A stretch of 64,000 bases of DNA from Amphibalanus amphitrite (lineage: Eukaryota; Arthropoda; Thecostraca; Balanomorpha; Balanidae): contig NW_024881584.1 of NCBI RefSeq assembly GCF_019059575.1, positions 399,501-463,500 of the forward strand, given 5' to 3'. Shown one piece after another: positions 1 through 64,000 of this stretch. A model generated the notes under the pieces. It worked only from the letters and a program-made list of their open reading frames with translations, had not been told where the DNA came from and did no database searches. Made by a program: the position numbers and the translations under genes. Numbering within the stretch: the stretch's first letter is position 1; each line of letters begins with the position of its first letter.

Positions 1-2372
1 GATGGTTGAATCCATTCAGACGATATGCCGTTATTTAATATTGCCAATTCAGTCTTTTCATATAATATGCGAATCCATCGGACAAACGATGATCCGAAAT
101 TGAACGCTTTTAGTGCCCTGAACAAAAAGTCGTGCTCGACTGAGTCGAACGCTGCAGCGTAATCAAGGTTCATCAAAATACCCGGCAGTGCTTTTTCTTT
201 ACAATAAAACATGACATCAGATGTTAATCTGAGATTGTCTGCTATGTTTCTACCACTCAGAAAACCCGTCTGCTCGGGAGCTATCAGTTTATCAATTACA
301 TTAGACATTCTTCTAGCCAACACTTTTGCTACGATTTTGTACAAAACGTCTAAAAGGACGATGGGCCTCTTATTGCTGAGCATTCTTTGATCACCTCTTT
401 TAGGCAACAAAACTATATAGCCTCTTCTCTGCGTAATGAAAAACTCTCCCCTTTCGAAGGCAAAATTAGCGTAACTAACAATCAGCGAGCCCAAAACGTC
501 CCAGAAGGCAATAAAGAATTCCTTCGTAAATCCTGATGGACCTGGTACCTTGTCATTCGCCATAGATTTTAATGCTGCAAGGCATTCGTCATTAGTAATT
601 GGGCCCTCACAGCTGTCTCTTTCACTGTTTGTTAGCTGTGGGATGTGTAAATCAGCAAAAAAGTGTTCCAGCTTCGTTGCAGACGCATTATCCCTCGTTG
701 TTGCGTATACTTTTTTAAAATGGTTCGTGCAAGCCTGGAGGATGGCAGCGTTCCCTGTTACCTCATTTCCATCGTCATCTTTCAGCTTTCGAATTGTACC
801 GTCATCCTTCCCTCTCGACTGCAGATTTAGGAAGTATCCTGTGGGCTTCTCTCCCTTTTCGGTCCATTTTGCTCTACTGAAAAGCATCGCTTTCCTAGCC
901 TTTTGTTCCTGTATTTCCTCCCACTTATTTTATAGTCATTATATTCCGCTCTTACGTCCGTTCCTTGCTGTATTTGTATAATGCAGCGTACTAGTTTAGA
1001 CAACAAACTTTTTTCCTCTTTGTTGCGCTCCATGGCAAGGTATTTGGAAGTAGAAATAGTCACCGCACGTATACTTCCCATCAGTACTTCTACTAATAAG
1101 CCGGGATCCTCGATGTCATAAATTCCGGTCCTAGCTCTTGCCTGTTCAATTTCCCACATAACCTTTTCTCTAAATTCTTCGTTTTCTAGCAGGGAATTAT
1201 TAAATTTCCAAACTCCCGGTCCGCGTTTATCCTCGCAAATCTTCAGACTCAATCTAATCATTTTATGGTCTGATCGGAAAGCTGGTCTCACTTGTACTCC
1301 TGATATACCCTGCGTTGCTACAAGTGATTCGCTTATGAAAATGAAGTCGATGCGCGACTGTTGTAAAGCTGCGGAGGTGCCGCGCTCCCATGTAAAGCCA
1401 TTCGTGCTCGGGTGCAAATGCCTCCAGGCATCTACGAGGTCAAACTTATCAAGAATTTCGGCTAAACGTGCGCTCGTAACGGTACGTACGAATCTCGCGG
1501 AAGTATCTAGTTTTGACAAATGCGTGTTAAAATCTCCACAGATAATTAGATCGTTTGAGTCGTTTAAGCGTAGTAGCAGTTGTTCCAATTTGTTCAAATA
1601 AGCCAATTGCTGCGCTTGTTGGCTGCTGGTGGGCGCATAGACTGCAGCGACGTAAATGAGTCTGCTAAGACAGTTTAGCTCTGCAATGATGAGCCGACCA
1701 TCATCCTCCAAAATCGTTGACTTCACTTTACTCTGCATTTGGGTTGGGAGCAGCAGTGCTACACCTCCTTGGTTTGTTGATGCTCCATGACTAAACAAAA
1801 TTTTTGATCCCCATTCAGCACTCCAGAAACGCTCATCATCTTTTTGGAGTACGTCTCTTGTAGAGCTACAATGTGCCCGGGATACGTGGTATGTAAATGT
1901 CTAAATAAGGCACGTCTTTTGACCATGTTCCTTATACCCCTCACATTTGCTGTGATAATATTTAATGTTTCAGAACTAGAGGTGGCAAAATGTGGACCCG
2001 AGGACCCGGTCCAAAGAACCAGTCTGGACCCATATGGTCCAGACCGGTTCCTGGAACTTTTCTGACGGGTCCAACCGGGTCCTACCATTAACTATACATC
2101 TTGCACACTGCACATTACCGCAAAATATGAAGTGAATGGTTCTTTGCACACAGTATCTCATGAGTATTCCCAGTGGGAAATATGCTGTTTTACATGATGC
2201 AACTAATGATACCTACAAGTAGTTTGTATTAATTGACTTTTGGGGAACGGGTCCAACTGGTTCCGATTCCAACTAAGACCGGGTCCGACTGGTTCCAGAA
2301 ATGTCCAGCCGGGTCTGGTTCGAGTCTGGTTCCCAAAATTTTCATCTTTTGCCACCTCTATTCAGAACCCAT
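1..2372 (-). pseudogene. Tx1/L1-type non-LTR retrotransposon ORF2 (endonuclease + reverse transcriptase), broken, cut by window start
   Basis: ORF2 encodes the nicking endonuclease and reverse transcriptase of a LINE. The likely ATG is at 2372-2370 and opens the endonuclease domain (ITANVRGI). The catalytic GDFN lies near 1530 and SDHKMIRL near 1270; GVWKFNNSLL near 1200 is the L1/Tx1-style linker. The RT region follows in other frames: AKWTEKGEKPTGYF near 850, LLPKRGDQRMLSNKRPI at 340-410 and DYAAAFDSV near 130-160. The frame breaks near 1830 and again near 900, and a hAT MITE (1977-2360) sits a few codons after the start, so the copy is dead. The C-terminal half lies outside the window. ORF1 lies upstream on the same strand. 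Clade assignment rests on motif style and is moderately sure. Confidence 0.85.
1977..2360. mobile_element. hAT-type MITE with perfect 8-bp target duplication
   Basis: A 384-bp element whose ends are inverted (TAGAGGTGGCAAAA at 1977, complement ending at 2360). It is flanked by the same 8-mer, TTCAGAAC, at 1969-1976 and 2361-2368, the hAT signature. It has no transposase. The interior repeats GGTCC/GGACC-type words (GGTCCAGACCGG, GGACCCGGTCC) that resemble subterminal binding sites. It landed just inside the LINE ORF2 start, so it is younger than that LINE copy. Confidence 0.93.
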
Positions 2373-2763
2373 TGCGGCTCATAAATATAACGTGATATGT
2401 CCCTCCCTCGGATACAAATGATAGTGCTATAACAAATGAACAGGTAGCGAGAATTACAACCATCCTGAGTTTCACGAAGATCGTATTTTGGTATGAACAC
2501 ATTAAATGCCAAACAAATATACGCACATACAGAACAAAATGAGGGCACTTCGTGCATCCCACCATGCGCGTAGCGTTGGCAAAGCGCCACTTCACCACCG
2601 GCTCCCGCCCTCCCCCCATCCCCACCAGCCCAGCCCCAACAGACAGGTCCGACAGACAGTCCGCGCTCCAGACAACGATGGGCCGAAACAGGGGCGCGTC
2701 CAGTTTGCGGGTCAGGTAGGTCATGGTCCTTAGCTGCGAGCGGTTTCGATCAACTGTGGAATC
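2373..2763 (-). other. ORF1-ORF2 spacer of the LINE
   Basis: This stretch of about 390 bp lies between the ORF1 stop and the ORF2 start on the minus strand. No convincing conserved coding frame is seen, and small frames on both strands look incidental. The stretch 2600-2680 is C-rich. Confidence 0.5.
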
Positions 2764-3624
2764 TCAGACACGTCGTTCACAACGCATTTTAGTGCCACCT
2801 CTGTTAAGCCTGCAATAAACCGCGCCCGCGTTTGTGAATACAGTATTCACGCTCCCTTTTTTCTTCTCAGCCAACAGTGCCTGGAAAATTTTCATCCTGT
2901 TCACAGTGAGGTATTCACTGATGAACAGCTGCTTATGCTCATCCGCTGCGCGACCAGGAGGTCGCCTGAGCGAGATGCGTTCATAGTACAGCCTGTCTCT
3001 CACAGAGCCCCAGCCACAGCGCTCGAACTTACAGAGGATTTTGCCGTTGCCGATCCGCCGTGCCGTGGCCACGTCGTCTCTGCTCACCGGCACAGAGGGG
3101 AGATGGCGTCTCAGGACGCCGACGACGGTGTCGACGACGTCCTCCCCGCGCCGAACGTCGCCGCCCTCCCTTGACTGCTGCTGCGGAGCTGCGGGAATCG
3201 CCGATCCTGAGAAGATGAGGTAGCTCAGCTTTCCTTCAGCTTCCAGGTTCTCAGCGACCTTTTCCACCTTCCGCAGGCGTTCCTCTCGGTTGTCGTCGCT
3301 GCCGCCGAGTGCGTCGAGCTGCTGATCACGATTCTCAACGTGACTCTCGAGATCTGCAACTCGACTTTTCAGAGCCGAAACTTCTGTTTCCAGTGCCTTA
3401 GTTCTAGTTTCAAACATGGCGGCCATTTCTTCATAGAAGCTAGTCATCTCGGCTTTGATGAGATCTCTTAATGCACCGACTGTCATACTAGTCACCTTGT
3501 CAGAGTCGTCGGGTCGAAGTTGTCCCGACGCCTTCCTCTTCTTTGATCCTTCCTCCGCCCGCTCGTTAGCTGCGTTAAAGTGGTCAGCTATTGAGCGGAC
3601 AGAGCCGGCGTTCGACCGTTGCAC
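2764..3624 (-). CDS. LINE ORF1-like protein (coiled coil plus ORF1p/FP-like C-terminal domain)
   Basis: An intact frame of about 286 codons. The first codon at 3624 is GTG and there is no ATG between it and the upstream stop near 3653, so translation may start at an internal Met or the 5' end may be damaged. Residues 1-70 are basic and low-complexity. Residues 70-130 form a heptad-rich coiled coil (TKALETEVSALKSRVADLES). Residues 130-285 resemble the nucleic-acid-binding C-terminal part of LINE ORF1 proteins, also seen in Baculo_FP-like proteins, ending with FISEYLTVNRMKIFQALL and a short basic tail. Position and strand fit ORF1 of the ORF2 copy at 1-2372. Such proteins trimerise and bind element RNA. 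Family naming is by pattern only. Confidence 0.7.
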   Translation of the reverse strand: MQRSNAGSVRSIADHFNAANERAEEGSKKRKASGQLRPDDSDKVTSMTVGALRDLIKAEMTSFYEEMAAMFETRTKALETEVSALKSRVADLESHVENRDQQLDALGGSDDNREERLRKVEKVAENLEAEGKLSYLIFSGSAIPAAPQQQSREGGDVRRGEDVVDTVVGVLRRHLPSVPVSRDDVATARRIGNGKILCKFERCGWGSVRDRLYYERISLRRPPGRAADEHKQLFISEYLTVNRMKIFQALLAEKKKGSVNTVFTNAGAVYCRLNRGGTKMRCERRV

Positions 3625-3630
3625 GGTCTT

Positions 3631-3660
3631 GCCGAATACCAGATTAGCGCGAATTTAATC
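3631..3660 (-). repeat. 30-bp word at LINE 5' end, inverted copy at 4904-4933
   Basis: The minus-strand sequence here and the plus-strand sequence at 4904-4933 match at 28 of 30 positions (core TTAAATTCGCGCTAA). The left copy lies directly 5' of the LINE ORF1, so it may be the 5' terminus or promoter of the LINE family, with a second head start facing the other way. Confidence 0.75.
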
Positions 3661-4259
3661 AAAAACCCGACTTTCGATAAACTGTTATTTATACCTATCA
3701 GTGGGTAGGAAATTGTCTGAAGTTATCGGATAGAACCTTATTTTTAAGCCACTTTACCATTTGAGGACTTATATCCCTGCCGAAAGTAGACCCACGCTCC
3801 GGTTCCTAAAATCGGGCTATGGTACTGGTAAATATGTCCAGTTTTCAACGTAAATTTTACGGAAGTTTCGAGAAGATATACGAGAAAATAGCATATCACC
3901 GAATAGCACAATTCATGATGAAGCTGTTTCTGCTATCATGGTAGCTTTTCAATGAATGGTTTTTGAGTTTAATGAGTTAGAACAAGAGCCCTGCATGTGT
4001 ATCGTTCTCACGATAGTATTTAATAAAGAAGTTGAAAAATGTCAAAATGGATAAAAATGGATATGACGAATAGGGCATGGCTGAACTCTCCACAACCTTT
4101 CTGAACATAAGCGAGCAAGTTTCAGCTGCCAGTTTTTGCCTATTTGCCGTCAACTCAGCTTTGAACATGTCTAGTCGGCCGCCCTATGTGACCTGACCAA
4201 GGTCGGGGGCGGCGCGGCCGGACAGGCTCCAGCCTAATAAACTATCTCAAGCACACGAA
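3661..4259. other. No gene recognised; AT-rich spacer
   Basis: No convincing coding frame, repeat array or element end is seen in these 600 bases. The end near 4180-4230 turns GC-rich (GGCCGCCC, CGGGGGCGGCGCGGCC). Confidence 0.4.
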
Positions 4260-4851
4260 ATCGTGATTTCATGCACTCCTTGCAAGGTCCGATGCTTCAA
4301 TTATGCATTGTTGGTCTTACGTGACGTCATGTATGACGTCACTAGGGTAATAAGAGTTTTTCGTCAATAACTCCCGATTAAATTGAGCTAGCGAGTCGAG
4401 AAAGCCACCAATGGACTCAGGAAGACTTGCCGAATCGAATGATATGCAACATGACCTTCAACCAACTTCGTGATCTGGAGGACTCTGACCTGACCTTGAC
4501 CCACGGTCAACACCTTAAGTTAACTTCAGCCGAACAAAAAGTATATCATTCGACGCGCCTGAGTGAGGCGAACATGATGATACCAAAATTGCGGCTCTGC
4601 GGCATTTTTTCGCGAAGTTATTAATAAAAATGAATCCGCGCCTGGGTCACTTGACCTGACCTCAGAGGTCACAGGTTGGCCTGAGACCTTAAAATCGGAT
4701 ACCAGTCGCTGCGTCTCGTAACGGCGCACACGCTCGTTTTTTCCGCGGGGCTCTAGCTCCATCAGGGGCGAAACAGCGACGGGGGTCGTACCACCCCCCC
4801 CCCCTTCGGCCGGCGCGTATTTTGAAAACCAATAAGTCCGGCGAGGGGTAA
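4260..4851 (+). mobile_element. GLT element family P, fragment with D end
   Basis: The right boundary is a D end: the motif CGCCGG occurs twice 28 bp apart before the flank GTAA (4848-4851, a decayed TTAA), preceded by a G5/C10 palindrome near 4775-4805. The inside holds the inverted pair CGAATGATATGC (4436) and TATATCATTCG (4543) around TGACCT words, seen also in other families. The sequence parallels 38.9-39.46 kb closely. The left end is lost or undetectable. Confidence 0.7.
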
Positions 4852-4903
4852 GTGTCAGTTTTGGAACCAGAGAACCATTTTCAGTGGATCCGAGCGGCGC
4901 TGG

Positions 4904-4933
4904 GATTAAATTCGCGCTAAACTGGTGTTCGGC
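4904..4933 (+). repeat. Inverted partner of the LINE 5' word at 3631-3660
   Basis: 28 of 30 bases match the complement of 3631-3660. The frame continues rightward into a GC-rich stretch without recognisable ORF1 similarity. Confidence 0.75.
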
Positions 4934-5499
4934 CACACTGTGCGTTGGCTCAGGCCGGCGCCGCCACTGCTGCCGCTGCGGCCTCGACCCGGGTCAGAGG
5001 AGGCGGAGCCGGGCCGGGAGGTAGAGCGGCCGGAGCCGGTGGCCGCGCCGGCGCCGCGCCCGCCTCTGTTCTTGTTGCCAGTCATTGCAGGGTGGATGCA
5101 ACCCAGGTGAGAGCGGTCGCTGGGGTACTGTGGTCGCAAAAAAAAAATACACAATTTCGTGGCGGAGGGCTGCTCAGCAGGCCACGTAGTTGTCACACCC
5201 CGAGTTGAGCCACCTTTAGTCCTTGACACGCTTGAGCACCGTGCAATTGTCCCACCTCACTGTTGTCACAGACCCCGGCGTCACTCTAATCACCGAGCTG
5301 GCCGGTCCAGTTGGCGAGCTGGTCCAGCCGTGGTCACTGCGCTCACCACGGGTCAGCTGGCGGAGCGCGGAGCGGCGCGCACGCACGTCCGACCTGGTCC
5401 GCTGCCAGCTGACGACTGACTCGCCAGAAACCCTTAGACAAACACAAACACGACTTTTCACGTGTCATGTGCCGCGACGATCACCCATGGATCCATGAA
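4934..5499. other. GC-rich stretch, no recognised gene
   Basis: Very GC-rich up to about 5070 and again at 5240-5420. The open frames overlap on both strands with proline/arginine/alanine bias and look compositional. It could be the 5' UTR of a second LINE copy that starts at 4904, because the opening 30 bp are shared. No ORF1 homology is visible. Confidence 0.4.
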
Positions 5500-6220
5500 G
5501 AGTAGGCAATTACGGATAGAAAGGATGGGGCTATCCAACAAAAAAGACCACATGTCAATCGGCCCAGAGGTTGCTGAGGTATAACCCTCTCAAAAGCGTC
5601 ACAGACCGGGTCGGGCCGGGCCGCTCATACCAGGGTTGTGCTCGACTAAAAAAAAATTGCCGACTTGACTCATCATTCAGCTTCAGAATGCCCTGACTCA
5701 ACTCTGACTCAAACAAGGAGCTGATTTTTTCCCTTGACTCGACTCATGACTCAAGCAGCTCAATGAAAATACGAGTTGACTCAAACTTGACTCAAATTTT
5801 TTGTTGAGTCAAGTGTGTTGACTCAAAATTGACTCAGATAAAAAGTTGTTGAGCGGGGGGGGGGGGGTGAAAAAATCCGGCAGCAGGGCCAGGCCTAAGT
5901 TGTTAATCGGGGTGAGAGTGAAAAACTTATACTATATATTGTTTCTAGAAAGTTGAGTCAGCTGACTCATGTTCCTAAATGTTTTTGACTCAACTCAATG
6001 TCAAAAGTTATTTTACTGACTCAACTCTGACTCAACTCAACACCTTAATATTTTTGTCCGACTCAACTCTGACTCAATCAACAGCTCAACATTTTATCCG
6101 ACTCGACTCAAATCTGACTCATTTGAGTCAGAGTTGAGTCAAATTTCTGACTCGACTCATGAGTCAAGCACAACCCTGGCTCATACTGACATGTTTCCGT
6201 TGTAATGAAAAGACTCGTTT
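5500..6220. mobile_element. Fragment related to the 34.9-35.5 kb element, split by a hAT MITE
   Basis: Sequence at 5510-5630 (GGTTGCTGAGGTATAA, CCGCTCATA) and at 6187-6220 (GTTTCCGTTGTAATG) aligns with consecutive parts of 35.37-35.51 kb. The hAT element 5631-6178 interrupts it exactly at GCTCATA. The true ends are not seen. Confidence 0.6.
5631..6178. mobile_element. hAT MITE packed with TGACTCA/TGAGTCA words
   Basis: The ends are inverted (CAGGGTTGTGCT at 5631, complement ending 6178) and the flanks carry the perfect 8-bp duplication GCTCATAC at 5623-5630 and 6179-6186. The 548-bp body is largely GACTCAA/TTGAGTC variants of a 6-7 bp word in both orientations, plus a G run near 5860. TGA(C/G)TCA is the AP-1/bZIP consensus. 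Here the word may equally be a transposase site that has expanded. No ORF. Confidence 0.93.
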
Positions 6221-6515
6221 GGTGCTCGCTGGTAGCAGTTAAGTGATTCACTTTTTTTAATAGGCCGGTGTTTGTTACTGAGTTGGACGGGACAGCCCCT
6301 GCACTTCCCCTGATGACCCGCTGACGTCCTCAGGTGGTTTGGTGCTCGGTGGTCGGCCGCTGAATGAATCATTCTCGCCAGGAAATCTCGGCCACTTGAG
6401 AGCACTATGATGGAGCTAATGTGTCCTAATGGTCTCCTGGGCTCGGCGGTCGGCGGTGCGGCGCTCGCACCCGGCCACAGAGCGCTCATGCATGGTTAAC
6501 GGGGCGCCGCCGGCC

Positions 6516-6518
<3 letters not shown>
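6221..6518. other. No gene recognised
   Basis: Mixed composition with short frames only. It ends in a GC-rich stretch (GGGCGCCGCCGGCC) directly before the GA microsatellite. Confidence 0.35.
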
Positions 6519-7240
<722 letters not shown>

Positions 7241-8441
7241 TTAACCCGGCAGGCGGTGGGCCTCCCAGCCACCTTCCGCGCGGTGGGGAGGGGGGGTATT
7301 TTTTGCCCGCCTCGTATCTCCGAAACTACTGGACGGATCCGGAAAATTCAAACGGCGTTCGATAGCCCTGTCAAATTTGTCATTGGAAACCAAATTTCAT
7401 TGACCTCGGAGTCACCGATGACGTCACAAGTCAGGTCAAAGATAAAATGTTTCACCGTTCACGGGGCTTCTAGGGAAAGCGCTATAACACCGAGTAAAAC
7501 GCATTTTGCCGAAAATCAGCGATAAGGCGTCAGTTGTCTAGTACATATGTTGCTATTAGAGGTCACTGGTCATACCAGGTCAGGTCACAGGTCAGGTCAC
7601 CAAAGGTCACCAAGGTCACTACTCACTACATGAACCCAACTTTACTAAGGTTGTGCGATGCATGTTTTATGGCCAGTTTCTCACTTCCAACTCAATGGTA
7701 TTGGTTATAAGACCATCAGGCACGGTTTAAGTCACTTTCTGGTGGAGGTCAGGTCAAGGTCAGGTCAAAAAAGGTCACATTTCAAAGTTGATATTTTTGC
7801 ATAAAATGGGTATCAATTCGATGCAGCTCGTCACGGGGAGTCTAATGGTGGTCTTTGTTTTGCGCTACAAGGTCTAGAATTACTAAAAATTGAGTTTAAA
7901 AATTTGACGTCATCAATTTTGAACAGTTTTTTCGCAATAACTTGGCCAAAAAAAGCGGTATTGATCTCAAGATTGGTATGTAGATAGAAGGCGGTAGGGA
8001 CTATCACATATATTCCGTTTTTTTTTTCGAAATTCAAAACGTTTTTGGATTTTTCGGCAATTATATTCAAAAAATCTATTCTTTATTTTTGGGGGTCAAA
8101 ATCCATAAAATTCGAAAAACCGAAATTTCAGTTTTGTAGCCCTCTTCATTCCACACCTTTTATGTCCGGAACATTTTTCTCTATCTCTAAAGCTGTAGGC
8201 CTGACAGCTCTTCCCGCGAAACCTTTTTTTTGGGTCGAAAATGGCAAAAATGACGTCACTCTGACGTCATTAGCGGCGAACCTATCATAGCCTTTGGAAC
8301 AATTTTTGGTCACCATGTGCGCTAGCTACTCCCGGGAGGGTACTGAAAGTTTGGTGACGATCGGCGCAGCGGTTCTCGAGATATATCGAAAAAACTAAAG
8401 GGGGGCAAAAAATGCCCCCCCCCCACCGCCTGGAAGGTTAA
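7241..8441 (-). mobile_element. GLT element, family C copy 1 (1.20 kb)
   Basis: TTAA lies at 7241-7244 and 8438-8441. The left end is D: GCGGTG occurs twice 27 bp apart, then a G-run/TATTTTTT/C-rich palindrome. The right end is S: one CCAGGCGGTG then a C10/AAAAAAT/G palindrome. The inside carries AGGTC clusters (7430, 7560-7615, 7748-7780), the GCATGTTTTATGG block (7662) and an AACCGCTGCGCCGATCG block (complement near 8365). No ORF, so non-autonomous. TTAA target and CCC terminus fit the piggyBac superfamily. It shares its right TTAA with the next element. Confidence 0.9.
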
Positions 8442-9493
8442 CCCGCGCCGGGCCGGGGGTCGATGCGACCCCCCCTAAGGTTTTTCGAAGATAGCGTAAA
8501 AACGGCGGCGCGCAGCGCCGCCAAATTTGGCACAGCTTATGGGGCAACCTTTTAACATATGACCTAGAAATTTCAGGTCCAGGTCATCTTGGGTCAGGTC
8601 ACCAGGTCAGAAAAACCAGTACAAGGTCATGGTCAAATTTCAATTTTCTTTTGCACCTGTCCAACTCACAGTTTTATACTGATTTCCTTCACACTTTCAG
8701 GATGTGCTAAGTTCACCGAGTTGTATAACATATTGTTCGGGTTTTTTTTAAGGTCACTGACCTGAGGTCAGTTAGAGGTCATTACGTCGTAATGTTAAGC
8801 CTATGGGAAAATACTAAATTCGGAAAATACTGGAGATATCCGCTTCGTTCTATCACTTTTGTGCTTTGAAACCACAGTACTTAACAGCAGGTCACTGGGT
8901 GCTTCTTTGTTTGGTGTACTTATCCATGGGTCAGGTCAAATGAGGTCAACTGAGGTCAAATGATGTTTTGCCAATAACTTGGCATATAATGATGCTAGAG
9001 CTTAAAAAAATGGTGTCATTGTGTTCCTGGTGATCAGTCGATTCGAATGATATGCGATTTGATGCAATTTGGTTAACTTGAGCTTAATTAATTAATTTAA
9101 GTTTACTTAATAATTAAGAAAAGCTTTAAGTACGCTTAAGCAAGCAAAAAAGTATATCATTCGACGCGCCTTGACGTGCTGAGTTCAGTGATGCTTTTGT
9201 TTTTGCTCTAGTTATCTTTATTAGATCAAAAGTTACAGGCAAAAAACGTTTGACCTGTTTTTAGCGAAATTTGTACATTTATACCCCCCCCCCCCCAAAA
9301 AAAACCCTAAATTTTGACCTAGAGCAACCAAATTTGCACAGGGGCGAGAACTCCAGGAGGTCCACCTACCTACCAAATTTGGTGTTTCTAGGTGCCATAG
9401 GAGCCAATCGCGAGGGGGGGTCGCATCGACCCAACCCCCCCCCCCCCCCTGCCAGGCCGTGTTATGAGAATGCCCTGCCAGGACGAGGGTTAA
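8438..9493 (+). mobile_element. GLT element, family M (1.06 kb)
   Basis: The S end on the left follows the shared TTAA (GCCGGGCCGGGGG, loop TCGATGCGA). The D end on the right has CCTGGCAG twice at an offset of 26 bp, with loop TCGCATCGA and TTAA at 9490-9493. The internal inverted pair is CGAATGATATGC (9048) and TATATCATTCG (9153). TGACCT/AGGTCA words are at 8570-8640 and 8750-8960. No ORF. Confidence 0.88.
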
Positions 9494-9776
9494 CCTTAAA
9501 GCTACTGACCTTGAAGTTAAGCGATCTGTCATCAACCTTGACCTTTTAGGGCAGACAAAAAGATCATATTTTGAAGCGTCTCGACGAATGGATCTATTAT
9601 CTATGGTGCTACTATGTATTTCAGCAATCAGCTCTTTGTTGATTGCTTAGGAAATTATTCCCAAAAACAAAAACTTTTTACTCCAGGGCTATTTGGACTA
9701 TTTTAACCTCTTGTGACATGTGTATAATCCTGTTTTAACCAACTGGATTATCCTGCCATTCCATGAGGATTAGCTC
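9494..9776. other. No gene recognised; GLT-like remnant then unique sequence
   Basis: 9494-9600 has TGACCTTGA words and an AAGCGTCTCGACGAATGG segment resembling GLT interiors. 9600-9776 shows nothing recognisable. Confidence 0.4.
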
Positions 9777-9902
9777 ACCCAGCCAGCCTTCCCAAATGGG
9801 GCCCATATGGGCTGAAAGTGGGGCATCTGGGCTTAAGTGGGCATGGGCTACATGTGGGCTATTATCTGGGCTAAATCTGGGTCCCATATGGGCTGAGCCC
9901 CA

Positions 9903-11730
9903 GCAAACATGCCCACATGGGTCCCATATGGGGTGAACATGGGCCAGATGGGCCCACGTGGGACATGGGCTACAGATGGGCTACCCACATGGGCCCCATA
10001 TGAGATAAAAATGGGCCAGGTGGGCCAAAAGCATGTGGGCTGGAGATGGGCATCCCATGTGGGTCCCATATGGGGTGAACATGGGCCAGATGGGCCCACG
10101 TGGGACATGGGCTACAGATGGGCTACCCACATGGGCCCCATACGGGATAAAAATGGGCCAGGTGGGCCAAACGCATGTGGGCTGGAGATGGGCATCCCAT
10201 GTGGGTCCCATATGGGGTAAACATGGGCCAGATGGGCCCAGTGGGACATGGGCTACAGATGGGCTACCCATATGGGCCCATGTGAGATAAAAATGGGCCA
10301 GGTGGGCCAAACGCATGTGGGCTGGAGATGGGCATCCCATGTGGGTCCCAGATGGGCCCACGTGGGACATGGGCTACAGATGGGCTACCCATATGAGCCC
10401 CATAAGGGATAAAAATGAGCCAGGTGGGCCAAACGCATGTGGGCTGGAGATGGGCGTCCCATGTGGGTCCCATATGCGGTGAACATGGGCCAGATGGGCC
10501 CACGTGGGACATGGGCTACAGATGGGCTACCCATATGGGCCCCATATGGGATAAAAATGGGCCAGGTGGGCCAAACGCATGTGGGCTGGAGATGGGCATC
10601 CCATGTGGGTCCCATATGGGGTGAACATGGGCCAGATGGGCTCACGTGGGACATGGGCTACAGATGGGCTACCCATATGGGCCCCATATGGGATAAAAAT
10701 GGGCCAGGTGGGCCAAACGCATGTGGGCTGGAGATGGGCATCCCATGTGGGTCCCATATGGGGTAAACATGGGCTAGATGGGCCCAGTGGGACATGGGCT
10801 ACAGATGGGCTACCCATATGGGCCCCATATGAGATAAAAATGGGCCAGGTGGGCCAAACGCATGTGGGCTGGAGATTGGCATCCCATGTGGGTCCCAGAT
10901 GGGCCCACGTGGGACATGGGCTACAGATGGGCTACCCATATGGGCCCCATAAGGGATGAAAATGAGCCAGGTGGGCCAAACGCATGTGGGCTGGAGATGG
11001 GCATCCCATGTGGGTCCCATATGCGGTGAACATGGGCCAGATGGGCCCACGTGGGACATGGGCTACAGATGGGCTATCCATATGGCCCCATATGGGATAA
11101 AACTGGGCCAGGTGGGCCAAACGCATGTGGGCTGGAGATGGGCATCCCATGTGGGTCCCATATGGGGTGAACATGGGCCAGATGGGCTCACGTGGGACAT
11201 GGGCTACAGATGGGCTACCCATGAGCCCCATATGGGATAAAAATGGGCCAGGTGGGCCAAACGCATGTGGGCTGGAGATAGGCATCCCATGTGGGTCCCA
11301 TATGGGGTAAACATGGGCCAGATGGGCCCAGTGGGACATGGGCTACAGATGGGCTACCCATATGGGCCCCATATGGGATAAAAATGGGCCAGGTGGGCCA
11401 ATCGCATGTGGGCTGGAGATGGATATCCCATGTGGGTCCCATATGGGGTAAACATGGGCCAGATGGGCTCACGTGGGACATGGGCTACAGATGGGCTACC
11501 CATATGGGCCCCATATGGGATAAAAATGGGCCAGGTGGGCCAAACGCATGTGGCCTGGAGATGGGCATCCCATGTGGGTCCCATATGGGGTGAACATGGG
11601 CCAGATGGGCCCACGTGGGACATGGGCTACAGATGGGCCCCATATGGGAAAAATGGGCCAGGTGGGCCAAACGCATGTGGGCTGGAGATGGGCATCCCAT
11701 GTGGGTCCCATATGGATCACCCATGTAGGC
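9903..11730. repeat. 142-bp satellite array
   Basis: Unit landmarks (CGCATGTGGGCTGGAGATGG) fall 142 bp apart, for example near 10434, 10576 and 10718. Some units lack about 20 bp and are 122-124 bp. About a dozen units are present. Each unit is dense in ATGGGCC and GGGCCCCATATGGG palindromes. The long W/G/P-rich frames on both strands are artefacts of a unit without stops. Confidence 0.95.
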
Positions 11731-12049
11731 CCCATTACTCCAAGAGCATAAAAGCAAAAAAGGTGACTGTTGTTCATGTGAATTTTGGACTCCAAGTACA
11801 TCAAGTTCATACATGATGCCATATGGGGTCAATGTAGGCTGGCCCATATGGGTCCCATGTGGGGGCCGCGTGGGTCTCATATGGGGCATACGTGGGCTTG
11901 CCCATATGGGTCCCATGTGTCACCCACTGCTATTCCCATGTGGGGCCCATATGGAAGAGGTGGGGGGCCATGTGGGCCCCATATGGGAACCATGTGGGCA
12001 TGTTTGCTGGGATATGAACATTTCCTTTACTACAAAATGTTGGTATCTG
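11731..12049. other. Degenerate GGGCCC/CATATG-rich junction
   Basis: The 142-bp array breaks into a short unique piece (11745-11815) and then irregular CCCATATGGG words. No gene. Confidence 0.6.
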
Positions 12050-12880
12050 ACCCGACACCTATCTGGGCTGGATGCGGGCAGCATGTGGGCAAACTGGACA
12101 TCAACAAGCTGGGCACACCCAGCCGGGGCCCACATGGGGCCCGGCCGCCCACATGGACAAAATTTACTACAAAACTTTGTTAACTGACCCGACACCTAGG
12201 CATCTGGGCTGGATGCGGGCAGCATGTGGGCAAACTGGACACCAACACGCTGGGCACACCCAGCCGGGGCCCACATGGGGCCCAGCCGCCCACATGGGCA
12301 AAATTTACTACAAAACTTTGTTAACTGACCCGACACCTATCTGGGCTGGATGCGGGCAGCATGTGGGCAGACTGGGCACCAACAAGCTGGGCACACCCAT
12401 CCGGGGCCCACATGGGCAAAAGTTACTACAAAACTAATTGTTAACTGACCCGACACCTACACCATATATAAACATTTCCTTTATTACAAAATTTTGTTAA
12501 CTGACCCGGCACCTATCTGGGCTGGATGCGGGCAGCATGTGGGCAAACTGGGCACCAACAAGCTGGGCACACCCATCCGGGGCCCACATGGGGCCCAAAT
12601 GGGCAAACTTTACTACACTTTGTTAACTGACCCGACACCTATCTGGGCTGGATGCGGGCAGCATGTGGGCAGACTGGGCACCAACAAGCTGGGCACACCC
12701 ATCCGGGGCCCACATGGGGCCCAAATGGGCAAACCTTACTACAAAACTTTGTTAACTGACCCGACACCTATCTGGGCTGGATGCGGGCAGCATGTGGGCA
12801 GACTGGGCACCAACAAACTGGGCACACCCATCCGGGGCCCACGTGGGGCCCACATGGGCAAACCCCAGCCACCATGTCTA
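12050..12880. repeat. Approximately 126-134-bp satellite array
   Basis: The landmark GACCCGACACCTATCTGGG and variants recur near 12052, 12186, 12329, 12503, 12629 and 12758. Units contain GGATGCGGGCAGCATGTGGG and GGGCCCACATGGG. A different consensus from the 142-bp array but the same word vocabulary. Confidence 0.9.
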
Positions 12881-13317
12881 TGTGGGCCCCACATGGGCAG
12901 TTGATGGGCATGGTGGGCTAGGTGGGCCATGGGCTAGAGATGGGCAAATATGTGGGCTGCATGTGGGCCCCACATGGGCTGCCCACATATTTTTTGGCAG
13001 GCATAATGCTTGATAATGAGATTGCTTGCACATGTACGAGGGCATATCCAGGAATTTTGGTGAACACAGGCATTCACGCGGTGTTCCTGTATGGTGGGCT
13101 TAACATGGGCACTGCGTGGGCAGCCCATGTAGTGGGGTGTAGGTGGGCTGGATGTGGGCAGCCCATTATTTATTTTTTCACTGTCCAATGTGTATGATAT
13201 TACAAGAAAAAAGAACTCGCTGTTTAGTCTCATGCCTCCAAAATACACTTCGACGTCGTGAGGAAGTCGCATAGTTGATGTTTGTGAGACCAGCTACGGC
13301 TGATATTGGACAGTCAA
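12881..13317. other. Array edge and unique sequence
   Basis: Irregular GGGC/CATGTGGG words continue to about 13165. The rest is unrecognised and precedes the LTR-like sequence. Confidence 0.4.
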
Positions 13318-13550
13318 TGTTGTGATTGTGTCGTATGATTGTGTCGCCTGAGCCCGCCCCTGCGCGGGCGACCCGCCGGCGGAGCTCGGCCCACCGCGCC
13401 GGACGGGGCCTGGGGCCGCCTCTGCACCGCCCGGGGCGGTGACCGGCCGACCGGCTGGCGGGGCTGCGGCGTCTGGGCGGGCCAGTTGGCGTTGAGACTC
13501 TGAGTGGTGTGCGTGTCCAATAAAGCCTTAATTCGGGCGGAACCGACACA
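13318..13550 (+). mobile_element. Candidate LTR with adjacent primer-binding site
   Basis: The stretch starts TGTTGTGATTG, is GC-rich in the middle, has AATAAA at 13519-13524 and ends CGACACA, directly followed by TGGCGCGGTCGG (13551), the usual TGG start of a primer-binding site. This is the expected 5' LTR / PBS order for a Ty3/Gypsy element on the plus strand. No second LTR is visible, so the boundaries are inferred. Confidence 0.55.
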
Positions 13551-13564
13551 TGGCGCGGTCGGTA

Positions 13565-13843
13565 TTAGCTCGAACCCGCCCATAGTGAGTACAAAGTGCG
13601 ATGAACGAAAGTGAAAGGAAGCAGGAATGCGTAGCCGTGGCGGCCGCGCCGCAACCACGACCGCGTTCGAGTCTCTTCGGAGAGGCGCGCCCGCAGCGAC
13701 GCCAGCTGTATCGCTAGTTGGTCGAGTCGCTGCTGTGACATCAGGACGTAGTCGTCCCATCTCTCCTTCCAGAGGTAGAAGGCGTCACTGCGGTCGGTGG
13801 AGATGTCCAGTCGGTCAGGCCGGATCGGCTGCAGGCTCGTCAT
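13565..13843 (-). pseudogene. Ty3/Gypsy gag N-terminus fragment, inverted
   Basis: The minus-strand frame begins ATGACGAGCCTGCAG and reads MTSLQPIRPDRL then WKERWDDYVLMSQ, the pattern at the N-terminus of many Gypsy Gag proteins (LQP...RLD...W..W...Y). Similarity fades after about 40 residues. It is inverted relative to the LTR on its left and to the integrase on its right, and its first codons overlap the start of the integrase segment, so the element is rearranged. Confidence 0.55.
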
Positions 13844-14276
13844 ACCACAGCGATTACGAAGGACTGTTCTAGAAGCCCTCCACGCCAGCCACCTGGGGAA
13901 GGAGAAGACGAAGGCCCGCGCAAGACAGAGCGTCTACTGGCCCGGGATCTACCGGGATGTGGAAAATGTCACCCGCTGCTGTACCAGCTGCCAGAGAGAT
14001 CTACCCGCTCAGCAGCAAGAGACCATGATGAGGAGACCGCCAGCGGAAAGGCCGTTCGAACTACACATCGACTTTGCCGATCACGCCGGCAGGAAGTACC
14101 TCGTGGCAGTGGACAGATACTCCGGGTGGCTGTTTGTCGCCGACCTCGGTGTAAGCGCCCCCGCTTACACCGGTCCGAAGGACCATAGCAGGCGTCATGA
14201 CGAGCGCACTCGCTACGCGACTAAGCGTAAATGGACGGCACGGGAAAAGGGCTTTCGGCGGTACCCGGCTTTTTGA
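13797..14276 (+). pseudogene. Ty3/Gypsy integrase fragment (zinc-binding domain and start of catalytic core)
   Basis: Integrase joins element cDNA to host DNA. From about residue 16 the frame reads RLVIPQRLRRTVLEALHASH, then QSVYWPGIYRDVENV and CCTSCQRD: the HHCC zinc-binding domain with H...H and C-x2-C. ELHIDFADHAGRKYLVAVD is the first strand and first catalytic Asp of the core. The frame loses similarity after about residue 125 (GWLFVADL), so the rest of the core is missing. It sits inside the 6.3-kb satellite unit and directly abuts the inverted gag piece. Confidence 0.85.
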
Positions 14277-15063
14277 TGTGGTGTTCAGTAAGTAATGGTT
14301 TTATCTCTTTATTTAATTGCCCAACTCCCTTGGACACCTGATAGCGGATGTCAGAATAACACCAGCACTCCCATTCATATGTTATTTCAGGTGTCGTCAA
14401 TTACTGTCCGATTAGCGAATTCCAAGCAGCCGACTTATAAAGCACTAATGTCCTTTGTGTCCATCATAATCGGACCTTGTATGTTTATTCTGCATCAGAT
14501 TATTTCCTGCCAAAAAAAAAAAATATTTAAAGTTCATTTCTCAATTATTCAAGTCAAATCAGATGATGTTACTTTTAATGCAGGTAATACAGAATCATGG
14601 TAGAACACAGCACGGGCAATACACAATTCGCTTATGTGTCTGCACATTTTACATTGCTGGTGCTTATTTTACAGGAGCCGTGCGGCGGAACGGGCTTACC
14701 CAGGACACCAACAACGGCTAGCTGGAGGTGGCGCCACGAAAGTGGTTTACGGGTGCCAGGAACCGCGACGGAGGCCGCCAGGAGAGGAGACCAGCTGGAG
14801 TTTAAGCGGAGGAGCAGATGAGAGAAGAAGTCTAGAGATGAACAGAAGAGAGGAGAGAGTTTTAACAGCATTTTTGTGTTTATCGATAATATAAATATTG
14901 ATCACTGACAGTTTGTTTTGTTGCGGTGGCGAACGTTCAGCAATGATCAGGGGGAGTGATTGAAATAGCAGACATCGATTATATTATAATCATAGGATTG
15001 AAATTAATTGTAGGTTCTGGTGGGAACTAAGATGGGCTTTGGTGAATATTTATTGATTGATAC
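14277..15063. other. No gene recognised; possibly remaining retroelement sequence
   Basis: AT-rich up to 14670 and then GC-rich (14680-14830). No conserved domain is recognised and no LTR matching 13318-13550 is found. Confidence 0.35.
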
Positions 15064-16075
15064 AAACGATGCTAGGGAGGTGTGAGCCAGCATGTGGCCC
15101 ACCTAGGGCCCACATCTGCTGGCCCACGTGGACCCCATATGGTACCCACCTTGAGCCCATGTGGGCTAGCCCAGGTGGGCCACATATGGTACCCATCTTG
15201 AGCCCATGTGGGCCAGCCCAGGTGGGCCCCATATGGTACCCACCTTGAGCCCACGTGGGCCAGCCCAGGTGGGCCCCACCATTTACCCAGGGACAAATTT
15301 ATGTGGGCCCCACATGGGCTGCCCCCATGGGTCCCACCAAGTGGCCCACCTGGGCCCCATGTGGGGCCAAGGTAATAATGTTGGCTGGGTATGGGTCCCA
15401 GCTGGGTCCCATTTCGAACCCACATGGGCTCCAGGTGGGATTTTTCGCTTATACCCATTTGGGTCCCGGCTGGGAAAGCCCATATGGGACCCGGCTGGGC
15501 CCAATATGGGTCCCATGTCGAACCCACATGGGCCCCATGTGGGATTTTTCGCTTATACCCATGTGGGTTCCGGCTGGGAAAGCCCATGTGGGACCCATAT
15601 GTGCCCCGGCTGGGCCCCATATGGGTCCCATTTCGAACCCACATGAGCCCCATGTGGGATTTTTCGCTTATACCCATGTGGGTCCCGGCTGGGAAAGCCC
15701 ATGTGGGACCCATATGTGCCCCGGCTGGGCCCCATATGGGTCCCATTTCGAACCCACATGGGCCCCATGTGTGATTTTTCAATTATACCCATGTGGGTCC
15801 CGGCTGGGAAAGCCCATGTGGGACCCATATGTGCCCCGGCTGGGCCCCATATGGGTCCCATTTCGAACCCACATGGGCCCCATGTGGGATTCTTCAATTA
15901 TACCCATGTGGGTCCCGGCTGGGAAGGCCCATGTGGGACCCATATGTGCCCCGGCTGGGCCCCATATGGGGCCCATCTGGACTGCCCATATGGGACCCAG
16001 TTGGACGCCCATGACAAACACATCTGGGCCCCAAGTTGGCAGCCCAGATGGGCCCCAGTTTGCTGCCCACTTGGG
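15064..16075. repeat. 115-bp satellite array
   Basis: From about 15400 the landmark TATACCCATGTGGGT repeats every 115 bp (ends of CCC at 15560, 15675, 15790, 15905). The unit contains GGGCCCCATATGGGTCCC and GGGATTTTTCGCTTATACCC. 15064-15400 is a less regular GGTGGGCC / CATATGGTACC variant. It shares words but not unit length with the arrays on the other side of the Gypsy piece. Confidence 0.93.
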
Positions 16076-16111
16076 GCCCATATGGGCCCCATTTGGGAAG
16101 GCTGGCTGGGT

Positions 16112-16409
16112 CAGCTTACTCTGGACGCTGTCCTCCCTCCGTTTGTCGGCGGACTACCCACCGACGGCCGGCGATTATCGTCAGTGAGCCTTTCTCCTAC
16201 GTAATCTCTGATCCATTCCCGGTCGTGTGCGATCCATCAGGTCGTCGTCGCCGCCTCGTTTGCGGGCTGCGCTACCATTATCTGCGCCCCATCGGCGATC
16301 GGCGGACGGCCGGCGGCGCCCTGCCCCGGCGTGCCACCAGAGTGGCCCTATTTCGCGCGCGGCCGCACACCCCAATGGCCAGCGGTAGTTAGGGGAGAGG
16401 CACCGAGCA
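16112..16409. other. GC-rich, no gene recognised
   Basis: Unique CG-rich sequence between the satellite unit and the 33-bp minisatellite. No convincing coding frame. Confidence 0.35.
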
Positions 16410-17275
16410 CCCCCTCCCCCCGCCGGGATGTGACAGAGCGGCAGTCGGCAGTCAGTCCCCCGCCGGGACGTGACAGGGCGGCAGTCAGTCCCCCGCCGGG
16501 ACGTGACAGGGCGGCAGGCAGTCCCCCACCGGGACGTGACAGGGCGGCAGGCAGTCCCCCCCCCCCGGGACGTGACAGGGCGGCAGGCAGTCCCCCGCCG
16601 AATTGTGATAGGGCGGCAGTCGGCAGGCAGCCCCCGCCGGGGTGTGACAGGGCGGCAGGCTGTCCCCCCCCCCCCCCCCCGCCGGGGTGTGTCAGGGCGG
16701 CAGTCAGTCCCCTGCCGGGGTGTGTCAGAGTGTCAGTCCCCCGCCGGGGTGTGTCAGAGCGGCAGACAGTCCCCCGCCGGGGTGTGTCAGAGCGGCAGAC
16801 AGTCCCCCGCCGGGGTGTGTCAGAGCGGCAGACAGTCCCCCGCCGGGGTGTGTCAGAGCGGCAGACAGTCCCCCCGCCGGGGTGTGTCAGAGCGGCAGAC
16901 AGTCCCCCGCCGGGATGTGTCAGAGCGGCAGACAGTCCCCCGCCGGGGTGTGTCAGAGCGGCAGACAGTCCCCCGCCGGGGTGTGTCAGAGCGGCAGACA
17001 GTCCCCCGCCGGGGTGTGTCAGGGCGGCAGTCAGTCCCCCGCCGCCGGGGTGTGACAGGGCGGCAGGCCGTCCCCCGCCGGGGTGTGTCAGGGCGGCAGT
17101 CAGTCCCCTGCCGGGGTGTGTCAGGGCGGCAGGCAGTCCCCCGCCGGGGTGTGTCAGGGCGGCAGGCAGTCCCCCGCCGGGGTGTGTCAGGGCGGCAGTC
17201 GCCAGTCAGTCCCCCCGCCGGGATGTGACAGGGCGACAGGCAGTCCCCCGCCGGGGTGTGACAGGGCGGCAGGCC
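16410..17275. repeat. 33-bp GC-rich minisatellite
   Basis: About 25 units of roughly 33 bp (CCCCCGCCGGGGTGTGTCAG plus AGCGGCAGACAGT). Units differ mainly as GTGTCAGAGC/GTGACAGGGC and in C-run length. The 11-residue repeating frames in all three plus frames are artefacts of a 33-bp period. Confidence 0.97.
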
Positions 17276-17650
17276 TGTGAAATCTCATAGCAGAGATATA
17301 GCGGAGGTTCTTACACCTTTCGAGCGATCCCCCACGGTTCGCCATTGGCACATTCCTCGCCCTGCTAGTCGAAAGGGAAACAATTGAAAAGGGTTGGCGC
17401 AGAAAACGGCACTGCATTCCGAATTGCTTTATCGGGATGGCTTAAGAAAATTGAACATTTACGACAGATATAAAAGCTCTACTTCCAGAAGTGAATGAAA
17501 TGTTGCCTCATACATTGACCAATGCCACTCATAACTCACTTTCTCCATCCAGCCCGGCCATCAGCTGGCCTTATCGCTAAGAACAGGGGGATTTATGTTT
17601 CGCCGAATGGAACAGGCACGCCGGCAGGGCGGCGGCCGGATCGGATTCTT
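17276..17650. other. No gene recognised
   Basis: Unique sequence without repeats or convincing frames. Confidence 0.35.
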
Positions 17651-17654
17651 ACAT

Positions 17655-17880
17655 AGGACGCCAGCGGAGCGACCGCTGTATCTGAATCGCAGGACGCCAG
17701 CGGAGCGACCGCTGTATCTGAATCTCAGGACGCCAGCGGAGCGACCGCTGTAGCTAAATCTCAGGACGCCAGCGGAGCGACCGCGTATCTGAATCTGAGG
17801 ATGCCAGCGGAGCGACCGCGTATCTGAATCTCAGGATGCCAGCGGAGCGACCGCTGGAACTGAATCTCAGGACACCGGCG
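17655..17880. repeat. 36-bp minisatellite
   Basis: About six units of AGGACGCCAGCGGAGCGACC plus GCTGTATCTGAATCTC. Each unit holds the inverted pair CAGCGG / CCGCTG around AGCGA. The last units are diverged. Confidence 0.93.
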
Positions 17881-18231
17881 AAGCAACGGCGATGAAGGGG
17901 ACTTCAGTTGAGCATTGGTTATTTTAACCAAGAACATTTTAACCATGGTAATGCCAAGCTGACAAGTGACAACCTTACAGAAATAACTTTGAATAAGTAA
18001 GAACAAAACATGTAGACCACATGTGACACAAGGGTCGAAAAGAACGTTTGGTATAGTGAGCTTCACTGAAAGCAGGCTGTACTTTTTGAGTGCATGATGT
18101 TCTAGTCCATACTACATGGCGCGTATAACCATTTCTATAGTCTAAATTGCTCCTTCATTCGGGGACGAATGCAAGGAGGGGACTGATGGTGGGTGCAGCC
18201 CATCCCGGTGTTCGACAATTTTTCCATCACT
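17881..18231. other. Unique sequence with a possible retroelement polypurine tract
   Basis: GGGGACGAATGC followed by AAGGAGGGGACTGATG (18172-18187) resembles the 3' edge of Gypsy elements, where a polypurine tract precedes the 3' LTR. No pol domain is seen upstream and the downstream side is cut by a GLT element at 18232, so this is only suggestive. Confidence 0.3.
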
Positions 18232-19419
18232 TTAACCCGCGCCCCGCTGGGGGGGGGGGGCAGAATCTGCCCCCCCCCCTCCCGTTTTTCGCCAATAACT
18301 TCTAAACGCGTTACGCCAGCAACGTCAAACTTTCAGTACCTTATCATACATCAATTTGACACATTCCCTGAAAATTTGAGCGAAATCCGTCGAAAAATTT
18401 TTGAGAAATTGACGTTTTAGTGACGTCATGTTCGCCATTTTCGCCTAAAAAACGGCAAAATTTCAAACGCCGCTAACTTCTTCATTTTTAAAGGAATCAA
18501 GACGTAACAAAAAAGGTTATCCGTGATTCTACTTTGTCTATCAAATGGCTATCTCGGTTTTTTGAAAATTTTGGATTTTGGCCAAAATTTTTCCAAAAAA
18601 CTGACTTTTTTGGGAAAATATTTATAAAATCCAAAATTTTGAGTTTATCGAAAAAACCGGAATATATGTCAAAGAAGTGGTCTATGTGCACCTACATACC
18701 AATTTTGAGAAGAATCGGTTCAAAAATGTGGGAGTTATTCAAAATTTTATGACGTCACGACACACAAAAATTTTTAAAAATGATTTTTTTGGAAGTTCTA
18801 GACCTCGTACGGAAATAAAAATAGCACCATTCGATTCGCCGTGAAAAACTGCATCGGATAGACACCTTTTAGGCCTTAACAACCAACTTCAAAATTTGAC
18901 CTCACTTGACCTGACCTTGACCTGACCTCGACCTGAAAGTCATCCAGAGGTGGTCCATATCACTTATTGAGTGTGCCTATTGAATTCCATGAGTAAAATG
19001 ACCCATAAAACATGTGTCGCACATGCCCTTTTCTATATTTTGTTTTTGGTGACCTGACCTGACCTGACCTGACCTTGACCTTGACCTTTGAATGACATTG
19101 TGTGCAACGAATATTGTCTTGGTAGTCTAAGAACACGTTTTGGGCAATCAGTCTCAGTCCATTCTTCGGCAACTACGGTGCAAGGCCGATACTGTAGAAA
19201 CTTGCATTTTGTACCCTTGACCTGACCTTGACCTGACCTCTGACCTACTTAAGCAAAAAAAATTGGGCTCTTAAGATCCGCCTTGTTGAGAGCTTTCGAT
19301 TGCCGTTTTCCCCGTCTTTCTACGACCATCGGTTCGGAAGTTAGACAGGGGGGGGGCAGAATCTGCCCCCCCCCCAGCAGGGCGCGTATGGCTGAATAGC
19401 CCAGCGGGGCGCGGGTTAA
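18232..19419 (+). mobile_element. GLT element, family D copy 1 (1.19 kb)
   Basis: TTAA at 18232-18235 and 19416-19419. The S end on the left is CCCGCGCCCCGCTGGG with G12/CAGAATCTG/C9. The D end on the right has GCGCCC(C/T)GCTGGG twice, 27 bp apart, with the same loop. The inside holds CGAAAAAACCGGAATATATG (18653), ACCATTCGATTCGCC (18828), the complement of the GACACATGTTTTATGG block (19000) and a CCTGA pentamer run at 19051-19090. No ORF. 62.3-63.3 kb holds a second copy. Confidence 0.92.
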
Positions 19420-19519
19420 ATGTATTTGACACAAACAGTAGCAAATGGATTCAATGACGAAATAAGGATAGTTTTATGTTTTTTGGTAGGTTTTTCATAG
19501 TCATTTGCTGCAGCCAACC

Positions 19520-20711
19520 ATAACCCGCGCCCTGGTGTGGGTCTGAGCCACCTTCGCCCTGGTGGGGGGGGGGGCCAAAATGACCCCCCCCGTCTAACTC
19601 GAAAACGAAGAGGGCTAGGAAGACGCGGAAAAAAGCAAACGAAAGCCCATAACAAGTACGTTCGAAAGTATTTCGGTCATTTTTTTCGCTAAGGTCAATA
19701 TTGAGGTCGCTAGAGGTCATCATAGGTCAAATTTCAGTGTTTTCGGTGTTGCCGGACATATTCCGCTGTAGCTCGGAAACTAGAAGAGCTAGAGAGCCGC
19801 GGAAAAAAGCAATCGATAGCTCTTTTCAAGCTCTTTCGCCAAGGTTCGTCAGATTTGACCTCAGCTCAACGGTTTGGCCTACAGAGGTCATGCAAGGTCA
19901 ACTTGGCAAATTTCGTTGAAAATGTTTTTAACTATAGCATGCATTCACGAGAAAATAGAGAAACGATTCATGCACCATCGTGCTTGGCTCGTCGAGACGC
20001 GTCGAATGATATATAGTTTGACCTCGAAAGGTCATTTTGAAAATTTGACCTCAGGTCAAGGTCATGACCTTACCGAAATAGGTCATGCTGCATATCATTC
20101 GATCCGCATTGACGAGACAAACACGATAAACGTCGAACGGAGTCTCTATCTCTATTCAATAACAAGTAAGTGCAGAAAAACCGCTGGTGACCTCTGGTGA
20201 CCAGGGAGATGACCTAGCGTGACCTCAGCGAGGTCACAAGCAAATGGTTTCACATGGGCTGTGATTTGCTGACCCAAGACACTTCAATAACGAAATATAG
20301 GAACAATCACGCCCGATTTAGCTGAAAAACAACTACTTTTCGATTCTCCCATTGACTTATAATGGGGAGCAGCGATGACCTGACCTGACCTTAGGTCACA
20401 TTTATAAAAAATCCGAGATAGCCATTTTGTAGAGCTGGGTGACATCTTCAAGTACTGTAAATTTTACATCGATCGGATAAAAGCTGTGCCTTTGAGAGAG
20501 CTTTGAACTTTTTTAGAGGTGGTGTCAGTTTTGGTGACCTTGTGACCTGACCTGACCTGACCCGAACCCCCCAAAAAAGGACATGATGTAAAAATGTTGA
20601 ATAAACAGCTATACAAAGTTTCAGGGCGCTAACTCAAGTGGTTTCTGAGTTATCGCTGAAAAACCACAGGGGGGGCCAAAATGCCCCCCCCCCCACCAGG
20701 GCGAAGGATAA
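19520..20711 (-). mobile_element. GLT element, family N (1.19 kb), flanked by ATAA instead of TTAA
   Basis: The D end on the left has CGCCCTGG twice 27 bp apart and then G12/CCAAAATGA/C8. The S end on the right is CACCAGGGCGAAGG with the same CCAAAATG loop. Both flanks read ATAA (19520-19523, 20708-20711) in direct orientation, as expected if a variant target was duplicated. It contains the inverted pair CGAATGATAT (20010) and ATATCATTCG (20093) and many AGGTCA words. Confidence 0.87.
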
Positions 20712-21753
20712 TCGATAATCCAATTTCATATAGTGTCAGAAGGGAAGCAATTTTGATAGCTGCCAGGCGGTACTGAGCTCCGGTGGGCCCTGAATACTTA
20801 GCCCGAAAATTCTGAATGCGTGTCGGAGCTTTCAGAGCGCATGGCACGGGTTTCACGTTTATATTCCGTCCCTCTCGCGATTGCTCAAAAGGTGATGGCC
20901 ACAGAAAGCAGAAAGTCACTGTACCTGACCGTTGATTGAAGCTGGATCTTGTGACATCAACCATATTTTTAGGTCAGGGCAGGTCACTTGCCTATGGCGC
21001 CATAAGTAAACCTCTGCACGGACCTAAAAGGTCGCAACTTCGCAACGCCTTTCGTGCCGAGGGATCTTTTACATGGAAATGAAGCTTACAGGACTTCGTA
21101 AACCCTCAAACCCTTTCAAATTACACATCTTGGATTTTACCATAATGTCATCTAAGTTTAGGTCCCTTACGTGACTTCACATGACCTTGCGTGACAATGT
21201 GACAGCAAAGTCAATTGGGGAATTCAATGGAGGAATTATGGAAACTGTTAAGCACCGGGAATGGGCTAAAAAAAAAATCTAACACATTGAATCGTGACTG
21301 TATACACTTTTTGCAAGGCCTGTTGCTTCACTTTTGCATTGTTGACCTGGTGTGAAGTAGTGCATGACGTCATAAGGTCATCGGAGTTTTTTTGTCCATA
21401 ATTCCCGAGCAAATGGAGCAAGCGAGATGAAAAAGCCACCAATGCACAGTGGCCGATTTCAGCATGTTAGCACTTTACGCTCGAGTTAAGCTCTAGACTG
21501 CAGATCTTTTAACCTTTTATTTTGTGCGATTTTTCATTGTGCTTCTTTTGAAACACGAAATGTTATCAGAAACAGTCGTGTTTTCCTTGCAATAAGCAAT
21601 AGAGCAAGCAATGTCCTTTCCCCCAGAGGCTTATAGCAGGACAGAACGGTAAGCAAAACGTCTATGACTATTGTCAAAGTTATGACTTACTGCTCTCAAA
21701 GGCTTCTTTTGCAGATGATTGATGATTCAGTTACGACCAGTAATGCGTATTGC
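20712..21753. mobile_element. Mixed GLT interior fragments without clear ends
   Basis: 21270-21450 is similar to the family P interiors at 4.26-4.42 kb and 38.9-39.0 kb (CTTTTTGCAAGGCCTG, TGACGTCATAAGGTCAT, AAAGCCACCAATG). 20940-21210 has scattered AGGTCA and TGACCT. 20750-20930 and 21500-21750 show nothing recognisable. Confidence 0.5.
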
Positions 21754-22892
21754 GTAACCTGCGCACCGACGGGGGTTCGCGCCAACTTAGAACCGACGGG
21801 GAGGGGTGGTTGACCGCCTCCCCCCCCCCCTGAGATCTCGAGAACGAATCAAGATAGCGAAAAGCGGTAAACGGCGTGGGGTACGCACGGACAAGGTCTA
21901 CAATCAGGTCGAAGATGACGTCACAGGGGTCAAAAAGTCAAAATGGCGGCGCTAGATATGAGGTGAGTTTTTCTCGGGAACAAACCAATGGCAACATCGT
22001 GATCATCTCGTCAATCCGCATCGAAGCATATATGTGTTGACCTCGAAAGGTCAAGGTCAAAGGTTGACCTCAGGTCACGTGACCTCAAGGTCATCATCTA
22101 TACCATTCGATGTGCCTTGACGCAGTGGCGGATCCAGGGGGGGGGGGCAAAATGGGCATTTGCCCCCCCCCCCAAACGGCATAATTTTAACATTACGCCT
22201 GTGGACGATGCATGGAAAGAATCGATAAATTGTTATGGTTGCCCCCCCCCCAACACTCTGAGCTGGATCCGTCTCTGCCTTGACGAGTTGAACACAATGA
22301 GACCATCGTCGTGCCTGTATCTCGTTCCTGTAAGGAGTTATTAGCAAAAAAAAAAAATATGGTGACCTTTGATGACGTTACATGACCTTACAGTCGCTCA
22401 GTAGCAAAACAGACCTCAAGGTAGTCAAGGTTGATCGTATCTGAAGTCATTTATGGTACCTATATTGGGCCGTACCGACGCGTTTTAGTGAGAAAAAAAA
22501 CAGGGAGTTGATTTCCCTCATTGAATTGTAGCCGGTAATGGGGAGGTCAAGAAATTGACCTGACCTTAGGTCATAGATATCAAAATTCCGAGATAAACAA
22601 ATTGTAGCTACATATGACTTCATTACATCCTGCGACTTTCAAAAGCCTCCGTCTTCTACTGTAGCCTTGACACGGTGACAAAGTTGCATCAAAGTGGTTT
22701 GAGGTTGGATCATTCGAAGTGACCTGGTGACCTGACCTTGAAAGGTAGGAGGTTAAAACTTGCACACCATGTGTAAAATTGATGAGGAAATAGTTATGCA
22801 AATTTCGCGGCGCTACATGCCGCAGTGTTTCCGTTATTCACGAAAAACCTCAGGGGGGCGGTCACCCTTCCCCCTGTCGGTGTGCGGGTTAA
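21754..22892 (-). mobile_element. GLT element, family E copy 1, with nested hAT MITE
   Basis: The D end on the left (ACCGACG twice, 27 bp apart) follows GTAA (21754-21757), a one-base change of TTAA. The S end on the right is CAGGGGGGCGGTCACC then GTCGGTGTGCGGG and TTAA 22889-22892. Removing the 155-bp MITE and its duplication leaves about 976 bp. TGACCT/AGGTCA words cluster at 22039-22100. A second copy (40.3-45.7 kb) lacks the MITE. Confidence 0.87.
22123..22277. mobile_element. hAT MITE (155 bp), copy 1
   Basis: Starts CAGTGGCGGATCC and ends GGATCCGTCTCTG. The perfect 8-bp duplication CCTTGACG lies at 22115-22122 and 22278-22285. The related GLT copy at about 40310 shows the empty site with a single CTTGACG. 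It carries its own internal G11/C10 palindrome. A second copy is at 47247-47407. Confidence 0.95.
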
Positions 22893-24087
22893 CCCGCGAC
22901 CGCCTGGGGGGGGTCGGATCCGACCCCCTCCGTTTTTCTTGAATAACTCATGAACCGCTTACGCTATCAGCTTGAAACTTGGCATACCTTCTCCCCCATC
23001 AATTTGACGTCTCCTGTGTAGTTTTTAAGAATTTGTTTGCAAATTTTTTAGATATATCGATTTTAGTGGTGTAACTACATGGCGTTTTCCGTCAAAAAGT
23101 GGTAAATGTTTAAAAAATCGCCAAAAATCAGGGTTTAAAGCAAATTACAAATTAAGGACATTAATAGACGCAGCTCAACGAGTTCTTTAAAATGGTTATC
23201 ACGGATTTTCTATAAAATGCGGTTTTCACCCCTAAAAGTTCAAAAAACCCTATTTTTTGTAAAACAGCAAATAAAATCGATAATTTTGAGAATTTTCAAA
23301 AAACCGGAATATGTATTATAGAGCTCTATTAGAATATTAGAGATCCCAAATTTCAACTTTCTATCTTGATTTTTGACCCCCAAATTGTAAAAACAAAATA
23401 GCTCCAACATGCATAGGGCATGGTGACTTCATAAGCATTTTCGCGAATTAGAGGCACTTCTAAACATCGCATGTGAAAACAAATGGCACCATTAGATTCC
23501 TGGGACAAAGCTCGTCTAGAAAAGTGCATTTTTATGTCAAAAATAAAAAGTTGAAAAATTGACCTTTTCTTAGCCCTCGTTTAGTTATGTATGATTGTAT
23601 GGTATAAACGATTTTTTTATGCTTTCAATGCACACTTATCACCAGCACAGTGACTTGGGGTCACATATAACCATTACCATCGGATTCGGCGTGAAAAATA
23701 AGCCATAAAACATGTGTCGCACGCCCATGTAGCAGAAAGTGAAAACTGTGACCTTTCGTGACCTGACCTGACCTTGACCCGTACTTAGTATGACCCCTAT
23801 ACGCACATGGTACCTTCACTAGGTCTTTGAGGTCATTTTTGGTGAGTTTCGAGCAGCAGCTAGCGATACCGCTGTCCGTAAGCCTAATCATGCAAAACCC
23901 CAGAATTTGACCTTTGACCTGACCTTGACCCGAAAGTTGACCTCAATCTTAAAATCTTAAGAGTGCTTTGGAAATACGAGACCTTTCGAACGCCGCCTCG
24001 CGGGGCTAATAACAGGGGGGGTCGGATCCGACCCCCCCCCCCCAGGCTGTCGTGGGTACGGAAATAGCCCAGGCGGTGCCGGGTTAA
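22889..24087 (+). mobile_element. GLT element, family O (1.20 kb)
   Basis: The S end on the left (ACCGCCTGGGG, loop TCGGATCCGA) shares TTAA 22889-22892 with family E copy 1. The D end on the right (GCCTGG twice, 27 bp apart) has the same loop and ends at TTAA 24084-24087. The interior shares blocks with families C, D and I: AAAAAACCGGAATATG (23307) and the complement of GACACATGTTTTATGG (23700). TGACCT runs at 23750-23775 and 23905-23940. Confidence 0.9.
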
Positions 24088-24310
24088 AAAGAACACCAAT
24101 AACTCTGAGAAAAAACAAATAAAAGCAGCTGACATTAGCAGGGCACTGAGACCAAGGATCATGCTTCTTTGTAATGGTATTTATATCGCTGGATCTCGCG
24201 GAGGCGGACATCAAAAGATGCGCATTGCCAAAGCCTTGCATGCATTATCGGTGTAATGCATTTTGAAATGCATGCCTGATAAGACCTTATTAGGCGATTT
24301 TTCCATCGAT
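24088..24310. other. No gene; contains one copy of a 44-bp direct repeat
   Basis: 24225-24269 (CAAAGCCTTGCATGCATTAT...) recurs at 25771-25814 in the same orientation, bracketing the two elements between them. Confidence 0.6.
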
Positions 24311-25232
24311 GTATATGTTGCAGGCACTTTAGAAAATCAGCCATTTTGTAAAATGCCTAGGCATTTTGCAAAATGCCTGATTTTCCAGGCTTTTTGCAAA
24401 AAGCCTAGGCATTTTACAAAATGACTGACTCTCCAGTCATTTTGCAAAATGCCTAGGCATTTTACAAAATACCTAGCCATTTTACAAAATGACTGAGCAG
24501 CGTGTTAAAGTGCTCATGCAGGAAGATGTGCACAGCACGCTGTACGTGCAGGAAGCATGGCCTAACGTGCAGCAGCTGGTGCCATCGCAGTACGCACTGC
24601 AATAATAAATAGAACTGACAGCGACGATGTTTCTTAAAATGTGAGGATGAGAGAGAAGGAGTGGGAAATTATAATTAAATTCGAACTTGTTTTTAATGTC
24701 CAAATACATAATGCACTTTTGTCCGGAATGGCACAATCAAACAAAGACTACACTCATTCGTTTACATGTAATTGTACATCAACCGGGCCTGCCTATTGAC
24801 TGGGGCCGGCCTCCGGCTGGTTTTGTTAGGTCTAGCTTCAGGCAGAACATGAACGGCGTTGATGTACTTGGGAGTTTTTACAGCGTTAACTTAACAATGC
24901 TTTATGCTACAGCCGAGTCTGCAACTCAACCTGGTCGTTACTCAGCATTGTCGTCATCACAGAGCTTCAAATCGATCAGCTACAGGCTGAACACGTATGT
25001 ACCTATAGGGTATAGGAAGACGTCCAAAAACTGTTGGCCATAGTATCTATAGTGGGATCTACGTTCCATGCTGGTCAGGCATTTTGCAAAATGCCTGGTC
25101 ATTTTGTAAAATGGCTAGCCATTTTGAAAAAAGCCTGGTTGCGTTCAGTCATTTTTCAAACAGCCGTCTTTTTGTAAAATGCCTAGACATTTTACAAAAT
25201 GACTGATTTTCTAAAGTGCCTGCAACATATAC
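24311..25232. mobile_element. Foldback-type element with repeated CATTTTGCAAAATGCCTAGG words
   Basis: Inverted ends start GTATATGTTGCAGGC (24311) and finish with the complement at 25232. The inverted similarity runs inward through alternating CATTTTNCAAAATG and CCTAGG palindromes (24340-24490, 25078-25205). The centre (24490-25070) has no recognised gene. No clear target duplication. Confidence 0.75.
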
Positions 25233-25245
25233 ACACAACCCTGCC

Positions 25246-25750
25246 TTAAAGGGACTATCCCACCTTCTAAAATGTTGTTAAAACCAGTTAAATTGTGCCC
25301 GACTTTATAGATTGGGTGACCAGGAACACGTTTCTGGCATTTATTTTTCATTAAACATCTTAGGCTTCCCATATTCCAAACACAAACTTTCAAATATGTG
25401 ACGTCACAGCCCAAAATTACCTCCTTCCCCAGGCCACATTACTATCATAAAGCTGATTCTTTTTACTCTGTAGGCACCACAACAAAGTTCAGACCAAGTT
25501 TTAAGCGATTTTTCAACGAACAAACCCATTTAAATCAGAATGACTAAACGAGGTGACGTCACACTAACGGTCGCTCCATGTTGAAGATAGGGCCTTGTAC
25601 AAGGCCCATTTTCAAATGAAGGGAACGAATTTCTTCAACACCAAGAGGCCGCGGGGGTTGCAACCTAGATAGATAGTGGTTTCTGAACCTCGCCGCAAAC
25701 TTGGCTATCTCAACTCAAACCCCATGTTAAAGGTGGGATAGTCCCTTTAA
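25246..25750. mobile_element. TTAA MITE family B, copy 1 (505 bp)
   Basis: TTAA at 25246-25249 and 25747-25750. The inverted ends begin AAAGGGACTATCCCACCTT. Non-coding. Nearly identical to 33210-33734 apart from small insertions. The TTAA target is shared with the GLT group but there are no G/C palindromes. Confidence 0.9.
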
Positions 25751-25814
25751 TGTATGTGAAAAAACAACATTTCCAAAGCCTTGCATGCATTATCGGCGTA
25801 ATGCATTTTGAAAT

Positions 25815-26639
25815 TGTTTATTGCAAAATTTAATGCATTTTGAAACTGACTTTCTGGGCACGCATGTTTCTCGGTAAGATATGTTCTACGAAAGCAAAAT
25901 CATATTCAAACGCATTTTGGGCACCGTTCATATTTACACGTCACACAATAATGAGGATCGGGTCGGGAGCAGAGACCGGTATTTCAGCCTTTCAAAATTG
26001 GATCGTGTTTGAATGCATATAGTTTGCAATTGCCTTGGTTTATGTAAAAAATGGTAACATTTTTGGCACGCTAGGATAGGTATCTGGCTACAAAATAAAC
26101 CCTTGTTTGATTACATTTTCCAATATTGTAGGTACTCGGGGCCACTGAAGGCCCCGAGTACCGAGTACGCCTGGATCGCCGACTGTGCAATAAACTCGGG
26201 AAGATCTTCCACCACTGTGCCTTCTAGTTCTACCTATTTTCCGAGAAAAAAGCAGTGCGACAGTTTATTATCTTCTTGGCTCTCCTCCTCATTATGTCGA
26301 CCCAATTATAAAGTGCACTTTAAATGCTAACAGAGCTTACATAAATTATGGTTTACGACTACCGGACCAAACTGCCTCAGCGCTCGGTGTATTCAGTAAA
26401 GTCATCCAGGCCCGTGCCAGTAGGGGGTGACCCAGTAAGAGAGTAATCCCCCCCCCCCCCGATCGGCGCCGCTGGTCCCGCCGTCGATACTCGATAGGAG
26501 CCATCGTAAACACCCAACAGTCGTCCAACACACAATCATAGACTCAGCAATAATTCAGGCCGCTGTTTCAGAAAGAACGTCACCAGAGCTGGTATCGAGG
26601 TCGGCGGCAGAGCGGCCTCCGCGCCGGCCGCGGGGACGG
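25815..26639. other. Unique sequence with a strong hairpin
   Basis: 26132-26144 (GGTACTCGGGGCC) pairs perfectly with 26151-26163 around a 6-base loop. No protein family recognised in the short frames. A poly-C run lies at 26449-26460. Confidence 0.5.
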
Positions 26640-26875
26640 CTCGGCGCTCCCCAACACACTGTGTGGGACACTGTGGGTGGGGAACTGTGGAACACTGTGG
26701 AAGGAAATGTGTGGGGCACTGTGTGAGGCAATGTGTGGGACACTGTGGGTGGGGAACTGTGGAACACTGTGTGGGACACTGAGGGCCGCTGTGGGACACT
26801 GTGGGGCGCTGTGTGACACTGTCAACTGTGTGGGGCACTGTGGGAGGCACTGTGGGAGGCACTGTGTGGGACTAC
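26640..26875. repeat. Degenerate ACTGTGGGG-type tandem repeat
   Basis: Irregular units of 9-12 bp around ACACTGTGTGGG / GGAACTGTGG. Overlapping frames on both strands are artefacts. Confidence 0.85.
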
Positions 26876-27330
26876 TGCTGCCGGCTCGTCACTCCAATAG
26901 CCGTGCAGCCCTTGGCTCCGGCCCTCATGTCACGCAGCCTCCACTCGGCGCGTGGCGTGAGTCGCGGCAATGCGCACAGGGCCAACTTCAGGCCAAGTTT
27001 CGGCCTTCCCTACCCGCCGCGTCGCCCGTTTATGGGGCGCGCCCTCTCGGTCTCAGCGCCGCCGAGACGTAATGAGGCGCGATGTTTTCAGCCCACTATC
27101 GTCGCCATCGGCGGCGCGCCGGCGACGAAACCGACGCTAAGACCGGCAGCGCCGTTTTTGCCAGCGAGGTGCATACAGATGTGGTCGAAATGTGCCGTGT
27201 GAGACGCCGGAAGCGGCGGCGCGCGGGCAAATGGCTCGTAAAGAACTCGTCCGGACACCGGCTGGATGGCCTCCGGGCGGCCTAACAGCCCGGGAGGAGA
27301 GTGAGAGCCAAAGCGCGGGCACACCACCAG
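26876..27330. other. GC-rich unique sequence, no gene recognised
   Basis: CpG-rich, could be a promoter or untranslated exon. No conserved protein pattern seen. Confidence 0.3.
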
Positions 27331-27428
27331 CGCCGGCCGCCGGCCCACGGAGCACAGACGCTCCCGGCGCCGGCTCACGGAACACAGACGCTCCCGGCGC
27401 CGGCCCACGGAGCACAGACGCTCCCGGC
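27331..27428. repeat. 30-bp minisatellite (3 units)
   Basis: Units of ACGGAGCACAGACGCTCCCG plus GCGCCGGCCC. The final CTCCCGGC served as the target duplicated by the following hAT element. Confidence 0.9.
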
Positions 27429-29254
27429 TAGTGATGTCAATTTCAGAAATTTTGGAAACCAATACCAAACCGATACCGACCAAAACCACTGAGAGTATAC
27501 CAAAACCGAACCGATTTTCAGAAATAGGGTGAAATACCGACTAGGTACCGAATTGAGGGAATCATCAAACAAATGCTTCAAACTTTCTCAAAACAAATGA
27601 TAAGCATTAAAAGGTAATACTTTAAAATAAGGCAACAAATACAAGTCAGGAAATCTCTAAATTATTTTCACTGCAAAAACATATAACTGTATTGTGTAAC
27701 TACTAACAAATATTCAGGTCAGTTACTTAACTGGGATGTGGATTCAAGTCATCTGCATGAGGTGATAGGACAAGAACTTGAACCCTGACTCTCATCCATG
27801 CCTGAACCCAAGTCAATTCAATTCGAGTCCAGTCAAGACAGGGTTACGTATGTTATCATGATCCAAAAATGGTAACCAAATGACAATGATGGGCTGGGCT
27901 ATACCATTAATGTAAACAAAATCCATGATACCTACAGTTCAACTCAAGAAGCGATGGTGACGATAGTGACGCAGCCAATTTTTCATCATAAATAAATGTT
28001 TAACACAACAAATCTTAATAAACAATTACTTACGAGGCACACTGATAGATAGCAGACACCACTGTAATGATATCGCGATGAAAGCTAAGTAAAATGTCCA
28101 TAATTTTACGGAATCATTGACACGTGTCACGTGGCATCACTTCCACAATGGCAGCCTTGCAGGCGGCGGCCATTTGCATTTAGGCACGAAACGCACGGAA
28201 CCGCATAAAATAAAGTTTTTTTCTTTTTTGCTTATGTAAAGTTAATTAAGAAATATGATGTTCATATTTTGGTATCTTAAAATTAATTCAAGAAAGATTG
28301 TACGCCGCTATCGCTAAAAAATGAACCAGAAAAACAATGTTGCTCAATTATTTTAAATTAGTTTTGAGCTACATCGGGTTTTGGCGCAGCTGCGACATTT
28401 AAAAGTTCTTAGATGTGTTCAGTTTTAAACTGCTAATTGCGAATCAAGCCAAGACCCAACCATATTTTAGGATCGCTTTTGATTACATTGCTAGCGATTT
28501 CTATCTGTTGAGGAGAGCAGAAAAGAGAACACTAAGTAAAGAAAATAGATTATCCACAGGATCTTTTTGAAGTTGAACGAAGTTGAGAATTTGTGGGGTG
28601 ATGATGAAGTGATAAATGCTGCCTTCAATATTAGATGATATTGGTGAAGCTAGTGCTATAAAAACAGGGTTTTGACTTTTGGATAATGTCACCGCATTGC
28701 AGTGAAATGGAGAGCAAGACAAGGTCAAGATCAATCACAGACTTCTCAAAACAAAGTCAAATTTGTTACCAATGAATGCTTTGGAAATTTTGAGTAAGGT
28801 AGTTAGAGTATGTTTTCCAGTATACAGTGAGTTAAACATTGATACATGTTTAATGTAATGTATGTAATATTTAATGTTGTCTTGCACATTAATTTTTTTG
28901 TAACATAATTATCCTCATGGTATTGGAATTTGCTGGCACTGATAAGTTGCCATTTAACATTGGTAGACTGATGTGTTTGATGTTGCAGTTAGCGTGTTTG
29001 CCCATTTGTTATGACATCATGCATTTGGGAGAAATGTGTCATGATTGTCCTTTTTCTTCATCCAATGTCATTTAGCAAATCAAATTTGAGTTCAGAAGGT
29101 TTATAAAAAAATGTTTTAATTTTTTATGACAGTATAGTTGACTTACATAATACCGACAAAATACCAAATGCTTTTGGTAGAAAATACCGAATACCGAATC
29201 GGTATCGGTTCGGTATTGGTATACCGAAATTTTGGTAACCGATTGACACCACTA
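27429..29254. mobile_element. 1.8-kb non-autonomous hAT element with ACCGAT/ATCGGT-rich ends
   Basis: The inverted ends begin TAGTG(A/G)TGTCAAT. The perfect 8-bp duplication CTCCCGGC lies at 27421-27428 and 29255-29262. The subterminal zones repeat ATACCGA words (left 27460-27550, right 29150-29235). No transposase is recognised in the AT-rich interior. It splits the tail of the 30-bp minisatellite. Confidence 0.93.
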
Positions 29255-29262
29255 CTCCCGGC

Positions 29263-29566
29263 GCGCCACAGGAAGCCAATGGGAAAACGGGCAGCACAAA
29301 GACGAGCCTCTAATACACACTGGAATACAGTAAGTTATTTTTCAACGTTCTACACTAAATAAATAATTTGAACGATCAATCAATAAACAAGCTGATAAGA
29401 TAAGTGACATTATACCATGTAAATTAAGTAAGGAAAATGAAACAACCACCTTTTTCGGCAAAGCTACATCCAGACCTTGTCAATGGAAGTGCACAAATGA
29501 AGCAATGGCTAAGTGCAAACACGTGTATTTCCTGTTCCTAAATACGCGTCAGGGGTATGTACTTAC
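29263..29566. other. No gene recognised
   Basis: AT-rich unique sequence between two mobile elements. Confidence 0.35.
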
Positions 29567-30040
29567 TTAAAGGGACCCTCCCACCTTAACATTAGATTTG
29601 AGTTGAGATAGCCAAATTGGTGGCCATGGCCTGAAAATACCGGTTTGGGCACTCACAACATCGAAAAATGCTTTAATTCGGAGATATCGAATTTCAAACT
29701 TGCAGTTTTCGGATTCTAAGGGGCTAATGCATTGGTATGCCCCCTTAGAATTTGTGACGTCAGCGGAGATCTAACGATTTTAAATCTTTTACTAAAACGT
29801 TTGGTAGCACGCGGTGGTATATGCTGCTTTGCGCGCAACAAATGCCGCACTTTCAAATAAAGTCGCTAGGAACAGCGGAGATCCCAAAAAGTAAACAAAA
29901 GTAAAAGTCTAATATCTTGAAAACCGGTGAATATTTTTCGATGAAATTTGGTAGATATTCGTTTTTGCTCTTTCTGAACCGAGCGACATCACTTTCATGC
30001 CAATTCATTAACTTTTTTGAAGGTGGGAGGGTCCCTTTAA
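29567..30040. mobile_element. TTAA MITE family B, divergent copy 3 (474 bp)
   Basis: TTAA at both ends. Inverted ends begin AAAGGGACCCTCCCACCTT. The interior includes ATCTTGAAAACCGGTGAAT (29920), resembling a block found just inside GLT ends. Confidence 0.87.
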
Positions 30041-30073
30041 GTAAGTAGATTCAGACTACAGGGGTACCTATTA

Positions 30074-30388
30074 GCCGTTTTCACGACGGCCATCTGGTAC
30101 ACATTTGGTGCACATTTGGTGCAGATTAGGTGCAGATTTGGTCAATGTGTCTTGTTTAACAAGACACATTGATTTTGTTTGTTTGTTTTTAATGTGTTCA
30201 ATGTGTCTCTTACTATCCAGCTAGGGTTGCATATTGCTTATAGGCCTGCTTTGTCATATTATGAGAGAGTATCATTGATTAAAACACTAAAATAAATTCA
30301 TAAAATAAATATATTTGCTGTAAAAGGGATTAGGTGCAGATTTGGTCAAATTAGGTGCACTCGCCGGATAGACCGTCGTGGAAACGGC
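30074..30388. mobile_element. TA-flanked MITE (315 bp)
   Basis: Inverted ends GCCGTTTTCACGACGG and CCGTCGTGGAAACGGC lie between TA dinucleotides (30072-30073, 30389-30390), as for Tc1/mariner-type MITEs. It contains several GGTGCAGATT(T/A) words near both ends and a 14-bp-stem hairpin at 30143-30171 (CAATGTGTCTTGTT and complement). Confidence 0.85.
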
Positions 30389-30390
30389 TA

Positions 30391-30599
30391 TTTACCACTA
30401 GACTCCGCGGCAGGCTCAGTTCGGACAAACCTGCGTGTGTAGACTGCGCCGCCCCACACCGGCGCTCGCCGGCACAGCCTAACGCGGACTGTGGGAGTGG
30501 AGCTCGCCGGGACAGGCGGACTGTGGAAGGGGAGCTCACCGGGACAGGCGGACTGTGGAAGGGGGGCTCGCCGGGACAGGCGGGCTGTGGGAGTGGGGC
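30391..30599. other. GC-rich lead-in to the minisatellite
   Basis: Contains shorter variants of the array unit (GCTCGCCGGGACAGGCGG) from about 30500. No gene. Confidence 0.6.
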
Positions 30600-31078
30600 T
30601 CGCCGGGACAGGCGGGCACTGGGCATTATGAGTGGAGCTCGCCGGGACAGGCGGGCACTGGGCATTATGAGTGGAGCTCGCCGGGACAGGCGGGCACTGG
30701 GCATTATGAGTGGAGCTCGCCGGGACAGGCAGGCACTGGGCATTATGAGTGGAGCTCGCCGGGACAGGCGGGCACTGGGCATTATGAGTGGAGCTCGCCG
30801 GGACAGGCGGGCACTGGGCATTATGAGTGGAGCTCGCCGGGACAGGCGGGCACTGGGCATTATGAGTGGAGCTCGCCGGGACAGGCGGGCACTGGGCATT
30901 ATGAGTGGAGCTCGCCGGGACAGGCGGGCACTGGGCATTATGAGTGGAGCTCGCCGGGACAGGCGGGCACTGGGCATTATGAGTGGAGCTCGCCGGGACA
31001 GGCGGGCACTGGGCATTATGAGTGGAGCTCGCCGGGACAGGCGGGCACTGGGCATTATGAGTGGAGCTCGCCGGGACA
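30600..31078. repeat. 39-bp minisatellite
   Basis: About 12 almost identical units of 39 bp (GAGTGGAGCTCGCCGGGACA plus GGCGGGCACTGGGCATTAT). With a unit divisible by three, all frames stay open and give 13-residue peptide repeats on both strands. There is no evidence of a gene. Confidence 0.97.
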
Positions 31079-32119
31079 GCCCCCGACTAGCGGTGGCGCC
31101 GCGCTACCAGCGGCACCCAAGTTACACATCAAGAGGAAGGGTAACTCTTATTTGATAATGACGATATGATGAAAGCCTGTTCACGATGAATGCTTATCTT
31201 AAAGATCAAAATTATTTTTGCATAAATACGTGTTTCAGTCAGCGTTTCAGTCACCCTGGACCTGGCTGGACAATGGGTCGGCTGGGACAACCCGACCCCA
31301 GCCTGGCTGGACAATGGGTCGGCTGGGACAAACCGACCCCAGCCAGCATGGGTGGCGTCCCATCCGGTCCCTTGTCCGAGGCCGGTCCGAAAAGATCGAT
31401 GGCTGGCCGAGTGGAGCAGATCTGACCCGGGGGGGCGTCCGCGGCCCAGCGCCGGGCCACGGCGCGCCGGGCTGGCGCCGCCGCCCCCGCCCCCGCCCCG
31501 CCCCCGCCGGCAGTGGTCATTGCGCAGTGCCCAGCCGCCGCGCGTGTGCAGGCGTGCTTTGAACAGCAATGTCGTCCCCACAGCCAGCGCACAGACCAGA
31601 ATAGAACCGCTGAATGACTGGACGAACTGGCGGACTTGAATTTCCTACCCAGAGACGCCGGAATCCGGATCTTACAATGCGGGATATAGATACGTCAATC
31701 GGATACCAGCCTTTTGGTGGGTAGGGGAGAGTGCGGCAAAGCGACCACCCTATCGCTTCTTATGATGACGCCCCTTGATAAAAAGGTTTACAAGAGGAAG
31801 GATGTTTATTTTTTCATGGTTCACCTGTAAGTAAACAATGCTTAGACATTCATACAAAAACATTGAATTGCATTATTTGGGTAACTCGTGTAACCCAAAA
31901 GTGGCCGAGATGAACGCAAGACGATGCATTTCAATATCAATAACGTTTGTTGTCCAGGATGAAGCAATTTATGGAATTAGGAGGTGTCCACTCTGCGCCG
32001 TCCACTCTACTCCGCGCGTACCAACCGAGACAAAAAACAGTTTTGTTGTGGTGGGGCAAAACGCATTACAATTGGCAGAAGATATGTGCTATAACCACTC
32101 AATGCAGGACTGAAAGCAC
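31079..32119. other. No gene recognised; short duplication and GC-rich patch
   Basis: 31262-31345 holds two copies of a word of about 43 bp containing GGACAATGGGTCGGCTGGGA. 31420-31560 is very GC-rich. No conserved domain is recognised in frames on either strand. Confidence 0.4.
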
Positions 32120-33039
32120 TTAACCCTCGCCCGCACATGCCATTTTCCCATCCTAGAACGCATGGTGGTTGCCAAATACCACCACCCCTCCCGCGCCATT
32201 TCGTTCCCGCTGGAGATAGAGCCTCGCAATAAAAACCAACAGAACCTTTGGGAAGAGACGAATCCAATGGTGCCCAATTTTACCTCATAAGATCAATCAC
32301 TGACCTTCCAGGTCAGGTCAAGCTAAAAAATGTTGCTGTTTGGGGCCACCGTTGGAATATCACGTGCGGTGCTCATCATATACCTATGGTGCTGCCCTTT
32401 GTGGTGCCAGACCAGCTAGAACAGCTCTTTGTCACACTATCTGACTAGGTTTTTACCGACTGTGGTCATTTCAGGTCAAGCTAGGTCAAGGCCAATTATA
32501 TGTGTTTGTGTGTCTGTGTGTATCTGTGTGTATACTGATGTCTGTGTGTATACGACTGGTTTGTGTGTCCCTATTACATGAGATCATGATCTGAGAAACT
32601 TTTACCAAAAATGCAGTCATGAGTCAAAAAATTTCACGAAAAGTAAATTCAGCAAGCCTAAAATGCAATGTTCTTAGATGACCTAGGTTGACCTTGACCC
32701 TGACCCTGACATCTACACATCGTCGATAACATGTTTCATGATAGGTGGGAGGTAAGACTAGCAAAATAATACCGAAATCAAGGTGTTAAAAGCTCACAAG
32801 ACCCATAGCTAACGCAAGATATTGAGTTTTGGTATTTGGGTCATGACATGACCTGAAAAACAAGGTCATATCTTCGAAACCAAAAACCACAGAAACTTGA
32901 AATTTTTAGTGGACGCTGAGAAGGGATAGAGGAGCAGTAATACGAAAAATAAGGCTTCTAGCTTTAAAAATTTTAGTGCAGAGCAGAAAAACTACCTGAG
33001 GTGGGTGGCACCCCCCCCCCCTGTGCGGGCGAGGGTTAA
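32120..33039 (-). mobile_element. GLT element, family F (0.92 kb)
   Basis: TTAA 32120-32123 and 33036-33039. The D end on the left has CGCA twice, 27 bp apart, then a GGTGGT/ACCACC palindrome. The S end on the right is GGTGGCACCC-C run-TGTGCGGGCGAGGG. AGGTCA words at 32310-32330 and 32470-32490. It also holds TGTGTGT-rich sequence (32500-32570). Confidence 0.85.
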
Positions 33040-33209
33040 AGGGACAGTGTAATCATTTTGATGAAATTTGATATTGCATAGGCCCCACCTTTCTGGTCCG
33101 GGAACTGAAGACCGATCTTCGAAGCTCCACACCGTTCTCCCGCTATCGCCGCTCAAAGTACGAAATGTGTGCTACACTTTGAATCGCGCACCACTACATA
33201 TTCTCACTA

Positions 33210-33734
33210 TTAAAGGGACTATCCCACCTTCTAAAATGTTGTTAAAACCAGTTAAATTGTGCCCGACTTTATAGATTGGATCAGATTGGATGACCAGGAA
33301 CACGGTTCTGGCATTTATTTTTCATTAAACATCTTAGGCTTCCCATATTCCAAACACAAACTTTCAAATATGTGACGTCACACCGGTCACAGCCCAAAAT
33401 TACCTCCTTCCCCAGGCCACATTACTGTCATAAAGCTGATTCTTTTTACTCTGTAGGCACCACAACAAAGTTCAGACCAAGTTTTAAGCGATTTTTCAAC
33501 GAACAAACCCATTTAAATCAGAATGACTAAACGAGGTGACGTCACACTAACGGTCGCTCCATGTTGAAGATAGGGCCTTGCACAAGGCCCATTTTCAAAT
33601 GAAGGGAACGAATTTCTTCAACACCAAGAGGCCGCGGGGGTTGCAACCTAGATAGATAGTGGTTTATGAACCTCGCCGCAAACTTGGCTATCTCAACTCA
33701 AACCCCATGTTAAAGGTGGGATAGTCCCTTTGAA
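33210..33734. mobile_element. TTAA MITE family B, copy 2 (about 525 bp)
   Basis: Starts at TTAA 33210-33213. The right flank has decayed to TTGAA at about 33730. Nearly identical to 25246-25750, with two small insertions near 33279 (ATTGGATCAG-type duplication) and 33382. Another TTAAAGGGACAGTG start at 33036 may be a degraded relative. Confidence 0.9.
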
Positions 33735-33739
33735 TGCTT

Positions 33740-33937
33740 GCGCCGTTTTGCATTGACCGCCAGTAATAAAATATTTTCCCTGGTCATTTCATCAAGCTTT
33801 ATAAAGTCAAAACGTTTTTCGCACTTTATCATCACCGTTAACTTCATTAAATAGTCGTAGACATTTCCCGCTTTCCCTTCGGATTCTGAAAGTTCAACAA
33901 AGGAATTCCTCCAGCTTGAATCACAATCTCCCTCCAA
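33740..33937 (-). other. Unrecognised open frame, possibly exonic
   Basis: A minus-strand frame of about 65 residues with balanced composition (SSWRNSFVELSESEGKAGNV, KRFDFIKLDEMTRENILLL). It is unlike the compositional artefacts around it, but I recognise no family and see no clear splice sites. Confidence 0.25.
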
Positions 33938-34446
33938 TGCATGACGCTTGTCCCGCCTGACGGACGCAGGGGGAGGGGGTCTGGGCAGACGTCAGCCTGT
34001 TTAAAATGTCACGGTGGAGCCAGCCGACCGACCGGTGGGAGAGAGCGCCGCCGCGCTGCCGACAGAGCGCTGAAAGGAGCCAGCGGCTCCGGCGGCACAA
34101 TGGAAATCAGCTGAACAATTCGCCTCCCAGATTCTGCGTCCCCTGGACAGTTCAGACTTCAGGCTGACACCCTCTGAATAATTCTCTCAGCTAAAATGCG
34201 CTGCATTCGTCGTTTTCTTTCCACTACGCCAAACGATGATTATATTCTCCGTCGAGATAAAATGCTGCTGAACTTTGTGGTAGCTTTCCAGATTATGAAA
34301 AGCTTATTAAAACAGCCTGCCAAGGACACAATGGCGTCTCGGCCGGTATGGACTCGTTGTGGGGCACGGGGCTGTTATGTCGAAAAAAGCATACCCATCA
34401 CGAAATACCTTAAGTGTTTTGTAGCATTTTCTTTGTTGTCTCCTTA
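33938..34446. other. No gene recognised
   Basis: A GC-rich patch at 34010-34110 is followed by AT-rich sequence. No supported frame. Confidence 0.35.
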
Positions 34447-34880
34447 TTAACCATCGCGGGCCGGGGGGGGGGGGGGGCGTTTTTCGCCCCTCTGGCGAAT
34501 ATTTGCGATAGCTCCCGAACGCATAGGGATAGGAAAATAAAACTTTCACTACCTTTTCTCCAATCAATTTGACATCTCCTGATGTAAAATAAAAAAATGG
34601 GACCCAGCCCCATTGATGACGTCACAGCGTCGACTTTTCTAGACCCATGCACGGTAGACTTCGACGTCACAGACGCGAACTTCAAATAGCTACTAAAAAT
34701 AGAGTTTTAGAGATAAAGACAAATTGCCAGCACGGTTGTGTAACGTTTGATATCATTCACGATTTTGATGTGGCATGTTCGCATCAAAGAATGATGCGAA
34801 AATCATTACAACTACCATACTTAATAGTAAATCGAATCAAACGAAAATCATACTACCAGTATAACGCCTTTTGGGGCGAC
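34447..34880. mobile_element. GLT left-end fragment (TTAA, G16 run)
   Basis: TTAACCATCGCGGGCC at 34447 is followed by a G16 run, CGTTTTTCG and a C run. Just inside lies the family-typical ATAGCTCCCGAACGC / AAACTTTCACTACC block, and TGACGTCACAG at 34617. The right end is not found before the next element. Confidence 0.65.
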
Positions 34881-34882
34881 TA

Positions 34883-35530
34883 ACGGAGCGAGCGAGAGGG
34901 TGGGCCTTGCACGTGCGAGGTTGCGAGGGGATACCTCCAACTGACTTGTGCACGGCACCCTACTAACCGGTCTCTAGCGATGTGCCAAATTTGAGCACAA
35001 TCGGTCCAGCCGTTCTCGAGATCTGGAAGCGGCACCCTGCACGTGCGCACGTGCAAAATGGGTCCCAACTGACTTGTGCACGGCACCCTGCTAGCTGCTC
35101 CGTAACCGTGTACCAAATTTGAGCGCAATCGGTCCAGCCGTTCTCGAGATCTGGAATCGACCCCTGCACGTGCGCACGTGCAGCAGCACCCCAACTCTGG
35201 CACATGGATCTGCAGTGCCTAGTGGGTGCCTACCTACATGCCAACTTTGAGCGCAATCGGCCAAGTAGTTACCGAGATATTGCAACAATTACAAAACTGA
35301 CACCTCTTCGTTTTGCACGTGGCACGTGCATAAGGGGTCATCCACATGCATCGGGAATAGTCCAAGACTTGGTAGAAGGAATGAAGCTACCCTACAAAAA
35401 TTACCGCATGTAAATCGGTCAAGTGGTTGCTGAGATATAAGCCTCGCAAAAGCGTCCGCACGACCGGCCGCTCATATTCAGAAATTTCCGTTAATCTAAG
35501 GAAAGACTCCGCTCGCTTCGCTCGCTCCGT
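34883..35530. mobile_element. E-box-palindrome element with internal tandem repeat
   Basis: Inverted 13-bp ends ACGGAGCGAGCGA (34883) and complement (ending 35530). Inside are about three units of 115-120 bp that repeat GTGCACGGCACCCT, AAATTTGAGC(A/G)CAATCGG and CCGTTCTCGAGATCTGG. Each unit carries CACGTG palindromes, including TGCACGTGCGCACGTGCA at 35038 and 35165. No ORF. No clear target duplication. Confidence 0.75.
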
Positions 35531-35959
35531 AATAACATTGAACAGTAGTGCAATGTAGTGCACTCCGATTGAATAGAAGGCTGTCTCATGTAATTCATGT
35601 AACTATATAACATTCTAGCAACTGCGGACTGGGGATTGGCAGTCAGTCTACCAACTGCGGACTGCGGATTGGCATATTGAATTATTGAATGACTCTCATC
35701 GCTTTCATATTGTCCGTGAGCTCTTTTCTCTCGTAATGTAGCACACATATGGCAGCTTATTTTCACACGAAATTTTCATATCGCGTCTCTAGGGAAATTG
35801 GCCGGCCAAGCACCATTCATGAACCTCGATCATGTATATCCTGATGGCTTAATAATGCATGGGCCACCGGCGGCCCGCCAATAACACGAGCCCTGGGTTC
35901 GCGGCGCTCGGGCCACGGCTAGCGGGCGAAGCTCTGACGTAGGACGCAGACTGTCACCG
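35531..35959. other. No gene; short duplicated word
   Basis: 35615-35675 holds two copies of a word of about 30 bp with AACTGCGGACTG(G/C)GGATTGGC. The rest is unique. Confidence 0.5.
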
Positions 35960-36765
35960 CTACCAGCTCCCTCCCCATCAGCAGACCCCCTCCCACCGTC
36001 ACCAGACTTCCCCTAACAGACCCCCTCCCACTGCCACCAGCTCCCTCCCCATCAACAGACCCCCTCCCACCGTCACCAGACTCCCCCTAACAGACTCCCT
36101 CCCACCGTCACCAGACTCAGCCTAACAGACTCCCTCCCACCGTCACCAGCTCCCTCCCTATCAACAGACCCCCTTCCACCGTCACCAGACTCCCCCTAAC
36201 AGACTCCCTCCCACCGTCACCAGACTTCCCCTAACAGACCCCCTCCCACCGTCACCAGACTCCCCCTAACAGACCCCCTCCCACCGTCACCAGACTCCCC
36301 CTAACAGACCCCCTCCCACCGTCACCAGACTCCCCCTAACAGACTCCCTCCCACCGCCACCAGACTCCCCCTAGCAGACTCCCTCCCACCGTCACCAGAC
36401 TCCCCCTAGCAGACTCCCTCCCACCGCCACCAGACTTCCCCTAACAGACCCCCTCCCACCGTCACCTGACTCCCCCTAACAGACTCCCTCCCACCGTCAC
36501 CAGCTCCCTCCCCATCAACAGACCCCTCCCACCGTCACCAGACTTCCCCTAACAGACTCCCTCCCACCGTCACCAGACTGCCCCTAACAGACCCCCTCCC
36601 ACCGTCACCAGACTCCCCCTAACGGACTCCCCCCACCGTCACCAGACTCCCTCCCCCTAACCGACACCCTCCCACCGTCACCTGACTCCCCCTAACAGAC
36701 TCCCTCCCACCGTCACCAGCTCCCTCCCCATCAACAGACCCCCTCCCACCGTCACCAGACTTCCC
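35960..36765. repeat. 35-bp C-rich minisatellite
   Basis: More than 20 units of CAGACTCCCCCTAACAGACT plus CCCTCCCACCGTCAC, with a variant that replaces the first half by CAGCTCCCTCCCCATCAA. Confidence 0.96.
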
Positions 36766-37053
36766 CTAAACGGCAAGGGATACGCACGGACAAGGTCTAC
36801 AGTTTCTATCGAAGTATTTTCAGGTCAGGTCAAAGATGACGTCACAGGGGTCAAAAAAGTCAAAATAACGGCGCTAGATATAAGAAGAGTTTTTTCTCGA
36901 ACAACTTTCGAATTAGCCAAGCTGGGAACAAACTAATGGCACCATCGTGATCCTCTTGTCAATCCGCATCGAATCATATATATGTTGACCTCAAATGTCA
37001 CAAAGGTCAAGGTCAAAGTTTGACCTCAGGTCACGTGACCTCAAGGTCAACAT
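36766..37053. mobile_element. GLT family E fragment (copy 3)
   Basis: Matches family E copy 1 over about 21865-22100 (GATACGCACGGACAAGGTCT, GATGACGTCACAGGGGTCAA, TCAGGTCACGTGACCTCAAGG). Both ends are missing. It abuts the minisatellite directly. Confidence 0.8.
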
Positions 37054-37616
37054 GTACAGTATGTCTAAAAAGAATGTACCGTCGCCACTACGTGGCGCTG
37101 GTGTCGCGAGCCGGTAGTTGGCTGAATCCGCACCAGACCACACATTCCCAAGCGCTAGGTGACAGCTGCGCAGCGGCCGGTAGTAGCGTAAGCCCGAACC
37201 TTCGTGACACGACCCCCGGGGGGGGGGGGGAGTGAGGGGATCGGGCGGGGCAGCGCGTGTAGGGAGGGGTGCTCCGGTGGGCTGGCAGTTGTCGCGGCCA
37301 AAGGTCAAGGAGTCACACACCAAGCGAACGGACGCTGATGTGGGTTCGTGGGGATCGTGAACTTGTGTGTGGTAGGTGCGTCTTGCGATGCACGGGTGAT
37401 ACGCCATGGGTCTAAGCCAAATGATTCAGGGGAGAGCTGAAGAAACACACCTGGTCAACTACGGCGAATAATGGTGCTGAAAAATGGAAAGTATGGGTCA
37501 ATGCAAGCATTCATGATTATAAACAACTTTTCTGAGGACGCAAAGGCCAGCATTGAATAACTATATCCGGATCGAAATTAGCAGTGATTTATAATTACAT
37601 GCCAAACTAATAGCGC
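37054..37616. other. No gene recognised
   Basis: A CpG-rich patch with a G14 run at 37217-37230, then AT-rich. No supported frame or repeat. Confidence 0.35.
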
Positions 37617-37724
37617 TGCAAAACCCACCTAGTAAATTGTCAAGTCGGATTCATACCGACTTGAATTGCAAAACCCATCTATATAGTAAATTGTCAAGTC
37701 GGATTCATACCGACTTGAATTAAA
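37617..37724. repeat. Tandem pair of about 56 bp, each with a hairpin
   Basis: Each copy contains CAAGTCGG-ATTCATA-CCGACTTG, an 8-bp stem with a 7-base loop, after CAAAACCCA and TAGTAAATTGT. Confidence 0.85.
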
Positions 37725-37847
37725 CTATCCTAAATTAAATTGTTAATTAACTTTCTAACACTGACGTTCTTTATCATATGATAAGTATGGGGTTAACCAA
37801 GATTCAGCATCTTCCGCGCTCAAACAATCACCCGTAAGGTTAGAACA

Positions 37848-38739
37848 TTAACCCTATTAGTGGCAGGGGGGGGGGGTTGTTTTTATCCACCCCTCAGGTT
37901 TTTCGGGAATATCTCCGAAACCGCTGAAGCTACGATGCTGAAATTTTCTGACTTTTCCTAAAACTAAATTGGGCACATTCCCTGAAAATTTCAAGTTCAT
38001 AACTTTACCAGGGGCGGCTCCAGAGCACTGGGAATTGGGGGTCCTATTCGTGAAGCGAGTCATTTGGGCGAAGATCACGATGCTGCACCAGTTTTACGAA
38101 CAGTGAATGAAAGGTATCATGTGATAACACATACAAAGTTATTGTGCATCCTCTTTTGACACGTTTTTGCTATAATAGGCGGATCCAGGCGTCCAAAAAG
38201 GGGGGTTATTTTTTACCTCCCAACATAGGTGCCCTGACACCGCCTATGCATGACCAATACAATTTTAGTCGTTCTCTCATAAGAAAATTGTAACATAACA
38301 AGACCATTGCCACCCTTTTTAGAAAAGTACCAACAAAAACCTTATTTACTATACCTACTTTTTGTGTACCCCCAATCTCAATGATCTGTATGCGCCTATG
38401 ATTTTTGAAAATGCATATTTTTAGGATCCATGTGAATTCCTGGTTCATTCTCTATCGATCGGCAAAAGTTGCGTTAAGATTGGTTCAGAAACCTGGCCGT
38501 GATAAACAGTCTAAAATGTATCTGTAATTTGCCCGTTTTTACCCCCCTCTACCCCCCTATTGACATTTTTTGATTTTATTTTTTTTAGAAATGTAGATCT
38601 CGTTGAGCCAAATCCAATGCCGTTTGAATTTTGAAAATCGGCCGGTTAGATCTCGAGATATCAAGGGGGGGGGGTCGTAAACAGCCCCCCCCCTGCCACT
38701 AATATGGGGTAGCCAGGAGCCTGCCACTAATAGGGTTAA
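37848..38739 (+). mobile_element. GLT element, family A copy 1 (0.89 kb)
   Basis: TTAA 37848-37851 and 38736-38739. S end CCCTATTAGTGGCAGGGG on the left. The D end on the right has TATTAG twice, 28 bp apart (27 in copy 2), with loop TCGTAAACAGC. It represents the empty site for both elements nested in copy 2 (41638-45266): AACACATACAAAG near 38127 and CTAAAATGTATCTG near 38511. Few AGGTCA words. Confidence 0.9.
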
Positions 38740-39456
38740 TGGCCAGGGAAAAACAAGGTCGGGATTTGATTAGCCTCGCAAAATGGTCACAGGGGAAGGC
38801 GGCTCGGTGGTATTACGTCTGTCATGCTCAGCCGCGCCAAATAGTAGAAATATGCACAGTGTATACAAAAAATATATACATTTTTTCCGGGCAAGACCAT
38901 TGTGAGGCCCTAGCGTCAACTTATAAGACAAAACCCTTTTGGCTCATCTGTTTTTCGTCAATAACTCCCGATCAACTAAAGCTACCGAGTCGATAAAGCC
39001 ACTAATGGACATGGAAAGACCTGCCAAATCGATTGATATGCAATATGACCTCCTTTGACCAGCTTCGTGACCTGACGGGCTGTGACCTGACCTTGACCCA
39101 AAGTTAACACCTTAAGTTGATCTCACCCGAAGAAAAAGTATACCATTCGACACGCCTGAGCTAGACAAACACGACGCGGCTAAAATCGCGGATCTGCGAT
39201 CATTTTTAGCGAAGTTATTTACCAAAAACCGAACCTGTGCCTTGGACCACTTGACCTGACCTCAGAAGTCATCGGCTGACCCTAGTCCTTAAAATCGGAG
39301 ATCAATCGCTGCATTTCGTAACGACGGACACGATCGTTTCTTTCGTGAGGCTCTAGCTCAATTAGGGGCGAATCGGCGAAGGGGGTTGTTCCCTCAGTTC
39401 CAACCCCCCCAACGCCCCCTCGGTATTAAGAAAACCTGAAACCTGGTGAGGGTTAA
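38740..39456 (+). mobile_element. GLT element, family P fragment 2, ending in a TTAA D-like end
   Basis: 38900-39450 aligns with 4.36-4.80 kb. Internal inverted pair GATTGATATGC (39027) and GTATACCATTCG (39141). The right end has a GGGGG/TTG/CCCCCCC arrangement, then CCTGGTGAGGG and TTAA 39453-39456. The second motif copy is degenerate. The left edge abuts family A copy 1 and may continue beyond it. Confidence 0.7.
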
Positions 39457-40294
39457 AACGTTGCTCCTGAACGAGGAAGAAATGTAAAAGTCAAAGATCT
39501 ATAGACGTCCTGTAAAAATGGCCATAATAAATAAATTGGTTAGAGATAAGATGCTTTTTGAACGACTTTCTCATATAAAATCGGGTGCTGGAACCAATCT
39601 CATAAACGCTTTAGAATGGACAGGGCGTCACTGGCTTATGTTTGGGTGCAGAAAACGGCTATTAAATGCAAAATGGTTTTCACGCATTTCAGTCAATTGT
39701 ATATTAACGGTCCTAGTGGCCGAACTAAAAAAGTTCGGTAGCGTTTTGCATCTGTTACGCCCTAAGAAACTACACCATCTGTTGAAGTGGGCGGCCTTAT
39801 TTGAATGGGAGGGCGCATTATGCATCAATCGTGTGCTTCCGTTTGTTTTGGACTGCATTTTACCACATCCACTGCTGTGGTAAAATGCAGTGAATACGAC
39901 ATTATCTAATGCCGTGAATACGACAGCATTTCATTTATGAGATTGGGACAATGGAGTCGCGCCCCGCGAGCTCGGTTTTCCGCTCGGCCGCTACGGGCCG
40001 AGGAAGTCGATCTTCGCCTGAGGGCAGGACGGAGGTCAGCGAGGGAGCGCGGGGTCAGCCAGGTATCGCCCAGTGCCGAGCGAGTGCCGCTCCCTCCCCT
40101 CTCTTCCCCTCTTCTCCCCTCCCCACCTCGGTATAGATGGGGAGGGACCGAACTGCCAATGACATGCGAGCGGTCAAGGCCGCTCGCGCAGCAGCGACCC
40201 TGGCGGCCGGGTGCCGCAACTGGGATTCAGCCAAGTTACCGATTCGCCTCCTGTGGGAGAGCCAAACCAGGGGACATACTTTTTAGATATACTG
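39457..40294. other. No gene recognised
   Basis: 39518-39883 is an open plus-strand frame of 121 codons without recognisable family. 39940-40270 is CpG-rich. ACCACATCCACTGCTGTGGT (39861-39880) is an inverted repeat. Confidence 0.35.
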
Positions 40295-40451
40295 TACATA
40301 TATCATTCGATGCGTCTTGACGAGCTGAACACGATGAGACCACTCGCGCGGCTGTATCTTGTTCATGTGAGGAGTTATTAGCAAAAAAAAACCTTTGGTG
40401 ACCCTTGATGACGTCACATGGCCTTACAGCCGCCCAAGAGCAAAAAAGGCC

Positions 40452-41641
40452 TTAACCCGGCAGGCGGTGGGCCTACCAGCCACCTTCCGCGCGGGGGGGC
40501 ACTTTTTTGCCCCCCCCCCCGTATCTCCGAAACTACTAGACGGATCCGGAAAATTCAAACGGCGTTCGATAGCCCTGTCAAATTTGTCGAGGGAAACCAA
40601 ATTTCATTGACCTCGGGGTCACCGATGACGTCAAAGGTCAGGTCAAAGACAAAATGTTTCACCGTTCACGGGGCTTCTAGGGAAAGCGCTATAACACCGA
40701 GTAAAACGCATTTTGTCGAAAATCAGCAATAAGGCGTCAGTTGTCTAGTACATATGTTGCTATTAGAGGTCACTGGTCATACCAGGTCAGGTCACAGGTC
40801 AGGTCACCAAAGGTCACCAAGGGTCACCACTTGAGCCCAACTTTACTAAGGTTATGCGATGCATGTTTTATGGCCAGTTTTTCATTTCCAACTCAATGGT
40901 GTTGGTTATAAGACCATCAGGTACGGTTTAGGTCACTTTTTGGTGGAGGTCAGGTCAAGGTCAGGTCAAAAAAGGTCAAATTTCAAAGTTGATATTTCTG
41001 CATAAAATGGGTATCGATTCGATGCAGCTCGTCACGGGAAGTTTAATGGTGGTCTTTGTTTTGCGCTACGAGGTCTAGAATTGCTACAAATTGAGTTTGA
41101 AAATTTGACGTCATCAATTTTGAACAGTTTTTTCGCTATAACTTGGCCAAAAATCGAGGTATCGATCTCAAATTCGGTATGTAGATAGAATGCTTTAGGG
41201 GCTATCACACATATTCCGGTTTTTTCGAAATTCTTTTTTTTTTTGGATTTTTTGGCTATTATATTCAAAAAATCTATTTTTTGATTTTGGGGGTCAAAAT
41301 CCAAAAAATTCGAATAATCTAAATAGCAGTTTTGTAGCCCTTTTAATTCCACACCTTTTATGTCGGAAACATTTTTCTGTATCTCTAAAGCTGTAGGCCT
41401 GAGAGCTCTTCCCGCGAAACCTGTTTTTTGGTCGAAAATGGCAAAAATGACGTCACTCTGACGTCATTAGCGGCCAACCTATCATAGCCTTTGGAAAAAA
41501 ATTTTGGTCACCATGTGCGCTAGCTGCTCCCGGGAGGGTACTGAAAGTTTGGTGACGATCGGCGCAGCGGTTCTTGAGATATATCGAAAAAACTAAAGGG
41601 GGGGCAAAAAAATGCCCCCCCCCCACCGCCTGGAAGGTTAA
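40452..41641 (-). mobile_element. GLT element, family C copy 2 (1.19 kb)
   Basis: TTAA 40452-40455 and 41638-41641. D end left and S end right as in copy 1, loops ACTTTTTT and AAAAAAAT. Very similar to 7241-8441 throughout, including AGGTC clusters (40768-40832, 40945-40980) and GCATGTTTTATGG (40860). No ORF. Confidence 0.93.
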
Positions 41642-41916
41642 CCCTATTAGTGGCAGGGGGGTGTTTTTATCCACCCCTCAGGTTTTTCGGGAATATCTCC
41701 GAAACCGCTGAAGCTACGATGCTGAAATTTTCTGACTTTTCCTAAAACTAAATTGGGCACATTCCCTAAAAATTTCAAGTTCATAACGTTACCAGGGGCG
41801 GCTCCAGAGCACTGGGAATTAGGGGGCCCTATTCGTGAAGCGAGTCATTTGGGCGAAGATCACGATGCTGCACCAGTTTTACGAACAGTGAATGAAAGGT
41901 ATCATGTGATAACATA

Positions 41917-42132
41917 TGGACCACGTTTCCATGGGCATCACTGATCCGGATCAGTAAAAATGGATTAGCTAATCCAGTATAGTTAGACAGTATATGAAAA
42001 TGAAAATAAGGGATTAACTGGTTATATAAGCCTAATCCACTTTGAATTATATCATGTAACGAAGAGTTCGAGAAATATTATACGATTTAAATTTGCTGAT
42101 CCGGATCAGTGATGCCCATGGAAACGGGGTCA
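41917..42132. mobile_element. TA-flanked MITE (216 bp) in GLT family A copy 2
   Basis: Inverted ends of about 35 bp (TGGACCACGTTTCCATGG left, complement of TGACCCCGTTTCCATGG right, then CATCACTGATCCGGATCAG). TA lies on both sides (41915-41916, 42133-42134). Copy 1 near 38128 gives the empty site with one TA. Confidence 0.9.
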
Positions 42133-42533
42133 TACAGTTATTGTGCATCCTCTTTTGACACGTTTTTGCTATAATAGGCGGATCCAGGCGTCCAAAAAGG
42201 GGGGTTATGTTTTACCTCCCAACATAGGTGCCCTGACACCGCCTATGCATGACCAATACAATTGTAGTCGTTCTCTCATAAGAAAATTGTAACATAACAA
42301 GACCATTACCACCCTTGTATCGAGAGTACATGAACCTCCAGGCTCCACAAATCAAACTATTAAAACAGTTACATTAAAGAATTCCTGGTTCATTCTCTAT
42401 CGATCGGCAAAAGTTGCGTTAAGATTGGTTCAGAAACCTGGCCGTGATAAACAGTCTAAAATCCCTAGTGAAAAAATCTTACAGGGTATGGTTGACCCTA
42501 CAGGATTTTTGACGAAATTGTTACCAGGGTTCC

Positions 42534-42915
42534 TACAGGGTATCGTACAGGGTACCGTGCACGGTGTCGTACAGGGTACCGTACACGGTGTCGTACACGG
42601 CGTCGTACAGGGTGCCGTGCACGGTTTCGTACAGGGTGCCGTGCACGGTATCGTACAGGGTGCCGTGCACGGTGTCGTACAGGGTGCCGTGCACGGTGTC
42701 GTACAGGGTACCCTGCACGGTGTCGTACAGGGTGCCGTGCACGGTGTCGTACAGGGTGCCGTGCACGGTGTCGTACATGATACCGTGCACGGTGTCGTAC
42801 AGGATGCCGTGCACGGTGTCGTAAAGGGTACCGTGCACGGTGTCGTACAGGGTACCGTGCACGGTGTGGTACAGGGTGCCGTGCACGGTGTCGTACAGGG
42901 TATCGTAAAGGATCT
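42534..42915. repeat. 24-bp subterminal array, left
   Basis: About 15 units of GTACAGGGTGCCGTGCACGG plus TGTC. Each has the perfect palindrome ACCGTGCACGGT or close variants. Frames in every register stay open by chance. Confidence 0.95.
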
Positions 42916-43689
42916 CGTACAGGGCACCACACTCGCCTTTCTATAAGTATTCCGCATCTTGTTATTGTGCTGTTGAGCCGATTGACCAGGAATGCTAAAA
43001 AGACCCACGAGTTTCCGCGTTACCGACAAAGTCAATATTCGGAATAAATGTATTTCTGGGATAAATACACAGCCATTTCCGGGTCACATCCCGTCACATT
43101 ACGACACACGTCGTCGCGTCGCGGCTGCCGCTCCGTCCATCGATCTACGAATCTCGAGTGGTGGTGTCGCCCGACGATCCTCGCATCCTGCGTTCCTGTA
43201 ACAAGGTGGATATTCACATGTTACAATGATAATATATTGATTGAAGGGACCCCTGCCGTCGAAAGTAACTAATCGGCATATAAGTGATACATACAACGCG
43301 ATACAAAGTGATCGGCATACAACATTATTTTGATGTTGTATCACACTATTGCATACCTATCAATCTCCTATCAACCAAATACAACGCAAATTCAACGTGA
43401 AATAAACGCTGGATCGATGTCGAAAAACGGTTGATCCTCAATGTTGACAATCAACCTGGATATAACCAATTTTTAATATTGAATTAATGTTGTGTGCTAC
43501 TATGTAGTAGCGTCGACGCTACTAATGCGCTCTGGTATCTGATAGTAGACATTTAAATGTCTATTTTTTCAGCTATCTTTTTCGATCAGCTATTTTTGAG
43601 TGAACGTTTCGGCGCCATTTTTTTTTTTGTCTGTAATGCTGCCAATATTGAGAACAATTTTCGTATTGTTACACAGCAATACAGCATGG

Positions 43690-43900
43690 CAGAAACTTAC
43701 CTTCAGGTCGGAAGAAGAGACGGCAGACGACACCGCACGGCACACACTCGACAGTTCCGTCGGCTCTCCGCACACCGCGAGCGAGCAGTGAATGGGACGG
43801 ACGGAATGCGGCGGAGGGGGACGCGCGCTCCCCTCTCCGCCCCAGGCGAGGATCGGGACGCCCGCCGCCGACCGTACGGTCTCTAAAACGGACAGTGGTC
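43690..43900 (-). promoter_or_regulatory. CpG-rich patch with a splice-donor-like site
   Basis: A GC-rich block (43720-43890) inside the 2.58-kb element. On the minus strand CCTGAAGGTAAGT (complement near 43698-43710) fits a 5' splice site, so an untranslated first exon is possible. No protein or promoter element is recognised. Confidence 0.2.
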
Positions 43901-44296
43901 GCTAAATTCCAGTCGGTACAGTCTCTGAAAGATCACCACAGCGCACAAATGCACACTAGTTAGTCCCCGAATAATACAGTACAGCAACGCGTCAAATTAA
44001 GTTGATAATGTTATGAAGGGATTAGGGAGTTATGAAGTGAATCGATTCTTTTATAGGGATCAATTCACAATTCGTAATTCCCTATATATCGGGACAATGT
44101 TGACAACAACATTCGAATGCTTATGTCCCCGCCAGTTCTAATAATGAGCAGTACCGTCCTGAGGAGATGAATAAATCCCGGTAGGTTGCAGATTGTCCAT
44201 TGTCCATTGTGTCCATTGTCCAACATATCAACGCACCGGGGCGAGGCATTTCTCCCTAGGTAGGTACTCCTCATACTTTACTTGACAGGTGTTTAT

Positions 44297-44356
44297 AATG
44301 AGAACAGTTTATAACTGTTCTCCACGTAGTCCGTGTGGAGCAAATGATCGCATTTG
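44297..44356. repeat. Three consecutive hairpins
   Basis: GAGAACAG..CTGTTCTC, CTCCACG..CGTGTGGAG and CAAATG..CATTTG follow one another with almost no spacer. Further inverted words (AGAATCTGCC / GGCAGATTCT) lie at 44480-44510. Confidence 0.75.
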
Positions 44357-44636
44357 CTTGAGAGTTAAGCGAGCTCTTTAATTATGATTTGTGCGAAAAA
44401 CGATTAGCGGGAGTAGCCTTCCATGGGATCAGCACATTCTTGTAAGATTCTTCAATCTTACCAGAATCAGCATTCTCGCAAGAATCTGCCTATGCCAGGC
44501 AGATTCTTATAAGATCTGTATGATGTTGGCCAATCTTGTACAAGCTCTGCTAGGCCTTGCAAGACTGTCTTCAAAATCTTATAAGATCATGCAAGATAGT
44601 GAAGATTCTGGTAAAATCGTATAAAACTTTTTCACA

Positions 44637-44900
44637 TGGGTGCGTACATGGCTCCCTGTATTACTGCGTACAGGGCTCCCTGTATGACTGCGTACAGGGC
44701 TCCCTGTATGACTGCGTACAGGGCTCCCTGTATGACTGCGCACAGGGCTCCCTGTATGACTGCGCACAGGGCTCCCTGTATCATTGCATACAGGGCTCCC
44801 TGAAGGATTCCCTACAGGGCCCTGTAGGATTCCCTATAGGGCTCCCTATCAGATGCCGTACAGGGCTCCTTGTAGGATTCAGTACAGGGTCCCCTGTTGG
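44637..44900. repeat. 24-bp subterminal array, right
   Basis: About 10 units of GTACAGGGCTCCCTGTATGA plus CTGC, decaying to the right. Shares GTACAGGG and the 24-bp period with the left array, but not its second half. Confidence 0.93.
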
Positions 44901-45704
44901 ATGTCGTGCAGGGCACCCTGTAGGATTCCATGTACAGCCATATTTGCCTGCATGAAATCCTGTACGGCTACTCCAGCAACCCTGCACGACCCTGTAGGGA
45001 CGTACAGGATTTTGGTACAAATCCTGTAGGATTTTTTCACTAGGGATGTATCTGCAATTTGCCCGTTTTTACCCCCCTCTACCTCCCTATTGACATTTTT
45101 TAATTTTTATTTTTTAGAAATGTAGATCACGTTGAGCGAAATCGAATGCCGTTTGAATTTTGAAAATCGGCCCGTTAGATCTCGAGATATCAAGGGGGGG
45201 GGGGGTCGTAAACAGCCCCCCTGCCACTAATAGGGGTAGCCAGGAGCCTGCCACTAATAGGGTTAAGGTAGTCAGGGTTGATCGTATATAAGGTCATTCA
45301 TGGTATATTGGGCCATTCCCACGCGTTTTAGTGAGGATAAAACAGGGAGTTTTTCCCCATTGACTTATAAGGGGATGTCAAGAAATAGACCTGACCTTAG
45401 GTCATCGATATAAAAATTCCGAGATAAACAAATTGTAGCTATTAATGTCCTCGTTACATCATGTAACTTTCAAAGGCCTCCGCATCTAGATACTGTAGCT
45501 CTGGCACGGTGACAAAATTGCAAAAAAGTGATTTGTGGTTGGGTCATTCTAAGTGACCTGGCGACCTGACCTTGAAATATAGAAGGTTCAAACTTGCACA
45601 CCATGTGTGAAATTGATGAGGAAAAAGTCATGCCAAATTTCCGCGCTATTCACGAAAAACCTCAGGGGGTGGTCAACCACTCCCCTCCGTCGCGACTGCG
45701 CGGG

Positions 45705-46896
45705 TTAAGCCGCGCCCCACTGGGGTCTGTGTATAACACGCCCTACTGGGGGGGGGGGGGGCTATTCATAGCCCCCCCTCCTAACTCCGAAACTACTGGG
45801 CCGATCGTCAAAATTCAAACGGCGTCTGATAGCCCCGGAAAAACTGTCGAACGAAACCTAATTTCATTGACCTCGAGGTCACTGATGACGTCACAGGTCA
45901 GGTCAAAGTAAAAATTATTAGCACTTTGGCTTGTTCACATTTTGGACTCTGGCCGCCGTCTTACAAGTCAGATCAGGCTCATTTTTGGTTTCCACACTCG
46001 TGAACAGATGCTCTAGATACCTTGAGGGTACCAAACTTGTACTTTGATTTTCAGGTCAGGGTCAGGTCATCACAGGTCACGAAAATATTATATCATGCGT
46101 CGGTCACGTGACACATGTTTTATGGTCCATTTAGGCCATAGATTTCGAATTTGATGTCGTCTGTGTCATTCAAGGTCATTTTGAGTCGAATTTAGCTTAG
46201 GTCAGGTCACTTTCAGGTCAAAAAAGGTCAAATTTTGAAGTTAAAATTTTTCAACAAAAAAGGTGTCTATTGGATGCAGTTTGAGCTCAGGAACACGATG
46301 GTGCCATTTATATTGGTGTACGATGTCAAATACGTACTGAAAAATTGATTTGAAAAATTAATAATTGTGAATTTTTTGCAATAATGCGTATAACTTGGTC
46401 ATTTTTGAAGATATTTAGCTAAAACTTGCTAGAGTTAGTCATAATCATGCGTTCTGTCACATATATTCCGGTTTTTTTCGAAAAGTCAAAAAAAAAATTG
46501 AAAAAAATATAAAAATATAAATTTTGAATATTATTATATAAAATTTTTCGCAATTTTCAAAATTTTGAAAATCCGAGATAGCAGTTTGATAGCGCGGTCA
46601 ATTCTGAGTCCTTTCATGCAAAGAAATTGGATCTAGCTTAAAAACTGAGCTCTTGGGAGCGATTGCCGTGGTTCAATGTTTTGCGTCGAAATCGGACGAA
46701 CATGACGTCACTCTGACGTCATTTCCGGCCGACCTATTGCAGCTACGAAGTTCAAATTTTGACACAAGGTGTCAAATTGATGCAGCCGAAGGTACTTAAA
46801 GTTTGGCGTTGATACGTCAAGCGGTTTGGAAGTTATTGCAGAAAAACGGGAGGGGGGGCTATAAATAGCCCCCCCCCCCAGTGGGGCGCGGGTTAA
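45705..46896 (-). mobile_element. GLT element, family I copy 1 (1.19 kb)
   Basis: TTAA 45705-45708 (shared with family E copy 2) and 46893-46896. D end left (CGCCC(C/T)ACTGG twice, 26 bp apart; loop CTATTCATAG), S end right (loop CTATAAATAG). Internal blocks: GACACATGTTTTATGG (46110) and the complement of AAAAACCGGAATATATGTG (46461). AGGTCA at 45893, 46055-46080 and 46200-46230. Confidence 0.91.
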
Positions 46897-47238
46897 TTAA
46901 GTGGGATTACATACGGATATGACGAGGTCGGGCAGTCACTGTTAGGTACAGGTCTCGCGGGTTTTAGCGGTAGGTTTTGCACCTAGAAAAATTTAGTGTA
47001 CTTCAGGCTATATCTTCGTCGTCTTAAGCTTTTAAGTGTTGAAGATGCGATCGACTTGTTGGGTAACAAGCCGGCCATGATCGTGTAAAATGGCTTCATC
47101 GTAGATCGATTAGTTTCTGAGATATAACCGGAAATGTAAAAGTGCAAAACCTACCGCTTAATCTCGCGAGACCTGTACCCCTGCCAGGCGCTGCCAGGTG
47201 GTGACACAGCGGCGCTCATAGCCACCGACCGAACCAGA
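46897..47238. other. No gene; inverted GTAGGTTTTGCAC words
   Basis: GCGGTAGGTTTTGCAC (46968-46983) and its complement GTGCAAAACCTACCGC (47143-47158), with TCTCGCGGG / TCTCGCGAGACC nearby, suggest a small palindromic remnant. CTGCCAGGCGCTGCCAGG lies at 47178. Confidence 0.45.
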
Positions 47239-47246
47239 CAGAGCAG

Positions 47247-47407
47247 CAGTGGCGGATCCAGGGGGGGGGGCAAAATGGGCATTTGCCCCTCCCAAACGGC
47301 ATAATTTTAACATTACGCCAATGGACGAGGCATGGAAAGAATCGATAAATTGTTATGGTTTGCCCCCCCCCCCCAAAAAAAAAAACTCTGAGCTGGATCC
47401 GCCACTG
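47247..47407. mobile_element. hAT MITE (161 bp), copy 2
   Basis: Ends CAGTGGCGGATCC and GGATCCGCCACTG. Perfect 8-bp duplication CAGAGCAG at 47239-47246 and 47408-47415. It contains G10/CAAAATGGGCATTTG/C4 and a C10/A10 stretch. Copy 1 is at 22123. Confidence 0.96.
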
Positions 47408-47415
47408 CAGAGCAG

Positions 47416-47715
47416 CGCCCCTCCACCGACCGAGACACGGCATCCCTCCATCGACCGACCACCGACCCAGGCACAGGCACGCTTCCACCGACCGAGACAC
47501 AGCACCCCTCCACCGACCGAGACACAGCGGCGCCCCTCCACCGACCGAGACACAGCACCCCTCCACCGACCGAGACACAGCACCCCTCCACCGACCGAGA
47601 CACAGCACCCCTCCACCGACCGAGACACAGCGGCGCCCCTCCACCGACCGAGACACAGCACCCCTCCACCGACCGACCGAGACACAGCGGCGCCCCTCCA
47701 CCGACCGACCTAGGC
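47416..47715. repeat. 25/28-bp minisatellite
   Basis: Units of CCCCTCCACCGACCGAGACA plus CAGCA or CAGCGGCG. About 10 units. Multiple open frames are artefacts. Confidence 0.94.
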
Positions 47716-48597
47716 ACGAAAACAAGGCGTTTCGTTGTAAGGAAAGCAATGGCATAAAACACTTAAATTGCAAAATCAATATGGGCTTTTAAAGTAGAAG
47801 CTTTCGACACCCTTGTTTCTCAGCGTTTTTGCTACTGCGCTCTGCTGAAAAGTGGATTCTATCAATATCCTCAGATTAAATTGAGCTTTATTGGAAAAGG
47901 CTTACCGGAAGTAGCTTAATGTAAAGGCAGGGATTGGTTTTTCGAGAGCCCACATTGATGAAATCTGAAGTGGCGTAACAAATCCAGGAAGGAAAGGACG
48001 AAAAGATTTAACAAAATGAAACCAGCCTGTAGCTGAGGGGACCGAATAAAGGCGGCAGCAGCTGTAGCCTGTCAAACAATGTGCGGCCTCTCTTCGTGTA
48101 AGTACTTACAAGTGATTATACATATAGAAGTTATAATTCTTGTAAGTGCAATACAAAATGACCATATCGTATCTGCAATCTGCACACCAAGAAATGCCTA
48201 CATTGTATGGTTTTGTTTTGTTGGGGTCCAACAAGACCTGTTCAGAGCCGGGAGAATAATAGGAAATAGGGGGGGGGGGGGCATTGGTCTGGGTGGGCAC
48301 CCTAGCCACCCGTCGGGGCTGAGCCCATCCAGTGGACAGGCCACCCAGCCCCTGACACTGGACCCGGCTATGGGCCTGCTCCTGGGGTGGAGCAGTATCG
48401 GGATAAAGTTACCCGTCCAGCCCGAAACAGGGGGTGGAGGCTTGGAGGAGAGGCAGCTGACTATTCTGAAGATGGAAACGACGGAACGGAGCAAGAAAGC
48501 ATTTTTGTTAGCACATGCATACTGAAACTACATAAGTAGGGAGACTGTGGAGAAGTGAGCCATTGTTCGTAAGTACCTATGTATGTACATGAACTTT
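47716..48597. other. No gene recognised
   Basis: Unique sequence. 48265-48430 is GC-rich (G13 run at 48269). A plus-strand frame at 48079-48525 shows no known family. Confidence 0.35.
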
Positions 48598-48660
48598 AAA
48601 TCCACGCCCCGCATGGGGGGGGGCAATCTGCCCCTTCCCTCTTCCGTGTTCCGCCAATCG
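48598..48660. mobile_element. GLT S-end remnant
   Basis: CCACGCCCCGCATGGGGGGG, loop CAATCTG and a C run, followed by CCGTGTTCCGCCAAT, parallel the family D left end (GCGCCCCGCTGGG, loop CAGAATCTG, GTTTTTCGCCAATAAC). Only the end survives. Confidence 0.55.
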
Positions 48661-48738
48661 TGTGCGTGTCAAACAGCGTTTCATATAACAGCGAGTTAAA
48701 AACAGCGACAGATAACAGGGCCGCCGCCGGAGGCTCAC

Positions 48739-48994
48739 CTGTGACGAGGGCGACCAGCGATGTGATGAAGGCGGCCAGCACGGCGCCGGCACCGCTGACC
48801 TCTACCACCACGTGGCTGGTGATCAGCAGGCAGCCCAGCGCGGCGACGGGCGCCGCGCCGGCGGCCAGCGCGGCGGCGGCCGCGGGCCAGCCGCCGGGCC
48901 GGCGGGCGCCGCCGGGGGGCGCCGGCCGCCGCCGCGCCGCCGCAGCCGCCAGCCGGCGCAGCGCCGAGGGCGCCGCGGGCAGCAATGACGCCAT
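48739..48994 (-). CDS. Candidate first coding exon of a host membrane protein, possibly SLC7/CAT-type amino-acid transporter
   Basis: The minus-strand ATG at 48994 has a good context (GGCCATGG) and an in-frame TAG two codons upstream. The 85 codons begin with an Ala/Arg/Pro-rich tail and reach hydrophobic sequence (GCLLITSHVVVEVSGAGAVL then AAFITSLVALVT). The exon ends GTCACAG with GTGAGC following, a strong 5' splice site, in phase 1. The hydrophobic part resembles the first helices of SLC7 cationic amino-acid transporters (GxGxYVxxGxxAxxxAGPAVxxSFxxAAxxSxxxG), but the glycine pattern is only partly kept. No later exon is seen in the window. Weakly supported; it could be compositional. Confidence 0.4.
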
Positions 48995-49049
48995 GGCCGG
49001 CTACATCACGGCCGCGCCGCCGGCGAGCACCAGTCAGAACCGCAGCCGG

Positions 49050-49385
49050 CGGCGGAGCCTGCGGCGGCAGAGAGCGCCGGTCAGAACCACAGCCGGCGGC
49101 AGAGAGCGCCGGTCAGAACCACAGCCGGCGGCAGAGAGCGCCGGTCAGAACCACAGCCGGCGGCAGAGAGCGCCGGTCAGAACCACAGCCGGCGGCAGAG
49201 AGCGCCGGTCAGAACCACAGCCGGCGGCAGAGAGCGCCGGTCAGAACCACAGCCGGCGGCAGAGAGCGCCGGTCAGAACCACAGCCGGCGGCAGAGAGCG
49301 CCGGTCAGAACCACAGCCGGCGGCAGAGAGCGCCGGTCAGAACCACAGCCGGCGGCAGAGAGCGCCGGTCAGAAACACAGCCCAC
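49050..49385. repeat. 32-bp minisatellite
   Basis: About 10 units of CAGAACCACAGCCGGCGGCA plus GAGAGCGCCGGT. Because 32 is not a multiple of 3, each frame gives a 32-residue superrepeat; not a gene. Confidence 0.97.
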
Positions 49386-49839
49386 TCTACTCTGCTCTAC
49401 ATACCTAAGCTTAGGTAAAACGTAGGTACGGTAAAACTGGCCTTAGCTAAGGCCATTTTACCGTCGGGGTGCCTACTTCCACCGACGGTTAGATATATCC
49501 AGCGGGGCGCTGCTGGGTTCTGTGCGGGCGTTTTCCGACCGCGGCAGCTATCTCGAGTGGGCGCCGTCCGGTTCTATGGGTGAAGGCGTTCCGTGGCGAA
49601 TCACGGCTCGTTTCGACTGCCGCGGCCGGCCGAACGGTCCTGAAAGGCCGGCCGGTCGGCACCGTCACATCGGCCCCTGATAAGGCTGCGCAGAGCAGGG
49701 CAGCGGGGGGGGGGGGGGTGCCCGTTCCAGCGGCGACGTGCGCCGACTGCCGCCGCACGACCGGACCGACCCAGACCTCGACCCGCGGTCCGGTCTGGGC
49801 GTCTGTGTGGACAGTGGACACCCAGTCACCGTCCGGCCG
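49386..49839. other. No gene; inverted CTAAGCTTAGGTA-type words and GC-rich sequence
   Basis: GGTAAAACTGGCCTTAGCTA with AAGGCCATTTTACC (49428-49461) forms an inverted repeat. 49500-49840 is GC-rich with a G14 run near 49707. Confidence 0.4.
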
Positions 49840-50062
49840 CCGGCCAGCGGCCAGCCACCGCCCGGCCACCGACCAGCCACCGTCAGGCCACCGTCCGGCC
49901 ACCGACCACCCAACGTCCGGTCACCGTCCACCCACCGTCCGGCCACCGCCCACCGTCCATCCACCGTCCGGCCACCGACCAGTCACCGTCCGGCCACCGA
50001 CCAGCCACCGTCCGGCCACCGTCCGGCCACCGGCCACCGTCCGGCCACCGTCTGGCCGTCGT
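49840..50062. repeat. Short CCACCGTCCGG-type tandem repeat, cluster 1
   Basis: Irregular units of 10-12 bp built from CACCGTCCGGC and CACCGACCAGC. A second cluster with the same word lies at 50880-50990. Confidence 0.9.
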
Positions 50063-50879
50063 CCCCACTGAAAACAATTTAACCCAAGGCCGGCGAGTAA
50101 GCCGGTGTTTCGCGAGTACCCCTATCCGCAACCATCTTTAACCACTCTCCCAAGAGTCAATTTAGGACATTACACTTCGCAATTCACTCTGGAAAGTAGT
50201 AACCCTCCACGACTATTCGCGCTCCAGTGGCTCGCGACCCCTCCATCGAAAGGTATTCATTGACGCCTACCTGGCAGACGCGCCCCACAAACCCGTAAGA
50301 GAGGGGTTACCCTCCACGCTTACTCTTCGCCGACCAAGTCACGAGGGCGCAAAAAAAAAAACTCCCACGCTTGTCTATTTTTGAGAAAAGATATCTATAA
50401 AATGACTCACACCCAGAAAACATGGGTGAGAAAGTTTTATGACCATATCACCAGCAGTCATGCAGACCACCCGAAAACATGGAAGAGGTGTCGCCACTGC
50501 TTTCGTGACCTATATAAGAAATAAAATGGTTTCACTTGACAGTTTCGGGAGAAAAAGCGTTGCCAATCGTCCCGTGATAAATAATTGCACAGGTTTAAAG
50601 ATTCGCCCTAACAATTGTACTTTCGCCCCACTTGAAAACCGCCAAACAATGTGCCAATATATCATTGGTGCAAAAAAGCTAAAAAATTGTTGTAATTCAA
50701 AACTGTATGAGACAGCGCCATCTAGTTGTGGTGGTTGAGCCTTCACAATTTACCAGTAGATCCAACTCCTTCAGGAAAGGTTATGTTAAGGTTCGCCATC
50801 CACGGATACGCTTATACGATATCTCGAGTATTTCCAACTCTTTCAGACTCGACTATGCCAAAGACTCGACACCCGCGGG
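50063..50879. other. No gene recognised
   Basis: Unique sequence between two clusters of the same short repeat. Contains a poly-A run at 50351. Frames at 50439-50738 are unrecognised. Confidence 0.35.
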
Positions 50880-50992
50880 GACCGTCCAGCCACCGTCCGG
50901 CCACCGTCCGGCCACCGTCTGGCCACCGTCTGGCCACCACCCACCGACCAGCCACCGCGCCGTCCAGCCACCGTCCGGCCACCGCTCAGCCT
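50880..50992. repeat. Short CCACCGTCCGG-type tandem repeat, cluster 2
   Basis: Same word as 49840-50062 (CCGTCCGGCCACCGTC). Confidence 0.88.
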
Positions 50993-51840
50993 TTCATGTG
51001 ACTGGCTCATGCATGTAGTGCTAGGGTGACCGGTTTTGCAAAAAGTTTCGAAAAGTTTTGCTCCCCAGGTCTAATCTAACGTATTTGGGGGTGCTGATCA
51101 CGAATCCGGCGGAAAAAATATAAAATTCGAATTTTTTTTGACCGCCCCGGCTCTTTGAATATTTCCGGTTTTCTCAATTTTTGCATGTTTTTGAATAATA
51201 TGATGAATGTAATGAAAAAATATTAACAATGTATCGCTAAATGCATGTACCAGTCGATTCGGCATACAGCGGCGTCGAAATCGGCAGGCGGCCTGCTTCA
51301 CCGGCCTCGCAGGAAAGCATAAGGCTCGGAAGGTTTGCGTTAGTTACCCGATTCTCTCCATAGATGGCGCTGGCGTAGCCGCCCGCCGGCCGGTCGTTGC
51401 CGTGCCGTTTACAGCCCCGGCGGTCACTTGCGACCGTCGTGGTCGTTATGCTACGTCTATCAAAGCACGACAGAAATGTTCACTTCATTTTTATGTTACT
51501 TCAGACATATTTTAGACCTAATGTTGAATTGGATAAATGACTATCGTGAATTGGCGAAATAGTCGAGTGCGCTCGGGAGCCATTTACAATAGCGAGGAAC
51601 GTAGGTGGATTGATCTGAGTAACATATGACACTGCGTTCACTGTTGATATGAAGTTTATTCACACTATGTAGCATGAAGTCGGGTGACATGAGAACAAAG
51701 TGACTAACATACCTTGTGTACGACACATGGATGAAGCTAATGCTACTTTTTCATTTTGTTTCGGTAGGCCCGTTTGTTCAGAGCCTAGCCGTCCTGTCGG
51801 TCTGCGCCTGTTACAGCTGTGATTGATTCGGTGGTCAGCT

Positions 51841-52163
51841 TTACAGCCCTCTCGGTGGATTGGGTATGGCAGGGGACCCCCGTTTTGGAGTCTGTAGAAA
51901 GTCGCGCAACTCATCCTCGCTCATGTGTCGTACACAAGGGGGCTCAATGTCTCGGCCCTCGTCAACCGCTCGCTGCACGTTAACCAGTTCCATATAGTTG
52001 TTCGCTTGAACGTTAATTTCCGGCAGCCGGAAGTGCCGAATGGGCTGCTGCTGTGGCGGTGGGGGTGGCAGCTTTGGCGGCGGTCGTGGCGGCGGTGCCG
52101 GCGGTGGTGGTGGTGGTGGTGGCGGTGATGGCCGCCGCCGTTGCAGACGCCGCTGCTGCTGTT

Positions 52164-52194
<31 letters not shown>

Positions 52195-52297
52195 TGGTGG
52201 TGGCGATGGCCGCCGCCTCTGTCGCCGCTGCGCTTCTGCTGTGGCGGGGGCGGGAACGGCGGCTGCTCCAATCGCTGCCTTTTTTGACGAATGCTCT
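51841..52297 (-). CDS. Proline-rich protein with conserved-looking C-terminus, left palindrome arm
   Basis: The minus-strand frame crosses a (GGC/GGT)n / poly-Pro stretch and ends with a balanced segment of about 60 residues containing LPEINVQANNYMELVNVQRA, EPPCVRHMSEDELRDFLQ and SPAIPNPP before the stop. The same segment is encoded in the right arm. Family not recognised. The stretch beyond the arm centre is palindromic read-through. It may be an exon captured by the foldback element. Confidence 0.4.
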
Positions 52298-52332
52298 GGA
52301 TTAATAATCCAAGACGAATGGATTAATAATCC

Positions 52333-52435
52333 AGAGCATTCATCAAAAAAGGCAGCGACAGGAGCAGCCGCCGTTCCCGCCCCCGCCACAGCAGAAGCGC
52401 AGCGGCGACAGAGGCGGCGGCCATCGCCACCACCA

Positions 52436-52466
<31 letters not shown>

Positions 52467-52792
52467 AACAGCAGCAGCGGCGTCTGCAACGGCGGCGGCG
52501 GCCATCACCGCCACCACCACCACCACCACCGCCGGCACCGCCGCCACGACCGCCGCCAAAGCTGCCACCCCCACCGCCACAGCAGCAGCCCATTCGACAC
52601 TTCCGGCTGCCGGAAATTAACGTTCAAGCGAACAACTATATGGAACTGGTTAACGTGCAGCGAGCGGTTGACGAGGGCCGAGACATTGAGCCCCCTTGTG
52701 TACGACACATGAGCGAGGATGAGTTGCGCGACTTTCTACAGACTCCAAAACGGGGGTCCCCTGCCATACCCAATCCACCGAAAGGGCTGTAA
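52333..52792 (+). CDS. Proline-rich protein with conserved-looking C-terminus, right palindrome arm
   Basis: Mirror copy of the left-arm frame with near-identical C-terminus (one R to K change in NPPKGL), stop at 52790-52792 and AATAAA at 52855-52860; the left arm has AACAAA instead. Mutations that keep this frame open in both arms would suggest function or a young duplication. No start codon can be assigned because the frame runs through the palindrome centre. Confidence 0.4.
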
Positions 52793-53611
52793 AGCTGACC
52801 ACCGAATCAATCACAGCTGTAACAGGCGCAGACCGACAGGACGGCTACGCTCTGAATAAACGGGCCTACCGAAACAAAATGAAAAAGTAGCATTAGCTTC
52901 ATCCATGTGTCGTACACAAGGTATGTTAGTCACTTTGTTCTCATGTCACCCGACTACATGCTACATAGTGTGAATAAACTTCATATCAACAGTGAACGCA
53001 GTGTCATATATTACTCAGATCAATCCACCTACGTTCCTCGCTATTGTAAATGGCTTCCGAGCGCACTCCACTATTTCGCCAATTCACGATAGTCATTTAT
53101 CCAATACAACATTAGGTCTAAAATATGTCTGAAGTAACACAAAAATGAAGTGAACATTTCTGTCGTGCTTTGATAGACGTAGCATAACGACCACGACGGT
53201 CGCAAGTGACCGCCGGGGCTGTGAACGGCACGGCAACGACCGGCCGGCGGGCGGCTACGCCAGCGCCATCTATGGAGAGAATCGGGTAACTAACGCAAAC
53301 CTTCCGAGCCTTATGCTTTCCTGCGAGGCCGGTGAAGCAGGCCGCCTGCCGATTTCGACGCCGCTGTATGCCGAATCGACTGGTACATGCATTTAGCGAT
53401 ACATTGTTAATATTTTTTCATTACATTCATCATATTATTCAAAAACATGCAAAAATTGAGAAAACCGGAAATATTCAAAGAGCCGGGGCGGTCAAAAAAA
53501 ATTCGAATTTTATATCTTTTCCGCCGGATTCGTGATCAGCACCCCCGAATACGATAGATTAGACCTGGGGAGCAAAACTTTTCGAAACTTTTTGCAAAAC
53601 CGGTCACCCTA

Positions 53612-54266
53612 AATTGTAGTGCTCACTGAATATACCTACATAATCTGATTACAATGTGTTTTATCACCCCTGATTGACTACGTTCACTACTCACATCTGG
53701 TTGTAATGAGTCACATGTTCGTAGCCTTCGTCCTTCTCAGTGCCTGTGAATTGTGATCGTCCTCAACAGCGCCTCGGCTGGGCCCTGAACTCGTTGGCCG
53801 CTGTACGGCGGAGCACTGCCGGGAGTGTCATTCTGCCGTGAGACGGGGGCTGTCGTCGGCCCGGTGCCGTGCTCTGCTCACCCCTCCCCTCATTTGTCCA
53901 GTGTCCGCGCCCGACTGATTGGATGAGCGATCGCTGTAATTAAGAATAAGCGCCTGAATCGGAGCGGCACGCGCAGACAGTCTGATGGATTAGGTGGTCA
54001 CCTGACACGCAGGCGGCGGGAGGGGCCGTCCGGCGCCAATGAGGCTGTTGAATACTGGCACGATTATATCGGCCCTCAGTCGAGCTGCATGATTATAAGT
54101 CGCACAGGCTCTTGGCCCAGCCAATGGTGTATACAACAACATTAAAAGCTTCTTTTGTCGCCGAAGGAAGATCGACGAGGGAAGAACACATGAATACATC
54201 ATGGGCGTGCACTATTTCTATAAAATGACAGGGTTCATTCAGTACCAGGACTTTTTGAAAATACTT
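53612..54266. other. No gene recognised
   Basis: Unique sequence with a GC-rich part at 53760-53900. No repeat or supported frame. Confidence 0.35.
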
Positions 54267-54806
54267 TTAACCCTATTCCTGGCGGGCTCCGCCGGGACAA
54301 GAAACTGGCGGGGGGGGGGGCCGATTCGGCCCCCCCTGAGATCTCGAGAACGAAGCAAGATAGCGACAAGCGGCAAACGGCATCGGATACGCACGGTCAA
54401 GATCTACAATTTTTACTAAGGTCATTTTCAGGTCAGGTCAAAGATGACGTCACAGGGGTCGAAAAAGTCAAAATGGACCTGACCTGACCTTAGGTCACCG
54501 ATATCAAAATTCCGAGATAAACAAATTGCACATACTGGTACCCTAACTAAAGCCTGAAGAGAAGAAATTGATCGGTCAAAAACTCTAGCTCTGGCGTGAT
54601 TGCAAACTTTTCTGAGGTAGGGTCACCAAACCGCCTCTGGTGACCTGACCTGAGGTCAGATCAACTCAAAATTTTCAGACATGTTGCGTAGAAGCCTTCT
54701 AGGAAAAGTCAGAAAATTTGAGCTTCCTAGCTCAACGCGTTTGGGAGAAATAACCAAAAAACCTCAGGGGGGGCTCCTGAGGCCCCCCCGCCAGGAATAG
54801 GGTTAA
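54267..54806 (-). mobile_element. GLT element, family G (0.54 kb, shortened)
   Basis: TTAA 54267-54270 and 54803-54806. D end left (CTGGCGGG twice, 26 bp apart; loop CCGATTCGG). S end right (loop CTCCTGAGG). The interior resembles family E (GATACGCACGG, GATGACGTCACAGGGGTC, TGACCTTAGGTCACCGATAT). Less than half the usual length. Confidence 0.9.
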
Positions 54807-55750
54807 CCCTAGAACGCCTAGGGGGGGTTGTATCAACCCCCCCCCCTGAGTTTTTTTCGAAGTGCACGCTAAACGGCTTGTCGTAGCGGGCTGAAATTTT
54901 CAATACCCTCTGGGGCAACCTTTGCGCATCTTTTGCCGAAAAAAAATTCATCGGGTCATGTCAGGTCACGGAGTTATGACGTCATAAGAGGTACAGCCTC
55001 CGGCCGACAGTTACCAAACGTGTGCGCCGAATCCCTAGGTTTTCTGCCGGTGATACCCACATTGTTTGATGGATCATGATGAAACTTCCCATGCATGTTG
55101 GTGCAAGCATTGGCTATCGTGTGGTGCAAGAAAATTGACCGGGTCAGGTCAGGTCACGGAGCTATGACGTCACAAGAGGAACAGCGTCCGGTACTATTTT
55201 TGAAAAGCACCCGAACCACTATTTTGCTAATTCTTGTCACCTCAATGGGAATATGCAGCAATATTAGCTTCTACAGGGAGCAAATGGACCTCCCAAATCA
55301 AAAAATACAATCAGATTTCAAAAATTTAAATTTTGATTTTTCGAATTTCTGCCGCCGACTGTGACCTTGCCGACTTCCGGCGCTCCCAAAGCGCCATTTT
55401 TAGAGCTAGGGAAACGAAATACATACCAAACGATAGAGAATTGATCAAGAAACACGATAGTGAAGGTTTCAAGTCGATATCTCCCACCGTTTTGTCGCAA
55501 TCACCGCGGAAAGTTGAAAAAGTTTGATTTTTTTCGGAAAATTTGACCTTTGACCGGTCATAAGTAGGTCAAATGTTGACCTAGGACCAAAAAATATACC
55601 ACCAATCGCGAGATCTCGTTGAGAGCAATCCGTTGGTTTTTTCCGCTAAGCTCTACGACCTTCCGTTTCGAAACGCCAGGGGGGGGGGTCGTAACAACCC
55701 CCCCCTGGTCGTTCGTGTTATGAGAAATGGCCTGGTCGTGCGAGGGTTAA
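54803..55750 (+). mobile_element. GLT element, family H (0.95 kb)
   Basis: The S end at the shared TTAA reads CCCTAGAACGCCTAGGGG, close to the canonical piggyBac terminus CCCTAGAA, with loop TTGTATCAA. D end right (ACGACCAGG twice, 27 bp apart; loop TCGTAACAA), TTAA 55747-55750. CAGGTCACGGAG(C/T)TATGACGTCA occurs twice inside (54962, 55148). No ORF. Confidence 0.9.
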
Positions 55751-56160
55751 GATACCCATCTAAAAATCAGAGATTTGCAGTTCAATCTTTCAAGAGCTGC
55801 CAACAGCTCATATAACATCTTCGACATGTCTGCTCTCAACTGTGCCATTTTACACGGTATTTAAACAAAAATATCTGCTTGGATCAGGAAGTACAAGAGA
55901 GAAACATTCACTAACGCCTAGACATCTAAAATACCTAATACGGTATGTACATGACTTTATCAGCATATGTACACTTGGACCTGCTTATGGCATACATGCA
56001 AAATGAGAGGTGGGTTTTTGATTGTTGTTGTAAGCTGCTAAATCTGCGTAGGCCCGACCCATACCGAGCACTGGGTCATTGGGCATTACCGGACACCGCT
56101 TGTCCCGCTCAACGGACTTCAACTGGCTGCGGCTACTGACCCCAACCGCCGACCAGCCCC
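55751..56160. other. No gene recognised
   Basis: Unique AT-rich sequence. It ends in GACCAGCCCC (56151-56160), a 10-mer that recurs at 57148-57157 beyond the next element. Confidence 0.4.
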
Positions 56161-57139
56161 TATAGGGTGAAGTCGTATAAGAGTACGCACTTAGTGGATT
56201 TCTTGCTCTCATTTGTTTAATATTTGAAGGAAAGAAATCGCAAATAGGGAATATTAAAGTTCATTGAATTAGCCATCAACCCATGGGGCAACGATCTTTC
56301 AGCGTAAATGGAAGTGGTCTAAAACTGACATTTTCTGAACCGTTGCACTTGCGTACTCTTACCATATGGGGTGTGTAAGAGTACGCACGCCAGGCGGGTG
56401 GAGCACGCAAGCATATGAACACACACCTATGCAGCTTGTACTGTCCAAATGCTTAACTTCAAACTCAGAAGGCATTTAAGTTAATTCTAGTATCCAAAAA
56501 GAAAAACATAAAATAAATCTTTCAAGTCTATAAATCAGGAAATAATCATGTCGTGTGTTTCTTTAAAAAAATGCACAATCAAAAAGGAGAATAACTCGTA
56601 TTTGGAAGAATTTCGGGTACGCATCTGCATCACAGTGCTCCATTGATGATATACCTACAAAACAATCGTCATTGAGCGATAGATTAATAATTATATATTT
56701 CTGTATATTCGATTTAATGTATAATTCTGCGTACTCTTACCCTCCTGAACAGTGCGTCCTCTTACCGTACATGCAATTCGCGCACAAAACAACCCCGAAA
56801 CGTTGTGCAAAACTTCGCAAACAGAATATTGCACTGTACAGTATTTCCCCAGATAACCTCACAAGTTTCCCACAACAATCACGGAAATGTACCTTATCTC
56901 AACTGCCAAGTATCAAAATTATTGTACCATATCATAATAATATCATAACGCTCGAAAATAATATTCATCGCCTTAAACTCAACAGCGTCGCCGCTCAACG
57001 CCCACGTTCCGTTGGTGACATGCACGCACTGGCGGCTTCATGTCACTTCATGAACTCGACAAACCCGCGTTGCTAAGCAACCGAAACAGCTGATGCGTAC
57101 TCTTATCGCCCGCGTACTCTTACCCGCCCTTACCCTATA
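56161..57139. mobile_element. 0.98-kb TIR element with repeated GCGTACTCTTAC words
   Basis: Inverted ends TATAGGGTGAAG (56161) and CTTACCCTATA region (ending 57139), then GTAAGAGTACGC. The 12-mer GCGTACTCTTAC or its complement (some with one change) occurs near 56176, 56344, 56370, 56730, 56748, 57095 and 57111, mostly near the ends. Interior AT-rich, no transposase. The target duplication is not certain. Confidence 0.7.
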
Positions 57140-57162
57140 CGGCCTTGGACCAGCCCCGTCAG

Positions 57163-57236
57163 GAGTCTCAAATAGCGACTCGAACCTCGGCTCTCACGAC
57201 CGGGACTCCAGCCGCTCAGCAATTAAGCTTTTTATT
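57163..57236 (-). ncRNA. tRNA-like sequence, probable SINE head or tRNA pseudogene
   Basis: On the minus strand TTGCTGAGCGGCTGG resembles an A box (TGGCNNAGTGG type) and GGTTCGAGTCG is a good B box, spaced as in a tRNA (GTGAGAGCCGAGGTTCGAGTC). The acceptor stem does not pair cleanly, so an active tRNA is unlikely. Confidence 0.5.
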
Positions 57237-57846
57237 TATCTAAGCGAAATCCAAGCAACGTCATTGTTATCGCCTCTTCAGTACAAGGCATAAATAATAC
57301 ACGCATAAAAGAATGAATAATAAAATAATAACAGATTAAATAAATGAAAGAATAAAAAGAAGAAAAAATATCCAGCAGCTAAGGCTATTATCAAATCCAT
57401 GACATGGCCGATCCATTTTGCTCAGTTATGGTCTATTCCATTGTTAATGTTCACCACTGAGTCCCGCTGGGTTACACGCAGAATTTTGATTTTTTCACAG
57501 TTAATGTGATTTTCACATTACTGAAAATCACATCCGATTTTCACACGCAGTCTTTTGACACTGCGCAGGCTCGTGGGGCGACGCCCCGGCGCCGACAGGG
57601 AGTTCCACGCGCTGCCCAGCCGGCCGTATGAGGTCCTTTTATCAGCTCCAGCCGTGCACAGTGCACAGGCTAGTGTGTTTGTAAAATGGTGCCACCTCCG
57701 TCGCTCTGGTCGACCGGTGAGATATCTCGGATCGGCGTCTTACATGCTGTCTGATGGCACGCGGCCCGTCTGTTTCGTGAATGGTACGGCATACATACTA
57801 GTACCTATAATAAAAATGCAGTCGCGAACGTAAAATTTTGATTGAG
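57237..57846. other. No gene recognised
   Basis: AT-rich then mixed. GTGATTTTCACATTACTGAAAATCAC (57508-57533) is a hairpin-forming word. Confidence 0.4.
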
Positions 57847-58974
57847 TTAACCTTCCAGGTAGTGGTGGTGAGGGGGGGGCATTTGTTTGCCCCCCCCCCT
57901 TTAGCTTTTTCGATATATCTCCAGAACCGCTGCGCTGATCGTCACCAAACTTTCAGTACCCTCCCGTTAATAACTATTGCACATAGTGACCTAAAAATTT
58001 CCCAAAGGCTATGATAGGTTTGCCGCTAATGACGTCAGAGTGACGTCATTTCTGCCATTTTCGACCAAAAAAAAAGTTTCGCCGGAAGAGCTGTCAGGCC
58101 TACAGCTTTAGAGATACAGAAAAATATTTCGGACATAAAAGGTGTAAAATAACCAGAGCTACAGAACTGCTATCTCGGATTTTCGAAATGTTTGGATTTT
58201 TACCCAAAAAATAAAATAAAAATGAATATAATAGCCGAAAAATCCAAAAAGTTTTTTGAATTTCGAAAAACCGGAATATATGTGATAGTCCCTACCGCCT
58301 TCTATCTACATACCAAATTTGAGATCAATACCTCTTTTTTGGCCAAGTTATAGCGAAAAAACTGTTCAAAAATGATGACATCCAATTGTCAAACTCAATT
58401 TTTAGCAATTCTAGACCTCATAGCGCAAAACAAAGACCACTATTAGACTCCCCGTGACGAGCTGCATCGAATTAATACCCATTTTATGCAAAACTATCAA
58501 TTTTGAAATTTGACCTTTTTGACCTGACCTTGACCTGACCTCCACTAGAAAGTGGCCTAAACCGTACCTGATCGTCTTGTACCCAACACCATTGAGTTGG
58601 AAATGAAAAATTGACCATAAACATGCATCGCACAACCTTAGTAAAGTTGGGTTCATGTGGTGACCCTTGGTGACCTGACCTGTGACCTGACCTGGTATGA
58701 CCAGTGACCTCAAATAGCAACATATGTACTAGACAACTGACTCCCTATCGCTGATTTTCGACAAAATGCGTTTTACTCGGTGTTATAGCGCTTTCCCTAG
58801 AAGACCCGTGAACGGTGAAACATTTTATCTTTGACCTGACCTGTGACGTCATCGGTGACCCCGAGTTCAATGAAATTTGGTTTCCGTCGACAAATTTGAC
58901 AGGGCTATGGAACACCGCTTGAGTTTTCCGGATCCGTCCAGTAGTTTTGGAGATACGGGGGGGGGGGGGTAAAT

Positions 58975-61888
58975 AACTAACCGAGGATCTTGATGTGGTT
59001 GTTATAACGGAGGCATGGATCAATGAAAAGTTGTTAGGGGACCGTACACAAGATTATGATATTACTGGTTATGACATGTTTGTCTACCAAAGGAAAATCA
59101 AAGTAGGTGGAGGTATTTTGGTCTACGTAAAGAAAAATCTAAGACCTTTTGAAAGGAGCGATATTGGCACGTCCAACGACGTCGAATCTCTTTGGATCGA
59201 TATCTTTCCTAACTTAGGCAAAAACGATAAAATAAGAATAGGTGCTTTCTACAGACCTCCCAATCAAACACAACAAACTAATCTTGCCATGCTTGACGAG
59301 ATAGAAAAGGGCATTGTCAGTGAAACAATTCATTTAGGGGATTTCAATTTGCCCAGACTTGTGGGGGGTCTAACATCTATTACTGGGGAAACGAGGCTAT
59401 TCAGGGAAAACTTTGATGAACTATTTTTGACTCAACATGTTCTGGAGCCCACCAGAAAAGATGAAATACTTGACTTAATTTTAACCAACAACGAAAGTCT
59501 TATTGAAGATGTCACATTGGGTGAAACAATTGGTAACAGTGACCATGTGATTATAAGGTTCAACATTAAATGTAAATTAAAGAGAACAAGCATCAGACAA
59601 AACCTTACCCAAAATTTTGCAAAAGGAAATTATGAAGCTATTCGGGCATTTTTTAGAAGCATGAAATGGGTACGAATGCTTGAAGGGAAAAATGTTCACG
59701 AAATGTGGAGTATTTTCAAAACAACAATAGCAGAGGCCCAAGATCTTTTTATTCCTATGAAAAGAAAGCTGTCAGGAAAACCATTAAAACCAATTTGGTT
59801 TAACAGTAATGTGCAAAAGAGTTTTAGTGAAAAGAAAACAGCATTTCGTCTGTTCAAAACAGCTCCATCGGCTGACAATAAATCGCATTATATCAAAGCC
59901 AGATCGAGACTCAAAAAGATAATTCGAGAGGCCAAACGAGCAGCTGAGATTAGATTGGCAAATGAATGTGGAGGTGATCTCAAGCGGTTTTTCGGTTTTT
60001 ATAAATTTAACAGGCATGATCCAAGAATCGGGTTAATAGAAAAAGATGGGCAAGTTTATCATGAAGATAAGCTCAAAGCTAGGACATTTAATGAGCAGTT
60101 TTCAAGTTTTTTTACTGATGAGTGTCTAGCAAATATGCCAATAAGTAGAAATGATGCCAGACTGTTCAGCAAACTTACAACTATCGATTTAGTTCAAACC
60201 GACATCTTGAAACATCTCGAAAGCCTTAAAGCAAATAAGGCTTGTGGTCCCGATGCGATTTCAGCAAGAATACTAAAGGAAGCTGCAAAAGAGCTTTCCG
60301 TGCCTCTTTATATAATATTCAAACACTCATTTGAAACAGGTATTATACCTGAAGACTGGAAGCATGCGTACGTGGTACCAATCTTTAAGGGGGGTAGTAA
60401 AACTAAGGCTGAAAATTATAGGCCTGTTAGCTTAACTTCTATCGCTTGTAAAATACTCGAGAAAATAATAAAATGTAATATACTGAATCACTTAGAGCAA
60501 AATGAACTTTTATTGCCTTCTCAACATGGATTCAGAGCTGGACGATCGTGTCTGACAAATTTGCTAGACTTTCTCGAATATGTAACAGAGCTATTAGACA
60601 GGGGACAGAAGGTAGCAGTAGTGTATTTAGATTTTTGTAAAGCTTTCGACAAGGTTCCACATCAAAGATTATTAGTTTCATTACAGTGTCATGGCTTAGA
60701 CGGTTTCCTCCTTAGATGGATAGAGACCTGGCTGGTAGGACGTAAGCAGCGAGTTGTTTTGAATGGACAACAGTCTGAGTGGGCGGAGGTTAAGAGTGGT
60801 GTACCACAAGGTACGGTTCTAGCCCCATTGCTCTTTATTATTTTTGTAAACTCTCTGGATAATAATTTAAGCAGTAGGCTTTGGAAATTTGCTGATGACA
60901 TTAAGCTGGCAAAAGCAATTACATCAGACGAGGACATGAAAACATTACAATCAGATTTAAACATTCTTTTCAATTGGAGCAGAAAATGGCAGATGGAATT
61001 TAACGTAGAGAAATGCAAAGTTCTTAGCGTTGGGGTAAATGAAAATGATCGATACTATTTAAACGGCAGTCAACTGCAAAATGTTTTTGAAGAAAGAGAT
61101 TTAGGTGTTTTAATCACAAATGATCTAAAATTCAGTCATCAATGTCAAGAAGCCCGTAAAAAGTCTCTGAAAATGTTGGGAGTAATATATAGAAACGTTA
61201 ATTATAAAAGTAAAGACGTTATGAAAAAACTTTATTGTTCTCTTGTTCGTCCACATTTAGAGTATTGTGCACAGGCATGGTACTCGCCCTTTAAAAAAGA
61301 CGCCAAGTCTCTAGAGCGTGTGCAGAGGAAGGCCACTAGGATGGTGCATGGTTTTCGCGGGATGACTTACAGAGAAAGGCTTGTCTCGTTAAATATGTTT
61401 TCACTCCATTACCGGAGAGTGAGAGGTGATTTGGTTGAATTGTTCAAAATTTATAGAGGTATTGATAAGCTAGATTTTAAGAGCTTATTCACGATAAGTT
61501 CGAACTCTACAAGAGGACATGGATGTAAATTGGTAAAGAAATTTTCAAAAACGCGTTTAAGGCAATCCTTTTTACTAACCGCCTCATTGATATGTGGAAT
61601 AGCTTACCTCCTTGGGTTATTGATAGTTCCTCCCTTAACAAATTCAAACATAACGTGGATTTGTATTTTACGGAGCGTGGTGCGGTCTTTGACACCATTG
61701 AAGACGTAGACAACTCTGATAGGTTTCGTTGTTAGGATAATAGGATACACTCATTGCATTCATTGTCATGTAAATCTTGTTCAGTGTGCATGAATGTGTA
61801 CATCACTGTGTATTTCATCCTTGTAACCTTGTTGGGCTCCTGTAGCCTGTTGTTACATTGTAATATATGTTATGTTATGTTATGTTAT
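58975..61888 (+). mobile_element. CR1/jockey-type LINE, 5'-truncated, with target duplication GTAAAT
   Basis: GTAAAT flanks both sides (58969-58974, 61889-61894). The 5' end is truncated inside the endonuclease. The 3' end is a short (TTATG)n tract (61867-61888), as in CR1/L2-like LINEs, instead of a poly-A tail. Inserted into GLT family C copy 3, so younger than it. Confidence 0.9.
58977..61735 (+). pseudogene. LINE ORF2: endonuclease and reverse transcriptase, N-truncated and frameshifted near its end
   Basis: The protein nicks target DNA and copies the element RNA. The frame is open from about 58977 and reads TEDLDVVVITEAW at once, so the endonuclease start is missing. Numbering from 58995, GDFN is near residue 115 and NSDHVII near 182. 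RT motifs follow: NKACGPDAIS, PIFKGGSKTKAENYRPVSLT, LPSQHGFRAGRS, VVYLDFCKAFDKVPH, SGVPQGTVLAPLLF and FADD at 632-635 (F in place of the common Y). Near 61540 the frame shifts: the typical LINE C-terminus (NRLIDMWNSLPP) lies in another frame and stops at 61733-61735. One frameshift in about 2.75 kb suggests a recent copy. Confidence 0.93.
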
Positions 61889-61961
61889 GTAAATGCCCCC
61901 CCCCCCCACACACACACACCGCGCGGAAGGTGGCCGGGAGGCCCACCGCCTGCCGGGTTAA

Positions 61962-62318
61962 GCCAGCCGAGACTCCTGCGTGACTTGGTCACGTGATCGT
62001 GTTTACGCTTCCCGCTGACCACCCTCACAGCGAAGTTGATTGCTTTGTCAATGCGCTTACGCTGGAGAGACGAGGCGGGGGCCCTGCAGCCCGCGGACAA
62101 TTTCGGACGTATGATGACGAACGTATGACGAGGGACTCAAAGTTGTAGGCCTAACCTAACCCTTGCCCGTATTAGTGTTTTGTCACCCGCGAACGAATAA
62201 GGGGGGGTCCGTTAGACCCCCCCCCCCTTGCCGTTTCGCTACTGATCGAGCTAAAGCTTCGCGGAAAAACGAGCGTGTTGCCCGTGACGAGAGGAAGTCG
62301 ATGATATTGATACCCAAT
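61962..62318. mobile_element. Unique sequence, then a GLT left-end fragment
   Basis: 62184-62318 starts TCACCCGCGAACGAATAAGG, then G7/TCCGTTAGA/C12 and CTGATCGAGCTAAAGC, i.e. an S end without TTAA. It is cut by the next element. 61962-62180 shows nothing recognisable. Confidence 0.5.
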
Positions 62319-63333
62319 TTTAGCCCGCGCCACGCTGGGGGGGGGGGGCAGAATCTGACCCCCTCCCTCCCGTTTTTCACCAATAACTTCTAAACGCGTT
62401 ACGCCAGCAACATGAACCTTTGAGTACCTTTTCATACATCAATTTAACACGTTCCCTGAAAATCTGAGCGAAATCCGTCGGAAATTTTTTGAGAAAATGA
62501 CGCTTAGGTGACGTCATTTCACGCCATTTTCGCCTCAAAAACGGCAAAACTTCAAACGCCGCTAACATCTTCATTTTTAAAGGAATCAAGACGTAACAAA
62601 AAAGTGTATACATGATTCTAATTTGTCTATCAAATGGCTATCTCGTTTTTTTTTATTTGGGATTTTGACCCATGTTTTTTCTTTAAAATAACTGACTTTT
62701 TTGGAAAATAGTTATAAAATCAAAAACTTTGAGTGTATCGAAAAAACCGGAATATATGTCGGAGAAGTGGTCCTATGTGCACCTGTACAGTACATACCAA
62801 TTTTTAGAAGAATCGGTTAAAAAATGTGGCAATTATTGAAATTCATACAGAGGTGGTCCATATCACTTTTTAAGTCTGCCTATTGAATTTCATGAATAAA
62901 ATGACCCATAAAACATGTGTCGCACATGCCCTTTTCTATATCTTGTTTTTGGTGACCTGACCTGACTTGACCTGACCTGACCTGGACCTTGACCTTTGAA
63001 TGATATTGTATGCAACAAATATTGTCTTAGTAGCCTAAGAACGCGTTTTTGGCAATCAGTGTCAGTCCATTCTTCGGCAACTACGGTGCAAGGCCGATAC
63101 TGTAGAAACTTGCATTTTGTACCCTTGACCTGACCTTGACCTGACCTCTGACCTACTTAAGCAAAAATGGTTCTTAATGTCCGCCTTGTTGAGAGCTTCC
63201 GATTGCCGTTTTCCCCGTCTTTCTACGACCATCGGTTCGGAAGTTAGACAGGGAATCATGTGCAGCTGCCCCCCCCCCCCCCCCCCCCCAGCAGGGCGCG
63301 TATGGCTGAATAGCCCAGCGGGGCGTGGGTTAA
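62319..63333 (+). mobile_element. GLT element, family D copy 2 (1.0 kb, internally deleted)
   Basis: The left flank is TTAG (decayed TTAA) followed by CCCGCGCCACGCTGGGG and loop CAGAATCTG. The right D end finishes at TTAA 63330-63333. Similar to 18232-19419 throughout, lacking about 170 bp between the ATATATGTCGGAG block and the CAGAGGTGGTCCATATCAC block. Confidence 0.9.
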
Positions 63334-63451
63334 AGGAAATAGTTCACTTTTAACATGGGGTTTTGAACTGGAACTGGATGATGATGATGATGATGATGTT
63401 GATGAATAGCAGTTTTGTAGCTTGAGCTGAGACTAGCACAAATCAGAAGCC
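63334..63451. other. Short unique sequence with (GAT)n
   Basis: Contains a GATGATGATGATGATGATG run at about 63377. No gene. Confidence 0.6.
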
Positions 63452-64000
63452 TTAACCCGCGCATGACTGGGGTATTTTCCATTACGCGAGTGACTGGGGG
63501 GGCTCTCCAGAGCCCCCTCCTATCTCCGAAACTACTGGGCCGATCGTCAAAATTCAAACGGCGTCTGATAGACCTGGAAAAACTGTCGAGCGAAACCTAT
63601 TTTCATTGACCTCGAGGTCACCGATGACGTCACAGGTCAGGTCAAAGTAAAAATTATCGACATTTTTGTTAGTTCACAATTTAGGCTCTGACCGCCGGAC
63701 CGCCGGTCCGATCAGGCTCATTTTTGGTTTACGCACTCCTTGACGGATGCCTTAGATACCCTGAGGGTACCAAACTTTTACTTCGAATTTTTAAGGTCAA
63801 GGCCATGTCATCCTAGGTCACGAAAATTGTATATCATGTATCGGTCACGTGACGCATGTTTTATGGTCCATTTTACTCTTAGATTTCGAAAATAGTGTCG
63901 TCTGTGTCATTTGAGGTCATTGTCAGCTGAAATTACCGGAGGTCAGGTCACTTTCAGGTCAGAAAAGGTCAAATTTTGAAAATGAAATTTTTCAACAAAA
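63452..64000 (-). mobile_element. GLT element, family I interior with different ends, cut by window end
   Basis: TTAA 63452-63455. D end with TGACTGG twice, 27 bp apart. The palindrome loop is CTCTCCAGAG, whereas family I copy 1 has CTATTCATAG. From CTCCGAAACTACTGGGCCGA (63523) onward it follows 45.78-46.26 kb closely, including GACGCATGTTTTATGG (63851) and AGGTCA words. Confidence 0.87.

Follow-up and report, generated by a model that had tools for sequence, protein, structure and literature searches.

One-sided 27-bp doubling of tip motifs in TTAA-flanked elements of the Amphibalanus amphitrite genome related to Trichoplusia ni piggyBac

TTAA-flanked elements in the analysed stretch

The window, a 64,000-nucleotide stretch of contig NW_024881584.1 from A. 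amphitrite, carries elements with CCC...GGG tips, except that the single ends of family A have CCT instead. At a single end the tip motif occurs once, and at a doubled end it is repeated at a given offset; the strand of an element is its direction from single to doubled end. A1 (7241..8441, minus strand; doubled end 7241, single end 8441) shares a TTAA with B1 (8438..9493, plus; single end 8438, doubled end 9493; offset 26). C1 (18232..19419, plus; single end 18232, doubled end 19419) has an offset of 27 with 10/11 matches, as does Q (19520..20711, minus), which has decayed target sites at its doubled end (19520, ATAA) and single end (20711, TTAT). X (21754..22892, minus; doubled end ∼21754 with GTAA, single end 22892) holds a small separate element nested at 22122-22278 and is followed by D1 (22889..24087, plus; single end 22889, doubled end 24087; offset 27). 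H (32120..33039, minus) has a doubled end at 32120 (offset 27, 6/11) and a single end at 33039; V (34447..34556, plus) has a single end only. F1 (37848..38739, plus; single end 37848, doubled end 38739) repeats its tip at offset 28 (11/11), and N (39306..39456, plus) has a decayed doubled end with 4/11 at 27. An N-related copy, R (4356..4851, plus), likewise ends in a decayed doubled end (4851, TTAC; offset 28, 7/11).

A2 (40452..41641, minus; doubled end 40452, single end 41641) and F2 (41638..45266, plus; single end 41638, doubled end 45266; offset 27, 11/11; long insert in the interior) occupy one common TTAA, a site that reads TCAA in the related X copy. This pair interrupts a second X-type copy, of which P (45263..45708, minus) is the single-end half. 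G (45705..46896, minus) has a doubled end at 45705 (offset 26) and a single end at 46896, and W (48597..48700, plus) is a fragment with a C-like single end. M (54267..54806, minus; doubled end 54267, offset 26, 6/11; single end 54806) shares a TTAA with O (54803..55750, plus; single end 54803, doubled end 55750; offset 27, 9/11). A3 (57847..61961, plus; single end 57847, doubled end 61961) is split by a retrotransposon (open reading frame [ORF] 58995-61709), and T (62153..62319, minus) is a fragment with a decayed doubled end. C2 (62320..63333, plus) runs from a single end at 62320 (TTAG) to a doubled end at 63333 (offset 27, 9/11), and U (63452..64000, minus; doubled end 63452, offset 27, 9/11) continues past the window edge. 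TTAA was found on both sides of 12 of the 15 two-ended elements, target sites having decayed in Q, X, and C2.

The window families have interior blocks in common at both ends, with polarity kept. Searches of the window for a transposase (tblastn, hmmsearch, and phmmer; T. ni piggyBac and piggyBat queries) gave a best E value of ∼1. AGGTCA clusters recur at ∼175 bp. Masked self-comparison identified degenerate tandem repeats at lags of 160-200 and 320-340, and the autonomous O element has repeats at ∼187-190 bp. Repeat structure is therefore a simpler reading of the clusters than nucleosome phasing or nuclear-receptor sites.

Geometry of single and doubled ends

The first-pass annotation, made from sequence alone, had claimed one single and one doubled end per element with offsets of 26 to 28, mostly 27. 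End labels were assigned by eye before scoring, and the tip-repeat score at 26-28 bp was higher at the labelled doubled end in 15/15 two-ended elements, by a margin of one match only in H and M. The offset was 27 in 11 of these, 26 in three (B1, G, and M), and 28 in F1, one base from that of F2 of the same family. A score of at least 6/11 was reached at 17 of the 19 labelled doubled ends, the decayed N (4/11) and T (5/11) being the exceptions, and at 2 of the 18 labelled single ends because of C-rich sequence. In a blind test, bp 4-14 (11 positions) of all 28 TTAACCC matches of the window were compared at shifted offsets. Ten of the 28 ends scored at least 7/11 at 26-28, against 1.7 expected from random window positions and a mean of 0.8 (maximum, 5) in 500 shuffles; seven scored at least 9/11 (shuffle mean, 0.02; maximum, 2), and any other single offset gave at most three ends with 7/11. 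The one-sided doubling of the tip is confirmed, with offset counts far beyond those of the shuffles.

Runs of G begin at bp 13-15 in 16/18 single ends (exceptions, A3 at 22 and P at 20) and at bp 38-44 in 17/19 doubled ends (exceptions, A3 at 51 and H, which has no run of four G). X, N, G, and U carry an additional run of at least four G farther out. From position and symmetry, a palindromic site was located behind the single tip and behind the inner copy of the doubled one, a piggyBac-like placement. The palindromes are weak in several elements, e.g., F, H, V, and W, with none in H by the scoring rule used, and their cores are unlike between both ends of M and partly so in F and O. Motif copies were more alike within a family than between families (0/20,000 permutations; 11 families), and so were the palindrome cores (0/20,000; 10 of the 11 families scorable).

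Across the genome, 82,957 TTAACCC tips followed by a G-run (permitted at bp 12 to 42) were identified, compared with 282 for the reversed control. Among the 100 tips listed, from the plus strand of contig C1, the G-run lay at bp 14-18 in 56 and at bp 39-42 in 44. Among the distinct doubled tips of these 100, 22/30 had 7/11 or more matches at 26-28 (shuffled sequences: mean, 1.4; maximum, 6), and 26/30 had their best offset in that range, the remainder having 24, 32, 33, or a tie. The end rule had been called invariant, which is slightly too strong given indel-bearing copies with offsets of 29 and 40.

Abutting pairs with a common TTAA were single|single in four of five cases in the window. A head-to-head preference was rejected, since the genome-wide pair matches numbered 1,152 single|single, 2,312 single|doubled (1,258 + 1,054), and 1,163 doubled|doubled, the 1:2:1 ratio that randomly oriented elements would give; several start positions per place are counted in these numbers, which touches all three classes. 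In viral contig and genome contig collections, single exact patterns of the elements had no match and no piggyBac relative was confirmed; a hand-built pattern from the window also gave no match.

Transposase genes between such ends

Searching the same genome for a piggyBac-type transposase with such ends, as had been suggested, proved successful. Transposase genes matching PF13843 are flanked by ends of this clan at six loci of two families, L042, L044, L045, L046, and L047 of family O and L050 of a Q-like family, with E values of 2.4e−69 for L044 and 2.1e−64 for L050. In 6/6 the ORF has the single end on its 5′ side and the doubled end on its 3′ side, and the DDD residues of the clan transposases align with D268/D346/D447. 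Sola3, another TTAA group, has a Sola transposase. Judged by sequence identity, window element O is a deletion derivative of the L044-type autonomous element, consisting of the left 389 bp (96.9% identity) and right 314 bp (92%) of the 3,971-bp L044 copy. Of the 116 transposase matches scored, 50 were retrieved, and 28 of these yielded both ends. No recognisable ends flank L033/L056, a third clan-type transposase. An own transposase has been seen for only two tip families (O and Q-like) and is assumed for the other window families. L036 was rejected as a non-clan transposase within clan ends, as the entire 3,380-bp L037 element (99.8% identity) is nested at 2429-5808 of a clan element; L025 is a similar nested case.

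The clan transposases share ∼30% identity with T. ni piggyBac and form one side of a branch with it (support, 100/99; 24 of 39 rows in the tree), in a tree where T. ni piggyBac and piggyBat are unusual in amino-acid make-up and the piggyBat branch is long. Over the 18 tree rows scored for it, the end trait shows a single change. The T. ni-type CRD motif, CxxC-CxxC-CxxH-CxxC, named in PMC8086355, was present only in L033, L044, L046, L047, L050, and T. ni piggyBac among the 39 rows, of which L042 and L045 are shifted or truncated at the CRD and several others, piggyBat included, are without any CRD. The window elements are very probably non-autonomous copies of a large and diverse T. ni-type piggyBac clan whose transposase genes also occur in this genome. 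They had been proposed as a separate superfamily; transposases between the ends, grouping with T. ni piggyBac, and the CRD motif instead argue for a large radiation of T. ni-type piggyBac.

Relation to piggyBac and origin of the end rule

The one-sided 27-bp rule itself is already known for T. ni piggyBac (IFP2). According to the portion of PMC7351741 covered, bp 34-63 of its right end (RE) nearly equal bp 7-35 of its left end (LE), a palindromic 19-bp repeat of the ends is bound by a CRD dimer, and with the native transposase only the LE/RE pair gives both excision and integration; the unequal ends are there termed 'puzzling' and 'enigmatic'. In the printed ends (LE35/RE63), RE repeats the motif 11/11 at 27, with palindrome centres at bp 25 and 53. 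A hairpin intermediate and seamless excision are further traits of T. ni-type piggyBac. The clan shares with T. ni piggyBac the TTAA target, CCC tips, 27-bp tip doubling only at the 3′ end, palindromes behind the single and inner copies, 5′ single/3′ doubled polarity, transposase clade, and CRD motif. It differs in its tip and palindrome sequences, many tip motifs, very high end counts, interiors with degenerate, AGGTCA-rich repeats of ∼170-190 bp, and G-run/C-run palindromes that start near bp 14 rather than bp 17. The G/C palindromes, earlier noted as not recognised, lie at the position where piggyBac has its palindromic CRD-dimer-bound site. The suggestion of a protein-set spacing close to piggyBac gains support from the PF13843 genes between the ends, the T. 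ni grouping, and the T. ni 27-bp duplication.

The doubled end could also reflect plain common descent from one ancestor, with the 27 bp functionless. Interior blocks common to the families, in the same polarity at both ends, do indicate that the layout was inherited. However, within each family the two motif copies, and most of the palindromes, have stayed matched despite the turnover of tips and palindromes, the best offset still falls at 26-28 in the 26/30 distinct tips among the 100 listed, and T. ni piggyBac, at only ∼30% transposase identity, has the identical 27. Unconstrained sequence would not be expected to hold such spacing, and functionless descent is accordingly improbable.

Even less probable is a rule valid for all piggyBac elements rather than one branch. 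Asymmetric subterminal repeats do occur in other piggyBac-like elements, e.g., Chilo CsuPLE1.1 (covered portion of PMC4273485), but piggyBat of Myotis lucifugus is described as without the piggyBac pattern in the part of PMC11707139 covered, and eight other piggyBac families of the barnacle genome (one element each) had no tip copy above 5/11 at 26-28. Unless those eight were misread, they reject universality. In four of the eight a palindrome lies near bp 24.5 at the 5′ end, and the corresponding range of the 3′ end has none. All eight fall outside the T. ni clade, and the 7/7 with a full-length frame are without the T. ni-type CRD motif; the two families scored with a 27-bp doubled end lie inside the clade and have the motif where readable. 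The doubled end thus appears linked to the T. ni-type CRD, with few families behind the link. A later CRD paper found no straightforward correlation of end organisation and CRD fold in the available data, and PLE-wu, described there with complex ends and another CRD type, may be an exception.

An origin of the elements as MITEs of another TTAA superfamily, chiefly Kolobok, merely piggyBac-like in look, is hardly credible: Kolobok also targets TTAA and nothing in the window is clearly similar to the transposases of T. ni or Myotis, but Kolobok termini are 5′-RR...YY-3′ (covered portion of PMC9587614) rather than 5′-CCC...GGG-3′, and the PF13843 genes between clan ends at six loci refute such an origin for family O and the Q-like family.

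The elements also differ from piggyBat. Both have a PF13843-type transposase, TTAA targets, and palindromes behind the tip motif; however, in the sources as covered, piggyBat has motifs at bp 11, 55, and 99 of its left end (44-bp rather than 27-bp steps), palindromic P motifs only on that end where the clan has palindromes at both, and a different CRD fold, and in our tree it falls outside the clade of the clan and T. ni piggyBac. CMITE of Acropora corals (PMC2872659) resembles the clan in comprising MITE families at TTAA that differ in their tips and have a common interior, linked to piggyBac-like elements and some in tandem, but is ∼100 bp long, and a doubled end is unmentioned in the text portion covered.

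The mechanism proposed here builds on TTAA flanks, CCC tips, spacing, palindrome position, flanked transposase genes, clade, and CRD motif, all seen directly. The end 5′ of the transposase gene carries one tip-palindrome unit. At the opposite end, 3′ of the gene, the tip recurs 27 bp farther in (∼2.6 helical turns) and the palindrome follows this inner copy, an arrangement that would supply an outer site for catalysis and an inner one for binding. A single and a doubled end would be brought together in a synapse, and the element would be excised seamlessly and inserted at TTAA. The assignment of protein parts to their binding sites, and the extra inner dimer, are drawn from T. ni structures. 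Co-evolution of each family with its own transposase may explain why tips and palindromes vary from family to family, and the protein assembly may hold the geometry constant.

What is new is the extent to which the geometry persists while tips turn over, together with the apparent link of the doubled end to CRD type, drawn from few families. A literature search, mostly without full texts, returned no statement of the 27-bp rule across families; part of the present findings may already be in print, since Bouallegue 2017 is reported, in the later CRD paper, to have used end repeats to divide piggyBac-like elements among four groups.

More broadly, the pairing of single with 27-bp-doubled ends could follow a rule comparable to the 12/23 rule of V(D)J recombination, one that became fixed a single time, in the piggyBac branch bearing the T. 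ni-type CRD. Other branches would have a different solution, e.g., a palindrome confined to the 5′ end, and the numerous tip-palindrome kinds found in this genome would then be a natural set of matched transposase/end specificities on a constant geometry. This proposal may equally well prove right or wrong. Both piggyBac kinds occur side by side in one genome (two scored families with a doubled end and eight without), which turns an odd trait of one laboratory transposon into a testable assembly rule. The layout also provides a simple signature for locating transposon ends, and the many natural tip variants could be used for end-recognition studies.

Asymmetric ends in the window and across the genome

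Within an 807.5-Mb genome, the window (G000:C87:399501-463500) comprises animal-like sequence with minisatellites and one reverse-transcriptase ORF. A scan of both strands for TTAACC tips and G-run/C-run hairpins located 37 ends, each labeled single or doubled by eye, which make up 15 two-ended elements as well as several half elements and fragments. With their inserts, the two-ended elements occupy ∼21 kb, and a search for a transposase within the window found none. Numbered from the first C after TTAA, single ends read CCC, a family motif to approximately bp 13, a G-run opening a palindrome, and a C-run closing it. Doubled ends carry CCC, the motif, a spacer, a copy of the motif, and then the palindrome; the G-run mostly starts at bp 14 in single ends and bp 41 in doubled ends.

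The first-pass annotation had proposed that one end of each element carries a single motif and the other a repeated one. This held for all 15 two-ended elements, the labeled doubled end outscoring its partner for the motif repeat in each, at offsets of 27 bp (n = 11), 26 bp (n = 3), and 28 bp (n = 1); in elements H and M the lead was just one match. The decayed ends N and T failed the doubled-end repeat score. In a blind test of all 28 TTAACCC tips in the window, the repeat signal lay far outside that of shuffles and random positions. Motif copies were more alike within than between families (0 of 20,000 permutations; 11 families), with X misregistered by a few bases in this run, an effect that acts against the within-family result. 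Palindrome cores were likewise more alike within families, in a comparison where H yielded no core and the M cores differed between its two ends.

Other features were identified in the window. Element A3 is interrupted close to its doubled end by a 904-codon ORF encoding reverse transcriptase and endonuclease (58995-61709). The A2-F2 pair is inserted within an X-type element (40316-40455 and 45263-45708), and an X copy near 22418 with a single TCAA represents the uninterrupted counterpart of this site. A near-perfect (98%) 2.6-kb inverted repeat with mirrored 250-codon ORFs lies at 51022-53611. Two copies of a small element, 87% alike and with ends CAGTGGCGGATCCAGGGGG (22122-22278 and 47246-47408), are presumably hAT-like. 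Long arrays at 9804-12900 and 15100-16050 are built from palindromic words resembling CCCATATGGG; their periods are approximately 70, 115, 126, and 142 bp. A 527-bp direct repeat (95% identical; 25246-25752 and 33210-33736) lies outside the elements with single and doubled ends (the clan).

Genome-wide, 82,957 tips matched a pattern permitting the G-run to start anywhere from bp 12 to 42 (control, 282), and its position was strictly bimodal among the 100 matches listed, all of which came from the first part of a single contig. Doubled ends of family F numbered 1,845 (control, 0), with offsets among the 100 matches listed of 27 (n = 49), 28 (n = 49), 29 (n = 1), and 40 (n = 1); those of family O numbered 1,552 (control, 0), with 27 (n = 99) and 29 (n = 1) among the 100 listed. 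Tips starting CCCGG totaled 6,560 (control, 9), and the 81 with readable sequence among 100 matches listed shared the same layout, apart from a few copies with indels and a single short outlier. Since copies of the same family are not independent, the count of unlike tips is a better measure than copy number. The 100 tips listed included 30 distinct doubled tips, which a permissive threshold of 8/11 sorted into 12 motif groups; the best offset was 26 to 28 in 26 of the 30, and 22 scored at least 7/11 there.

Shared interiors behind changing tips

When window elements were turned single end first, families were mostly collinear. The block behind the single-end palindrome was recovered in 11 of 12 left-out families (E value up to 1e−3), the exception being H. 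The block behind the doubled-end palindrome was recovered in 9 of 13, and was absent at the same threshold from N, H, B, and D. Elements G and U share 85% identity across 507 bp reaching the edge of the tip, yet their motifs and palindromes are unlike: tips have been replaced on a conserved interior. The same turnover is described for coral CMITEs (PMC2872659).

AGGTCA/TGACCT clusters, which are based on degenerate tandem repeats, recur every ∼165 to 190 bp within most window elements and at loci L042 and L044-L047 elsewhere in the genome; F1 and V are without them. Across 11 elements, the autocorrelation peak of this spacing had a z of 7.4, whereas the null did not exceed 3.9, and AGGTCA density was 10.5 per kb in 18 elements or fragments versus 1.3 outside.

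Transposases and the T. ni piggyBac branch

The genome gave 116 scored matches to PF13843 (piggyBac transposase), of which 50 loci were retrieved (30 + 20). Transposase frames lay between clan ends at six loci: between family O tips at L042 and L044-L047 and between Q-like tips at L050, the single end in each case lying on the 5′ side of the frame and the doubled end on the 3′ side. Frames at L042, L045, and L046 were shorter or shifted, and the L047 doubled tip has GTAA. Element O of the window corresponds to the left 389 bp and right 314 bp of the family O transposase element, with an unmatched middle between them.

Ends, mostly CCCATTAG..., were found at 22 other loci in eight families; the end-type counts cover loci with both ends determined and leave out a further 21, L033 among them. 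The clan-type repeat was absent from the ends of these 22 loci where scored, with at most 5/11 at offsets 26 to 28 in one element per family. In four of the eight families (L006, L032, L037, and L055), the 5′ end had a strong palindrome near bp 24.5 and the 3′ end had no palindrome within that range. This genome thereby holds a second type of asymmetric end. At L036, and likewise at L025, a non-clan piggyBac is nested within a clan element. Eleven loci (L019-L029) carry a 604-codon piggyBac transposase with near-equal scores, and both CCCATTAGTGCCC ends were present in nine of them, a sign of recent spread.

In a tree built from 24 of 39 distinct rows, piggyBac of Trichoplusia ni, L033, L042, L044-L047, and L050 were separated from the other rows by a branch supported at 100/99. 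Among the 18 rows scored for it, the end trait changes once; the piggyBat label follows the description in that element's own paper. The same seven loci encode the best BLAST matches of T. ni piggyBac (269 to 239 bits), followed by piggyBat at 121 bits. The T. ni motif of the CRD, a C-terminal domain, was present in T. ni piggyBac, L033, L044, L046, L047, and L050 and absent from every other row, several of which end short of the CRD or are shifted there (L042, L045, L055, and the piggyBat fragment included). According to a statement in PMC8086355, no straightforward correlation is known between end organization and CRD fold. PLE-wu, presented there as a complex-ended element carrying the other CRD, could be an exception to a link between end type and CRD.

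The printed ends of T. ni piggyBac (PMC7351741 and PMC7846023) show a repeat of 11/11 at offset 27 and palindrome centers at bp 25 and 53, and clan palindromes are placed as in these ends. PMC7351741 reports that bp 34 to 63 of the right end (RE) nearly equal bp 7 to 35 of the left end (LE), a layout its authors call puzzling, that a CRD dimer binds the palindromic 19-bp repeat, and that with the native transposase LE/RE is the only pair both excising and integrating. By analogy with the T. ni structure and model, one dimer may read motif and palindrome together, and the doubled end would host an extra inner dimer. The suggested placement of these elements near piggyBac can be made more specific: families O and Q-like belong to the T. 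ni-type branch, and the remaining window families very likely do as well, given their shared blocks and layout.
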